A stretch of DNA of 64,000 bases from Fragilaria crotonensis (taxonomy: Eukaryota > Bacillariophyta > Fragilariophyceae > Fragilariales > Fragilariaceae): NCBI GenBank assembly GCA_022925895.1, contig JAKSYS010000021.1:161047-225046 (forward strand), written 5' to 3'. The translations under genes and the position numbers were made by a program. Under the pieces are notes generated by a model that ran no database searches, was not told the origin of the DNA, and worked only from the letters and a program-made list of their open reading frames with translations. Positions within the stretch are counted from its first letter, which is position 1; each line of letters begins with the position of its first letter. Shown here piece by piece: positions 1 through 64,000 of this stretch.

Positions 1-2
1 AT

Positions 3-2331
3 CTCAAGTCTCCATTTGAGTTGTTTGCAAAGTCAGAGGTCATGCCTAACCTCAATCATTTTCAACCTTTTGGGTGTCCAGTCTTTGTCCTTGACAACAA
101 AATGCAATCTGGAAACAAGCTACCCAAGTGGGAAGTCCGCTCACGCATTTGGGGTCTACCTCGGGATGTCCATTCAACACGCAAGGAGTGTCGCATTGGT
201 TCTCAACCTCAAGACTGGTCATGTGTCGCCCCAATTCCATGTCACCTTTGATCCAAAGTTTGAAACTGTCAGAGGCACGCTTGGAAACTTGTCGCCGCCC
301 TCAGAATGGCAAAAGTTGTGTGGATTCAAGTCATCATTGCCATCAACCAAGCTCCAAACTCCCAAGCAAGATGATGAGGGTCAATCATTGAAGCAATCAA
401 AGGACTCTCAACCATTCATGGAGTTTGATTTGGAGCCAGGAGTTCAAGTCAATGAGGGAGGATGGCAAGCATCACAAACACCACTTCCAGACTCTGAGGG
501 AGATCAAGGCCAAGAACCTCCAACACTCAGGAGATCTCCCAGGCTCAACAAAATTCCAGACAACAAGCCTCAAGACAGAACATCCAAGGTCCTGGAGGTC
601 TGGTATGACCTGGAGGCCAAGCTTGAAGACAAGATCCCTTACCATGTTGCATATGAAACTATCAAGGAGTGGACAGACATTGATGATGGAGAGCAGCATC
701 CTATGCTTGCTTATGCTGCTTCAGCAGATCCTGACACAATGTACTACCATGAGGCCATGAGGGAGCCAGACAGGCAGGAGTTCATCAAGGCAATGGTGAA
801 GGAAGTCCAAAGTCACACCGAAAACGGAGTGTGGGAACTCGTTCCAAGGTCATCCATACCGCCAGGCACCAAGGTCCTTCCAGCAGTGTGGGCCATGAAG
901 CGCAAGCGCCGAATTGCCACAAGAGAAGTTTACAAGTGGAAGGCAAGGCTCAACATTGATGGCTCCAAGCAAGAGGAAGGTGTCAACTACTGGGAAACAT
1001 TCTCACCTGTGGCATCATGGGCAGCCATCAGGATGGTGCTCATTACAACCTTGATTCATGGATGGTACACCAAACAAATCGATTTTGTGTTGGCCTACAC
1101 CCAAGCAGAGGTGGAGTGTGAACTCTACATGGCCATCCCAAAAGGCTTTGAGGTAGAGGGGGACTATGTACTCAAGCTGAAGAAGAACCTCTTTGGTCAG
1201 AAGCAAGCTGGCAGAGTGTGGAACCAGCATCTGGTGGACAAGCTCAGGGAGGTTGGTTTCATTCCAAGTGAAATTGATGAATGCCTCTTCTACAAAGGGA
1301 AGTCAGTTTTTGTTCTCTACACGGATGATTCCATTCTGGCAGGACCAGATGATCAAGAGTTGGAAGACATTATCCAAGAGATGAAGTCAGTTGGCCTTGA
1401 CCTTACAGTGGAAGGAGACATCTCAGACTTTCTTGGAGTTCAAATTGACAGACTCAATGCAACCACCTTCAACCTCTCACAACCTCACCTCATCAATGAT
1501 GTCATCAAAGAGCTCAGACTGGATGGGAAGGATGTGGCAATCAAGAAAACCACAGGAGCTTCAAGCAAGACTCTCACCAGGCATCTGGATTCTCCACCAT
1601 TTGATGATCACTTCAATTATCGCCGTGTTATCGGTCAGATGAACTATCTGGAGAAGTGTTCAAGGCTTGACATCTCATGTGCAGTCCACCAAGGAGCAAG
1701 GTTTGTGTCCAACCCAAGGTTTCAACATGGCAAGGCATTGAAGTGGCTGGGAAGGTACCTGGTTGGTTCAAGGGACAAAGGCATGATCTATTCTCCCAGC
1801 AATCAAAGCTTTGATGTCTATGTGGATGCATCATTCACAGGGGATTGGGACCCAGAGAATGCAGAATGGGATCCAGACACAGCAAGGTCAAGAACTGGCT
1901 ATGTCATCCTCTATGCCTCATGTCCAGTCATCTGGGCATCCAAACTTCAAACAGAGATTGCTCTCTCTACAACTGAGAGTGAGTATCTGGCAATATCAAC
2001 AGCCACCAGAGAGGTGCTTCCACTGATGGAATTGATACAAGAGATGCAGGAGAAGGGTTGTGGATTGACTGCAACAACACCTCAGCTTCATTGCAGGGTA
2101 TTTGAAGACAACACTGGTGCTGTGGAGTTGGCCTCAAGCGTCAAGAATCCGAAAATGCGTCCACGCACGCGTCACATCAATACCAAGTATCATCATTTCA
2201 GGAACAAGGTTCAAGATGGTACCATCTCCATTCATCCAATCTCTACTGAAGACATGCTTGCAGATATCCTCACCAAGATTTGCAATGAGGAGATTCATAC
2301 CAAGCTTTGCAAGCAATTGATGGGCTGGTAA
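3..2331 (+). pseudogene. Element A pol: integrase C-terminus, RT and RNase H
   Basis: Pol polyprotein that copies element RNA to DNA and inserts it. The frame starting at base 3 encodes the end of integrase. At 148-150 there are three T where element C has two, and the frame then continues to the TAA at 2329-2331; an apparent start at 16 is therefore an artefact of the shift. The RT holds FSPVASWAAIRMV and a YTDD catalytic box in place of the usual copia YVDD. RNase H shows VDASFTGD, TESEYLA and EDNTGA acidic motifs and ends in KQLMGW. Apart from the one indel the frame is intact, so this is a very young copy. Confidence 0.93.
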
Positions 2332-2347
2332 CTTCAGGACTACGTCG

Positions 2348-2361
2348 AGCGAGTGAGGGAG
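2348..2361 (+). promoter_or_regulatory. Element A polypurine tract
   Basis: Purine-rich GCGAGTGAGGGAG directly before the 3' LTR; the expected plus-strand DNA primer. The same sequence precedes the 3' LTR of element C. Confidence 0.75.
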
Positions 2362-2903
2362 TAAAACAATATCTTCAGGATTGAGGGTACTCTACCTCTC
2401 CTATCGTCCAAAGTTCCACGCGTCTTCAACCGTCCGTCAGTCAACCAAAGTTTCTCCGGTGAGTCCCGTTTCGAGGCGACACGTCAGCGCTCTCATAATA
2501 TCTACGAGTCATTGCTCTTCGGAACGCGGAGAATTGTTCCGCGGAGCCAGCCGGTCTCAACAAGAACACAAACAAGTGCATCACTTTATGTTCATATTAC
2601 ATGCTCCAGATTCATGTTATATTCACAAGATTCTCTGGGATTCAGTACAAGTCTAACAACAAGCTACAGAAAGGATTCTGAAGAACCCAGAAAGAACAAA
2701 CAAAGAACAAGAAGAACAAGGAAAGTGCAGTGAAGGAGCTCCTTTCAATCTTGCCAAAGGCAGATCAATCTTGCCAAATTCATTTTATAGATAAGCTCAC
2801 AATTAGTAAAACAGATTTCTACAAAGAGTACAAACGCTCCTACGATAACTAATTCGTCGTTTAGCCCTTGTTTGCGGTCTCGAACACTGCGAATAAAACT
2901 TTA
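2362..2903 (+). repeat. Element A 3' LTR
   Basis: 542-bp LTR starting TAAAACAATATC and ending AATAAAACTTTA, matching the two 543-bp LTRs of C. The ends do not follow TG..CA. An AATAAA near the 3' end could serve polyadenylation. A GACACGTCAGC stretch (2478-2488) contains an ACGTCA box, a CRE-like motif. A sense open frame from 2381 exists in all copies of this LTR but looks incidental. Confidence 0.92.
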
Positions 2904-3141
2904 CCTATGCCCCACTAATTTTTGGGTATCATATAAGGTATATATCGAATACACCAATAACAGCCAATGAGAAACCGGCTTGAGGTGACTCTTCTCCTAA
3001 GAATGGCAAGTCACATGATCTTCACGTTCGTTGTCACATATAAATTGACATTTATAAGATTCGCTTCACTCTCACTATACCTTGTCTTTTTGCACACTTC
3101 TTCGACTTTTGAGCTTTTGCACTATCTGACCACTAACCACA
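2904..3141 (+). other. Element E leader remnant
   Basis: No gene. AT-rich untranslated leader between the end of the A LTR and the E gag start. The primer site GTTTATCAGACCCA of the lineage is absent here, which fits A having inserted downstream of it. Confidence 0.55.
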
Positions 3142-4525
3142 ATGGAGAATGCCCTCGAGCTCTGTGGCTTCAATGCCCAAACCATCCGATACCTTATAAG
3201 CCAAGGATTTAACTCACCAGACGACTTGTTGCTTGCAACAGAGTCGGAGTTGAACTCGATGGCGACTTCGGTCGCGAGAAATCCACCTAGGAACATGGCC
3301 CAAATCAACATGCCATTCATGGCGTTAAAGAATTTGAAGGGACTTCGTTTCTGGGCAGATGAAAGGAAGCGCACCGGTCTTGATGCAGACGCTGACGATT
3401 TCACTGGTGAAGATGTCACGATCTTCACGGCAAAATGTCAGGAGTACAATGAGCTTAAAGACGCCGCTAAGGATGAGGATGCATCGAAGCCGGACGCTTT
3501 GAAAAAGCTTACCGGATGGGCTCTCTGGAACAAATCATTCCAAAACTACCTCCGTCAGATCGTGGGTGCCGCAAAGATCCCTCTTATCTACTTGGCTAGA
3601 AACGAGAGAGATAATCCAGATGAACCTCTGATTCCCGCAAATTTCGGTACACCAACCGAATACCTTATTGAGGCGACTATTTTCCGAGGGAGGCATTACG
3701 ACATCGATAACCCCCGATTCTATCGCGAGTTAAAGTCGTTTACTGTTAATGGTGAGGGATGGTCGTACATTAAGAAATTCGAGAGGTCTCAAGATGGGAG
3801 GAGGGCGTACTTGGCTTTGAAGACACAGTGCGAGGGAACGGCATCAAGATTACGCGCAAGAACAAGCGTATGCGTCAATCTCCAACGCCGTTTACTCGGG
3901 TTCACGTTGCCAATACAAATTCAGGACTTCATCAATACCCATCAGACAGCTCACAATGAGATTCTTGATTGCGATCCCTCAGAGGCCGTCCCGGAATCTA
4001 AAAGGTTGCAGATTTCTTAAAGGGTATTACCGATCCAAAATTGGAATCGGCCGTTTCGGTTGTGCTGGGTGATGTGAAGCTGTTGAATGACTTCCAGCTC
4101 TGTCAGCAGTACTTATCACGACAGTCGAAAATCGAGCTACCCTTGAGAAGAGTAGAGCGGAACATCTCTGGATTGAAGAGCGGCGGAGAAAATCCGATCA
4201 GAAGGAAAGGAGGAAACTTCCAAAGAACTTTAAGTTGGAGAACAAGTGGTATCCCCCAAAGATCTACCGCCTCCTCACCCAAGAGCAGCAGGAACAGCTC
4301 AGAACATGGAATAAGGATAAGGACGGCAAGAAATCAAAGGGGAAGAAGAGATCAGTGGCAGCCCTCAAGAAGCAGATTAAAGATGTGTTAAAGGAGGTGG
4401 ATAAGAAAAAGGAGAAAGACGAGAGTGACGAGGACGAAGACGATTCGAGCGCTGACGACGCTGCCGGAAAAGAATTCGGCCGCGGTGCGCACAATAAGAA
4501 GAAAGCGAAGAAGGACAGTGCCTGA
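3142..4525 (+). pseudogene. Element E gag
   Basis: Capsid-like Gag that would package element RNA. ATG at 3142; the first 290 residues align with G Gag (NALELCGFNAQTI, FWADERKRTG, GEGWSYIKKFERSQDGR). The frame breaks near 3997-4005 (TCTAAAAGG, one base missing relative to G), and at least two more small indels occur between 4100 and 4240. The C-terminus from 4235 is rich in Lys, Glu and Asp (KKRSVAALKKQIK, DEDEDDSSADD) and has no zinc knuckle, so RNA binding probably relies on basic residues. It ends in TGA at 4523-4525. Confidence 0.88.
4523..4525 (+). promoter_or_regulatory. In-frame UGA between gag and pol of E (candidate readthrough stop)
   Basis: The codons read GCC TGA TAT and then stay open in the same frame into the pol ATG at 4544 and the protease. 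The same arrangement occurs in C, D, F and G. Confidence 0.6.
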
Positions 4526-5445
4526 TATGAACACACTGTCGCGATGGTATCAAGGGCCGTGTATGCCGTAGACTATGACACCATCACTAAAGGCGACCAT
4601 CGCGCGGGAAGGTGTGAAATGGATTCTCACGCTGACACATGCGTCGCTGGAGGCAACTGCGTCGTCTTGGAATACACGGGGCGAAACGCAACGGTTGAAG
4701 CGTACTCGCCTGATTACCCATCAAAGACGGTACCAATTGCAACAGTGGCAACGGCATATGACTGTCCAACTTCTGACGCCACATTCGTTTTGATTATCAA
4801 TGAGGCACTTTTCTTCGGTGAATCACTAACCTTCTCCCTCCTCTCCCCGAACCAATTACGAGACAATGACGTGCATGTCGACGAACGTCATAGACAACAT
4901 GCCCCCGATTCGATCTTCGGTCTTCACGTACCATCTGAGCCCTTGACCATTCCCTTTGACCTCGAAGGTGTTATCGCTGGTTTTACCACGCGACTGCCGA
5001 CACAAGCCGAACTTGACGATGTCGCACTCCATGTCGAACTGACGTCTGACGTCGAATGGATTCCTTGTAACTTCGCGCTCTCGCTCGTGGAGGAGGATTC
5101 CAAGACGGACGATTCTACAATTTCAACTTTACGTGCTCGGCGCTTAAAAGTCCTTAGATCCAAGTCCGATAAACATAGAATCAAAAGTTGCATAAGAACC
5201 CTCGAAGCTACACAATCTTTGTTTGAGATCGAGACCGCAAACGAAGTCGGAACGCTCGACAACGACCCTATACTGAGACGGGTCGCAGCCCTGACAACGT
5301 ACGAAGCGGATACAAAGGTGTATGCAATTCGAACCGGCGATGTGACTTCGGAAGTGACACCCGAGAATGTCGCCAAGCGATGGTTGGTCGGGATCGAGAC
5401 AGCGAAGAAAACCCTTAATGTGACGACACAAAAAGGGGTTCGCCC
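4526..5445 (+). pseudogene. Element E protease and pre-integrase region
   Basis: The aspartic protease core is CEMDSHADTCVAG around 4614-4652; canonical retropepsins have D[ST]G where this reads DSH. It continues with LLSPNQLRDNDV and a poorly conserved segment, then VTPENVAKRWLVGIETAKKTL, the conserved stretch before integrase. The reading frame is open from the UGA to about 5445, where one small indel moves integrase to another frame. ATG at 4544 could serve as a start, but frame continuity with gag makes readthrough equally possible. Confidence 0.85.
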
Positions 5446-6302
5446 ATACCAAACCCAGCAACGCGGCGATTCAAAACGCAAATGGCGCACCTACGCTATC
5501 CGCGAATGGGTGGGATGTTTTACGCGGACATAATGGAGCCCAAGGTGCTTTCTCTAGAGTCCCAAAGGTACGCCCACGTAATTGGAAACGGCCGTGGATT
5601 CGCGAAGGTATACCCGATGGAGAGGAAGAACGAATCAATTTACGCGCTCGACGATTTCGTTAAAAAGGTTGGAATTCCTGAGACTTTGCTTTGCGACAAC
5701 GACACGACAATGGAGGGGTGGCGGGAATGGAAGAAACGGATCCGGAAATACTCAATCGATCCAAAGTATACCGAACCCCATTCGCCATTCCAGAACAAGG
5801 CTGAGTTGGACATAAGGGAATTAAAAGGATGGTACGGAGGTTACAGGATAGAATGAAATCGCCGAGGCGGCTTTGGAACTATTTGGTGAACTTATGCGCG
5901 AGGATCAATCCTTTGTTGCTGGTTCACATCCGGACCTGAATGGCAGGAGCGCCTTTGAACAGGTACACGGTTGGACGCCAGACATCTCTCTGTACATCAT
6001 GCACGGCTGGTATGAAGTCGTGGCTTTTCTTGATAGCGACAACGAGAGGAAATTGGCATGCTGGCTTGGGCCAGCAGAAGACTATGGCGGAGGGACGCCG
6101 TGTTCCTCCTTCAAAATCTGCCAAACCTATCGTGAGAAGTACAGTTTGGTCCCTGACCCCGGAAGAGAAGGCCGACATGCGAGAGGATATCGAGGAGTTG
6201 CTGAAGTCGATTGACGAAAGAGATCGGAAACGATCGGACTAACGACGAGGTGTTTGCGGAGCTAGGTAATGATGTGCTCCACAAGTAGAGATACTCGGGG
6301 AT
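5446..6302 (+). pseudogene. Element E integrase
   Basis: Retroviral-type DDE integrase. Catalytic residues are visible as FYADIMEPK (first Asp), LLCDNDTTMEG (second Asp) and NKAELDIRELK (Glu). The C-terminal part has HGWYEVVAFLD and RKLACWLGPAEDYGG, conserved in G and H. Frame changes near 5450, 5835, 5935 and 6110-6300 break the gene, and several stops lie between 6240 and 6300. Confidence 0.87.
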
Positions 6303-8636
6303 GTGAATGACGCTGACAAAGATGAGGCTGCCAAGCTTCGGGCCGACGCTGATGAATACACACCCGAGGCTTTCGATAAATACTTGAGCGCTCAGATTGT
6401 CACCGATAGGGGAGGTGAAATGCTTCGTGGCACCGTCAAAAGTCGGAAACGTGATAGCGACGGCAAGCCAATTGGATCCTCGAATCCGAATCCCATCCTT
6501 GACACGAGAGAATACCTCGTTTGTTTTGAGGACGGGACTGAAGACACTTATATGGCGAACCTAATCGCCGAGTGCATTTATTCTCAGATTGATGAGAATG
6601 GTCGACAACTCCTGTTGATGCAGGAAATCATCAATCACAAGAAGACATCAGATGCTATATCCGAGGAAGATTCTTATTATTCGACGAAGGCGGGCCCAAA
6701 ACCAAAGCGTACAACTCGCGGATGGCGCCTGTTAGTCGAATGGAAGGACGGCACAAGTACCTGGGTATCCCTTGCTGATATAAAGGACTCATACCCGGTA
6801 CAAGTGGCGGATTACGCGGTAGCGAACAAGCTGACGCAGGAACCTGCATTCCGATGGTGGGTGCCCTTCGTCTTAAAGAAACGGGAAAGGCTTCTGAAGA
6901 AGGTGAAAACCAAATACTGGTCGGTAACTCACAAATATGGACTCGAGCTTCCAAAGAGTGTAGCCCAAGCGTTAGCGATTGACAAGCGAACGGGGACAGA
7001 CTTCTGGGAAAAGGCGATTGAGAAGGAGATACGAAACGTCTTTCCTGCTTTCGAATTCCTCAAGACTGACGACGCGCAGGTACCACCTGGATTCCAATTC
7101 GTCGAAACACACTTTATCTTCGATATCAAGATGGACTTGACCAGAAAGGCGAGGTTGGTCGCGAGAGGCAGCATGACGGAAGCAACGAAAGAGGAAACAT
7201 TCGCATCAGTTGTCAGCAGAGATACTGTCAGACTATTCTTTCTCTTGGCAGCGCTTAACGACTTGGACGTCCTTTCATGTGACATTCAGAACGCCTATTT
7301 AGCTGCGCCTAACAAAGAGAAGGTGTGGACAAAGTTCACAGATCAGCTTGGTCCCGAATATAATGGCAAGAAGGCTATCATCGCGAAGGCATTGTATGGT
7401 TTGCGATCAAGTGGACGTTCGTTCCGTGATTACCTTGCAATGAACTTGCGAGAGCTTGGGTTTATTTCATCAAAGGCCGATCCCGACCTCTGGATGAGGA
7501 GCGCGAAGAAGTCGAACGGTGACCACATTTATGAATATGTGATCTCGTACGTGGACGATCTTGTGTTCCAAGGAATCGACCCGAAAGTCTTCATGGACGC
7601 GCTCGGGAAACGCTTCACGCTGAAACCTGGTAGCATAAAGGAGCCGGACACCTACCTTGGGGCAAATGTGAAAAAGTTTTGCATTCCGAATAGCGATGAC
7701 CCGGACAAGGTAAGGTGGGCATTTGAATCTTCGTCGTATGTGGCGAAGGCGATCAAAGATGTCGAGCGCGAGCTCTCAGAGGCCAACATGAGACTTATGT
7801 CCAACGTGAGGACGCCACTAGCAAGTGGTTATCGGCCGGAGCTTGACCTTTCCCCTGAATTAGGGAGCAAGCAGTTGAATTATTTTCAAGGGTTGATCGG
7901 GATCCTGCGTTGGATATGTGAGCTCGGAAGGATAGATATCCTAATGCCAGTATCCATATTATCTCGATACTTGGTATCTGCACGGCAAGGACATCTCGAG
8001 CAGGCATTTCATATATTCGCATACCTGAAGACCCACTTCCGTTCGACAATGGTCTTTGACGATACGGTGCCGACTTATAGGAGTAAGCGATTCGTCAAGT
8101 GCGACTGGTCCGAGTTTTACCCAGATGCCGCCGAAGCCATACCAACCAACATGCCTCAACCGAGAGGGAAAGAGGTATGTATGTCTTGCTTTGTTGATGC
8201 GGATCATGCTGGATGCAGGGAAACACGTCGGTCACATTCAGGAGTCATTATCTTCGTCAATCGTGCGCCGATTTTATGGTTTTCCAAGAGGCAGAACACT
8301 GTTGAAGCCTCAACCTATGGATCGGAACTACTGGCGATGCGGATTGCAATCGAAATGATTGAAGGGTTGAGATATAAGTTGCGAATGATGGGCGTGCCTA
8401 TCCCTGACGAGTGTGCAGTCTTCTGTGACAACTCAGCGGTGGTTACGAATTCACGGCCGGAGTCGACCCTGAAGAAAAAGCACGCCGCAATCAACTTCCA
8501 TAGAGTCCGTGAAGCAATAGCTGCAGGAACCATCAAGATCGCTAAGGAGGATACGCGTTCAAACCTCGCGGATATCCTGACGAAGTTGATGCCTGGTCCT
8601 AAAATGAAGGAGTTATTAGTGAACCTCCTATGGTAA
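6303..8636 (+). CDS. Element E linker, chromodomain-like segment, RT and RNase H (777 codons open)
   Basis: The longest intact pol part of E. Residues about 130-190 contain RGWRLLVEWKDGTSTWVSL, a chromodomain-like pattern, followed by EPAFRWWVPFVLKKRERL. RT begins near residue 265 (HFIFDIKMDLTRKARLV), has CDIQNAYLAAP and the YVDD box in VISYVDDLVF. RNase H follows with FVDADHAGC, TYGSELLAMR, FCDNSAVVTNS and NLADILTKLMPGPKM, and ends LLW-TAA. It is normally translated as part of the polyprotein, so the ATG at 6303 is unlikely to be a true start. Confidence 0.92.
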   Translation: MNDADKDEAAKLRADADEYTPEAFDKYLSAQIVTDRGGEMLRGTVKSRKRDSDGKPIGSSNPNPILDTREYLVCFEDGTEDTYMANLIAECIYSQIDENGRQLLLMQEIINHKKTSDAISEEDSYYSTKAGPKPKRTTRGWRLLVEWKDGTSTWVSLADIKDSYPVQVADYAVANKLTQEPAFRWWVPFVLKKRERLLKKVKTKYWSVTHKYGLELPKSVAQALAIDKRTGTDFWEKAIEKEIRNVFPAFEFLKTDDAQVPPGFQFVETHFIFDIKMDLTRKARLVARGSMTEATKEETFASVVSRDTVRLFFLLAALNDLDVLSCDIQNAYLAAPNKEKVWTKFTDQLGPEYNGKKAIIAKALYGLRSSGRSFRDYLAMNLRELGFISSKADPDLWMRSAKKSNGDHIYEYVISYVDDLVFQGIDPKVFMDALGKRFTLKPGSIKEPDTYLGANVKKFCIPNSDDPDKVRWAFESSSYVAKAIKDVERELSEANMRLMSNVRTPLASGYRPELDLSPELGSKQLNYFQGLIGILRWICELGRIDILMPVSILSRYLVSARQGHLEQAFHIFAYLKTHFRSTMVFDDTVPTYRSKRFVKCDWSEFYPDAAEAIPTNMPQPRGKEVCMSCFVDADHAGCRETRRSHSGVIIFVNRAPILWFSKRQNTVEASTYGSELLAMRIAIEMIEGLRYKLRMMGVPIPDECAVFCDNSAVVTNSRPESTLKKKHAAINFHRVREAIAAGTIKIAKEDTRSNLADILTKLMPGPKMKELLVNLLW

Positions 8637-8828
8637 CCGCAGCATGGGGACGTGACCCCGGGGACGTTGCTACGGGGACGCGAATGGATACTGTCCAAAC
8701 AGTAGATCACTGCCAGGTTAATGGTTAAGGCTAGAAGTGGTCGGGCCTCTGTCACAAGGATTTATCACGCCGGTTAATATGGGATGTTACGCCTCCGAAT
8801 AACGTGGTTATATCGAAGTCGCGGGGAC
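8637..8828 (+). other. Element E 3' untranslated region and polypurine tract
   Basis: No gene. GTCGCGGGGAC at 8818-8828 is the polypurine tract next to the LTR, shared with G. Upstream lie three further GGGGACG copies (about 8646-8682), which could be extra priming sites or a remnant of duplication. Confidence 0.65.
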
Positions 8829-9056
8829 TGTTAATATTACATGTGGCGTTACGGTATACGGGTATCGGTACTACTGTATGATTATTGGACAGTAGCACGG
8901 ACGACAGTATAAACTACGGAGACCAGGGAAGGTGCACACATTCCCAGTGATCGATCGGTTTAACTATAGATATCTTTGACATGCTTATCAATACTTGATC
9001 ATCACGTGGAATTAATACTGTATCTTGCGAACCTGAATTAATACTACGAGATGTAC
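8829..9056 (+). repeat. Element E 3' LTR (cut by F near its end)
   Basis: Starts TGTTAATATTAC, like the G LTR (TGTTGATATTAC). F inserted at a GTAC; after F the next bases are GTACA (15616-15620), giving a likely LTR end of ..GATGTACA and a total of about 229 bp. The end is inferred, because the 5' LTR is outside the window. Confidence 0.7.
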
Positions 9057-9239
9057 TGTTTAATACTGGTTACGGTGCATGGTATGTTAGAGGGGATGTC
9101 CTACGTCAGAATTACTGACGTGGAACGATTCGGGACTCTCCATAAGAACTTTAAGCTTACTCTTTTGTGTTGCTTCCTTTCCTATCGTTGTTATTGAGCT
9201 TATCGTAGTAAGTGCATCTGTTCTGAGAGGATTCTTTCA
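9057..9239 (+). repeat. Element F 5' LTR
   Basis: 183 bp, TGTTTAATACTGG...GGATTCTTTCA, with canonical TG..CA ends. Identical as far as I can compare to the 3' copy, which implies a recent insertion. Confidence 0.95.
9103..9121 (+). promoter_or_regulatory. Palindromic CRE-like pair in the F LTR
   Basis: ACGTCAG, five bases, CTGACGT: a perfect 7-bp inverted repeat made of two CRE/bZIP-type cores (ACGTCA and TGACGT). The second copy is at 15479-15497 in the 3' LTR. It could be a dimeric activator site or an RNA hairpin in the transcript. Confidence 0.5.
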
Positions 9240-9254
9240 GTTTATCAGACCCAA
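9240..9254 (+). promoter_or_regulatory. Element F primer binding site
   Basis: GTTTATCAGACCCAA directly after the LTR. Its complement, TTGGGTCTGATAAAC, reads as a tRNA anticodon arm (TGGGT, loop CTGATAA, then AC). The site recurs next to the 5' LTRs of B, D, G and J. Confidence 0.8.
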
Positions 9255-9564
9255 TAGAGAAAGATAGAAGACGATCGGAATGATCGCCACCCATGTTATA
9301 AGAGAGTGAAACAAACGGGTGCATGCTGTGACATCATAAGACAATTGAGGTTGGCCGCCGTCATGGGGTTGTCTTGTCCTTCATGAGATTGTATGTCGCT
9401 GATGTCAGCCGTACTAATCGCGAGCGAATGGGGAATTGATCACTCCCCAAACCGACCGCAACGCCCATGGTTGCAATCACTCGTTGTGGTGATGTCGGCG
9501 GAAATAACTCCCAGCAAAGAGTGTTCTTTCTAACCTCACTTATACGTTTCCTCTATGAATAGAG
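9255..9564 (+). other. Element F leader
   Basis: No gene. Untranslated leader from the primer site to the gag ATG; expected to hold packaging signals, but none is recognisable. Confidence 0.6.
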
Positions 9565-11142
9565 ATGGAACCTGCTGATATCCCTGTTGCCGCTGCTGGT
9601 GTTTTCCCAGCTGGCGTTATCGAACCTATCGGTCGTGACGTTGACTTCGACGTGATGTTCCCTGGTCTTGAGCATCACAACATCCGTTATGTTTTGCATG
9701 TCTGTGGATTGCGTGATATACCTTCGCAGACCCGGCTCATTGAATTCGAGGGTATTGACGAGGTTGAGGATTTGGCTAACTATACCGCCACTGAGATCGA
9801 TCAGATGGCTGATCGGAACTCTAAGCGTACCCCGATTGCACAGCGTGTCCAGTTCGGTCTTAAGAGGACAAAGTATCTCAAAGCGGTATGCCACTGGGTT
9901 CGCAAGAACCTCCGAGAAGGTATCCATTGTAATGTTCGTGACTTGGATGTTCCACTTATTGGTGATTTGATTCAGGAGATGGCGACCCAGGACGCAAAGA
10001 AGGACGGTGATTCGAAGTTGTACTACCCGGATGCATTCGTGGCGACCGATTACAAGAACTGGATCAAAAAGGTCGAGAACTATTTGGATTCCAGGACTGG
10101 TAAGTCTGGAGTCCCTCTCAGTTATGTCATTCGACCTGTGAATGCCAACCCAGCCGAGGCTCCCGATGAGTACACTCGTGTGATGTGGGCGGCATCATTG
10201 GAAACGCCACAGTTCCGTGATGACAATCGTGAAGTGTACCACTTGTTCAAGGATCTGTTAACCAAAACCGAAGGAGCAACCTGGTTTGAGAAGGTTAAGG
10301 ATGGTGATGGGCGTGGCGCTCACTTGCTTCTTCGTGAACACTACGTGGGTGAAGCCCATGATATGCGCCGAGCGGCTTCAGCAAATGCGAAACTGGAAAC
10401 TTTGTTCTGGAAGAGTGAAGCGTCTTTCCCATTTGAAAAGTATCTCACGAGACTCAACGAAGCGTTTAAAGAACTCGAGGACGCCGGGCAGCCATTATGG
10501 GAAGCTCAGAAGGTGACACATTTGTTGAAAGGGATTCAAAACGATGATATTCAAGTTCAAACCACGATTGGATTAGTTCGGCAGTCGTTTTTGTCTAACT
10601 TTGAAGAGGCCTCACTTGCTCTTTCGCGTGCAGTGTCCTCTCGTTTTGCCAGTGTCGAATCTAACAAGCAGAAACGACGCATTGGAGCAGTTGAGAGCCG
10701 TTCTGGAGGAGGTAGGTCTGGTGGCCGTGGCCGTGGACGAGGGCGCAACTCTGGCGGGAGAGGCGGTGGCCGTGACGGCAATCGTATGCGTGTTGTGATG
10801 AACGGTGTTGATGTAACTGACACCTCTCGCAACTTCACGTCCGACGAATGGGACAAATTCCGAGCTTGCGGTGGCCATTCTTACGTGTCACAGCGGCGTG
10901 AATATCTCAGTGGTCGTACTCATGGACGGGGTGGTCGCGGAGGTCGCGGAGGTCGAAACTCCGACGCTGGTAATTCGAACTCCAGCGGTAACAACAGCGT
11001 TCCTCGAAACATCTCGGCTAATGTAACCAGCGTCACGGACACCCAGAACACAGAAACGCAGGACAACTCAACAATTGCATCGCAGTCAACTCGTGGTAAC
11101 CAGAATGCTGGCAGTCGTTTTGGTCCTCGTCGTACGGACTGA
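9565..11142 (+). CDS. Element F gag, 525 codons, RGG-rich C-terminus
   Basis: Intact Gag. The N-terminal half resembles J and more distantly E (YVLHVCGLRDIPSQ, KNWIKKVENYLDSRTGKSGVPLSYV). The middle has the capsid-like helical pattern (FEKYLTRLNEAFKELEDAG, VTHLLKGIQNDDIQ). There is no CCHC knuckle. Instead two Gly/Arg blocks occur (residues about 375-405 and 455-470, runs such as GGRGRGRGRNSGGRGGG), RGG boxes that commonly bind RNA. It ends ..RRTD-TGA, and the same frame stays open past the stop into protease. Confidence 0.93.
   Translation: MEPADIPVAAAGVFPAGVIEPIGRDVDFDVMFPGLEHHNIRYVLHVCGLRDIPSQTRLIEFEGIDEVEDLANYTATEIDQMADRNSKRTPIAQRVQFGLKRTKYLKAVCHWVRKNLREGIHCNVRDLDVPLIGDLIQEMATQDAKKDGDSKLYYPDAFVATDYKNWIKKVENYLDSRTGKSGVPLSYVIRPVNANPAEAPDEYTRVMWAASLETPQFRDDNREVYHLFKDLLTKTEGATWFEKVKDGDGRGAHLLLREHYVGEAHDMRRAASANAKLETLFWKSEASFPFEKYLTRLNEAFKELEDAGQPLWEAQKVTHLLKGIQNDDIQVQTTIGLVRQSFLSNFEEASLALSRAVSSRFASVESNKQKRRIGAVESRSGGGRSGGRGRGRGRNSGGRGGGRDGNRMRVVMNGVDVTDTSRNFTSDEWDKFRACGGHSYVSQRREYLSGRTHGRGGRGGRGGRNSDAGNSNSSGNNSVPRNISANVTSVTDTQNTETQDNSTIASQSTRGNQNAGSRFGPRRTD
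11140..11142 (+). promoter_or_regulatory. In-frame UGA between gag and pol of F (candidate readthrough stop)
   Basis: The codons read GAC TGA CTT. A C after UGA is a known leaky context. Downstream the same frame runs without a stop to 11379. Confidence 0.65.
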
Positions 11143-11413
11143 CTTGCAACCTCAACTTTGGATGTCGATTCAAGGTTGGGGCGCCGTAATGTATCTGTCA
11201 TCAATTCATCTGTGCGATACAGGGCTGTGGCTGCTGTGGATACTAAGCTCTCATTCAAATCAGAGACTGGATTTGTTGCCCGATGTGAAATGGATTCGCA
11301 TGCCGATACTTGTGTTGCCCGCCCAAATTTTGTTGTCGACGAATATACCGGTGAGAACTGTGATGTAGTTCCTGAAAAATAACGACTATCAACCAAAAAA
11401 GGGCGTTCCGATC
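11143..11413 (+). pseudogene. Element F protease
   Basis: Same frame as gag. Protease core CEMDSHADTCVARPNFVVDEY at about 11283-11345. A run of five A at 11377-11381 (GAAAAATAA) creates a TAA; one A fewer would join the frame to the long pol frame from 11414, so the break is a single-base homopolymer change. Confidence 0.88.
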
Positions 11414-14400
11414 GTGAACGCATCAACGGCTTATACGCATCCCGAGACTGGCGAAACTGTGATATTACGCTTCAATCAAGTTCTGTGGTACGGTCATGCA
11501 ATGGACATGAGCCTCTTGAACCCCAACCAAATTTGTTACAATGGTTTCACGCTATCTGACGACCCTACTGACAACAATCGCCTATTCGGTATCTCTGGCA
11601 CCGATCTGGAAATCCCTTTTGAGATAAAGGGGACAACCGTATTCTTTGTGTCGCACTCGCCGAGTAAATGGGAGCGTGACAATTGCCGTGCTGTAGAATT
11701 AACACTTGACTCACCTTGGAATCCGCAAGAGGTATTCATACGTGGTTTATCGACCATGATGGGAACCAATGTTGAGGCAACGACCATGCGGCAAATACAT
11801 GCAGTTGACATTCAGCCTGGTACACATTGCTCGTGCGAGAAATGCAACAGTGAATTCGATGTTTATGATGATGGGCATATGATTTCCAAGATGATTGCAT
11901 CGGTGCGTGTTGCGACAACGTCGCGGGATCAAACTTTATCCTTTGTGGGCGCACGCGACAGACACTCGCAAGTTGACGCGGAAACTGTAGCAAAGCGTTT
12001 TCGATGTGGACTAGAGACAGCGCGGAAAACCTTAAAAGCTACAACACAACGAGGAGTGAGACATTCGATGCATCCGCTGAACCGTCGATACCGCGTGGAC
12101 CATCTAAACCTCCATCGACGACGGCTTCATGACACATTCTATATGGACACGTTGTTTTCAAAGGTGAAGTCGCTTTCAGGATTTACATGCGCTCAACTCA
12201 TTACTAACGGAACTTTTACTCGAGTTTACCCAATGGAATCAAAGTCAGGCAGTCAGATAGCCCAGGCATTGAACGAATTTATCTCTGACGTTGGTATTCC
12301 TGACACCCTGACATGTGATTTTGCTACAGAACAAACCGGACCGCACACAGAGGTAGTGAAATTAATGCGTCGATTGCATATCAAGCCTCGAATTGCCGAA
12401 AAAGGACGAAGTATTACCCAAAACAGTCGAGCTGAAGCTGAGATTCGTGAAGTGAAAACCAAGTGGAAGGCTCGTATGCAATCGTCTCAGGTTCCACCTC
12501 GGCTTTGGGACTATGGATTGGTATACATTGCTGAGATTCAATCCATTCTTGCCCGCGGTCCAGATTTTCGAACAGGAATTGAACGCTTAACTGGTGACAC
12601 TGTCGACATATCGGAATGGTTGGATTTCGACTTTTACGAGCGCGTTTGGTACTGGGATCAAAAGAAAATGGACATGACAGATGAACAAGCACGGATTGGT
12701 CGCTGGCTTGGTATTGCGCATCGCGTCGGCAGTGACATGACGTATTGGATCTTGACGGAATCCGGTCGTGTCATCGCTCGTTCCACTGTTCAACACGTTA
12801 CCGTCACCGATATGGCCACTGATGAAATGAAAACACGTGTGCAAACGTTTGATGACCGTCTTACTGAACGACTTGATATGGAAAACTTTGTTATTCCTCT
12901 TCCAGCAGGTGCCTTTTACCTTGACGATGACGAAACTCCACTTGATCATACACAGGCTCCCGCTGACGAGGAATACGGGGACATGATTCAGAGCGACACA
13001 CTTGAAGCTGACGACACTGAGTTCGAGACCTTTGATAAGTATATTGGTGCTGAATTTTTTGTAAACGATAATGGCGAATCCGCGCCTGCGAGAGTTGTAA
13101 AACGATCGCGAGGAGATGACGGCAATCCCATTGGTAAGAAACATTCAAACCCCTTGATGGACACCAGTGTTTATGATTGTGAGCTCGGTGACGGGACTGT
13201 GTATCGTTATTCTGCCAATGTCATTGCGGAGAATATTTTCTCGCAATGTGACGATGAGGGGCGACGACATGCCGTGCTACAAGAGATCACCGATCATCGG
13301 AGTGACGGATCTGCTGTGCACATCTCAAACGGTTTCGTAACGACACGGAATGGGCGTAGGATTCCGAAGACAACAACAAAAGGATGGGAACTACTAGTAC
13401 AATGGAGGGACGGGTCCTCCGACTGGATATCGTTGAAACATTTAAAGGAATCAAACCCGATCGAGCTGGCTGAATACGCAGTTGCAAACAGGATACAGGA
13501 GGAACCGGCTTTTAAGTGGTGGGTCTCTAACACTCTTAGAACTCGCAACCGGATCACAAAGTACGTGGGATTTCAAGAAATCAGTTGTCATATGATATTC
13601 GATGTTAAGATGGACCTTACTCGGAAAGCAAGATTTGTTGCCGGTGGACACATGACGGAACCGCCTGCAAGTATTACCTATTCGAGTGTGGTGACTCGTG
13701 ATAGTGTCAGGATTGCCTTTCTTATCGCTGCACTCAATGATCTTGACGTGACAGCCTGTGATGTCGGAAATGCATATCTAAACGCCCCATGCAGAGAGAA
13801 GATCTGGTTTGTTGCGGGTCCAGAGTTTGGATCGCAGCAAGGTATGGTAGTCAAAGTCGTTCGTGCGTTATATGGATTGAAGTCCAGTGGCGCATCGTGG
13901 AGATCTATGTTCAATTCGTCAATTCTAGAAATGGGATTCGTTTCTACGGTCGCCGATCCCGATGTGTACCGTCGAGCAAACGCTAAACCCGACGGCTTCA
14001 AGTATTATGAGTATATCTTGGTTTATGTCGACGATGTTTTGATAATCTCACACGATACGGATGTACACCTGAAACGAATACAAGCGAGTTATGATCTTAA
14101 CCCGGACAGTGTAGGACAACCAAGCCGATACCTTGCAGCAGACGTTAAGAAAGTTACGAGACCAAGAGACACCAGTGGGCGCGAGTATTGGGCTTTATCC
14201 TCGCAGACATACATCAAGAACGCGGTTCAAAATGTGAAAGTATTGCTGGAAGCCGACGGGAGACACTTGAAATCCACCGCTAAGACGCCATTCTCGAACT
14301 CGAATTATCGCCCTGAGGTGGACACGACGGAAGAATGCGACAATGAAAGTGCGTCTCGATATTCTCAACTCATTGGCGTTCTGAGGTGGGCAGTTGAACT

Positions 14401-14602
14401 GGGCCGGTTGGATATCTATACGGAAGTCGCGCTCCTTTCGCAGCACTTGGCATTACCCCGAGTCGGTCATTTGGAAGCTGTTTATCATATCTTTGCGTAT
14501 CTCAACAAAACACTCAACGTCGAGCATTATCTTCGATCCATCGAGTCCAATTTCACCATTGCCGACTACGTCAAAGCCAGACTGGACGCCGTTTTATGCT
14601 GA
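11414..14602 (+). CDS. Element F pol: pre-integrase, integrase, chromodomain-like, RT (1062 codons open)
   Basis: Continues protease in the shifted frame (WYGHAMDMSLLNPNQI). Pre-integrase segment VDAETVAKRFRCGLETARKTL, then integrase with FYMDTLFSK, LTCDFATEQTG and NSRAEAEIREVK as the three acidic motifs. The chromodomain-like segment is GWELLVQWRDGSSDWISLKH. RT has HMIFDVKMDLTRKAR, CDVGNAYLNAP and LVYVDDVLIIS. Relative to B, E and J, about 60 residues between RNRITK and GFQEISCHM are missing in frame. The frame ends early near 14558 because of one indel before RNase H. Confidence 0.93.
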   Translation: MNASTAYTHPETGETVILRFNQVLWYGHAMDMSLLNPNQICYNGFTLSDDPTDNNRLFGISGTDLEIPFEIKGTTVFFVSHSPSKWERDNCRAVELTLDSPWNPQEVFIRGLSTMMGTNVEATTMRQIHAVDIQPGTHCSCEKCNSEFDVYDDGHMISKMIASVRVATTSRDQTLSFVGARDRHSQVDAETVAKRFRCGLETARKTLKATTQRGVRHSMHPLNRRYRVDHLNLHRRRLHDTFYMDTLFSKVKSLSGFTCAQLITNGTFTRVYPMESKSGSQIAQALNEFISDVGIPDTLTCDFATEQTGPHTEVVKLMRRLHIKPRIAEKGRSITQNSRAEAEIREVKTKWKARMQSSQVPPRLWDYGLVYIAEIQSILARGPDFRTGIERLTGDTVDISEWLDFDFYERVWYWDQKKMDMTDEQARIGRWLGIAHRVGSDMTYWILTESGRVIARSTVQHVTVTDMATDEMKTRVQTFDDRLTERLDMENFVIPLPAGAFYLDDDETPLDHTQAPADEEYGDMIQSDTLEADDTEFETFDKYIGAEFFVNDNGESAPARVVKRSRGDDGNPIGKKHSNPLMDTSVYDCELGDGTVYRYSANVIAENIFSQCDDEGRRHAVLQEITDHRSDGSAVHISNGFVTTRNGRRIPKTTTKGWELLVQWRDGSSDWISLKHLKESNPIELAEYAVANRIQEEPAFKWWVSNTLRTRNRITKYVGFQEISCHMIFDVKMDLTRKARFVAGGHMTEPPASITYSSVVTRDSVRIAFLIAALNDLDVTACDVGNAYLNAPCREKIWFVAGPEFGSQQGMVVKVVRALYGLKSSGASWRSMFNSSILEMGFVSTVADPDVYRRANAKPDGFKYYEYILVYVDDVLIISHDTDVHLKRIQASYDLNPDSVGQPSRYLAADVKKVTRPRDTSGREYWALSSQTYIKNAVQNVKVLLEADGRHLKSTAKTPFSNSNYRPEVDTTEECDNESASRYSQLIGVLRWAVELGRLDIYTEVALLSQHLALPRVGHLEAVYHIFAYLNKTLNVEHYLRSIESNFTIADYVKARLDAVLC

Positions 14603-15320
14603 TGCCGAAGAATTGACTCCACCAAACATGCCAGAGCCTCTCGGAAATCCGGTAAATATCTTTGCTTTTGTTGATGCAAACCATGCTGGAAATGTCGTTA
14701 CTCGTCGTAGCCATACAGGTATCCTCATCTTTGTTCAAAACTCACCAATTTTGTGGCTGAGTCGACGACAAAATACAGTCGAGACGTCCACATTTGGGAG
14801 TGAATTTGTTGCAATGCGTGTGCTTCGCGATATGATCATCGCGCTTAGGTATAAATTGCGAATGTTTGGGGTCCCACTGGACGGTCCGACAAAGGTATTT
14901 TGTGACAATCAGGGTGTGGTTAAAAACACGAGCGTTCCCGAATCCGTACATATGTTTAAGATAAGCCGTCATGTCCAAAGAAACACTTACCACACAAGCA
15001 AGAAGATCAATAACAACAGGTTAAAACAATATTATAATATAATATATAAAGATACACGTTACGTTCACATAATGACTGAATCACGAGTCCGGATCGATAT
15101 AATGACCCACCGATAGTACAGTAGACAGTACGACCAGCATTAAACACATACGAAGAAACACAATGCAGTGAACTATCATGCAGTACGTGAGGCAGTTGCG
15201 TCGGGCGCTATGGAAGTGATTAAGGAAGATACTGAGACAAACTTGGCCGATCTATTTACGAAAGTCTTGCCATGGGACAGGCGCAAAGCATTGCTTGGCT
15301 CTATCCTTTACAATGTTTGA
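14558..15320 (+). pseudogene. Element F RNase H, split by solo LTR Q
   Basis: RNase H in a new frame: PFYADAEEL, FVDANHAGNVVTRRSHTG, TFGSEFVAMR, FCDNQGVVKNTSVPES. The frame is cut at the CATA TSD of Q (14949-14952) and resumes exactly in frame at 15147 (TKKHNAVNYHAVREAV, NLADLFTKVLPW), ending TGA at 15318-15320. Removing Q and one TSD copy restores a continuous reading frame, which confirms Q as an insertion. Confidence 0.9.
14953..15146. repeat. Solo LTR Q
   Basis: 194 bp starting TGTTTAAG and ending CATTAAACA, flanked by CATA on both sides (14949-14952, 15147-15150). TG..CA ends and a 4-bp TSD are the lineage-1 signature. The AT-rich centre (ATATAATATATAAAGAT) could be a TATA region. It has no internal coding region, so it is best explained as LTR-LTR recombination of a full element. 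No other copy is in the window; orientation is not determinable. Confidence 0.78.
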
Positions 15321-15432
15321 TATGCCCAAGGTTTCCGCCAAGATGTTATTCTGGTCAGGTACCTCCTGCACGACATTGGTCGTGGGCTCCAAAGCAGGTT
15401 CATGTTATGTTACATTCCCGAATCGCGAGGAC
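15321..15432 (+). other. Element F 3' untranslated region with polypurine tract
   Basis: No gene. TCGCGAGGAC at 15423-15432 directly precedes the 3' LTR and corresponds to the GCGGGGAC and CGAGGGGAC tracts of the other lineage-1 elements. Confidence 0.65.
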
Positions 15433-15615
15433 TGTTTAATACTGGTTACGGTGCATGGTATGTTAGAGGGGATGTCCTACGTCAGAATTACTGACGTGGA
15501 ACGATTCGGGACTCTCCATAAGAACTTTAAGCTTACTCTTTTGTGTTGCTTCCTTTCCTATCGTTGTTATTGAGCTTATCGTAGTAAGTGCATCTGTTCT
15601 GAGAGGATTCTTTCA
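15433..15615 (+). repeat. Element F 3' LTR
   Basis: 183 bp, same sequence as 9057-9239, followed by the TSD copy GTAC. Confidence 0.95.
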
Positions 15616-15621
15616 GTACAA

Positions 15622-16643
15622 TCAACATTTCAGTTAAAGGATGACAAGATTGAGGCCCCTGAGTACTACCTGGGCGCTAAATTGCAAGAAAAGCCCATAA
15701 ATAACATAACCTGCTGGACCGTGACCAGTCAAAAATATGTAAAAGCAGCGGTGAAGAATGTAGCAGAAGCACTCAAGGGGACATCGAGAAGGTTGCCCAC
15801 GAAGCTTGTGGAAACTCCTATGTCAATTACGTACGTACCGGCACTAGATGTTACTGAAGAGTTGAATGCAAAAGATGTCACGTTTTTTCAAGAACTGATT
15901 GGCGTCTTGAGGTGGGCCACTGAGATTGGTCGTGTTGATATCCTACTGGAAGTGTCATTACTGTCACAATACCAGGCCAGTCCTCGAGAAGGCCACCTGG
16001 AGCAATTGCTTCATATCTTCGGTTACCTGCAAAAGCACCCCAGAGTCACACTTTACCTGTCACCTGAACTGCCGAATATACCGTACGATGATTTCAGGAC
16101 GAACAGGGAGGACTTTTCTGAGATCTATCGTGATGCTGAGGAACTTTTACCGCATCGGATGCCACAACCACGAGGCCGCAGTGTGATTACGGTTGCATAC
16201 GTTGATGTGTCTCATGCCGCAAATAAGCAGACTCGCCGATCACATACGGGTTATGTGATATTTATTAATCGCGCGCCAATCATATGGTATAGCAAATTGT
16301 CGAGACCAGCACTTTTTCGGCTGAGTTCATTGCATTAAAGACATGCTTGGAAGCAATAGAACACTTGCAATTTAAATTGAGGTGCTTTGGTATCCCTATG
16401 CCCAAGGCTGAACCAACATATGTATTCTGTGATAATGAAAGCGTGGTTAAGAATACGACGAACGTGGAATCAACGTTGAATAAGAAACATTCTTCAGTTG
16501 CTTACCATCATTGCCGTTGGTCAACCGCAGCAGGGATCATTACGCTTGCCCATATCCGCACTGACTTCAACATCGCTGATTGTTTCACGAAACGTTTGCC
16601 TTCTGCAAAGCGGAATTACTTGTTTGGAGAATGGACGTTCTAA
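15622..16643 (+). pseudogene. Element K RT C-terminus and RNase H
   Basis: The frame from 15622 encodes TFQLKDDKIEAPEYYLGAKL, the region after the RT active site, then LIGVLRWATEIGRVD and RNase H (AYVDVSHAANKQTRRSHTG). Around 16291-16300 about 11 bp are missing relative to J (the QQT before VETS), shifting the frame; the rest continues as CLEAIEHLQFKLRCFG, FCDNESVVKNT and NIADCFTKRLP, ending in TAA at 16641-16643. Confidence 0.9.
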
Positions 16644-16677
16644 TCACAAATTGAGATCGATTCATGACCGTCCTCGA

Positions 16678-16688
16678 TTCGAGGGGAC
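16678..16688 (+). promoter_or_regulatory. Element K polypurine tract
   Basis: TTCGAGGGGAC immediately before the LTR; the same core is found in B and J. Confidence 0.7.
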
Positions 16689-16871
16689 CAAGTAAATCCT
16701 GGTACGGTCCTGTACGGTTCTCTATTTGACACGAGAGTTCTCGTAGGCATACGATTGCGCGTTCCTGAATGGATTCCCTTACCTGATGCACGTACTTTAG
16801 TCACAATTCTATTACTAGTACTTTATTGTACCTTTTCCTTCTTCTGTATGCAACACGGGTACTTTCATTTG
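16689..16871 (+). repeat. Element K 3' LTR
   Basis: Starts CAAGTAAATCC and ends TTTCATTTG, matching the J LTR ends (CAAGTAAAATCC..TTTATTTG). The 183-bp length is inferred from these termini, since the 5' copy is outside the window. The ends are CA..TG rather than TG..CA. Confidence 0.7.
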
Positions 16872-17879
16872 CAACTCGGGTCGGTAATCCGTGGAGAATG
16901 GAGTGTAGCATTTGGTTGGGAAGTCGCAACCCCTTTTTCGCAAGCGCTTCTTCCACATTCTTGACAGCTGATATGATGTATTTCGCAGCTGACATCGTCC
17001 AGTATTCTTGTGCGTCCGGAGCCAGTATTTAGATCTGACTTTCGCGATGATGCGGTTCCGCTTCTTGAGCGTGTGCGGTGCCCACCAAGCGAAAGCAGGC
17101 TCTTCGGCAATTCTTGCTTGCATTGCATACTCAGCAGATTGGACCGGGTACGCTTCTTTCATGTCTTTGAGCGTCACCCAGGTCATGCTCTGATCTTTCC
17201 ATTGCACCAGAAGCTCCCATCTGATCGTGGTTTCCCTCCGCCTCGGAGTACCTGTGCGGGTCGTAATGAAAGCGTCTTGTTGCAAGACTTGTCTGCCATT
17301 CGTGCGGTGATCAATGATCTCCTGGAACAAGACATGTCTGTTGCCCTCGTCGTCGATTTGCGCGAATAGGTTCTCGGCAATCGCGTTCGCTGCGAGGGGA
17401 AGTCTTGTAACCGTCTTGAAACTCCACCTCATACAGCCGTGAGTCCAAAATCGGGTTATCATTGGCTGTCCCGATTGGTAAGCCGTCTTTATCACGTAAA
17501 CGCTTTACTACGCGGCCGAATTGTACTTCTCTGCCTTCTCTTGGTAGAGCGAGTTCCATGTTAAGGTAGGTGTCGTCGAATGAGTCAGGCGTAAAGTCCT
17601 GGTCAGCTTCCTTAATCATGGGGTCATTTATTGTTCTCCCGAACTCCTGGACAAACTCGGGGTCGAATGCTGGGTCGTCCCAGTCGTCGATCTCGAGGAT
17701 GACGTTTCCATTTTCATCTTGGGCAACAATATTGTCTTCACCGATTCGTTCCGTCAGGTGGTCGCTGAAGTCACTCATGCGAGTTTTGTTTTCCTCGAGT
17801 TGCGTTTCCAGCTGTGTCATTCGTCGTACAGTTGTTCGCGAAAGAACCTTTCCGCTCGAGGTGAGAACCCAGAATGACA
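16872..17879 (-). pseudogene. Element D linker, chromodomain-like and RT N-terminal fragment
   Basis: Reads RWLGVSHRIGTLMSFWVL, then an acidic linker, QVFGRVV-like linker and the chromodomain-like IRWELLVQWKDQSMTWVTL, then AFAWWAPHTLKKRNRI. After KYWLRTHK about 250 residues of RT core, including the YVDD box, are missing: the sequence jumps to VEEALAKKGLRLP and stops at YRPEL, where K begins. At least three frame changes occur. This copy cannot make active RT. Confidence 0.85.
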
Positions 17880-18450
17880 TCAGGGTCCCTATCCTGTGGG
17901 ATACCCCGAGCCATCTGCCAACCTTTGTTTCGCCAAGCCCTGCATTTTCGTGATACCAAACCCAATTGTAAAGTCCAAGTACTCCGAGATATCGACTGTT
18001 TCGCCAGTGATTCGCTCTAGTGGGCATCGGCCGTTGAGTCCCCTCGAACTGTTCGAGGTGCGATTCTGTATGTTGCAATCCCATTGAAGGCCGTAATCCC
18101 ACTGTCGCTGTGGGACGTTCTTCCTTATCATTATCCTGAACCACTTCTTTCTGACTTTGCGGATAACACCTTCCGCAAAATTATGATTCGGTCGATAAGG
18201 TTCCGTGATGTGAAAGTCAATCAAATACTTTCTCACATTCTTCATGAATTCGGTCTTGCGACCGCATTGTTCGCGATCCGTCAAACATGAATCGTTCGGG
18301 TCTTCCAGCTGCTGACTTCGCCGTTAACGGGTAGGCTATTGCGAAGAAGTCCTTGTTGGCGAATACTGGTGCGTATCAATTTCCAGTTGTGGACTTACAT
18401 TGCCCGTCCATTGTGTCGGCGTAAAAGTCTCCCGGTAGGAGGGGCTTCTC
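17880..18450 (-). pseudogene. Element D integrase
   Basis: DDE integrase with GDFYADTMDG, a second-Asp region FDGS next to KTEFMKNVRKYLIDF and NHNFAEGVIRKVRKKW, followed by WDYGLQW and ITGETVDISEYLDF. Closely related to the intact B integrase. At least two frame changes (near 18290 and 18000). Confidence 0.86.
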
Positions 18451-19503
18451 AAATATTCGGTCAGCTCGGTATCGTCTGCTCAAGGGTAACACAGCAGACC
18501 GGATACAGTTTTGCGTTGTGACCTTGATGAGTTCGTGTGCCTGAGCCAATCCAATTAACCATCGTTCACTCAGTTCCTGAGCTGTAATCCCGGTATGACG
18601 TTTGCTTGTGGCAAATGTCTTTGGGATTGGTACATCAGGTACCGTATCCGTATCACCATTGTACTGGGTTTGTACCTCGGCAATCAGTTGGTCACTTATG
18701 ACGCAGGATATGGGTTGAGCATCGAAGTTGTGTGTCGACATGTCGAAAGGGAATATTTCGATCGATGACTTCAATCTCGTCTGAATTTTGCCGATGTTTC
18801 CCTCCTCCGCGTGATGGGTGGTGGGCGTTGGAAATGCACATTGCGTGGATTCCATTCACTCGATGAAGACAGGACAATATGCGGACAATTATCGAGCTCA
18901 TGATTGGTCGGCGTCCGTGAGTCAAAATATATCGTGGTACCGTCGGCTTGCATCGGGTGAATGAAATTGTCGTCATCAGACGCAATATTTTGCATTCTGA
19001 CGTCCCCGAAAGGGTTGTCTTGTACTGCAATCCCGTGGGATCGAAGCTGGTTCGGGTTGAAAAGCGAATGATCGAGCAAATTGCCCATCCATATCGCTTC
19101 GTTGAAAATGAGAATGTACGTCATCCCCGAACTCGAGCTGGTGACAGCTGTTGCACCGGTAACGGCTGTTGCACCGGTAACGATGGGGACATTGCGGATA
19201 GTTTCGTAGCTGTCCGCATATGGTGAGACGTCACATTCGCGGTTGGTATGGTGCATGATGATGGCGTTGTTTCCAAGCACGATGGTGTCTGCATGCGAGT
19301 TGAGCTCCATGCGGCCGTAGGTTGCATGAGAACTGTCTTGCCTCTTGCGGCCCTTTTTGTTCACAGAAGATGTACGTCTTTGAGACGTCTTGCTTATTGA
19401 CCGAAACCACAGAGGAGTTTATCTTAGTATTGGAGCTGAAAGTGACAACTTTCGCAGACTTTTCTGTTAACGTTTTAATTACTGTGGAGACGATCACATC
19501 ACG
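18376..19503 (-). pseudogene. Element D protease and pre-integrase region
   Basis: Starts in the gag frame after the UGA (RDVIVSTVIKTLTEKS), changes frame near 19345 and reaches the protease core ELNSHADTIVLGNN at about 19270-19310, with D-S-H at the catalytic position as in the other lineage-1 elements. Continues with SLFNPNQLRSHGI and the conserved LSERWLIGLAQAHELIKVTTQN. A 15-bp stretch encoding ..VTGATA.. is tandemly duplicated near 19140-19175. Confidence 0.85.
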
Positions 19504-19506
19504 TCA
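19504..19506 (-). promoter_or_regulatory. In-frame UGA between gag and pol of D (candidate readthrough stop)
   Basis: The codons read GAT TGA CGT; the gag frame stays open after the stop to about 19231. Confidence 0.6.
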
Positions 19507-20637
19507 ATCCTTTCGTGACTTCTTTTTGTTACGACCTCCAAAAGAGTCACCAGCATTATCGGGAATGCTGGATTCATCCTTGGCGGACGTTTCATCATCT
19601 TTGGATGAGTTGCTGAGTCTTTTGGCAGCGATAGACTTTTTCAATTCGGCAAGTTGAGCCTTAACATTGCTGGCTTTCCTCTTTGTGGGTGTAAAACCCT
19701 TTGCTTTGTTCTGCTTTCTGGTGTCCATGACCGTCTGCTTGTCAGCATCGGACATTTTTCTCCAGTCGGAGTAGTATCTTGTCCAGACGGACCTGTCTGG
19801 CATGTGGATGCCTTTGCGCTTTGACGCGAGGGACGCTCCTGCCCCTCCACCACGGATGCGCTTGGCTTTGACCTTCATAGTGTCAGTCGCCGACACCTTT
19901 CGATTGAGTTGGTAATCAGGGAGTTCAGAGACGAGTGCGGATAAGTGATTAGCGCATTCGGTAAAGGTTACTTTATCCTTGTCCATCTGGGCGCGAACTC
20001 GGAGAGTCCCGACCGCCGTCTGGAGTTGGGGGTGTTCAACCTTCTTCAAGAGCATTCTGACCTTCGCCTGTTGCTGAACTGGCTCTCCTTCGGTCTCAAA
20101 GATGTTGAACATGGTCTGTATCTTATCCAAGAATACCGAGATCGAGAGTGCCTTTTCGTTCTTGTAGTGGAGTGTGTCGCGGTAGCGTTCTGCGACAGCA
20201 GTGCGCCGACTGGTGTTGCCTTCTCCGCTAGAATTACCCCTGAGAGCCTCCATATCCTTTCGGCCGTCCTGGCGTTTGGCAAGTGGTTTAATCCACTGCT
20301 CCGCCAATTCAGCTTGTAAGAAACTCTTCAATAACTGATGTACCTTCCTGGAGTTGGCTTGATAGTTTGAACCGGTCAATGGTGCACATGCGATGGCTTG
20401 CTATTGAAGCTTGCACAGTCGGCAGTGCTATCCGGCTGTTCGAGTTCCCTAATGACGTAGCATAGGGGGAATGCCATTGACACCGGGGATGGTCAAGAGG
20501 TAGTTTACGAGTGCCGGCTCCCATTCGGGCCACTTGCGTTCTTCTTTGAATTTGCCTGGATCTGCCACCTTGCTGACGGTATCTCACTGGTCCTTCTCAA
20601 CCTTTCGAACGTCTGCACGTTCGTATCCTTCGTAAAG
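19504..20637 (-). pseudogene. Element D gag, C-terminal two thirds
   Basis: Gag downstream of the L insertion: LYEGYERADV, WPEWEPALVNYLLTIPGVNGIP, then an open frame from 20379 (NYQANSRKVHQLLKSFLQAELAEQW, KVRMLLKKVEHPQLQ, MPDRSVWTRYYSDW). The region 20380-20640 has several indels. The C-terminus is Lys-rich (RNKKKSRKD) with no zinc knuckle, and ends in TGA at 19504-19506, with the same frame open beyond. The N-terminal part is at 46276-46614. Confidence 0.88.
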
Positions 20638-20817
20638 TGCCGCGACAGAACTAGCAAGCGCGATTCGCACACGGGAGTAGCAACGTGAGTTCGTCCGAGT
20701 CACAAGGATTCACAAGACAAAACGGGTGAAACCACGATGGTGTAATCAGATGGAATTGTAATACCGTTTGGTTGGATCTCTCTTGTCTCGGAGAATGTCG
20801 CTGATTCAGTTGATCTT
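20638..20817 (-). repeat. Element L 3' LTR, U3-distal segment (left of C)
   Basis: Matches 45857-46034 of the 5' LTR. The last five bases, ATCTT (20813-20817), are the TSD of C. Confidence 0.9.
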
Positions 20818-21360
20818 TAAAGTTTTATTCGCAGTGTTCGAGACCGCAAACAAGGGCTAAACGACGAATTAGTTATCGTAGGAGCGTTTGTACTCTTTGT
20901 AGAAATCTGTTTTACTAATTGTGAGCTTATTTATAAAGTGAATTTGGCAAGATTGACCTGCCCTTTGGCAAGATTGAAAGGAGCTTCTTCACTGCACTTT
21001 CCTAGTTCTTCTTGTTCTTTGTTTGTTCTTTCTGGGTTCTTCAGAATCCCTTCTGTAACTTGTTGGTAGATTTGTACTGAATCCCAGAGAATCTTGTGAA
21101 TATAACATGAATCTGGAACATGTAATATGAACATAAAGTGATGCACTTGTTTGTGTTCTTGTTGAGACCGGCTGGCTCCGCGGAACAATTCTCCGCGTTC
21201 CGAAGAGCAATGACTCGTAGATATTATGAGAGCGCTGACGTGTCGCCTCGAAACGGGACTCACCGGAGAAACTTTGGTTGACTGACGGACGGTTGAAGAC
21301 GCGTGGAACTTTGGACGATAGGAGAGGTAGAGTACCCTCAATCCTGAAGATATTGTTTTA
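20818..21360 (-). repeat. Element C 3' LTR
   Basis: 543 bp; on the coding strand it begins TAAAACAATATC and ends AATAAAACTTTA. The ACGTCA/TGACGT box seen in A is at about 21236-21242. Confidence 0.95.
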
Positions 21361-21374
21361 CTCCCTCACTCGCT
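21361..21374 (-). promoter_or_regulatory. Element C polypurine tract
   Basis: The coding strand reads AGCGAGTGAGGGAG before the LTR, identical to A. Confidence 0.75.
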
Positions 21375-21390
21375 CGACGTAGTCCTGAAG

Positions 21391-24300
21391 TTACCAGCCC
21401 ATCAATTGCTTGCAAAGCTTGGTATGAATCTCCTCATTGCAAATCTTGGTGAGGATATCTGCCAGCATCTCTTCAGTAGAGATTGGATGAATGGAGATGG
21501 TACCATCTTGAACCTTGTTCCTGAAATGATGATACTTGGTATTGATGTGACGCGTGCGTGGACGCATTTTCGGATTCTTGACGCTTGAGGCCAACTCCAC
21601 AGCACCAGTGTTGTCTTCAAATACCCTGCAATGAAGCTGAGGTGTTGTTGCAGTCAATCCACAACCCTTCTCCTGCATCTCTTGTATCAATTCCATCAAT
21701 GGAAGCACCTCTCTGGTGGCTGTTGATATTGCCAGATACTCACTCTCAGTTGTAGAGAGAGCAATCTCTGTTTGAAGTTTGGATGCCCAGATGACTGGAC
21801 ATGAGGCATAGAGGATGACATAGCCAGTTCTTGACCTTGCTGTGTCTGGATCCCATTCTGCATTGTCTGGGTCCCAATCCCCTGTGAATGATGCATCCAC
21901 ATAGACATCAAAGCTTTGATTGCTGGGAGAATAGATCATGCCTTTGTCCCTTGAACCAACCAGGTACCTTCCCAGCCACTTCAATGCCTTGCCATGTTGA
22001 AACCTTGGGTTGGACACAAACCTTGCTCCTTGGTGGACTGCACATGAGATGTCAAGCCTTGAACACTTCTCCAGATAGTTCATCTGACCGATAACACGGC
22101 GATAATTGAAGTGATCATCAAATGGTGGAGAATCCAGGTGCCTGGTGAGAGTCTTGCTTGAAGCTCCAGTGGTTTTCTTGATTGCCACATTCTTCCCATC
22201 CAGTCTGAGCTCTTTGATGACATCATTGATGAGGTGAGGTTGTGAGAGATTGAAGGTGGTTGCATTGACTCTGTCAATTTGAACTCCAAGAAAATCTGAG
22301 ATGTCTCCTTCCACTGTAAGGTCAAGGCCAACTGACTTCATCTCTTGGATAATGTCTTCCAACTCTTGATCATCTGGTCCTGCCAGAATGGAATCATCCG
22401 TGTAGAGAACAAAAACTGACTTCCCTTTGTAGAAGAGGCATTCATCAATCTCACTTGGAATGAAACCAACCTCCCTGAGCTTGTCCACCAGATGCTGGTT
22501 CCACACTCTGCCAGCTTGCTTCTGACCAAAGAGATTCTTCTTCAGCTTGAGTACATAGTCTCCCTCCACCTCAAAGCCTTTTGGAATGGCCATGTAGAGT
22601 TCACACTCCACCTCTGCTTGGGTGTAGGCCAACACAAAATCGATTTGTTTGGTGTACCATCCATGGATCAAGGTTGTAATGAGCACCATCCTGATGGCTG
22701 CCCATGATGCCACAGGTGAGAATGTTTCCCAGTAGTTGACACCTTCCTCTTGCTTGGAGCCATCAATGTTGAGCCTTGCCTTCCACTTGTAAACTTCTCT
22801 TGTGGCAATTCGGCGCTTGCGCTTCATGGCCCACACTGCTGGAAGGACCTTGGTGCCTGGCGGTATCGATGACCTTGGTACGAGTTCCCATACTCCGTTT
22901 TCGGTGTGGCTTTGGACTTCCTTCACCATTGCCTTGATGAACTCCTGCCTGTCTGGCTCCCTCATGGCCTCATGGTAGTACATTGTGTCAGGATCTGCTG
23001 AAGCAGCATAAGCAAGCATTGGATGCTGCTCTCCATCATCAATGTCTGTCCACTCCTTGATAGTCTCATATGCAACATGGTAAGGGATTTTGTCTTCAAG
23101 CTTGGCTTCCAGGTCATACCAGACCTCCAGGACCTTGGATGTTCTGTCTTGAAGCTTGTTGTCTGGAATTTTGTTGAGCCTGGGAGACCTTCTGAGTGTT
23201 TGAGGTTCTTGACCTTGCTCTCCCTCAGAGTCTGGAAGTGGTGTTTGTGATGCTTGCCATCCTCCCTCATTGACTTGAACTCCTGGCTCCAAATCAAACT
23301 CCATGAATGGTTGAGGCTCCTTTGCTTGCTTCAATGATTGACCCTGATCATCTTGCTTGGGAGTTTGGAGCTTGGTTGATGGCAATGATGACTTGAATCC
23401 ACACAACTTTTGCCATTCTGAGGGCGGTGACAAGTTTCCAAGTGTGCCTCTGACAGTTTCAAACTTTGGATCAAAGGTGACATGGAATTGGGGCGACACA
23501 TGACCAGTCTTGAGGTTGAGAACCAATGCGACACTCCTTGCGTGTTGAATGGACATCCCGAGGTAGACCCCAATGCGTGAGCGGACTTCCCACTTGGGTA
23601 GCTTGTTTCCAGATTGCATTTTGTTGTCAAGGACAAAGACTGGACACCCAAAAGGTTGAAAATGATTGAGGTTAGGCATGACCTCTGACTTTGCAAACAA
23701 CTCAAATGGAGACTTGAGATCCTCCCTTCCAATTGTTGGTGTTGAATTGTGAACCTCATTGGCTACCCTGAGGGCATAAGGCCAAAGGTGAGCATCAATA
23801 GCCTTGGGCCACCTGTGTTGAGCATGAATCATCATGGTCCTGGCTTGATCTTGCAATGTCCTGATCCTTCTTTCTGCCACAGCATTTTGGAAATGAGCAT
23901 TGACTCGACAGAAAGTGATTGTCTGGCCAGATTCCTTGATGGCTGCCATGAACTTGTTCTCAGCAAATCTGCCATTGTCAGCTTGATAACTTTTGACTTG
24001 GACCTTGAACTTGGTTGCATACCTCTCAAATGCCATCTTTGCTTCAAGAGTTTCATCTGCATTGGTTGACTTCTGAAGATGGACGTAAGACAGACCACTG
24101 AAGTGATCAACAAAGATTGTTGCCACCCTGTACCTCTTCTTGGTAAGCCAACCCTTGATTTGGGCAATGAGCCCTGGAGTTGTGGACTCCAATTGATCGA
24201 CGCTGATGCACTGTCCTGGCTCTGTCGCTGTCCTGAGCTTGCCACCTTGCTGACCAAGTTTGGGCTTGGTCCTCCAGGGTCTCCTGGTGGCTTTCCCATA

Positions 24301-25368
24301 CAAGCAGCTTGTGCATGCTGGGATTTGGCATTTTTGCCAACTTCTTTGGGAGCAAACCGCGCTTGGCCATGCTTTGCATTTTGGCTCCTGACATGTGGTT
24401 CAACTTGTGATGCCAGCGAAGGAATTCTGCAGCTGGTTTCTCTTGGGAAGCAGTATCCTCTTCATCTTCAATGATGGCTGGCAAGTCAGGGCGGTTCTTG
24501 GCATCAAGATCAAATGAGACTGGTGTATTTGGAGGTTGACTCCAATCCACCCCTTGAGATGAGGTATCTGGTGCCTCTGGTTGATGAAGAGGTTCCTGAG
24601 AATCGTCATTATCATCATCAGGGATGAGATGGGTCTCCATGTTGATGATTGGATCATCCTCATCCAGTCCCACCTCACACATGTTGCAGAAGGTGGTGAA
24701 AGCCTTGTAGCTTGGAGCAGTATACATGGTTGCAATGTTGCCGCTCCCTTGGTTCAACCTCACTGTTTTGGTGTGCTGTCTTTGAGCCCAGTGAAGTTGA
24801 ATGCTGTCATGGTATGTTGCACACCATGTGCCCCTTGGCAAAGGCTTGAAGTCTTGAGCAGTCTGGGCCCAATGCTGTGGAGACAACAGCTTTGAAGGTG
24901 AATCCTTAACATAGAGCCCATGTGGAATGACAATGTCATGAGGGACTCCATCATCATCTTCAATTGACCATTTGATAGTCCCTGAGTAGATCTCAGTAAG
25001 TGTTCCACCCAACCCCTTCAACTTCTTGTTGACCCTCTTGAGAGGAGTGATGAAGTCTTTCTTGTCATTGGAGATGCAATAGGATGCACAGTTGTCAATC
25101 CTGATAGCCTTGGAATCAGTATCAAAGCTTGCTGCTTCATCATGGTGGGCTTGCCTTGCCTTCATTGCAATGACTGCTGTCAGGCAGTTGAGTTGGGTGG
25201 AATTTCGTTTGTACCTTGGCCTTTTGTCCCTCATCCAAGGTCTTGGTCTTGGTTGCATGCTGAAACCTCCCTCATGCATCCAGGACTTGACATATTCAGA
25301 CACTGTGACTGGGTGCACCTTCCAATATCTCACCTTTCCTGAGGCCTTGCTTGAATTTGGATTGGTAA
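21391..25368 (-). pseudogene. Element C pol: protease, integrase, RT, RNase H
   Basis: Starts at the B insertion in the frame of C gag. Protease core RIDNCASYCISND (about 25060-25090) has D-N-C in place of D-S/T-G. The pre-integrase motif WHHKLNHMSGAKMQ is followed by CQIPACTSC, the zinc-binding HHCC pattern. Integrase has SVDQLES, QADNGRFAENK and QNAVAERRIRT. RT has FSPVASWAAI and LYTDDSI; RNase H has VDASFTGD, TESEYLA and EDNTGAVEL, ending KQLMGW-TAA. The only break apart from B is one surplus T at 24331-24335, between LAK and CQIPAC. Confidence 0.94.
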
Positions 25369-25607
25369 CGAACGAATACGGACGTGAACAGTGAGGATAC
25401 AAGTACTGCACAGTGCCATGGCAACGTCGTATGGAAAGTATCCGGTACTATTCGTTATATGAATTGTGTATGTGTATCTAAATATTAGCGAGTAAGTGGA
25501 TGAACGCTACGGCGATCATCTCACTCTTTATTTGAGAATCAGTTGCAAGCATCAATCGATTTGTAAGTTATTGTCCATGGGATAGTTTGTCCCATGAACT
25601 TTACTCG
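25369..25607 (+). repeat. Element B 5' LTR
   Basis: 239 bp, CGAACGAATAC...TTTACTCG; no TG..CA ends. Contains a perfect hairpin near the 3' end (25576-25596: CATGGGA, seven bases, TCCCATG), just upstream of the primer site. Confidence 0.92.
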
Positions 25608-25621
25608 GTTTATCAGACCCA
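25608..25621 (+). promoter_or_regulatory. Element B primer binding site
   Basis: GTTTATCAGACCCA directly after the LTR, shared with D, F, G and J. Confidence 0.8.
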
Positions 25622-25911
25622 GTGGCGTAAGAGCTATGGGCAATGCGATTGATGAGCCTGCAGTCGTATGCTGTCTGATGGCGTGGTTAACGACCGATCG
25701 CTGACGCGTACGACATGGCATCATCCGACGGTTGTCGGTGGTGACCAGTGTATGAAAGAATGGAAGATCTGATCAATCTACCTCAAGAATGGTGTTGTCG
25801 TTACGCCACCTATGAGTCGACTGTGTCGACGGCCGAGTCGGCAACTTAATATCATGAATGGGTACTAACAATTGTTGTCGTACACATATTTCAGACACCA
25901 GTAAAACAGAA
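25622..25911 (+). other. Element B leader
   Basis: No gene. Untranslated sequence from the primer site to the gag ATG. An in-frame ATG-equivalent at 25858 exists, but the homology with D Gag starts at the ATG at 25912. Confidence 0.6.
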
Positions 25912-27406
25912 ATGGACGAAGTTGTTGCACCACGTATTGAGGAAGTCATTGAGGTGCCACCACCTAATGGGGACACCATGAACTTGGCACTCACATGGAT
26001 TGGATTTGATAACGAAGCGACGAGAAATCGTATTCAGGTAGAAGGTTTTGGGTCGTTCGACGACTTGAAATCCATGAAAGAAAAAGATATCAGGGACCTG
26101 GCCGAGTCTTATGGACGCCGCACTGCTGCAGACGGTCGTTTTATCTTCGGTATTCGTCGTATTCGATACCTCATCGGTATGGTTCACTGGGTCCAAGACT
26201 TCACTAGGGTTGGCGAAAGTCCTAGCCTGGATGAGTTTGGTGAAGACGGAGCAGCCTTCTGTGCGGCATTGGAGATTGCTGTCAACCGTGCGGAAGTTCG
26301 AATGATCGAGAAGGATCAATCGGATACTGTCAGTAAGGCCGCAGATCCCGGCAAGTTTAAAGATGAGAAGAAATGGCCGGAATGGGAACCGGCGTTTGTG
26401 AACTACCTGTCCACTATTCCAGGTGTCAATGGTATTCCATTGTCCTATGTGGTTCGGGAAGATGAGACACCACCTGCCGGGAGTGAGTACGGGAGTTTCA
26501 ATGAACGCGCTATCGCATGTGCACCACTTTCCGGTGACGTCTTTCAAGCTGACGCACGGAAAGTGCACCAACTCATTAAGAGCTTTCTCCAAACTGAGTC
26601 GGCTGAACAATGGATCAAACCATTGGCTCGCCGACAAAGTGGTAGAGACGACATGATTGCTCTCCGCAAGCATTACAGCGGAGAAGGCAACACGAGCCGT
26701 CGAATCGCGGCGGCGGAGCGTATTCGGGACACGCTTCACTACAAGAACGAGCGTGCTATGTCATTTTCGTCCTTTCTCGACAAAATGCAGAAGATGTTTA
26801 ACATCTTCGAAGAAGAGAAGGAGGTTATCTCTGAACAAGCCAAGGTGCGAATGCTCCTGAAGAAGGTTGAGCACCCGCAACTGCAGGATGCTGTTGGTGC
26901 GCTTCGGGTGCGTGCATCAATGGACGGCTTGACATTTACGGAGTGTGCGAATCACCTATCGGCGCAAGTGTCTGAACTGTCGGATCATCAATCAACGCGT
27001 AAGATTTCTGGTGCGGTGTCCGACAGAACTAAGGAACCGAAGCGCATTCGAGGCGGTGGTGCCAGTAAACAAGACAGTGCATCGAAGCGCAAGGGCATTT
27101 ATATGCCTGATGGGAGTGTCTGGACCGGATATTATTCGGACTGGGCACAAATGTCCAGTGACGACAAACAAATTGTCCTCGACACTAGAAAGAAAAATAA
27201 AGGCAAATCCCCCAAGAAAGGGCGACAGGCGTCCGAGGTAGGAACAAAACTGCAAGATATCAAATCTCAGATGGCGGAGCTGAAACGTACTATCGCATCG
27301 CTCAGTAAATCCAAACCTCAGGACGCCGACGGGAACGAATCTGATACACCCGACAACGCCGGCGACTCCTTTGGAGGCGTCAGCAAAGAAACAGAAGAAA
27401 GAATGA
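25912..27406 (+). pseudogene. Element B gag
   Basis: Gag with LALTWIGFDNEATRNRI, KEKDIRDLAESYGRRTAADGR, RKVHQLIKSFLQTESAEQW, KVRMLLKKVEHPQLQDAVG and MPDGSVWTGYYSDW, all shared with D. The ATG at 25912 is chosen because D Gag starts at the equivalent point. The basic C-terminus has no zinc knuckle. Near 27376-27380 one extra base moves the frame; in the corrected frame Gag ends KKQKKE-TGA at 27404-27406, as in H, and Pol follows in that same frame. Uncorrected, the frame runs to 27468. Confidence 0.9.
27404..27406 (+). promoter_or_regulatory. UGA at the gag/pol boundary of B, in frame with pol
   Basis: The codons read GAA TGA CTC in the pol frame, the same context as H. It is in frame with gag only if the single-base indel near 27378 is discounted. 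Confidence 0.5.
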
Positions 27407-29410
27407 CTCTGGATGTTCCTCGTTGTCATCGTGCAACTAATAATCGGTTGCATGCAGGCTGGGCTTAGATGGTTGAAGATGTTCTGCACTCTTGCAAAGC
27501 AGCGACACATTGCAGCTCACATCTCGTCCACGAGGCGAGCAAGAACGCGAACTGTGTCACGCGTGTGTAATGACAGCTCGATTGTTTACAGCAGACTCGA
27601 GCTTGACACTCACGCTGACACCATCGTGCTCGGTCGTAACTGTGTGATTTTGTCACACACCGGCCGCGAATGTGACGTCTCGCCTTATACCGAGACGTAT
27701 ACAGCCATCAAAGATGTGCCTATTGTCACCGGCGCTACCGCATGGATGTGTCAACACACCGGTGACACCTACATCCTTGTCTTCCATGAATCACTATGGA
27801 TGGGGGAGCAGATGGATCACACGTTGATCAACCCCAATCAGCTTCGTCACTTTGGCGTCCAGGTGCAGGACAACCCTTACGAGGGTGTACAGATGCACCT
27901 CGCAACCGAAGATGGCGACATGATTTTTCCTTTGGACTCGGATGGCACGACTATCTTTCTCTCCACTAGGACCCCCACTGCTATCGAACTTCACGAATGT
28001 CCTCATATTGTCCTGACCTCGCGGTCCCCATGGGATCCCCACGCCGTGCAATTCCCGGAACCTGCGCATCGTGTGGAGGAGGGAAGGTTGGCGAACCGGG
28101 TTAGCGCCATTCAACGTGGTGACGTTAACGGTGACGTTAACTCACGCTGTTGCAACGATCCGTGGTGTGACACTCCATGTTTATGCCTTCGTAGCATCAC
28201 GGAACGACTGATCGCCGAGGTAAGAGTACCCGAGGTGCTCACTGATGTACCTGGTCGACGAACTTTTGTATCGCAGGAGCGACACAGTAGTGTGACACCA
28301 GAGGAACTTAGCGAGAGATGGTGCATCGGGCTCACTCAGGCCAGGAATACAGTCCAAGTGACGACACAGAATGCAGTCCGCTCAGCGATCCTACCATTGA
28401 GTCGCAGGTATCGAGCCGACAGGGTGTTTGAGCGGCCGCTGTTGAGGGGACACTATTACTGCGACACTATGGATGGCCGTCATAAATCCCTTGATGGTAA
28501 TAAGTATGCTCAGATATTTGCGAGCAAAGATTTCTTTGCAGTCGCATACCCAATGGAGTCCAAATCCGGTGCTGGAGAAGCGCTCAGACAATTCGTGCAT
28601 GACTTCGGACGGCCAGAACGTCTGACCTCCGATGGATCTCGTGAACAGAGCGGCAAGAAAACCGAATTCGTTCGGAACGTCCGCAAGTACTCGATCGACC
28701 ACAGGGTCACTGAACCGGATCGACCGAACCATAACTTCGCGGAAGGTGTTATACGCGAGATTCGAAAGAAGTGGTATCGTGTGATGACGAAAAAGAATGT
28801 GCCACGTCGACTATGGGACTATGGTTTACGTTGGGTATGTGAGATACAGAATCGTACCTCGAACTCATCGAGGGAACTCGGCGGGCGATGCCCGTTGGAG
28901 AAAGTAACTGGGGAATCTGTTGACATCTCTGAGTACCTTGACTTTGGTTTCTATGACCGAGTCTGGTACAAAGACAATGCTGGCCTTGGTGAAACCAAGC
29001 TCGGACGGTGGCTCGGCGTGTCGCATAAAGTGGGGACGCTGATGTCGTTTTGGGTACTGACCAAAGAATGTCAGGTACTATCAAGGACCACGGTCCAGAG
29101 AGTCACAAACTTGGAGCAACAAACGCAAGACGTCATAGATCTCGGAAAGGCCTTTGACTCGGCTGTCATACCGAGATTGGGCGACCCTGATTTCTACCCG
29201 CACGACGGTGACGGAAAGGTTCGTCCGACTGATTGGGACAACAACACTGGATTCGACGATGAGTTCTATGAAGAATTTGGAAAGGTGGTTTCCGATCAGG
29301 GACTGCCTGAAGCCGACCGAACCTTCACCCTGACGTCTTTGACGATACGTATCTTAATATGGAGCTCGCTTTACCGCGAGGTGGTGGTGAAGTTGAGCTC
29401 GGCCGAGTAA
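27407..29410 (+). CDS. Element B protease and integrase (open from the UGA)
   Basis: Protease core LELDTHADTIVLGRN near 27600-27640 (D-T-H). Then TLINPNQLRHFGV and the pre-integrase VTPEELSERWCIGLTQARNTV. Integrase residues are YYCDTMDGR, LTSDGSREQSG and HNFAEGVIREIRKK, followed by LWDYGLRWV, VDISEYLDFGFYDRVWY and RWLGVSHKVGTLMSFWVL. The frame is lost near 29325 (one C short in TTCACCCTGAC), so the final residues to 29410 are out of frame. Confidence 0.93.
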   Translation, partial: LWMFLVVIVQLIIGCMQAGLRWLKMFCTLAKQRHIAAHISSTRRARTRTVSRVCNDSSIVYSRLELDTHADTIVLGRNCVILSHTGRECDVSPYTETYTAIKDVPIVTGATAWMCQHTGDTYILVFHESLWMGEQMDHTLINPNQLRHFGVQVQDNPYEGVQMHLATEDGDMIFPLDSDGTTIFLSTRTPTAIELHECPHIVLTSRSPWDPHAVQFPEPAHRVEEGRLANRVSAIQRGDVNGDVNSRCCNDPWCDTPCLCLRSITERLIAEVRVPEVLTDVPGRRTFVSQERHSSVTPEELSERWCIGLTQARNTVQVTTQNAVRSAILPLSRRYRADRVFERPLLRGHYYCDTMDGRHKSLDGNKYAQIFASKDFFAVAYPMESKSGAGEALRQFVHDFGRPERLTSDGSREQSGKKTEFVRNVRKYSIDHRVTEPDRPNHNFAEGVIREIRKKWYRVMTKKNVPRRLWDYGLRWVCEIQNRTSNSSRELGGRCPLEKVTGESVDISEYLDFGFYDRVWYKDNAGLGETKLGRWLGVSHKVGTLMSFWVLTKECQVLSRTTVQRVTNLEQQTQDVIDLGKAFDSAVIPRLGDPDFYPHDGDGKVRPTDWDNNTGFDDEFYEEFGKVVSDQGLPEADRTFTLTSLTIRILIWSSLYREVVVKLSSAE

Positions 29411-31595
29411 CGAAACGCCTGAGGACAAAGACGGCCTCCCGATAGGGACAGCCAATGATAACCCAATCCTTGACACAAGAGTTTACGAGGTCGAGTTTCC
29501 TGACGGTCACAAGACGTCTCTTGCTGCAAATGCAATTGCCGAAAATTTGTTCTCGCAAGTTGACGAGGAGGGTAATCGGCACGTTATGCTCGACGAAATC
29601 ATCGGCCATCGGACAAATGGCCAGGAGTTGAAGCAACAAGATGCATTCATCATGACCTCCTCCGGTACCCGAAGGCGTCGCGAAACGACGATCGGTTGGG
29701 AGGTTCTTGCGCAATGGAAAGATAACAGTTCGACGTGGATCGCAATGAAAGACATGAAAGAATCATACCCGGTTCAGCTCGCAGAATATGCGGTCGCCAC
29801 AAGGATAGCGGAAGAACCCGCCTTTGCCTGGTGGGTTCCGTACACATTGAGAAAACGTAATCGAATCATCGCGAAGCTCAAGTCCAAATATTGGGTGAGG
29901 ACTCACAAGTTTGGGATCAAGATTCCTAAAACAGTGGCAGAAGCAAAAGCGTTTGATCTGGAAAACGGTAACAATTTGTGGTGGGAAGCTATTTGTAAAG
30001 AAATGCGGAACGTACGTCCTGCCTTTGAGGCGTGGGAGAAATCCGAGAGCGATATACCAATCGGCTATCAGCAGGTTAAGTGTCACTTAATTTTTGATGT
30101 GAAAATGGGCGAGAACTTCCGCCGGAAGAATGGGTTCGTGGCAGGCGGGCACACGACTGAAGTGCCTAGCACATTGACGTACGCGTCGGTCGTCTCGCGA
30201 GACTCCGTTCGAATCGCGCTGACAATTGCTGCCCTTAACGGGCTTCAGGTTATGGCGTGTGACATCCAAAACGCCTACCTGACGGCAGATTGCCGAGAGA
30301 GATTTGGACTCGGGCAGGGCCCGAGTTCGGATCAAGCCGGAACGATCTTCATTGTTCGGAAGGCCCTATATGGTTTAAAGTCCGCTGGTGCGGCCTTCAG
30401 GGCCTTACTAGCAGAAACGCTACATGACTTGGGGTACAGCCCCACGAGGGCTGACCCTGATGTGTGGCTGCGCCCGGCGGTGAAGCCTGACGGTTTCGAG
30501 TATTATGAACTCGTTCTGTGTTACGTCGATGACGTGCTTTCGATTGCAGCGGATCCGGCTGCAACTTTGAGGGGACTGCAGTCGGTCTTCAAGCTAAAGG
30601 ACGATAAGATCGCAGAGCCAGACATTTATCTTGGTGCACAACTGGGTAAGATGGAAGTCGATGGTCACGAATGTTGGACAATGTCGGCCGAAAAGTATGT
30701 GCAGGCATCTGTGCGCAACGTGGAGGAGTCTCTGGCAAAGAAGGGACTTCGGCTTCCGACAAAGTGTTATACTCCTTTACCACCAGATTATCGTCCCGAG
30801 CTTGACACGTCGAACGAGTTGAAGAGTGACGGGGTTCAGTACTTCCAAGAATTGATCGGGATACTACGATGGGCTGTGGAACTCGGACGTGTTGATATTC
30901 TCTTAGAAACGTCACTGCTGTCATCGCACTTGGCACTTCCAAGGATCGGCCACTTGAATCAAGTGTATCGAGTATTCGGGTACTTGAAATTGCACCCAAA
31001 GCGGAAACTAGCGTTTGATGCGCAGCATCCTCGGATCAGCGAAAAGATGTTTAAACGTCATGATTGGTATGACTTTTATCGTGACGCCAAGGAAGCAATT
31101 CCGATTGACATGCCAAAACCACGTGGGAACAGTATGTCAACTCACTGCTTCGTTGACGCCAGTCATGGTAGTGACCGTGCTACGCGCAGGTCACAGACAG
31201 GTATATTGATCTTTTGCAACCGCGCTCCGATCATGTGGCATAGCAAGCGACAAAACACAGTGGAGGCCAGCACGTTCGGTAGTGAGTTTCAAGCGATGAA
31301 AAATGCCGTGGAGCTAGTCGAATCTCTCAGGTACAAACTCCGAATGTTTGGAGTTCCCGTGGAGGGACCAACGAATGTTTTTTGTGACAACGAAGCTGTC
31401 TATAAAAATACATCTCTTCCTGAATCAACGTTGAAGAAAAAGCACCATTCCATCGCCTACCATCGTTGCCGTGAGGCCGTCGCAGCGCAAACCGTAAGGG
31501 TGGCCAAGGAGACGAAGACCAATCTTAGCGACTTGTTCACGAAGGTCTTACCGCAAGCCAGGAGAGAAGAGTTATTGGACAAATTCACGTACTAA
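29411..31595 (+). CDS. Element B chromodomain-like segment, RT and RNase H
   Basis: After a second one-base loss near 29422 (one G short in CTGAGGACAAAG) the frame is open to the TAA at 31593-31595. Contains GWEVLAQWKDNSSTWIAMKD (chromodomain-like), AFAWWVPYTLRKRNRI, RT with HLIFDVKMGENFRRK, CDIQNAYLTAD and LCYVDDVLSIA, and RNase H with FVDASHGSDRATRRSQTG, TFGSEFQAMK, FCDNEAVYKNT and NLSDLFTKVLP. Only single-base indels separate this element from a complete polyprotein. Confidence 0.94.
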
Positions 31596-31652
31596 GTGAG
31601 AATCGAAGTAACATGACAATGTGTTACAACGTCATGGCTACTTCGAGGGGAC
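31596..31652 (+). promoter_or_regulatory. Element B 3' untranslated region and polypurine tract
   Basis: TTCGAGGGGAC ends at 31652, directly before the 3' LTR. Confidence 0.7.
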
Positions 31653-31891
31653 CGAACGAATACGGACGTGAACAGTGAGGATACAAGTACTGCACAGTGC
31701 CATGGCAACGTCGTATGGAAAGTATCCGGTACTATTCGTTATATGAATTGTGTATGTGTATCTAAATATTAGCGAGTAAGTGGATGAACGCTACGGCGAT
31801 CATCTCACTCTTTATTTGAGAATCAGTTGCAAGCATCAATCGATTTGTAAGTTATTGTCCATGGGATAGTTTGTCCCATGAACTTTACTCG
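31653..31891 (+). repeat. Element B 3' LTR
   Basis: 239 bp, same sequence as 25369-25607, followed by the TSD copy GTAA. Confidence 0.93.
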
Positions 31892-31895
31892 GTAA

Positions 31896-32028
31896 CCCAC
31901 ACCTGAATAGATTGGACAATGGCCCCCAAGCCATGGCTGAAGAGGCAGCACACGTCTGCGCACCATTTCTGCCACCACTTGAATATCCAAAGCCCAATGA
32001 ACACGCAGTCCATTGGGCGTCCCCATCA
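31896..32028 (-). other. Element C gag/pol junction: in-frame UGA and open linker to the B insertion
   Basis: The gag stop TGA is at 32026-32028 (codons GAA TGA TGG). The same frame then stays open for 44 codons to the B insertion, and after removing B with one TSD copy it continues without a shift into C pol at 25368. A different lineage from B, D-H, with the same arrangement. Confidence 0.75.
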
Positions 32029-33246
32029 TTCCTCATCATCGGAGATAGCTGCGAGAGCTTTGGCCAGTTTCATGTTAGGCTTGGAGTCTTGACTCTTGTT
32101 GCCTTGATCCCTCTTGGGACCACCTTTGAAACCAATACCCTTACAGTCAGAAGGCTTGTGTCTGGTCCACCTGTTGTGATTGGGGCACCAATGGTAGTCC
32201 TTGCCTTCAACAGTCTTGGACTGCTTCTCTCCTTCCTTGGGATGAACATGTACCCATGCTGGAAGATCCTCAATTCTGAACTTGCCTTTACCCTTGTCTT
32301 TCTTGTTTCCCTGCTTGTTGTCCTTCTTTCCACCTCCACTGGCCTTGCCACTTGCTGGATTAGGTTTCTTCTGATTGGACATGAGGGTTTTGACTTGGGA
32401 TTGCAAGGCAATGATAGTTTCCTCCTCTGTAGTCTTGAGGCACCACTGCTCTGATTCTTTCCTGGTTTTGAACTTGTTGAGAGCCCAGTCCATGAGTTGT
32501 TGATACTCAACTTGGCCACCTTCTTCATAGAAGTCTTCCTTCTTCTTGATGTAGTCCACAAACTCAGCATCCTTGCAGGCCTTGTAACCTTTAAAGAGAT
32601 TCACCAGGAGATCTTGAGTTTGTTCACCCCTGGCAGAGAGCTTGCTGACCAATCCAAGAACATAGTCATTGAAGAGTTCAATATCAGAATTGATGTCGCG
32701 CATGGCATGATCGAGACTGGAGAGCTTGGTCCGGACACTAGTGATGGTGGCTCTAGTATCCACATGTGAGACCATAATAATGACCTTGAGGAGGACTGGA
32801 CCTGATCCTTTACCTCCAAAGATGAAGGGATGAACATTGCCTCTGGTCCTGACCTGCTTTTGAGCAGCATCAGTCAAAGAGTTCATGAGACAATGGTACA
32901 TCATGAATGAATCTTGAGCTTCCCTGGCATCCTCATGCATGTAGGTGAGGGCATGGGCTCTGACCTCCTCATAGGAGATCTCCCCATAAGACTCAATGAG
33001 ATCCTTGGAGTTAGCCACATTTCCTTGAATGGGAATGCTCAAGATGTTGAGCCAATCAAAGACTATGGACCTATCCCTGGTTTGATCAAGGAAGAGCTGA
33101 AGATTGTCTGACTTGCAGTCAAACTTGATGGACAAAGCCTCAGTACCAGACTTGAAGAGCTTGGCAGCAGCCTGCTCTGAGTAGTTGAGGACATCAGGAT
33201 TAGCAAAGGCTGGAGCCAATGCAAAATGAGGGGCTGGAGCAGCCAT
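32026..33246 (-). CDS. Element C gag, 406 codons
   Basis: Intact Gag starting MAAPAPHFALAPAF. It contains LSIKFDCKSDNLQLFLDQ, a copia-type capsid region with many helices, and a basic Lys/Gly-rich segment (residues about 300-340). Near residue 365 is WCPNHNRWTRHKPSDC, a CX2HX5HX4C finger that replaces the usual CX2CX4HX4C knuckle. Acidic end ISDDEE before TGA. It lies directly inside the 5' LTR and leader and would be the first product translated. Confidence 0.95.
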   Translation of the reverse strand: MAAPAPHFALAPAFANPDVLNYSEQAAAKLFKSGTEALSIKFDCKSDNLQLFLDQTRDRSIVFDWLNILSIPIQGNVANSKDLIESYGEISYEEVRAHALTYMHEDAREAQDSFMMYHCLMNSLTDAAQKQVRTRGNVHPFIFGGKGSGPVLLKVIIMVSHVDTRATITSVRTKLSSLDHAMRDINSDIELFNDYVLGLVSKLSARGEQTQDLLVNLFKGYKACKDAEFVDYIKKKEDFYEEGGQVEYQQLMDWALNKFKTRKESEQWCLKTTEEETIIALQSQVKTLMSNQKKPNPASGKASGGGKKDNKQGNKKDKGKGKFRIEDLPAWVHVHPKEGEKQSKTVEGKDYHWCPNHNRWTRHKPSDCKGIGFKGGPKRDQGNKSQDSKPNMKLAKALAAISDDEE

Positions 33247-33383
33247 GGGGGACCTTGAAGCTCAAATGAAGTACTTGACTTGAACTGACCCTGATTGATC
33301 AAGGAATGCAGCACTGGGCTTGCAGATGAGCTTAAAAGGTCAAAGAATGAAGCACTTGGCTTGTACTTAGCGCAGAGGAAGCG
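33247..33383 (-). promoter_or_regulatory. Element C leader and primer binding site
   Basis: Directly inside the 5' LTR the complement of the site reads GCGCAGAGGAAGCG (33368-33383), close to the D-arm region of eukaryotic initiator tRNA-Met (GCGCAGCGGAAGCG). This suggests priming from an internal fragment of that tRNA. The rest is untranslated leader. Confidence 0.55.
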
Positions 33384-33926
33384 TAAAGTTTTATTCGCAG
33401 TGTTCGAGACCGCAAACAAGGGCTAAACGACGAATTAGTTATCGTAGGAGCGTTTGTACTCTTTGTAGAAATCTGTTTTACTAATTGTGAGCTTATTTAT
33501 AAAGTGAATTTGGCAAGATTGACCTGCCCTTTGGCAAGATTGAAAGGAGCTTCTTCACTGCACTTTCCTTGTTCTTCTTGTTCTTTGTTTGTTCTTTCTG
33601 GGTTCTTCAGAATCCCTTCTGTAACTTGTTGGTAGATTTGTACTGAATCCCAGAGAATCTTGTGAATATAACATGAATCTGGAACATGTAATATGAACAT
33701 AAAGTGATGCACTTGTTTGTGTTCTTGTTGAGACCGGCTGGCTCCGCGGAACAATTCTCCGCGTTCCGAAGAGCAATGACTTGTAGATATTATGAGAGCG
33801 CTGACGTGTCGCCTCGAAACGGGACTCACCGGAGAAACTTTGGTTGACTGACGGACGGTTGAAGACGCGTGGAACTTTGGACGATAGGAGAGGTAGAGTA
33901 CCCTCAATCCTGAAGATATTGTTTTA
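33384..33926 (-). repeat. Element C 5' LTR
   Basis: 543 bp, two substitutions from 20818-21360 by eye; followed by the TSD ATCTT (33927-33931). Confidence 0.95.
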
Positions 33927-33931
33927 ATCTT

Positions 33932-34165
33932 GTTGTCTATATAGAAGCCTGGAGCCTCAGTACCCTTACGATTGTCGACGACCGGCAAAGATGCAGATGA
34001 GGCAAATAAAGGCTATAATAGAAGTTGTGTGGAGTATATAAAGTACTCCGATTTGGCTAGCTAACCAACTGCCGGCACTTTTAGTACTGTCGTTGTTGCT
34101 AGTACAACACAGCATAGTATGCTCGGACGTTTCGGACATGCAGTGTGATATGCAGTGCAGTGACA
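33932..34165 (-). repeat. Element L 3' LTR, second segment (right of C)
   Basis: Matches 46037-46270. Contains the palindromic GGAGTATATAAAGTACTCC (34031-34049), a TATA-like box. The coding strand starts TGTCACTGCACTGC at 34165. Confidence 0.9.
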
Positions 34166-34276
34166 CACTCCCCCATTGTATGCATGCACAAGGCAAACAA
34201 TGAGTACACAGGAGTGCATTTGCATATTAGGGATCGACAATCCTAGGCATTGTTGTCGTGAGGGTACCAGGGCACT
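34166..34276 (-). promoter_or_regulatory. Element L polypurine tract and 3' untranslated region
   Basis: The coding strand reads AATGGGGGAGTG (34166-34177) beside the 3' LTR. The same tract is found in N at 41169-41180. Confidence 0.75.
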
Positions 34277-35533
34277 TTATATATAGTGTCCCATCATGCG
34301 GTGTACGTGGTGATAGTGGAGCGTTGACCACAAAGATTTAGTGAGGGCGTCAGCGGGGTTGATAATACCGGGGATATGGCAAAGGATGATATCGCCATTT
34401 GACTTCCATTCTTGGATAGCAAAATGATGGATGTCGATGTGGCGAGCTCAAGGAGTTGGGCGACTGGCGTTAATCATGAGGATGGCAGCTTCATTGTCCT
34501 CGTACAAAACCGTGGGCCCTGACTGCGTGTAATTGAGTTCATGTAGGATAGAACGGAGATACTTCGCAATCTTGGCAGCATGGACAGCAGCAATAAACTC
34601 AGCCTCAATAGAACTTGTGGACACAGTCGACTGGACCTTTGACTTGTACGCAATGGGTCCACCACAGAGCATGAACACCAAACCTGTTATGGATCGGCGA
34701 GTCGTCAAATCGGTGGCGTGGGCGGCATCAACGTATCCGGCAAGAGTGGTGGGAAAAAGCGGTCGCGGAAAACTTGGTAGGTCAGGGTCAGGGGTCAGAG
34801 CAGCAAAAGTCCCCATAGGCAAAGAGAGGATAGGAGCCGGTCGCCAATAGAGGAGGCCCCAATCTTTTGTCATTCGAAGATACCGAGCGAGACGTCGAAG
34901 GGAATCAAAATGAATCTTGTTTGGGTGGTCCGAGAATCGTGCGAGCAATGTGACAGCAAAACCAATGTCAATCCGGGCCACAACATATATGTAGATAACA
35001 GCTTCGAGGATACTTCCGTATGCGAACCCGGCGGTGGTCTCAAACTCCTGCAAAGTATTCGCGTCAGCATTCGGGTTAGCCTCGTAGTCGGAGAAGAATT
35101 GCGGGATCGTGGAGAGGGAGAGAGGTTCAATAGGCGTCTCGCTGGACTCGTTGGATGCTGCAGACGACCATCCGTAGTGCGTGAGAAACGTATCAATGTA
35201 CGATTCACATGTTATCTGAATGTACTGTCGTGTTTGTTTGACGTCGATACCATTAAACGAGTTAAGTACCCCTTCGTCGCGGAGATCAATCTTGTCCTCG
35301 GAGCAGATTATCGCCACTAATTTACGGATGGAATTGGCGTTAACGCAACCTATGGCAAGGTCCTCCACTTGTCCTGAAATGAGCATCTTGAATCCATCAA
35401 AACTACCGGTGTAGATACTTTGTTCATGTGTCGTTGAAACGAATCCGTGCCAAGATAGGACTTTGTTGATGAAACGTTCCCATAAGGAGCCAGACTCAGG
35501 GTGGCCTTGCAATGCGTGTTGAACCGGGAGCAC
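34277..35533 (-). pseudogene. Element L RT C-terminal half and RNase H
   Basis: RT from LPVQHALQGHPESGSLW through the catalytic region LISGQVEDLAIGCV. Where copia elements have YVDD this reads QVED, so the first catalytic Asp is Glu. RNase H has AGYVDAAHATDLTTRRSITG, SSIEAEFIAAVHAAK and LYEDNEAAILMIN. TGA at 34448-34450 interrupts the ARHIDI motif (the codon normally there would be Arg, consistent with CGA to TGA); the frame then runs on (NPADALTKSLW) to the TAA at 34277-34279. Probably inactive. Confidence 0.9.
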
Positions 35534-35835
35534 ATGATCGCAAGAAATATCGATTCCATACGTTGTCGCGTACCAATCGGCGATTTTTCATCGATGTAAA
35601 CAAAGGTTGGTTGTTCCGGCGGTGGTGAGTTGGCGTATGCATTCGTAGCGTCGACTTTGATGATGAGGTAGCCTTCGTTAGCGCATAGGGCGAAGAATAG
35701 ACGCATAATCGGGTATTCAATGCATGACAAATATGTTTTGGCGAGTTTCAATTCGGGTGCCGCGCGAGGGGATCCGTCACAACAGTTGCGAGCCTTCCTT
35801 GTTCCGTCTGACTTGATTGAGTAATTCCAATGTTG
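35534..35835 (-). pseudogene. Element L RT N-terminal part
   Basis: Reads LKLAKTYLSCIEYPIMRLFFALC and LIIKVDATNAYANSPPPEQP, the first RT catalytic Asp region (D-A-T-N-A-Y). Frame changes occur near 35836 and near 35560, so it is separate from both neighbouring open frames. Confidence 0.85.
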
Positions 35836-36534
35836 TCAAAGGATGACGGCACCAGGGGACGGATGCACCGGGGAGCCGTACATTTCCTGTTTCGCCATGG
35901 GATCGAGCTGTTTAGATTCCGCTTGAAGCCAGTCGTTCCAGTTGGAAAGTCGCTTGAGTTTGCGTTGAGTGAATCCGCCAAGCGCCTGCTCTTCCGTGGT
36001 TCCAAAAACAGTAGTATTAAGAGAACGCATCATTATGAGTATCTGGCCATGTGACATAGGCTCATGAATGGTAGCGTACCCGGGCTCCTGTGCTACTGGG
36101 TTGGGGACATTAGAAGGGGGGTTGAGAGTGTCCGAACGCAGAGAGTGGATGAGGGACAGTTGATCAACAGAGAGGTTGATCGGGTTGTCCCGTGGACGAT
36201 CGTGGATGGGGATGTAACGGTCGGGAGCGAACACAATCGTGAAAGTCGGGTCGTCGGATGCGGCCGCTGACGCCACCGCGGCGGCGATCGAGTCGCAGGT
36301 AAAAACCGGGGTATCGTTAACGGAGACGATGAAGGCACCAATGTATTTGCGACGGACGTTTCGAATTCGAGCAGCCGTGGTACTGGGGACGATGCCGGAA
36401 ACGTATCCGCGTTTGCGAATGTGACAAGCCGTGATTTCAAAACCAAGGGAAGGATGATCACATTTAATGAGCTGGGTGACAGCGTCCAGCCAATTGAAGG
36501 GGTCATCGGTTATCTCGAGATTCAAGGGTGACAA
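35836..36534 (-). CDS. Element L PDZ-like segment and linker into RT
   Basis: An open stretch of 232 codons between integrase and RT. It contains GFEITACHIRKRGYVSGIVP, followed by RRKYIGAFIVSVNDTPVFT, which matches the shape of a PDZ domain: a ligand-binding beta strand, a SxA-type turn and a GAxIxxVNxxxV strand. The C-terminal part (LGGFTQRKLKRLSNWNDWLQAE, DPMAKQEMYGSPV) is the conserved lead into RT. Assignment as PDZ rests on pattern only. Confidence 0.65.
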   Translation of the reverse strand: MSPLNLEITDDPFNWLDAVTQLIKCDHPSLGFEITACHIRKRGYVSGIVPSTTAARIRNVRRKYIGAFIVSVNDTPVFTCDSIAAAVASAAASDDPTFTIVFAPDRYIPIHDRPRDNPINLSVDQLSLIHSLRSDTLNPPSNVPNPVAQEPGYATIHEPMSHGQILIMMRSLNTTVFGTTEEQALGGFTQRKLKRLSNWNDWLQAESKQLDPMAKQEMYGSPVHPSPGAVIL

Positions 36535-36844
36535 AACAGGACTTTCGGCCGGGATGGAACCATCAAGGGAGAGATGGCGGAGCGCGAGGACATCTTCAAT
36601 TAAATCCGTCGCAAGTGCGGCACATCCGCCCTTGCAGGAGATTGACTCTAGCAGATAGAACTAATCACTAGTAGCAACAGCTTGCAACTTGATTAATTAT
36701 AAAAAGAGTGAGATTTAGGTCTAGGAACACTTCTGACTCCGCCCTGAAGAGTCATCCTGCGGGTCATTGTAAAGCTGAGCTAAATCCTTCGACCGTCGTG
36801 CTTATCCGGGTGTCCGAATAACTTGAACTCATGATAGAATTCAT
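36535..36844 (-). other. Element L linker between integrase and PDZ-like segment
   Basis: No intact frame. Presumed polyprotein linker decayed by stops and indels; nothing recognisable. Confidence 0.5.
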
Positions 36845-37747
36845 TCAATCTGGTGGGGCATCCGTATAAAGGTCGTTCATACCTTCATCGAAACGCCCGT
36901 GGGTGGCGGTCTTGACAACGGCCCTCTGCAAGTCGTAATAGTATAGAACTTTGAGAGTGCGGGAGTACCCCAGAAAAATACCGAGGCGCGAATTGGGGAC
37001 AACACGACCGTAGCGAGGTGTGGTAGGGCGTACGTGAACAAACACGGCACCCAAACGTACGGAGTTTGGATAAATCTGGGAGTTCACCGCCGCACATCTC
37101 ATGAGGGCTGGATGGTCCGTGTGGTACAAAGTTGTACAGGTGGACATAGTGGTAAAATGCATATGGCCAGAAAGCAGGGCGGAGGGCCGCACCAGATAAC
37201 ATAGCACGGAGGCGTTCCCAATAGTTTGATGGGGACGCTCACCTGGACCATTTTGGTGGGAGGAGTCTGGACCAGTGAGCTGAACTTGGTAGCCAAAGTT
37301 GGTGAACGTCGCTCCAATCTCATGACATTTTCCGAGTTCACCACCACCATCCATGCGGACATATTTATCGAGGCAATCCGGGGTATTGTTTGCAAGCCAG
37401 GGATTTAACCAATCAACCGGCGGGGCTTTGGTGGCGAAAGCGCGACCATAGATACGCCCACTAAAGTGATCAGTGAGCAAAACATAACAGGTCTCACCGT
37501 TGAGGCCCACGAGGTTATCGAATCGTGCAGAGTCAGAGCTCCGCTGAATCATGAAAGCGAAATCGATAGATAGCCCTTGGAGGCACGACGTGGCGACCAT
37601 GATGGATGCAGAGCCACGAAGAGCTTTACGGAGCTTGGCGGCAAGGCAAACGGCACAATCGTCGGTGATACCGGGCATGGGAAGTGCTGGTAGACCGCGA
37701 GTGTGGCGACAAGGCGTTGGTGCCAGAGCAACCTGAGGGCAGGGCAA
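36845..37747 (-). CDS. Element L integrase
   Basis: DDE integrase open for 300 codons. Cysteines in DDCAVCLAAKLRKALRG belong to the zinc-binding N-domain. Catalytic motifs are LSIDFAFM, VRMDGGGELGKC and HQNGPGERPHQTIGNA. The C-terminal part has LRLGAVFVHVRP and LGIFLGYSRTLKVLYYYD. The frame differs from gag-protease upstream, the shift lying near 37720-37750. Confidence 0.9.
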   Translation of the reverse strand: MPCPQVALAPTPCRHTRGLPALPMPGITDDCAVCLAAKLRKALRGSASIMVATSCLQGLSIDFAFMIQRSSDSARFDNLVGLNGETCYVLLTDHFSGRIYGRAFATKAPPVDWLNPWLANNTPDCLDKYVRMDGGGELGKCHEIGATFTNFGYQVQLTGPDSSHQNGPGERPHQTIGNASVLCYLVRPSALLSGHMHFTTMSTCTTLYHTDHPALMRCAAVNSQIYPNSVRLGAVFVHVRPTTPRYGRVVPNSRLGIFLGYSRTLKVLYYYDLQRAVVKTATHGRFDEGMNDLYTDAPPD

Positions 37748-40338
37748 CTGAGGCTACCGGCAAGGAGATCATGGGAGACAGAAGAGAACTCGGGGTAGCG
37801 ATCCAGAGAGTGGAGCAGAGACAGGGAAGCAACAGGCGTCGGGAACGTGATGGACAACGGAGTGAGTGACGTTGTGGAGATGGCTCTCGCGACATATCGA
37901 TCGGAGGAACGTGGGAGAGCTGCCGATTGTTCGGCAGTTGTTGGGATATACAACGCCGGTGTGAAGGTCAAGCCGCCGCGGAGGTGCGTGGGTTGCAGAT
38001 GGATGAACGTGTTGAACGTAAGGGCAGTAGGATTACGGTGCGGAAAACGAATGAAACCGTTATCGTTATCTGAGCTCGTCATACTGTAGCTCACAGCGGC
38101 CAATTGCTTCGCAATGGCACAGTGACTGATGATCACTGCAGGGATCGTCGCAGTATGATAAGTACGAACGAAGAGGCAGCACAGGGTCGGTACGACATCC
38201 GATGACGACGTAGGTGACAGTGATGGCAGGCAAAAAGCAGGAGGGAGGCGGAGGAACCCCACTCCGCCAGGATGATGCGGATGACTACCAGCATCGAACA
38301 GGCGAATACGTGTTTGATGGGGTAGAAGGGGGCGGTGTGCATAGAGCAGGGTAGCATCACTCGTGGAGCACACCATGGATCCACTGTCGGCATGAGCATA
38401 AACGGCACGGGCCTCGGAATCGTATGTGCCGACTAAACGTCGGAGCAGGAAATCGTCATGGTTAATAGGCGCAGTCTCGGACGAAGGGGAATCATTGAGT
38501 TGAAGGGACGGTGCGTCAACAGAATCAAACATCAGAGACTGCAGAGAAGTGATGGAACACGTACGCACGTCCTCTTCAGAGAAGCAGGCCTCAAAATCCT
38601 CGTCGTCATGGTCGAGGTGAGAACCACGGACAGCATTACCTTGGTAACCATGTGTAGACTCGATATCGTCGTGGTCGTGCTCGGAAATCATGAGAGCATT
38701 ATCGACAGGATTGGCAGGGGTATCGCGATGATCCGACAATGATGTCAGACTGCGAACGGTACTGGGACGCGGGCGCGTATCACGACCGGTATTGATGCGG
38801 CTGCAAAATTGTGAGTGCGCCGATGCAACTTGAGCACGCAATTGAGGGTGGCGTTGAGCTAAACTTTCAGCCACGATATAGTCGACGAACCGATTACAGT
38901 CGGTCAGAGTATGACCGGGTTGCTGGCATCCGAGACAGACCACAGAATTTGCCTGATTCGTAGACATGGCATGCACGAGGAGATTTATCTCATTATCGCC
39001 CAACGTGATGTTGGTACCGTGGAGGAATTCGTCCATAGGGGGGACAGTTTCGATACGACGTATGGTTGGGGTAGAATTGGAGAATCGGTCTTGTGCATTT
39101 GGCGTAGTGGGAGATGTTGTCACATAGAGTCCGATTTCGGTCGCATATTGCATAAAAGATGTAGCAAGTTGTGACATGGACAGATGGAACGGGAAAACAC
39201 CTTCGTGACGGCCGGTGCGGCGATCACGTTCGACAAGTTGGCGGAATTCGGAGCGCCACTCGGTGCTCAAATTGCGCACACTCAAGTCCAAAGCTTCGTT
39301 CTCGGTGTAATTTCGGCCGGCTATGCGCTCTCGTGCCAAAAAGTTGTGCAAACGACGGAGATAGACACTGAAAGTCTCTGAACGTCGTCGGCGTGGTATT
39401 TCGGTGACGGTATAGATAACCGATTGCAGACGTGGGTGGTGGAGTCGGAGGAGGGAGTAGATGGCATCATATCCGGCATTGGCGGAGCATCCTTGTACCG
39501 CACTGTGCTCACGACTGCCATTCGGGAATACCGTTTCCGTTGATAGGACGCCATAGAGGAGCGAGGACATGAAGGCCTCTTGGTTCCGCACGGACGCCGG
39601 AAGGATGGTCCACCAAGAACCATGCACGTGATCTTCTTGTACCGATTCGTAAGGGGGGCACCAGATTCCCCATTGCAAACAAGTGGCACAAAACAGTTTA
39701 TACCAGTGTATGAAAGAGTCTTGGCGACTGGAATCAAAACGCTGGAATGCTGCTGTCTGGAAGTCCTTGTAACGTACTTCCGACAAGATGAATTGCTGCA
39801 TGTATTCCTCAAAGGATTTGGATCCGTAACGTAGGATGGTCGCGGCGGATGCTGCGGTGCGGCCGGATATATTCGTCGTATGGGTTCGAGGGGTACCGGT
39901 GTTGCGATCTTGAAACAACGTACGTTGTTCCGGGGAATCATCATGCACACAAACATGTCGACGCTGAGATTCGCGACGGTCGTTACTGTCCTGAGAGTCG
40001 CCAGGTGCCGATTGCACTGGTAATCCTCTGAAGTGCATCCCGACGACGGGTGCTGGTGCTGGGGTTTCAACATTGACGTCAATGGGATCATCAAGAAGGG
40101 GTGCAAGGGATCCTCCGAATTGTAGATCCGCGGTGGCGTGGGCTTGAGGGACAACGGTATCTGTCACTCCCTGAGAGCGGATCTCTGAAAGTCCGACCGC
40201 TGACTCATTTCCACTTGTACTTTCAACTCGTCCGCCGACCATAGATGGTACTGTGGTCGATCGATTTTCCCGGCGATTTGGGAGGCCAGACTCTGGGACC
40301 ATGAATCGGATGAGGATGGGAATCGATACGGGTTCCAA
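37549..40338 (-). CDS. Element L gag (main part) and protease
   Basis: 929 codons open from the P insertion. Capsid-like Gag region (SFEEYMQQFILSEVRYKDFQ, RLHHPRLQSVIYTVTEIPRRR), then a classical CCHC knuckle CLGCQQPGHTLTDC near residue 475, then protease VYAHADSGSMVCSTSDATLL with canonical D-S-G near residue 655. The last part (LRLLWHQRLVATLAVYQHF) is pre-integrase, after which the frame is lost. The first residues are not a true start: the N-terminus of this Gag is at 45466-45784, beyond P. Confidence 0.9.
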   Translation of the reverse strand: MEPVSIPILIRFMVPESGLPNRRENRSTTVPSMVGGRVESTSGNESAVGLSEIRSQGVTDTVVPQAHATADLQFGGSLAPLLDDPIDVNVETPAPAPVVGMHFRGLPVQSAPGDSQDSNDRRESQRRHVCVHDDSPEQRTLFQDRNTGTPRTHTTNISGRTAASAATILRYGSKSFEEYMQQFILSEVRYKDFQTAAFQRFDSSRQDSFIHWYKLFCATCLQWGIWCPPYESVQEDHVHGSWWTILPASVRNQEAFMSSLLYGVLSTETVFPNGSREHSAVQGCSANAGYDAIYSLLRLHHPRLQSVIYTVTEIPRRRRSETFSVYLRRLHNFLARERIAGRNYTENEALDLSVRNLSTEWRSEFRQLVERDRRTGRHEGVFPFHLSMSQLATSFMQYATEIGLYVTTSPTTPNAQDRFSNSTPTIRRIETVPPMDEFLHGTNITLGDNEINLLVHAMSTNQANSVVCLGCQQPGHTLTDCNRFVDYIVAESLAQRHPQLRAQVASAHSQFCSRINTGRDTRPRPSTVRSLTSLSDHRDTPANPVDNALMISEHDHDDIESTHGYQGNAVRGSHLDHDDEDFEACFSEEDVRTCSITSLQSLMFDSVDAPSLQLNDSPSSETAPINHDDFLLRRLVGTYDSEARAVYAHADSGSMVCSTSDATLLYAHRPLLPHQTRIRLFDAGSHPHHPGGVGFLRLPPAFCLPSLSPTSSSDVVPTLCCLFVRTYHTATIPAVIISHCAIAKQLAAVSYSMTSSDNDNGFIRFPHRNPTALTFNTFIHLQPTHLRGGLTFTPALYIPTTAEQSAALPRSSDRYVARAISTTSLTPLSITFPTPVASLSLLHSLDRYPEFSSVSHDLLAGSLSCPALRLLWHQRLVATLAVYQHFPCPVSPTIVPFALPPSSVKLFVALHPSWSPRRASKGYLSISLS

Positions 40339-40345
40339 GGCGTTT
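40330..40345. repeat. 16-bp target-site duplication of P (left copy)
   Basis: GGGTTCCAAGGCGTTT, repeated exactly at 45450-45465. Both copies belong to L Gag coding sequence. The length is unlike the 4-5 bp of LTR elements and typical of target-primed retroposition. Confidence 0.8.
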
Positions 40346-40710
40346 ACACAATTTTCTAGTTCAGTTACGCAAAATACGTTCTGTCCGCCGACCGTATTTG
40401 CGTACTCCGAATAGGAAGTTGTCCCGTAAATTTATCTCCGTTCCTTCGCCTTCGTGTCTTCCTAGTATCGTTTCTACACAGACTAAGAGCACACTTCCAG
40501 TCATGAAAGGGAGGTTCCCCGAACCCCCTCGTTTCGATTTGACCATTGTCACCTGTCCTCCTGACAAAGGCAATGATGTTCTTGCAATGTTCTATTCCAC
40601 AGAGCAACAGGGTGATGAGAAATTCAAAAACATTGATGACACATTTCACACTCCAAAATTACATTCCTACGTACGTACTTGGTATGTTTTCTACGTTGCC
40701 AACGACTCAA

Positions 40711-41168
40711 TGTGAGACCCTCCCTAGTACGGCGGCTCCACAAACAGTGACTCGCTTGGGAGTCGGGTTAGGACAAAGCCGTCGCAATGAAGAGGAACGA
40801 ACGCAGAAACAAGAAGGCACGACGCGTGGCGATGTCGATATCAAACGTGCGATGGGTGATGTGTTGACGTTCGTGTTGTGGCTAAGTATATCCTTCGGCC
40901 TCTTCACCCTTACGATCAAATGGACCGGCAAGAATGCGATTGAGGGAATAAAGGATTATATTAGAAGTTGTGAGAACCGATGTGTTTCCAAACACATCGG
41001 TGTTAGACTAGACTAAGCAGAGTAGTGCTGAATGTGTCACCATCATGACAATACCCGTACGATAGTGGATGGTAGTACGGTAACGGCTCCAAGTAACATG
41101 ACCGTGTGCGGTAGCCACTAGCACAGTATCGGAGATGTAGTTATACTGACAATGTTGATGCACTGACA
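40711..41168 (-). repeat. Element N 3' LTR
   Basis: 458 bp, TG..CA. Contains a perfect hairpin at 40977-41000 (CCGATGTGTTT, CC, AAACACATCGG). Confidence 0.94.
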
Positions 41169-42725
41169 CACTCCCCCATTGTATGCACCGGTAGTGGAGC
41201 ATCACAATGAGCAAACAGGAGTGCATCATCACCAGAGAACAAGATAAACGCCCTTTGCTGTCAAAGTAGATAGGGCAGCATGCACCGACAGCCAGAGCTC
41301 AAACATATTTGAGTGCATGGCCTTGTGGGTCGTCAACAGTCAGGACCACCAAGAAAGGCCGGCCAAGAAGAGCGAGTCAGTACAACCATGCCGAAGTTGC
41401 ACTGAAATCACCAAGAAGGAGGCATCTCGACAACCACACCAAAGTCATACTGAAAAGTAGGATCATGACATCGAAGTCGGGACAACCACCATGCCGATGT
41501 CATACTGAAAGGTAGGATGACACCAGAAGCGTCGATGGATCGAGGGAGACCGTTGACATTGGGATCTCCGCAAACATGGATTCTCCTACCTGACTGCTGT
41601 CCTTGGTAGCAACTGCCAACAACAAAACAGAACGAGGGAGACGACCAAACATAAGCGACACACAAGCATTGCATTCGGTAGCTTTGTTGTTGATGTATTG
41701 ATAACAAAAGAAGACGTCAGAACGAATCCACGATAACATGCAAAACAATGAGTCAACCTGTGAACTGCTTAACGGAGGAAGCGGCGGAAAAGCAAGGCGC
41801 AGTGCAGAGTTTCCATTGAAGTCGGGTGCTAAGGAGTCATCGTAGTTGAGCAGCCAGTATCACAATAGAGCGAAGGCTGCGTTCAGCAACATCAGGGCCA
41901 CTGGCAAGTGAAGCATGCCGGGTCTGAATAGTGGCGATGCCACGTGCAAAACGAGATGGTTGCAGAAGCCGAGCATTACAAATTCACTGACATGATGTTG
42001 CGGTTGTCGGGCGTACGCAATCAAACGGTTGATATTGTTTGAGCACAGAGAGGCAGGTGCGATCTGGGTCTTGATCTCGCAGGTAGTGAAATGGTGCCTT
42101 CATCAGAGAGAGGGAGAAAGTTCGCATCCTCGTCGAGTTATCGCAAGAGTCGCGAGAGACGACACGAGGAATATCCTGCTATTGAGCCATCCAAAGAGCA
42201 CGAACATAAGGAGACAAGATTTACAGTGTCACAGTGCACGAGCAATGCCATGTGGCCTTCAAGCGCAGGTCTAGCATCACAAAAGATCGGAATCTTGTAT
42301 GTCTCAAAATGCTCGAGCCGCAAAGTTGCCTGCATATGATACACTCCCCAATTGTCAGCTCTGGTGGAGGGGTGGCAATTCAGGACGAATTGCAACTGTG
42401 GCTCGGTGTTGAAGCAACCACAGAGAGAACACGTGTGTGTCGTGACGATGTACGCATAGCCAGCAATGCATGGATCAATACATCACAAGAACGGAGACTG
42501 GGAATCAGCTTAGGTCCGCGCCGTTGGAAGGCGGGCAAACGACGTCGAGCAATGGATCACAATTATCACCTTCGTACGCTGATTCCAGATCACTTGATTG
42601 TGGTGTCGATTTCAAAGTGGTCACTCAATCTGTCGGCCATCGTCAGAGGTGTGGCACATGTCATTGTTGCTATTGATGCTCTTCGAAGAAGAGCAATTGA
42701 GACCAAACGGTGCACTGCATACGGA
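41169..42725 (-). other. Element N interior without coding capacity
   Basis: The coding strand begins beside the LTR with the AATGGGGGAGTG tract (41169-41180). The rest has only short frames and no recognisable pol motif; a plus-strand frame at 42234-43007 is antisense to gag and resembles nothing. Confidence 0.7.
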
Positions 42726-43956
42726 CTATCCTTGACAGTGTTGAGGTCTTTGCCACAGGTGTCGGCCACGATCAATGGGTCGGAACATCATAAGCATGGA
42801 CCTGCAGAGTTGACGCATCATGATGGCATTCGATATCCAAAGAACATAGCTGCGTTTGATCGCATCAAAGCTTTGGTGACCTTCAGGATCCGCGCCAGGA
42901 ACCTCGGAGTCAGCACCGTTGTTGCGCTGCTGCAACATCAAAGGTCTGCACAATACACCCGCAGAGGCAGTAACATCAATTCTTTTGTCGGAGAAATTCA
43001 ATTGTGACGTTACGAGTGTCGGATGAATGGCAGCGACGCCAGTGGAAAACGGACTCATGACGCTCATGGCAAGAAGATGAGTACCAACGCCACCCAGCCC
43101 CGTCCCAACAACATCGTTGCACAGTTCGGTAGTGACACGGGACACAGCATCTGGCGAAATGTTGGAATCGAAAGCATTGCCATCAGAAACGGAGTCACAT
43201 TTGCGACGAGTTTGGTACTCTGGTCGGTTCGACTTGATACTATGCAAGATAACGTTGCCCGGGACAAGATTACAGCAGGTCACATCAATATCGGTTGTCA
43301 CTGTGAGCGGAACATCATTGTTCGAATCCTGAAACCTGATTGGGGAACCAGAATCAGAGTGCTCCATGCCAATCTTAATCATTCCAGGGACAACATGTTT
43401 CTTGTTGTTGACACAGGAGGCATGGGGAGCCACGGGTTCAACGTTCAAATCCGGAATCAACGCACATGACCCTTTTGCGTTGAGCGTCGGATGATTGATG
43501 CAGCCGACGTTGCTGGTGCTCGCAATTCCACCGATCTTTGACGGAATGTGTGGGGACTCGTGCAAACGTCGTGGAATCCTGAAACCCGGGGTCTTGAATT
43601 GGATGAGGATTGAGACAGAAACTGGTCTGCGAGTATCGTGTCTGCTCTGCAAAGTCTGTCGGATCAAACGCTCCATAGCGGGCTTCCGTGATGAGACAAA
43701 ATCCCGTTTGCCCGACAGTGTAAGGGGATAATGCGGAGTCCATCAAAAGGAGTTTAAACCGATCACATAATCCAAACGTAGCTGTCAACTGTAGAGCGAC
43801 ATAGTTTTGAAGGACAAGGAGGTAGTCATCCTTCATGGTGGAAGTTTCCACATCGTAGATCTCCGAGAGCCGCAGTTCTGCTACCGGAGAATCTGCAACA
43901 TCCACCGTCAGAATGACAAAGTCATCTGGGTGGTTCAACTCCCGGGGTGCTGACAT
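42726..43956 (-). pseudogene. Element N gag remnant
   Basis: Starts MSAPRELNHPDDFVILTVDV, matching the L Gag N-terminus (DDFVILTVDIDD), then a frame change near 43690 leads to RPVSVSILIQFKTPGFRIP, matching the start of L Gag after the P insertion. No capsid-like region or zinc knuckle is seen after that. It ends at 42726. Confidence 0.8.
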
Positions 43957-44014
43957 GTTTGCTATCTTGGAAAGGGTTAACTTTGTCAGCCACTAAAGAA
44001 AGTACGGGGCGTAC

Positions 44015-44028
44015 TTGGGCTCATAACC
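44015..44028 (-). promoter_or_regulatory. Element N primer binding site
   Basis: The complement reads TTGGGCTCATAACC, the 3' end of a 5'-half initiator tRNA-Met (CTCATAA anticodon loop), directly adjacent to the 5' LTR. Confidence 0.82.
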
Positions 44029-44486
44029 TGTGAGACCCTCCCTAGTACGGCGGCTCCACAAACAGTGACTCGCTTGGGAGTCGGGTTAGGACAAAGCCGT
44101 CGCAATGAAGAGGAACGAACGCAGAAACAAGAAGGCACGACGCGTGGCGATGTCGATATCAAACGTGCGATGGGTGATGTGTTGACGTTCGTGTTGTGGC
44201 TAAGTATATCCTTCGGCCTCTTCACCCTTACGATCAAATGGACCGGCAAGAATGCGATTGAGGGAATAAAGGATTATATTAGAAGTTGTGAGAACCGATG
44301 TGTTTCCAAACACATCGGTGTTAGACTAGACTAAGCAGAGTAGTGCTGAATGTGTCACCATCATGACAATACCCGTACGATAGTGGATGGTAGTACGGTA
44401 ACGGCTCCAAGTAACATGACCGTGTGCGGTAGCCACTAGCACAGTATCGGAGATGTAGTTATACTGACAATGTTGATGCACTGACA
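44029..44486 (-). repeat. Element N 5' LTR
   Basis: 458 bp, same sequence as 40711-41168; hairpin copy at 44295-44318. Confidence 0.94.
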
Positions 44487-44616
44487 CTCAATCAAACAAA
44501 TCTCCGTGTTCTGCTCCATGATCCATTTCCCGACTACCACCCACTGTTCTACGGCCTACCGTTCTGCAAACTACTGCTATACTGTCTACCGTTCTACCGA
44601 ATACCGTTTTATCATT

Positions 44617-45180
44617 CTACCGACAGATGTCTTACCGTCTACTGTTTTTCCCATCACCGTCCTACCGTCTACTGTTCTACCGACAGATGTTCTACCGTCT
44701 ACCGATCATCCGATCACCGACCTACCGTCTACGGTTCTACCGACAGATGTTCTACCGCCTACCGATCATCCGATCACCGTCCTACCGTCTACTGTTCTAT
44801 CGACAGATGTTCTACCGTCTACCGATCATCCGATCACCGTCCTACCGTCTACTGTTCTACCGACAGATGTTCTACTGTCTTCCAATCATCCGATCACCGT
44901 CCTACCGTCTACTGTTCTACCGACAGATGTTCTACCGCTTACCGATCATCCGATCACCGTCCTACCGTCTACTGTTCTATCGACAGATGTTCTACCGTCT
45001 ACCGATCATCCGATCACCGTCCTACCGTCTACTGTTCTACCGACAGATGTTCTACCGTCTACCAATCATCCGATCACTGTCCTACCGTCTACTGTTCTAC
45101 CGACAGATGTTCTACCGTCTACGGATCATCCGATCACCGTCCTACTGTTTACTGTTCTATTGTTGTCTGATCTACCAACC
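44617..45180 (+). repeat. 60-bp minisatellite in P
   Basis: About nine tandem copies of a 60-bp unit containing GTTCTACCGACAGATG and CCGATCATCCGATCACC, each built from shorter CTACCGTCTAC-like pieces. The units differ by a few substitutions and no length changes, so two plus-strand frames remain open throughout. Confidence 0.92.
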
Positions 45181-45336
45181 ACAGTTCTACCATTTATTGT
45201 TCTACCAATTACTGTTCTACCAATTACCATTCTACTGACCACTATTCAGAGTTTCTTCCCACATTTCAGCCATCCACCCTACACGCAACCAATGGCTTTG
45301 TACACTTCTTCTATGGATGCATGTTTTAGGTTATAG

Positions 45337-45449
45337 TTAATGATTGAGCTCTCGCAGGCATCGCCTGCCGGAGCGGGGTATACTGTGACATCCGTGCGGT
45401 TGTCACGCGGTGAAAACCCGATAATTAGTTTTTGTTTTGTTTTGTTTTT
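45337..45449 (+). other. P right end: hairpin and TTTTG tail
   Basis: No gene. GCAGGC-ATC-GCCTGC hairpin (about 45356-45370) and a final T-rich run with TTTTG units before the TSD. Confidence 0.5.
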
Positions 45450-45465
45450 GGGTTCCAAGGCGTTT

Positions 45466-45784
45466 GGGCGACCACGTAAAGTCTGCTGATCAGGCGTAGG
45501 AGGGCGGGCTTTCGGAGTGATAGGATATCTCCGTTCGCTCGGCGGTGGAAGGTCGCGAATCCAGCGTCGAACAGGGGCGATACCGATTGGTCCTCAAGCC
45601 ATGTGGTATCTTTGAGTTGTTGCGTTATATACGCACGCAGAGTGTCGAGATAGTCGTTCTTGAGGTGGGATGATGTGACGTCGTAGATCTCTGTGAGTGG
45701 TAATTCAGCAATAGGACAATCGTCGATGTCCACCGTGAGAATCACAAAGTCGTCGTCGTGATTTGACTCCTCAAAAACCGACAT
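45466..45784 (-). pseudogene. Element L gag N-terminus
   Basis: Starts MSVFEESNHDDDFVILTVDI; about 106 codons to the P insertion (..LRLISRLYVVAQT). The start is supported by the matching N Gag start and by its position just inside the primer site. One small indel separates its frame from the Gag remainder at 40338. Confidence 0.82.
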
Positions 45785-45856
45785 GCTGATTATCTCCTTT
45801 AAGGATGGTTTGATCAGCCACTAGGATTAGTACTCGTTGTACTTGGGCTCATAACG
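45785..45856 (-). promoter_or_regulatory. Element L leader and primer binding site
   Basis: The complement of the site reads TTGGGCTCATAAC (45843-45855), an initiator-Met anticodon arm, next to the 5' LTR. Confidence 0.82.
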
Positions 45857-46270
45857 TGCCACTACAGAACTAGCGAGCGCGATTCGCACACCGGAGTAGC
45901 AACATGAGTTAATCCGAGTCACAAGGATTCACAAGACAAAACGGGTGAAACCACGATGGTGTAATCGGATGGAATTGTAATACCGTTTGGTTGGATCTCT
46001 CTTGCCTCGGAGTATGTCGCTGATTCAGTCGCTCTTGTTGTCTATATAGAAGCCTGGAGCCTCAGTACCCTTACGATCGTTGACGACCGGCAAAGATGCA
46101 GATGAGGCAAATAAAGGCTATAATAGAAGTTGTGTGGAGTATATAAAGTTCTCCGATTAGACTAGCTAACCAACTGCCGGCACTTTTAGTACTGTCGTTG
46201 TTGCTAGTACAACACAGCATAGTATGCTCGGACGTTTCGGACATGCAGTGTGATATGCAATGCAGTGACA
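45857..46270 (-). repeat. Element L 5' LTR
   Basis: 414 bp, TG..CA, with the TSD TAAAG to the right. A TATA-like palindrome similar to that of the 3' copy lies near 46136-46154. Confidence 0.93.
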
Positions 46271-46275
46271 TAAAG

Positions 46276-46614
46276 TGCCGCTCTGAATTGAGCAGCGTCC
46301 TGGATACCGATTAAAGTCGGTTCCTCTCCGATCCTTTGGTAATCTTGGACCCAATGACTGAGTCCAATGAGGTATCGGGTTCGACGCAATCCAAAGATGG
46401 CACGCCCGTCAGCTAAAGTACGTCTGCCATAGGAATCCGCCAGGTCGCGGACATCCTTCTCTCTCATTGCGAGCACGTCGGCAAACGATTCAAATCCTTC
46501 TTCAAGGAGACGTTTGCGGGTGTCATCATGCTCGAATCTGATCCAAGTGAGGATGGTATCCATCACCGGTGGTGGTATTTTGTCAACCGCTTCGACAATC
46601 TCTTGGATGTCCAT
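46276..46614 (-). pseudogene. Element D gag N-terminus
   Basis: MDIQEIVEAVDKIPPPVMDT, then REKDVRDLADSYGRRTLADGR and RYLIGLSHWVQDYQRIGEEP, matching B Gag. The frame is cut by L at the TAAAG TSD and resumes at 20632. Confidence 0.9.
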
Positions 46615-46871
46615 TGTTGTTGATGGCGATGGCCTTTCTGTAGGTTTGTTAAGGGTTAAAGATAATAGTGAGTACTAAGTATAATTCGTACATGGGCCGC
46701 TGCGACCGCGCTCTTCATTATGGTTGGGTGATCAATCCTTCCTATGCTTCATGTTTGCTCGCATCGACAATGGTCGAAAGTCGAGTATCTCACGTTGATG
46801 ATGAGTCGCAAATCATGCCATTCAAATGTTGAGATCTTTCATTCTGGCTCTTTGCTGGTTAAAGCTTTTAT
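46615..46871 (-). other. Element D leader, J-distal part
   Basis: No gene. Untranslated leader of D up to the J insertion; nothing recognisable besides the TTAT TSD at its right end. Confidence 0.6.
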
Positions 46872-47097
46872 CAAATAAATGTAGCTGTAGTAATAAAGGA
46901 GATAAAGATGAAACTTACAAAGGTACTACTCGAAATGGTTATAAAAGAATTGTGTGTACACTATGAATCGAATTCGTATCATACATCATACATCATGCAC
47001 TACTGAACGTGCAATCGTGGTTGAGCACCGGATGTCACAGATGCGAAGACGTACAGTAGACTCATGGGACAGTAGATATCCTAACGGATTTTACTTG
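46872..47097 (-). repeat. Element J 3' LTR
   Basis: 226 bp; the coding strand begins CAAGTAAAATCC and ends TTTATTTG, without TG..CA. The tract TTCGAGGGGAC lies just outside it (47098-47108). Confidence 0.92.
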
Positions 47098-47147
47098 GTC
47101 CCCTCGAATTACGGCACCATGACTAGCATGGCCGCAATTCGTCAAAA

Positions 47148-47875
47148 TCAATACGTCCATTCTCCAAATAGGAAATCTCGTTTGGCAACCGGTAACCTCT
47201 TCGTGAAGCAATCAGCCAAATTGTAATCCGTTCTTACGTGCGCAACGGAAATAATCCCGCAGCAGCTGACCATCGACAGAAATGGTAAGCTACAGATGAA
47301 TGTTTCTTATTGAGCGTCGATTCCACATTAGAAGTATTTTTGACGACACTCTCATTATCACAGAACACATGCGTTGGTTCGCCTTTTGGCATTGGGACAC
47401 CAAAACACCTCAGCTTAAACCGCAAATGTTCAATCGCTTCGAGACATGCTTTCATCGCAATAAATTCTGCCGAAAAGGCACTCGTTTCCACCGTTTGTTG
47501 CTTCTTACTATACCAGACAATAGGAGCGCGATTCAAGAACAAGATATATCCGTATGCGATCGACGCGTTACCTTGTTTGCACCATGAGATGCATCAACGT
47601 AAGCAGTTGTCGTCACACTCCGGCCACGCGGCACTGGCATGCGATGAGGCATGGCTTCCTCAGCATCACGATAAATCTCTGCAAAGTCTTCCTTCCTTGT
47701 TCTAAAGTCGCCATAATCAATTACCGGAAGCTCTGGTGAAAGATAGATCGTCACCTTGGCATGGCGATTCAGATATCCAAAGACATGCAACAGTTGCTCC
47801 AGGTGGCCTTCTCGCGGGTTGGCCTGATACTGTGATAACAAGGACACTTCCAACAGGATGTCCACTCGTCCAATC
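47148..47875 (-). pseudogene. Element J RNase H
   Basis: VDILLEVSLLSQYQANPREGHLEQ, then RNase H with AYVDASHGANKVTRRSHT, SAFSAEFIAMKACLEAIEH, FCDNESVVKNTSNVES and NLADCFTKRLP, ending in TGA at 47148-47150. Frame changes near 47540 and 47250. Confidence 0.9.
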
Positions 47876-48406
47876 TCAGTGGCCCATCGAAGGATACCTA
47901 TGAGTTCTTGGTAAAAGTAGTGTCTCGATCGTTAAGTTCTTCGGTGGCGTCAATTCTGGGATATACGACGCGGACATAGGTGTTTCGACATGCTTGGTTG
48001 GTAATTTTCGCGACGTACCCTTAATTGCCTCCTGTACATTCTTGATAGAAGCTTTAACATAATCATGGCTCGACACCGTCCAACACTTTTTTCCATTTAG
48101 AAACTTCTCTTGCAATTTTGCTCCGAGATAAAACTCGGGAAGTTGAACTTTGTCATTCTTGAACTTGAATGTAGTCTGAACATCATTCATGATTGCTTCG
48201 GCATTACAGGAAATTGCCAAAATATCATCGACATACATGAGCACGTATTCATAGTACGACTCACCGTCATTCTTCGTCGCAGCTCGTAGCCACACATCAG
48301 GGTCAGCAAGCGTGGACTGAAACCCAAGTTCCACTAGTTTCTCTGCCATGAACGCACGGAAACTGAAACTTGCCGATTTCAATCCATAAAGAGCCTTCAC
48401 CACCAA
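47876..48406 (-). CDS. Element J RT C-terminal half
   Basis: Open frame with VKALYGLKSASFSFRAFMAEKL, LADPDVWLRAA, the catalytic box LMYVDDILAIS and LPEFYLGAKLQEK. Nearly the same as the K remnant. The frame changes at both ends. Confidence 0.92.
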   Translation of the reverse strand: MVVKALYGLKSASFSFRAFMAEKLVELGFQSTLADPDVWLRAATKNDGESYYEYVLMYVDDILAISCNAEAIMNDVQTTFKFKNDKVQLPEFYLGAKLQEKFLNGKKCWTVSSHDYVKASIKNVQEAIKGTSRKLPTKHVETPMSASYIPELTPPKNLTIETLLLPRTHRYPSMGH

Positions 48407-50343
48407 AAGACCTTTCCTTCATCCGGACCAAACTCGGGTCCAGCAACCATCCAACACTTTTCTTTATTCGGTGCGGTAAGAAAGGCATTTTGTACATCAG
48501 CTCCAAGAACGTTTAACTCGTTAAGGGCAGCAATGGTGAGTAAGATTCGTACCGAATCTCGCGACACAACTGTACTGTATGTTACTGACGCAGGTGCTCC
48601 TGTCTTGTGCCCGTCTGCACAGTACCTTGCCTTGCGTCTAAAGTTCTCACCGAGCTTGACGTCGAAAACAAGGTGGCCCGTAATTTGCGTGTACCCAATC
48701 AGAGTACTCGGGTCACCATCAAATTCTTCGAATGCGACGCGAACATTGTTCATCTCGAGTTTGACTGCGTCCATCCAAAGGCTATTGTTGTTTTCTCTAT
48801 CAATTTCGATTGCTTCCTTAATACTCTTTGGTACACGTACTCCGTACTTATGCGTACGAGCCCAATACTTCGATTTCGCTTTGACCTTTTGTAGGATGCG
48901 TTTCTGCTTTTTCAACACATAATCGATCCACCATGCGAAAGCAGGTTCATCACTGATCCCTCTATCGACCGCATAGAGAGCTAGTTCAACGAGGTAAGAC
49001 TCTTTAAAGTCCTTCATTGCAACCCAATCCGTAGATCCATCCTTCCACTGGATGAGCAATTCCCAGCCTCGCGTGGTTTGTTTTCGTCGTGTAACGCCGT
49101 ACTGATTGACATAGGTCCCCTGGCTTTTTGGAATTGCCTCCGAGGTAATGCGATGATCTAGGATCTCCTCCAGCATCATTTGTCGGTGACCTTCTTCGTC
49201 AACCTGAGCAATCAAATTCTCCGCTATGATGTTGGCGGTAAGTTCCTCAACGTTCCCGTCGACGAACTCGACTTCGTACGCTCGCGAGTCCAATAGGGGA
49301 TTACTGCTTGCTGTTCCAACGGGATTCCCCTCATCATCTCTGAGACGTTTCGTTACGCGTGCGTGTATCATCGTCCCATCATCGCCTCGGGGAAGTGCCA
49401 ATTCCATGCCAAGGTAATGATCAGGTTCCACCTCTGTCATTCGAATCACCTCGTTCTCTTCATCTTCGGCATGTGGCAAAGTCCCGTCATCAATTACTCT
49501 CGTGAATTCTGCAAAGAACTCCTCGTCTTCATTCTCGTGATCGATGATCTTGCTTGGTTCCACATCCTTCAACGTGTTCATAATGTCCGCTGATTTAGCC
49601 TCGAAAGCAAATCTTACTTTTGTTTCATACTCCGACATCCGTTGTTTCATTTCGTCAGTGCTCCGTTCGTCGTTGGTTAATCGTTGTACCGTAGTGGCTG
49701 AAACCGGGATCGCACTTTCCGGAAGGATCCAGTAGGACATCATGCGACCCACACGGTGAGACACACCAAGCCATCTGCCAAGTTGTACATCTCCCAGACC
49801 CGCATTGCGGAAAGTCACCCAATCGTAAAACTCAAAGTCTAAATACTCTGATATATCGGGTGTCTCACCCGTAATGATCTCTAAAGGGGTTCGGCCTTCC
49901 GCGTACTTCGAAAAGTTGGCGCACAAGTTCTCGGTCTCGCAAACCCACACAAAACCATAGTCCCAAAGTCTCGGGGGTACTTTTTTCTTCAGCATAATAC
50001 GGTACCACCTCTTTTTGACTTCATGGATACTCTGCTCTGCCGGGTTCTCATTTGGGCGTCGAGGACCTGACACATGATATTTTATTTCGTAACGCCTAAT
50101 TGCGTCCATGAAACGCGTCTTCGGACCGGTTTGTACGGAAGCACCATCGAATGTCAGATGTGCTGGTACTCCAAAATCCCCAATGAATTGCGTCAGGGTA
50201 TCTCCAACGTGATTACCATCAACTTTGATCATAGGGTAGGCAACCTTGAATCCGCACTTGTGTGAATATATTTGGCAACCTACGTTGGCACGAAGGGACT
50301 TGAACTTCCCATACGCTGTATCTGTGGCGAATTTGCCCGACAA
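48397..50343 (-). CDS. Element J integrase, chromodomain-like segment and RT N-terminal half
   Basis: 648 codons open. Integrase motifs FATDTAYG, LTFDGASVQTG and NENPAEQSIHEVKKRW; then WDYGFVWV, ISEYLDFEFYDWV and RWLGVSHRVGRMMSYWIL. The chromodomain-like segment is RGWELLIQWKDGSTDWVAM, followed by EPAFAWWIDYVLKKQKRI. RT starts HLVFDVKLGENFRRKAR and reaches GADVQNAFLTAPNKEKCW before the frame changes near 48400. Confidence 0.93.
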   Translation of the reverse strand: MSGKFATDTAYGKFKSLRANVGCQIYSHKCGFKVAYPMIKVDGNHVGDTLTQFIGDFGVPAHLTFDGASVQTGPKTRFMDAIRRYEIKYHVSGPRRPNENPAEQSIHEVKKRWYRIMLKKKVPPRLWDYGFVWVCETENLCANFSKYAEGRTPLEIITGETPDISEYLDFEFYDWVTFRNAGLGDVQLGRWLGVSHRVGRMMSYWILPESAIPVSATTVQRLTNDERSTDEMKQRMSEYETKVRFAFEAKSADIMNTLKDVEPSKIIDHENEDEEFFAEFTRVIDDGTLPHAEDEENEVIRMTEVEPDHYLGMELALPRGDDGTMIHARVTKRLRDDEGNPVGTASSNPLLDSRAYEVEFVDGNVEELTANIIAENLIAQVDEEGHRQMMLEEILDHRITSEAIPKSQGTYVNQYGVTRRKQTTRGWELLIQWKDGSTDWVAMKDFKESYLVELALYAVDRGISDEPAFAWWIDYVLKKQKRILQKVKAKSKYWARTHKYGVRVPKSIKEAIEIDRENNNSLWMDAVKLEMNNVRVAFEEFDGDPSTLIGYTQITGHLVFDVKLGENFRRKARYCADGHKTGAPASVTYSTVVSRDSVRILLTIAALNELNVLGADVQNAFLTAPNKEKCWMVAGPEFGPDEGKVFWW

Positions 50344-51340
50344 TCGCTTGACTCGAACACACGATCCGCCCGATAGCGCCTTCCGATTGGTAAGATTGCG
50401 GATCGGACGCCACGTTGCGTCGTGACCCTCAGAGTACGTTGAGCTCTCTTGGGGCCGATACCAAACCGATCTGCCAACAATTCCGCCGAAACCTTAACAT
50501 GTCGCTCGGTGCTGACGAAAGTGCGGCGAGATGGAATGTCTTGGTGTTCATAAGTAATCGAGTCAACTTCTGGAATGTGTCTTGAGCGTGGAAGATGACC
50601 GACCTGCACAAGGGATGGATCAACCGAATGTAAAGGGCATCATCTGAACTTGCTTCCAAATACTCATACATCAACGGAAAGGAAGCAGATGCAGACGGCA
50701 ATGATCTTTTCCATGGTGCAGTTCCGCCTTGATTCATCTCTTGTAGCATGGTGACTTGTGAAGGATCCCAAGGGAAGGACTCGTCACGTGCAAATGGGTA
50801 CATTCCGCCAATTCGGTGACGGTTGGGACTCGGGAACGAAAGTAAATCTTGGTTCCCGAAGTGCAAGGGGAATAGATAAGTCGTTGTCCACTTCGATAGA
50901 TAGAGGACGTGCTTGGTCATAAGGATTATCCCAAAACGGTATACCATAGGCTCGTAATTGGTTGGGATTAATTAAGGAATGGTCGAGTGAATTGCCGTAG
51001 TACAAGGACTCATTGAACACCAAAATGAAAGTTTGGCCAGACGCAGGATCATCATAGGCAGTTGCGCCAATGACGATCGGGACATTCTCGAGTGGCTTGA
51101 TCGAGGAATCGTACGCGTATACATCCGCAGTACGATAAGTGGCTTGAAGGACAATAAAATTTTGCCAAGACAACAAGTATCCGCATTAGAGTCGCATTCG
51201 TTGTGAGCTGCCGTGTTGACAGGTGGGTCATCGAAAGCGGAACGAATTAAATGCGTGGAAGACGCAACGTGGCGGTATGAAGTGACAGCTGCAATGCGGC
51301 GGTCTTGACGGATGTGAGCTTGCTCGTTCCGCCCACCCAT
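50280..51340 (-). pseudogene. Element J protease and pre-integrase region
   Basis: Protease core NECDSNADTCCLGK near 51170-51210 (D-S-N at the catalytic position). Then AYDDPASGQTFILVFNESLYYG and SLINPNQLRAYGI, and the pre-integrase VSAELLADRFGIGPKRAQRTL. Three frame changes near 51175, 50800 and 50600. No stop is seen between gag and protease in the best frame, unlike the other elements. Confidence 0.86.
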
Positions 51341-52850
51341 GACGGACTGTCCAGTCGTGATTTGGCTAACCTGACTGCGCTGTGAGACTGAAACGCTGTC
51401 GACAGGTGGCGAGACTTGTAATGGAGTCGCCTGAGTGCGAAGTTCTTGGACCTCGGCCCGATTACGGCGCTGTTCATTAAATGCTGCGCGTTCCTGGCGA
51501 AGCGTTCCTTATCTTCTGGCTTGAACTTGAGATAAACGTGACGTGGGAAACTGAAAGAGGCATGGTACTCAATTTGAGACCCGTCGGTGAGTGTAATAAT
51601 GCGGCTATCGTTGCGAGTCTTCTGAATATTGCCGCGCCCACCCCGACCCGAGCCTCGTCCGCCTCTACCTCCACGACCATAGCCACCACGACTGGTGGAT
51701 TGTCCCCTCGAACCGCGACCCGCATGAATTTGGTTGATGTTGCGCCTGATACGATTCTGAGCCGCCCCCATCTGGGGCGGGTGTTTCTGATTGACCATAT
51801 TGCGAAATAACGACAGAGCTTGCTCGTACGTCATGGTCATCGGAACACGAGACAATTCTATTTCCAATTGTGCTTTTGTGGGAGTGAGGAAGTCCGCCTT
51901 TATCTTGTCAATCAACAAGCGAATCTTCATGGAGTTTGAATACACGACTCGGCCTTCTCTTTTGACATACGCATTGAACGCACGCGTCAAACGCTTTTCG
52001 AATTCGGACCACCACATATGAGGGGGCCTCTCACCAGAATAGAAGAGGGACTTGATTACCTCGTCCGCTTCGCGGATGTCAACTGCATGTATGCCGACCC
52101 CTTCATAGTGTTCCACAAGGCGTTTGAAAGCTTCGCGTCCATCATTTGGTTTGGCTAAGCCTTGAATCTTGGCTTCCGCAGTATCATTGCCGGCGACGAA
52201 GTTAACCAGGAAGGTATGTACTTGAACCGTGTCGATGGCATATGCGTCGCCGTCCAATGGGGCCATTGCGACATAATCGTCAAGGAAGTCGGCATTTTCT
52301 TCTACGACAGGTCCACCATGTTCGCGACAAATATACTTAAGTGGAACTCCATCGCGGCCGGGTATGGCACGAAGATAATTCACAAAGGTGGGTTTCCAGT
52401 CTTCCCACTTTGTTGCCTCCTTGAACTTTTCCGGTTTGGCCGCTTCTGCGAGGGTCCTGGAGTCCGTCTTGTATTTTTCATGAGTATGGTATCGGCGAAT
52501 GAGGTCAGTAACTTGGCCTATTGGGAAGGCAGAGTCACTAGGGTCACGTCGAGTCGAAGCTCATCGCGTGCCCACTGCACGAAAGCCTTGATATTCTTGC
52601 GTACGCCAGGGTTCAAGCGAATCTGACCCTGTAACACACTAAGATCAAAATATGTCTTGAAGTGTTCATCGAGCTCCTTGAATGTGATATCCTTGCAAGA
52701 AGTGAAGGTATCGTCAAAGATATCACTCGCAATACGCTGAGCTTGCGTCTGTTCCATGAACAAGACTATATTGTTTACGCCGCACGCGATCAACGCGTCG
52801 ACGACCGTGAATGCTCCATCCATCATCGTGATTCTATGAATTGGAGGCAT
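51341..52850 (-). pseudogene. Element J gag
   Basis: Starts MPPIHRITMMDGAF; contains VRKNIKAFVQWARDEL and, after a frame change near 52520, WKPTFVNYLRAIPGRDGVPL and a capsid-like middle (RAFNAYVKREGRVVYSN). The C-terminal part is an RGG box (GYGRGGRGGRGSGRGGRG, near 51655-51710), as in F, and there is no zinc knuckle. A second frame change near 51480 leads to the Ser/Gln/Thr-rich end that runs into protease. Confidence 0.88.
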
Positions 52851-53042
52851 TCAATTCGTTAGCACATATAACATTCGTACCACGGTTACGTTGTGGCCTT
52901 GCACGCATGACCGAAGTCAGGGATACATGACCGAAGTCAAGTGAGGGAACATAGTCGAAACTAATCTTCTCGTCCTCGTCGTTGCTCCGTTCCATCATGC
53001 CCTTCCTCCCTGGGCCATGGAGCGCCATTGGGTCTGATAAAC
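52851..53042 (-). promoter_or_regulatory. Element J leader and primer binding site
   Basis: The complement of the primer site, TTGGGTCTGATAAAC, is at 53028-53042 beside the 5' LTR. The rest is leader; a 64-codon frame from 53028 is out of phase with gag and is not supported. Confidence 0.75.
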
Positions 53043-53268
53043 CAAATAAATGTAGCTGTAGTAATAAAGGAGATAAAGATGAAACTTACAAAGGTACTAC
53101 TCGAAATGGTTATAAAAGAATTGTGTGTACACTATGAATCGAATTCGTATCATACATCATACATCATGCACTACTGAACGTGCAATCGTGGTTGAGCACC
53201 GGATGTCACAGATGCGAAGACGTACAGTAGACTCATGGGACAGTAGATATCCTAACGGATTTTACTTG
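53043..53268 (-). repeat. Element J 5' LTR
   Basis: 226 bp, same sequence as 46872-47097. Confidence 0.93.
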
Positions 53269-53271
53269 TTA

Positions 53272-53286
53272 TTGGGTCTGATAAAC
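53272..53286 (-). promoter_or_regulatory. Element D primer binding site
   Basis: The complement reads TTGGGTCTGATAAAC, between the J TSD and the D 5' LTR. J inserted within a few bases of it. Confidence 0.8.
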
Positions 53287-53593
53287 CGTGAAAAGTCACC
53301 TGCTGCCTCATGGTGCAGCACACTTACTACTAATTCAAATTAGACAACAAAGAGTGAGACCCGCCCGTGGGGCAGATCAGCCACAACGTTGCTATATCCC
53401 AACATGTGCCAGCACATGTTATGCTATCTATATATGACGTATACCTTTGTCTTACAGGTATTCGCCCGAACATAGCTCAAGTATACAGCACGTGCTATTG
53501 GACATTACCAACGTATGGTAATACACATACTCATGAAACATCGAGCACCAACAATGGTACAGCACTGTCCCACGGTATGGTATTAATCGTTCG
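53287..53593 (-). repeat. Element D 5' LTR
   Basis: About 307 bp. The coding strand starts CGAACGATTAATACC (compare B, CGAACGAATACGG) and ends TTTTCACG before the primer site. The outer end is set by loss of H RNase H homology; the 3' LTR lies left of the window. The expected TSD is CTGC (53594-53597). Confidence 0.65.
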
Positions 53594-54911
53594 CTGCATA
53601 TAAAGAGTAAGATTCCAGTCTGTGATCACCTGGTCACGCGATTGCCCACATGATTGGCATCAACAAAGCAATGGGTGGACACAACGTTACCACGAGGCTC
53701 AGGAGCGTCCCCTGGAATTGGTTCCGCTACGTCTCAATAAAAGTCATGCCAGTCACATTTTACAAAACGAGATTCATCAATGTCTGGGTGTTGGGGGTCA
53801 AACGCTATTGTCTGCTTTGGCTTTGCCTTCAGGAACAACCCAAAAATATGGTAAACCTGCTGTGAATGTCCTTCTCTGGGTAGCGCAAGGTGAGTAGATA
53901 ACATCGAAACTTCCATAGCGATATCAATATGGCCGAGTTCCACAGCCCACCGTAATACTCCAATCAACTCCTGAAAGTTTCGGACACCGTCAACTTTAAG
54001 TTCCGAAGTATCATCGAGCTCTGGACGATAATTGGCTTGCATCGGAGTCGTGCAGCGTGAGGGTAGCAGCCTTGCCCGGTAGCATCCAGTGCCGTTTCCA
54101 CGCTGACGATTGCCGCCTTCACATATTCTTCAGACGACATAGTCCAACATTCCACGTCTCCAATTATCTTCTGCTCCAGTTGGGCACCAAGATAGTGCTC
54201 CGGCTTCTCAATTTTGTTGTCTTTCAACCTGAACGCCGCTTGTATACCTTCCATTGTCGCTCTGGGATCATGGGATATACACAATATATCATCGACATAC
54301 ACGAGCGTCACTTCATAGTTTTCAAAACCGTCAGGTTTTGTCGCTGGTTGAATCCACACATCGGGGTCCGCCTTAGTTGGTTTGTAATCAAGTTTGTAAA
54401 GGGTCTCTGCCAAGTGTGCTCGAAAGGCTGCTCCGCTTGACTTCAACCCGTACAACGCTTTCCGAATGATCATTATGCTTCCAGCTTCGGATCCAAATTC
54501 TGGTCCTGCGATAACATTAACCTTCTCGCGACAATTCGCAGTCAAATACGTATTTTGTGTATTGCACACTAGAATCTCAAGGTCGTTCAGCAAAGCAAGC
54601 AACAGAGCAATTCTTACCGATTCCCGTGACACGACCGACGAATACGTCAGTGCCGCGGGTGTTTCTGTTTCACTTCCATTCGCAACAAGCCTCGCTTTTC
54701 TCTTGAAGTTCTCACTCATCTTAATGTTGAATATAAAATGGCACTTCATTCTTTGAAATGACGGTGGAACACGCCGGTCGCACATTCTTCATCTCCTTAC
54801 AAATGGCCTCCCACCATGGATTATCACCATTTTCCCTGTCAACCGCGAGTGCCTCCTTGACAGACTTCGGGATACGGATACCAAACTTGTGAGTTCGCTG
54901 CCAGTACATCC
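53594..54911 (-). pseudogene. Element H RT and RNase H (B/D type)
   Basis: Begins at YWQRTHKFGIRIPKSVKEAL, then NPWWEAICKEMKNVRP, HFIFNIKMSENFKRKAR, ALYGLKSSGAAFRAHLAETL, LVYVDDILCIS and LGAQLEQKIIGD. A frame change near 54060 precedes the region encoding LIGVLRWAVELGHID. RNase H starts CFVDANHVGNRVTR, then TGA where R is expected (RRSQTG in B), then SQTGILLFI up to the D insertion. Confidence 0.87.
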
Positions 54912-55599
54912 TGCACGTTCGTTCGGGGTCAGTGCCCAGACTGTACTTCGCATAATCGGCCTTGCGGACTTTGGCAACAGGAACACAGCATCCCCGCCGC
55001 CATAGTCCTCAGCTGGTCCAAGCCAGCATGCCAATTTTCGCTCGTTGTCATTGTCTAGGAAGGCCACGACCTCGTACCATCCATGTATGACGTAGAGTGA
55101 AATGTCTGGGGTCCACCCGTGCACTTGCTCAAAAGCGCATCTCCCGTGCAGGTCTGGATGCGTCCCCGCGATGAAGGACCTTATATTGGTGCATAGATTC
55201 ACCAAATAATTCCAGAGCCTTCGCGGAGACTTCGTCTTGTCTTGGAATCGTCGTATCATTCGTTTTAACTCTCGGATGTCGATCTCTGCTTTGTTCTGGA
55301 ACGGTGAGTACGGCTCGGTGTACTTCGGCTCAATGGAATACTTCCTGATCCATTTCTTCCATTCGCCCCACCCTTCCATTGTCGCATCGTTGTCGCAAAG
55401 CAGTGTCTCTGGTATACCGACCTTCTTGACGAAATCATCCAATGCATAAATCGATTCATTCTTCCGTTCCATCCGGTATGCCTTCAAAAGCCGCGCCCGT
55501 TTCCAATTATGTGGGCGTATCACAGCGAATCAACCGACTTCGTCTTTGGCTCCATGATGTCAGCGTAAAACATCCCTTCAGTCTCGGTATTGCAGATGC
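54912..55599 (-). pseudogene. Element H integrase (E/G type)
   Basis: DDE integrase: YADIM-type start near 55570, YRMERKNESIYALDDFVKK, LLCDNDATMEGWGEW, NKAEIDIRELKRMIRR, WNYLVNLCTNIRSFI, HGWYEVVAFLDNDNER and CWLGPAEDYGGGDAVF. The sequence stops at WALTPNERA and jumps to RT of another type. Confidence 0.87.
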
Positions 55600-56733
55600 G
55601 TCATCTGAGTTTTGAACCGCCGCGTTGCCGGATTAGGGATTGACCTGACACCTTTCTGGGTCGTCACTTTCAATGACGTCCTTGCTGTCTTGATCCCAAC
55701 CATCCATCGCCGTGCTACGTTCTCTGGGGTCACATCGGAAGTTCCGTCCCCTGTTCTTATTGAATAAAACCTACCGTTACTACTGGAAATCCATCATTGT
55801 GGGGCAGCATGGCATTAGTGATTAGGATAGAACAAAATTATAAACTAAGTCCGGAGAAACCCCACTTGGTCTGGCGTAGCCCAATATGACGCAGACACAG
55901 TAGAATTCGTTCATTATTGCCGCAACAGTCGTCACCTCCTCCGAGTTTTGCTCCACCGCTGCCAAGGCCACAACCCTTCTCGGATTGGATCGATATGATC
56001 TATGGCGTTGAATTCTGTTGGCTATCTGCATCTCGAAGGAAATTGTGTTGCAGCCAGAACTTGTAAACAACACTTGATTTTATGTTTGGCTGTCTTCGAA
56101 GGTAGAACCTTCATGCACCGAGCTTGCAATGTAGAGATCATTCGTTCGTCGTCGGGTATCTTCCTCCTCCGCAAGCGAGAGGGCGAAGGTACTGGGAATC
56201 CATTCGATGTCGGAAGTGATTTCGACGTGTAAGCTCGTATCGTCAAGTTCGTCTTGAGTAGGGGGTCGCGTATCAAAACAAGCGACGACACCTTTGAGTA
56301 AACGGTATCGTCAGAGAGGCAGATGGGACATGAATGCCAAAAATCGAATCCTGTGCATGTTGTCGATGGCGTTCGTCGATAAGCACATCATTATCACGGA
56401 GTTGATTGGGGGAAGGAGCGAAAATGAAAGCGAGTCGCCGAGATAAAGAGCTTCGTTTATGATTAACACATACGTAGTAGCTGAAGTCGTGCAATCGTAG
56501 GCTGTCGCAACTGTCGCAATAGGTCCCTGTTTTGAGGGGTAGTCGGGAGAGTAAGCCTCAACCTCTGCCGTACTTCCGGTGTATTCTAAAATAACGCAAT
56601 TACTGCCGGCCACGCAGGTGTCGGCGTGAGAATCCATCTCGCACCGGCCCATTCGATGGCCATCTCCTCGTATTGCATCGTAATTTACAGAATACACAGA
56701 CCGCGAAACCATAGCGACGGTGGACGCTATGAG
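55600..56733 (-). pseudogene. Element H protease and pre-integrase region
   Basis: In frame with the upstream UGA: MVSRSVYSVNYD, then the protease core CEMDSHADTCVAGSN near 56620-56660. Later motifs (NEALYLGDSLSFSLL, NQLRDNDV) are spread over several frames with indels near 56380, 56290 and 56020. The pre-integrase VTPENVARRWMVG is readable near 55700-55740. Confidence 0.83.
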
Positions 56734-57306
56734 TCATTCCTTCTTCTGCTTCTTGTGTGTGCACCCAAAAACTCTTTGCGGGCCGCGTCGTCTGCACTCG
56801 ACTCAGCTTCATCGCTATCCTTCTTGTCTCCTCCTTTCTTCTTCATCTCATTCTTGAGCTCGTCCTTTATCTGTTTCTTCAGCGCTGTCACCGACCTCTT
56901 GCCTTTTTTGCTCCACTCCTTGAGTTGGTCTTTCTGGTCTTGACTCAAAAGGCGGAAGATTCTCGGCGGATACCATTTGTTTTCTAGTTTAAATCCTTTT
57001 GGTAATTTATCTCCTTTTGTTTTCTTGTCCGACTTGTTGCTGCTCTTGACACCTGAAATGTTTCGTTCCTTACTTTTTTCAAGGGTTGCCCTGTTTTTGA
57101 CGGTAGTTGAAATGTACTGTTGGCATGTTTGGAAGTCCTTTAACATGCTTGGGTCGCCCAGTACCACTGACACTGCCGATTCCAACTTGGGATCTGTTAT
57201 GCCCTTCAAGAAATCTGCAACTTCCTTTGATTCAGGAATTGCCTCGGTTGGGTCGCAGTCAAGAATCTCGTTGTGAGCGGTCTGATGGGCGTTGATGTAA
57301 TCCTGG
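56734..57306 (-). pseudogene. Element H gag C-terminal part
   Basis: NAHQTAHNEILDCDP from the G insertion, then GITDPKLESAVSVVLGD, KERNISGVKS, GFKLENKWYPPRIFRLLSQDQ and a Lys/Glu-rich tail. One indel near 56755 changes frame; in the corrected frame it ends HKKQKKE-TGA at 56734-56736, with Pol following in the same frame. Uncorrected it runs to TAG at 56727. No zinc knuckle. Confidence 0.86.
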
Positions 57307-57521
57307 TGTTAATCCTACAAGTAGATCATCCTTGCAGGAAAGCATGTCTTGATTCAGTTATGAATTATCTAAAACATAGAAAAGTGAGCATTACCTTGTT
57401 CAGTCATCCTTCAATCCCGAGTCGTACTGTGCAGATGTAGTACCGTATAATGGTACTTGATACTTGATACATGATTCATAGCATCCTGAATGATACAGTA
57501 CCGTAGCTTGTAATATCAACA
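57307..57521 (-). repeat. Element G 3' LTR
   Basis: 215 bp; the coding strand starts TGTTGATATTACAAGC and ends GGATTAACA (TG..CA). The polypurine tract GTCGCGGGGAC lies just outside at 57522-57532. Confidence 0.93.
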
Positions 57522-57532
57522 GTCCCCGCGAC

Positions 57533-57704
57533 TCTGAATTAAGTTCCTGAATCAGAGGCGAATCACACTTCCTGAACCGATCGACAGAGGCCCCGGCTAC
57601 GTCGTTAACATATATAACCCTGCGACGGTCACCTACTGTTTTCGATGGACAGTTACCATTATATCGCGACTACCCAATTCGTGTCCCCGGGTGTTGGTCG
57701 TCGA
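57533..57704 (-). other. Element G 3' untranslated region
   Basis: No gene. Shares ACTGTCCAT, AACAGTAG and GGGCCTCTGTC pieces with the E 3' region, so the two are related families. Confidence 0.6.
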
Positions 57705-58478
57705 TTACCAGAGTATGTTATGCAACAACTCCTTCATCTTCGGTCCTGGCATTAACTTTGTCAAGATATCTGCCAAGTTCGTCTGTGTGTTTTCTTTTGC
57801 CACCCTGATGGTCCCGGCAGCAATCGCTTCGCGTACGCGGTGAAAGTTAATTGCAGCGTGCTTCTTCTTGAGTGTCGATTCAGGTCGGGAATTAGTCACA
57901 ACTGCCGAATTATCACAAAACACGGAGCATTCCTCGGTTAGCGGAACACCCATCATCCGCAGTTTGTAACGTAGTCCCTCTATCATCTCAATCGATAGTC
58001 GCATTGCAAGTAACTCTGAACCATACGTAGACGCCTCGACCGTATTCTGCCTCTTGGAAAACCAAAGTATCGGCGCTCGATTAACGAATATTAAGATCCC
58101 TGAATGTGACCTCCTTGTCTCTCACCCTGCGTGGTCAGCATCCACGAAACATGACATTGTGACATCCTTTCCACGTGGCGTCGGCATGTTTTCGGGTATT
58201 GCTTCGGCTGCGTCGGGGTAGAACTCGGACCAGTCACATTTGACGAATCGCTCACCTCGGAATGTCGGGATCGTATCGTCGAACACCATTGTCGATCTCG
58301 GATGATGCTTTAAGTATGCAAAAATATGGAAGACTTGTTCTAAATGTCCTTGTCGTGCCGATACCAAGTACCGCGACATTAACGACACCGGCATCAAAAC
58401 ATCAATCCTCCCAATTTCGCAAATCCATCTGAGGACGCCAATCAAACCTTGATAGTAGTTCAATTGTTTGCTCCCCAA
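57705..58478 (-). pseudogene. Element G RNase H
   Basis: LNYYQGLIGVLRWICEIGRIDVLM, RFVKCDWSEFYPDAAEAIP, SCFVDADHAG, then a frame change near 58110 and RLSIEMIEGLRYKLRMMG, FCDNSAVVTNS and NLADILTKLMPGPKM, ending LLHNILW-TAA. Confidence 0.9.
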
Positions 58479-60100
58479 CCCGCTGAAAGGTCTAACTCAG
58501 GCCGGTATCCACTTGCCAGCGGAGTCTTTGCATTTGGCAACAGTCTGAGATCGGCATCTTCAAGTTCCTTTTCCAGGTCGGCGATCGCCTTCTTCACGTA
58601 TGAAGTTGACTCGAACGCCCACGCACCTTATCGGGCTCGTCAGAATCTGGGATACGGAATTTCTTTATGTCAACGCCCAAATAAGTATCTGGTTCTTTAA
58701 TGCTCCGGGCTTCAAGGTAAAACGCTGTCCCAGGGCATCCATAAAGCCCTCGGATCTATTCCTTGAAAATCAAGTCGTCCACGTACGATATGACGTACTC
58801 GTAGACTTTGTCCCCGTTCGGTTTGACCGCCGCTTTCATCCACAGATCAGGGTCAGCTTTCGACGACGAAGCCCAGTTCCTTAAATTCTTAGCCAAGTAG
58901 TCGCGAAACGATCTTCCGCTCGATCTTAAGCCATAGAGAGCTTTCGCGATTATAGCTCTTTACCATTGTACTCAGGTCCTAATTGATCAGTAAACTTAGT
59001 CCACACCTTTTCCTTATTCGGTGCCGCCAGGTAAGCATTTTGAATATCACACGACAAGAGGTCTAAATCGTTGAGAGCGCCAAGAGGAAGAAGAGTCTCA
59101 CCGCATCTCTGCTCACGACAGACGCAAACGTTTGTTCCTTCGTTGCCTCGGTCATATTGCCTCGCGCTACCAATCTGGCCTTTCTAGTAAGGTCCATTTT
59201 GATGTCGAAGACAAAATATGTATCAACGAACTCGTACCCAGGTGGAACTTTTGTGTCGTCGTCTTCGATAAACTCGAATGCAGGAAAACGTTCCGAATCT
59301 CTTTTTCGATCGCCTTCGTCCAGAAATCCGTTCCCGTTCTCTTGTCGATCGCTAACGCATGGGCGACACTTTTCGGGAGTTCTAATCCGTATTTGTGAAA
59401 CCGACCAATATTTCGACTTGACCTTTTTAGAATCCTTTCTCGTTTCTTGAGTACAAATGGAACCCACCATCGGAACGCTGGTTCGTTTGACAGGTTGTTT
59501 GTAACGGCGTAGTCGGCAACTTGAACTGGGTAAGAGTCCTTTAAATCTGCCAGCGGTACCCAAGTACTGGAACCGTCTTTCCATTCGACTAATAGGCGCC
59601 AGCCCTTTGTCGTTCTCTTTGGTTTCGGTCCAGTCTTGGTAGAGTAGTACGCCTCGTCCTCTCGTAGCGCACTATGACTCTTTCGTGGTCAACGATCTCC
59701 TGCATCACTTGCAAGCGTCGACCATCGTCATCTATTTGCGAGTATAAACACTCAGCAATTAGATTCGCAGTGTATGTCTCCTCCGTCCCGTCCTCGAAAC
59801 ACACAAGGTATTCGCGGGAATCCAATAAAGGATTTGGGTTTGACGATCCAATTGGCTTTCCGTCATGATCTCTTTTCGGCTTTTCACGGTGCCGCGAAGG
59901 ATATCTCCGCCGCGGTCGGTTACTATCTCAGCAGTTAAGTACTGATCAAAAGCCTCCGGGGTATAATCATCAGCGTCGGAGCGTCGGAATTCTCCTCCGT
60001 CCTCCGTTGCGTCATTCAAGTCCCGAAGATGTCAACCAGGGAAACTGATTTTCACCAAGCTCTTCCGCCACCTCCTCGTTTGTCCGCTTATCCCTATCTT
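58479..60100 (-). pseudogene. Element G linker, chromodomain-like segment and RT
   Basis: Linker DADDYTPEAFDQYLTAEIV, then LDSREYLVCFEDGTEETY, a chromodomain-like WRLLVEWKDGSSTWVPL-type segment (about 59520-59610), FRWWVPFVLKKRERI and RT with YFVFDIKMDLTRKARLVARG, FASVVSRDAVRLFFLL and YVDDL near 58775. At least six frame changes; not translatable as it stands. Confidence 0.85.
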
Positions 60101-60839
60101 CTCTTCTATCGATTCCAACAATTCCGCGATCTCCTCCTTCGATCTGCACGTTCATCAGGTGTTAGGGCCCAGAACGTGCTCCTCACGATGGCTTTGCCGA
60201 CTTCGGTAACAGGAACGCTGCGTCCCGCCACCATAATCTTCTGCTGGCCCTAACCAGCATGCCAACTTCCGCTCGTTGTCATTGTCGAGGTAAGAAATAA
60301 CTTCGTACCAACCATGCATAACGTAGAGCGAAATATCTGGTGTCCACCCATGGACCTGTTCGAAGGCAGAGCGTCCTTGTAGATCCGGATGTGTCCCCAA
60401 CGAAGGATCTGATCCTTGCGCAAAGGTTGACGAGATAATTCCAGAGTCTTCTTGGTGATCGCGTCTTGTCTTGGAATCTTCGGATCATCCTCTTCAACTC
60501 TCTGATGTCCAATTCAGCCTTGTTCTGAAACGGTGAATAGGGTTCCGTGTACTTCGGATCAATTGAATACTTCCGGATCCTCTTCTTCCACTCGCCCCAT
60601 CCTTCCATTGTGGCGTCGTTATCGCACAAAATACTTCTGGAATTCCCACTTTCTTGACAAAATCATCTAGCGCATAGATTGACTCGTTCTTACGCTCCAT
60701 CGGGTAAGCCTTCGTGTATCCCCGGCCATTCCCAATAATGTGAGCATATCGTTGCGAATCAATTGATTTGATCTTCGGTTCCATTATGTCGGCGTAAAAC
60801 ATCCCCTCAACCTTGGATAGCGCAGATGTGCCATCTGAG
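60101..60839 (-). pseudogene. Element G integrase
   Basis: MFYADIMEPKIKSIDSQRYA, YPMERKNESIYALDDFVKKVG, then MCDNDATMEGWGEW in another frame, NKAELDIRELKRMIRR, WNYLVNLCARIRSF and HGWYEVISYLDNDNERK, ACWLGPAEDYGG. Three catalytic residues are present but spread over three frames. Confidence 0.87.
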
Positions 60840-61805
60840 TTTTAAAACGTCGCGTCGCTGGATTCGGTATCGACCGGATTCCTTGTTGGGTGGTCACCTT
60901 CATTCTTTGCCGTCTCTAATCCAACCATCCAGCGTCGTGCCACATTTTCTGGGGTTACATCGGAAGTCACATCTCCAGTTCGTATCGCCGCAATGCCAAT
61001 CTCCTCCGAGCTCGCATCCGCTGTCGTCGTCAAGTGCTGCGACCCTTCGCAGTATCGGGTCGGTCTGATTCAGCAGATTTACTTCGTTTGCGATTTGCAT
61101 TTCGAAGGGAACTGGCTCGCTGCAAGAACCTGCATGCAACTCTTGATCTTCTGTTTCGTTGCCTTGGAGTGTAGGACCTTCAAGCGCCTTGCTCGCAAGT
61201 TCGTAATCTCCTCTTCGTCTTCGGAGTCCAACACATCCTCCTCCGCGAGCGAGAGCGCGAAGGTGTGGGAATCCACTCAACGTCGGAGGTGAGTTCGACA
61301 TGCAGGGCAGTATTATCAAGCTCGTCTTGGGTTGGGGTCTCGAATCAAAGCCGGCAACAACTCCTTCGAGGGTAAAAGGGATTCGTAGGGGTTCGGACGG
61401 AACGAGAATACCGAATATCGAGTCAGGTGCATGTTGCCTGTGTCGTTCGTCGACGTGGACATCGTTGTCCCGGAGCTGGTTAGGGGAAAGTAACGAAAAT
61501 GGTAAGGAGTCTCCGAAGTAAAGAGCTTCGTTAATGATTATCACATACGTGGCCCCGGAAGTCGGACAATCGTAGGCCGTTGCAACCGTTGCGATAGGAA
61601 TCTGCTTCGACGGGTAATCAGGCGAATAAGCCTCGACCTCAGCTGATCTCCCGGTATACTCGAGAACCACGCAATTACTTCCTGCCACGCATGTGTCGGC
61701 GTGAGAGTCCATCTCGCACCGACCCGAACGATGACACTCTCCGTGTATTGCATTGTAATCCACTGAGTATACCTCCCGCGAAACCATCGCAACGGTTCTG
61801 CATTG
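60840..61805 (-). pseudogene. Element G protease and pre-integrase region
   Basis: Open in the gag frame after the UGA: MVSREVYSVDYNAIHGE, protease core CEMDSHADTCVAGSN near 61690-61730, AYDCPTSGATYVIIINEALYFG and LLSPNQLRDNDV. Frame changes near 61330 and 61270; pre-integrase VTPENVARRWMVGLETAKNE at about 60890-60960. Confidence 0.88.
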
Positions 61806-61808
61806 TCA
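61806..61808 (-). promoter_or_regulatory. In-frame UGA between gag and pol of G (candidate readthrough stop)
   Basis: The codons read GCC TGA CAA, then the same frame continues to ATG at 61787 and protease. Confidence 0.63.
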
Positions 61809-63175
61809 GGCCTTATCCAGCTTCTGCTTCTTCTTGTGAGCGCCGCGACCGAATTCCTTCCCGGCCGCTTCATCTGCGCTTGACTCATGGTCATCATCGC
61901 CATCATTGTCGTTTCCTTTGCCAGTTTCTTCATCTCGTTCTTCAACTCCTCCTTGATTTGTTTCTTTAAAGCGGCCACGGATCTCTTGCCTTTCTTGTCT
62001 CCCCACTCCTTAAGCTGGTCTTTTTGCTCCTGGCTCAGAAGTCGGAAGATCTTTGGCGGGTAATATTTATTCTCTAACTTAAAACCCTTTGGCAACTTCC
62101 CTGCCTTCGCCGTCTTATCCGTCTTCTCACCGCTCTTCACGCCCGAAATGTTCCTTTCCTTACTTCTCTCGAGGGTTGCCCTGTTTTCCACGGTCGTCGA
62201 CAGGTATTGCTGACATGCCTGGAAATTGTTCAGCAGCTTGGGATCGCCAAGCACCACTGAGACGGCAGATTCCAATTTCGGATCGGTAATTCCCTTGAGA
62301 AAATCAGCAACTTTCTTGGATTCGGGACGGCCTCGGTTGGATCACAATCAAGGATTTCATTGTGAGCGGTCTGGTGGACATTGATAAAATCTTGGAATTT
62401 ATACTGGCGACGCGACCCACTGTAGGACGCGTTCGCGATCGACGCGTAGGCTTTGTTCTTACGTGTGATCTTGGACGCGGTGCCTTCACACTGCGTCTTC
62501 AATGCCAAGTACGCCTTCCGACCGTCCTGCGACCTCTCGAATTTCTTGATGTATGACCACCCTTCTCCGTTTACGACAAATGTCTTCAATTCCCGATAGA
62601 ATCGAGGGTTATCCAATTCGTAATGTCGTCCCTCGAGTACCGTCGCTTCAATAAGGTACTCCATTGGACTTCCAAAGTCCGCTGGATCAAGAACATTCTC
62701 TGGCGCTTCCCTTCGTCCCTGGTGAGGTAAACGAGTGGGATCTTCGCAGCACTAAGGATTTGACGAAGGTAATTCTGGAAGGACTCATTCCACAATGCCC
62801 AGTTGACCAACTTCTTAAGACTGTCAGGCTTGGATGCATCTTCGTCTTTGCTGCCTCCTTCTGTTCCTGGTATTCTTGGCACTTGGCCGTGAACTCAGGA
62901 ACCTTGTCAGCTGTGAAACTTTCGGGGTTCGCTTCGAACCCGGTCCGCTTGCGCTCATCCGCCCAGAAACGGAAGCCTTTCAAGTTCTTCACTGCGATGA
63001 ATGGCATCGTAACGTTGCCTGCTCCTCGCGGTGCAGATCTAGCAACACTCCTGGCAATCGAGTCGAGATCCGACTCAGTTGCGAGCATCAAGTCATTCGG
63101 GGTTGCAAATCCCTGAGCAATCAACCACGTGACAGTCGGGGCGTTAAAGCCGCATCGTTGGAGGGCAGCGTTCAT
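61806..63175 (-). pseudogene. Element G gag
   Basis: MNAALQRCGFNAPTVTWLIAQGF, RFWADERKRTGFEANPESF, NWALWNESFQNYLRQIL, GEGWSYIKKFERSQDGRKAY, NVHQTAHNEILDCDP, KGFKLENKYYPPKIFRLLSQEQ, and a Lys/Glu-rich tail ending KKKQKLDKA-TGA. The ATG at 63175 matches the start of E Gag. Frame changes near 62870, 62660, 62290 and 61910. No zinc knuckle. Confidence 0.88.
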
Positions 63176-63595
63176 GGTCGAGATATCGGTTCGGTGTGGT
63201 CTTGTGTGAAAATTCCTAAAGAAACAAGCAAGGGTATACAAGGGTGAAAAACCGGGAATACCAACGCCTTCAGAGTGCCAACATTTATGCCGATCGGATA
63301 ATGACTTGCCTTAATCACATTTAGGAGATTTGTTGCGAATCGGTCTTTGAGAGACTGATTCGTTCCGTGCCACGGTCATTTACTTATCCGTATGGCACGT
63401 CTATCGTAGTATTGCGGTCTTTCGGGTATGAGAACACTCCCTACGCAATTTCTCATCAATTCCCGACGTAATCTGCTCAACATCGTTTCATCACATGCGG
63501 CCATTCTTAGCCATGATGAAATGATCAACCGGTGATCTCCATACTACCGATCGGATGGCGCCATTCATGTCATTGAGCCGTTGGGTCTGATAAAC
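63176..63595 (-). promoter_or_regulatory. Element G leader and primer binding site
   Basis: The complement of the site, TTGGGTCTGATAAAC, is at 63581-63595 beside the 5' LTR. The remaining 400 bp are untranslated leader without recognisable features. Confidence 0.75.
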
Positions 63596-63812
63596 TGTTA
63601 ATCCTACAAGTAGATCATCCTTGCAGGAAAGCATGTCTTGATTCAGTTATGAATTATCTAAAACATAGAAAAGTGAGCATTACCTTGTTCGAGTCATCCT
63701 TCAATCCCGAGTCGTACTGTGCAGATGTAGTACCGTATAATGGTACTTGATACTTGATACATGATTCATAGCATCCTGAATGATACAGTACCGGTAGCTT
63801 GTAATATCAACA
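63596..63812 (-). repeat. Element G 5' LTR
   Basis: 217 bp, same family as 57307-57521, with two extra single bases (in GTTCGAGTC and ACCGGTAGC). Confidence 0.93.
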
Positions 63813-64000
63813 CTGGAACTTATACAGCGTCGCGATCCAGAATATGGCATTTGCAATCGATCGTAAGCCTTATTCTTGCGCATAATCTTCGATGCTGTGC
63901 CTCGCACTGCATCTTCAGAGCCAAGTATGCGCTCCTCCCATCTTGAGACCTTTCAAACTTCTTGATGTACGACCAGCCTTCACCGTTTACAACGAACGAC
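63813..64000 (-). pseudogene. Element H gag, middle part at the window edge
   Basis: Encodes SFVVNGEGWSYIKKFERSQDG, a frame change, then TASKIMRKNKAYDRLQMPYSG up to the CTGG TSD of G. It is the missing neighbour of the H gag piece at 56734-57306; the N-terminus and 5' LTR must lie right of the window. Confidence 0.87.

Follow-up and report, generated by a model that had tools for sequence, protein, structure and literature searches.

Copia elements are usually described as carrying Gag and Pol in one frame, or as being frameshifted or spliced. A preliminary description of the DNA studied here had named the same modes as usual and some retroviruses for stop-codon readthrough. This needs amendment, as one Copia element and several gypsy elements were already known to have a UGA in frame between Gag and Pol. 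In Tca2 (pCal), a Ty1/Copia element of Candida albicans with known readthrough, Gag and Pol lie in one frame with UGA between them, followed by an 8-nt purine-rich spacer and a proposed pseudoknot (PMC2194720, passages on this element). Tj1, Tosmo1-3 and Tcry1 of fission yeasts, which are Ty3/gypsy elements, have an in-frame Gag/Pol UGA in the context GAA-UGA-CU; readthrough has been proposed for the Tj1 relatives, and no hairpin is named at the UGA in the relevant part of that account (PMC10085805). In type II readthrough of alpha-, tobra-, furo-, peclu-, pomo- and coltiviruses, UGA is followed by a stem-loop, often about 8 nt on (PMC3542737, in part). The retrovirus murine leukaemia virus reads through an in-frame Gag/Pol UAG with a pseudoknot (PMC2194720, in part). 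The CoDi elements are diatom Ty1/Copia elements, and the portions of their accounts that were covered describe no conserved UGA, context or hairpin (PMC2806351, PMC2774666); the word 'readthrough' is absent from both main texts. Neither a report nor a measurement of readthrough in diatom elements was found in the literature searched.

The window analysed here is a stretch of 64,000 nucleotides from the diatom Fragilaria crotonensis. Its elements are, by their sequence features, Ty1/Copia-type LTR retrotransposons of a diatom, like CoDi. The Copia-type reverse transcriptase (Pfam RVT_2) is present in Pol of E, F and B and in three public relatives. In the relative P0200, rve (293-386) precedes RVT_2 (844-1042) and the order is alike in P0271, with rve scores below the Pfam cut-off in both; rve was not seen in the relative P0121, nor in the window's own Pol frames scanned. 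Direct repeats representing long terminal repeats were recorded at 25364 and 31648 for B, and at 20818 and 33384 around C.

Table 1. Gag/Pol junction features of the window, with codons open in the frame of each stop on its two sides
Element	Feature	Positions	Strand	Open codons upstream/downstream
E	Gag-end UGA-U, in frame with Pol	4523..4525	+	144/335
E	Pol frame after stop, protease motif at codon 32	4526..5533	+	
F	Gag open frame, 527 codons	9559..11139	+	
F	Gag-end UGA-CUU	11140..11142	+	527/79
F	Predicted hairpin, arms 11150-11163 / 11168-11181, spacer 7 nt from stop	11150..11181	+	
D	Gag-end UGA-CGU, without clear local hairpin	19504..19506	-	298/90
D	Gag open frame	19507..20400	-	
B	Element, near-identical direct repeats 25364-25609 and 31648-31893 as approximate bounds	25364..31893	+	
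B	Gag-end UGA-CUC	27404..27406	+	40/667
B	Pol frame after stop, protease motif at codon 66	27407..29410	+	
C	Predicted hairpin, arms 32018-32008 / 32002-31992, spacer 7 nt from stop	31992..32018	-	
C	Gag-end UGA-UGG	32026..32028	-	411/46
C	Gag open frame, 411 codons	32029..33261	-	
H	Gag-end UGA-CUC, Gag degraded, protease motif at codon 33	56734..56736	-	22/140
G	Pol frame after stop, protease motif at codon 32	60900..61805	-	
G	Gag-end UGA-CAA, Gag degraded	61806..61808	-	67/301

The seven triplets named in the preliminary description are all TGA at the Gag end on the coding strand (7/7), and the base that follows is T in elements C and E and C in the other five (D, F, G, B, H), as had been stated; eight other members of the E cluster have UGA-C, as against UGA-U in E itself. 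The accompanying claim, that the frame stays open from TGA into protease, is backed by the motif in E, G, B and H and needs correction for C and D. B is inserted inside C, about 135 nt past the Gag stop of the latter, and the post-stop frame of C can be traced no further than some 45 codons, to near 31891; because of this insertion it cannot reach protease without crossing B. In L123-L126, relatives that lack B, the TGA is the same and 77-123 open codons follow it. In D, no protease motif was found in frame within 120 codons after the stop; it lies at codon 66 in its relative L108. The junctions of E and G had been called directly visible, which is correct for the TGA itself and not for the Gag frames upstream, which are broken as in B and H; the stop's frame is open upstream for just 40 codons in B and for 158 in its relative L118.

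The genome-wide census comprised 120 of 151 matches of one search and 16 stretches for 98 matches of another, L001 and L002 being left out of the counts. The 136 stop-bearing loci (of 140) were sorted into 46 clusters, and 46 hand-picked representatives were reduced, with a cut-off of 80% identity over 90 nt or more, to 38. Eleven of the clusters (L044/L035/L016, L048/L050, L037, L038, L039, L092, L094, L107, L111, L119, L120) had no representative because the first in-frame stop is not at a recognisable Gag end, owing to decay, frameshift or a stop-less lineage; the L094 cluster was left unjudged. L120 has TGA-CTA one frame off, and the register of L128 is off by one base in alignment A2. L133, L134 and L138 showed no in-frame stop junction, and L138 had no junction sequence in common with L128. 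Counting GAATGACT across the genome gave no useful information.

The 38 non-redundant junctions end Gag with TGA in 37 cases and TAG in one, so that no equal mix of the three stops, against which the preliminary description had proposed to check, is seen. In 20 elements picked by their reverse transcriptase, in part the same ones, Pol ends in TGA in 10, TAA in 7 and TAG in 3, with UGA-C in 2; some of these stops may be premature (e.g. L142, L145, L154, L155). The difference in TGA (37/38 vs 10/20; Fisher p 3e-5) and that in C at +4 (32/38 vs 5/20; p 2e-5) carry nominal p-values, since the families are related. The earlier statement that Pol ends in TAA was borne out, at the coordinates checked, for A, B, C and E; the frame taken for K ends in TGA, and as a genome-wide rule the statement fails. 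CU follows the stop in 20/38 junctions. UGA-U occurs in 5/38 and UGA-A in L162 and L163; these are not the leakiest contexts and count against a readthrough reading. The Gag frame is open upstream in the frame of the stop for at least 150 codons in 33/38 and for at least 400 in 22/38. When junctions were reached via intact Pol frames and not via protease similarity, four more, all in-frame TGA, were visible among the eight stretches fetched (L160, L162, L163, L164); L161, L165 and L166 had no junction at the computed place, and L159 lies inside Pol. Lineages without the stop exist (e.g. that of L119, which the element at 46872-53268, taken to be K, resembles), so the Gag stop is not indispensable.

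RNA structure downstream of the stop, a further check put forward in the preliminary description, is predicted. The 75 nt past the stop fold better than their shuffles (mean z -1.35, 38 junctions), as compared to -0.13, 0.12, -0.35, -0.03 and -0.24 at five other offsets, and a helix of at least 6 bp opens at nt 6-13 after the stop in 26/38 junctions vs 21.6% of 1274 control places. By the same test no helix was found in the expected place in the other 12, among them the E, B and D families; the hairpins of G and H in the window are weak. L127, one of the 12, has a strong hairpin that the helix test misplaces. Covariation was recorded in two groups. In the F group 98.3% of 60 cells are paired and 3 pairs have both partners altered; in the C group 94.7% of 75 cells are paired, and the covariation score is above shuffles (0/500 reach it), the 2 pairs changed on both sides not being so (reached in 271/500). 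In the single UAG family (UAG-GGA) the structure begins after 6 nt. The stop-less relatives L036, L038, L091, L096, L112, L119 and L107 have no consistent fold near the homologous place; single windows among them reach z -3.2 and -2.8.

As far as the sources cited above describe those systems, the diatom elements resemble Tca2 in being of Copia type, with an in-frame Gag/Pol UGA and a spacer followed by a proposed RNA structure. Unlike this one yeast element and its pseudoknot, they comprise many diverged families, mostly with C at +4 and with simple predicted hairpins, covarying in two groups. In S. cerevisiae no readthrough was obtained from the Tca2 junction by itself (PMC2194720, in part), which, by analogy of the UGA layout, would weigh against readthrough here. 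The eight bases GAA-UGA-CU of the Tj1 group recur in 9/38 families, a match that is likely convergent. UGA in nearly all junctions and a stem-loop near the expected distance in most recall type II readthrough, which is described for RNA viruses and for replicase or coat extension; the CGG/CUA triplet of the original type II definition is exact in just 9/38 junctions, and the diatom signal would therefore act like type II without being a strict member. With murine leukaemia virus they share the in-frame stop at the Gag/Pol border, and the UAG family its codon, unlike the diatom junctions at large.

Constraint on the codons after the stop is seen from codon 11 onwards. The pN/pS ratio is 0.37-0.61 in codons 11-40, indicating purifying selection, and 0.57-0.82 in codons 1-10, indicating weak amino-acid constraint. 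Synonymous-site constraint, which had also been suggested as a check, was obtained in part: pooled synonymous differences fall to 0.26-0.28 in codons 1-10, as compared to 0.51-0.58 in Gag and codons 41-130, and a sign test over pairs for reduced synonymous change past the stop is not significant (10/16, p 0.45).

The readthrough interpretation of the preliminary description is supported by the in-frame UGA over diverged families, the UGA-C context, the structure, the selection on codons 11-40 and the 10 of 30 families in which no in-frame ATG precedes the protease motif. Programmed UGA readthrough in the style of viral type II, setting Gag against Gag-Pol, is thus favoured with a probability of roughly 0.87. 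Gag would terminate at a UGA lying in frame with Pol, where the majority of ribosomes would stop and yield Gag, while in a minority a near-cognate tRNA would decode UGA and yield Gag-Pol. This decoding may be aided by the leaky context UGA-C and, in the majority of families tested, by the RNA hairpin about 6-13 nt past the stop, and the leakiness of UGA would fix the Gag : Gag-Pol ratio, giving little enzyme and much shell protein. A UGA in a leaky setting, often with a hairpin, suggests that occasional ribosome passage is intended; the passage, how often it occurs, the identity of the inserted residue and stimulation by the hairpin are matters of inference, while the UGA with its context and spread, the folding signal and its position, the covariation and the selection on later codons are observed.

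Synthesis of Pol on its own, through internal entry or reinitiation at an AUG past an ordinary Gag stop, is very unlikely. An in-frame AUG lies about 6 codons past the stop in the E, G and H families and somewhere before protease in 20/30, which would suit such a start, and the 10 families without one speak against it. Most Pol proteins in the database are predicted as stand-alone proteins (99 of the 120 listed are of 1308-1512 aa), a prediction that gene callers would make anyway; a separate Pol needs neither a frame shared with Gag nor UGA over UAA. Still less probable is an intron across the stop, spliced out in part of the RNA to give a Gag-Pol message. Drosophila Copia regulates Gag/Pol in this manner (PMC2194720, in part); the one-frame coding constraint, which holds as far as the stop and again from codon 11, and a stop that is uniformly UGA, mostly UGA-C, do not suit it.

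Least probable, and about equally so, are decay and recoding of UGA as selenocysteine or as a sense codon of this nucleus. Many copies do carry frameshifts and further stops; decay of dead copies would not yield TGA at the Gag end in 37/38 across families, 22 of them with at least 400 open codons upstream, and as a general account it is refuted by the genome-wide pattern. Recoding would fit a UGA in almost every family. Some Pol frames run intact over more than 1000 codons with no UGA in frame, and UGA closes half of the 20 Pol ends; both speak against recoding, as do UAG in one lineage and Trp at the place of the stop in copy L107. No Rfam family reached the gathering score within the window, and hence no SECIS family did.

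There is an even chance that three propositions hold jointly: that UGA plus hairpin is the ancestral Gag/Pol mode of a large diatom Copia radiation, that it was kept while Gag, protease and hairpin sequence diverged, and that it underwent several losses to a fused Gag-Pol frame and one switch to UAG-G. If so, the hairpin families would form a natural series for the needs of a readthrough signal. In most Copia families examined in this freshwater diatom, Gag and Pol are parted by a UGA in leaky context, often with a small predicted RNA hairpin, which provides dozens of natural variants of one signal, and relatives lacking the stop with which to compare them. If readthrough is widespread in a diatom, the annotation of Gag and Pol, which gene callers split, would have to change, and a usable leakiness of diatom ribosomes at UGA-C would be suggested, with a bearing on diatom host genes. 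Two scans of a viral collection, with Pol and protease alignments, returned no relative. A scan of contigs from prokaryote genomes yielded one foreign Copia element, L167, whose UGA-CUAG is in frame and is followed by a predicted helix from nt 9 (8-nt spacer).

All seven triplets assigned in the preliminary description to the Gag ends of elements B to H are TGA on the coding strand, and the presence of an in-frame TGA at the end of Gag is confirmed, with corrections. The window, a part of contig C142 of the host genome (62.1 Mb, 881 contigs), is a nest of Copia-type elements, as evident from direct terminal repeats and from the RVT_2 domain in Pol of E, F and B. Element C is interrupted about 135 nt (45 codons) past its Gag stop by the insertion of element B, which thus separates this stop from the Pol of C. 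Public relatives, the host's own proteins included, number at least 118 for one Gag and at least 1352 for the Pol of E.

By protease similarity, 120 stretches of about 2 kb and 16 shorter C-type ones were taken from the host genome. Together with five window elements, the former made up 125 loci that were read in the protease frame; clustering, selection of representatives by hand and pruning left 38 non-redundant junctions. Families with intact Gag mostly display one stop between Pol and a Gag frame that spans about 400-480 codons. This stop is TGA in 37/38 junctions and TAG in one (L128), and the base following it (+4) is mostly C (32 junctions), otherwise T (5) or G (1). CU lies directly 3' of the stop in 20 junctions, and GAA is the last codon before it in 15. 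In 20 elements selected by their reverse transcriptase, the stops that end Pol are mixed (TGA 10/20, TAA 7/20, TAG 3/20), with TGA-C in 2/20. The excess of TGA and of +4 C at Gag ends over Pol ends gave Fisher p values of 3e-5 and 2e-5, respectively, which treat families as independent, though they are not fully so. The comparative data support the earlier proposal that UGA at the Gag/Pol boundary may undergo programmed readthrough.

Coordinates of individual elements and loci
Feature	Location	Observation
Element B	window 25364-31893	lies inside element C
Repeat array	window 44495-45279	steps of 15-60 nt, mostly 30 nt; 18 registered copies; covered by long ORFs, which lie in at least two frames
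Element taken as K	window 46872-53268	resembles stop-less type L091/L096/L112/L119
L128	C545:29900-31100	C-type family; UAG-GGA in place of UGA, hairpin kept; stretch present three times, 98-100% identical, stop read in this copy only
L107	C87:100218-102318	D-family copy; Trp at relatives' Gag-end stop position

The 75 nt 3' of the stop display a mean folding z of -1.35, with 17/38 junctions below -1.5, as compared to -0.13, 0.12, -0.35, -0.03 and -0.24 (2 to 7 junctions below -1.5 each) for control windows at -225, -150, -78, +75 and +150. The probability that a base starts a helix is maximal at nt 9-17 past the stop, and 26/38 junctions have a helix of 6 bp or more beginning at nt 6-13, against 21.6% of 1274 control places, which come from the same loci and overlap one another. 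In the F group (6 sequences) 98.3% of cells of the predicted helix are paired, one pair occurring as AU, GC and UG and two further pairs both as CG and UA. In the C group (7 sequences) 94.7% are paired, with one pair as UA, CG or GU and another as GU, CG or GC; the covariation score is above all shuffles, and the count of doubly changed pairs is unexceptional, being equalled or exceeded in 271 of 500. The families of E, D and B have no such local helix by the same test, and the predicted helix of the families of G and H is weak.

Substitutions were analysed in 16 pairs, several little diverged, with no element used twice. The pN/pS ratio is 0.14-0.39 in the final 100 Gag codons, 0.37-0.61 in codons 11-40 past the stop and 0.16-0.23 in codons 41-130. 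The pooled pS of codons 1-10 is 0.26-0.28, about half its value elsewhere; in the pair-by-pair test pS is lower in 10/16 pairs, which is not significant. An in-frame ATG ahead of the protease motif is absent from 10 and present in 20 of the 30 families with a recognisable motif.

On the protease tree (50 rows), stop and no-stop states require 6 changes, 4 of them forced by well-supported branches; the sequence is short and the tree unrooted, and it gives no direction to these changes. Stop-less rows comprise two host lineages (L036/L038 and L091/L096/L112/L119), L107 and 10 of 13 fused public proteins. Among 120 listed of 301 public Pol relatives, 99 are of 1308-1512 aa, the 13 fused ones of 1801-1914 aa and 8 shorter, lengths from which the stop itself is not visible.

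Type II readthrough, as described by Firth and Brierley (PMC3542737), involves UGA, then CGG or CUA, and a structure about 8 nt on. The layout here is alike, but the exact CGG or CUA triplet occurs in only 9/38 junctions. The closest retrotransposons are Tca2 (PMC2194720) and the Tj1 group (PMC10085805). In the literature covered, which takes in few subscription journals and no Repbase notes, no title or abstract opening reported readthrough in diatom retrotransposons. The sole foreign DNA found is a Copia retrotransposon (L167) on a 6.7-kb contig (CAMYIS010000357.1) of a bacterial bin, a Woeseiaceae MAG, of which it is probably a eukaryotic contamination. Its 502-codon Gag frame ends in UGA-CUAG and is followed in frame by Pol of at least 1319 codons, and the predicted helix opens at nt 9 past the stop (fold z -1.69).
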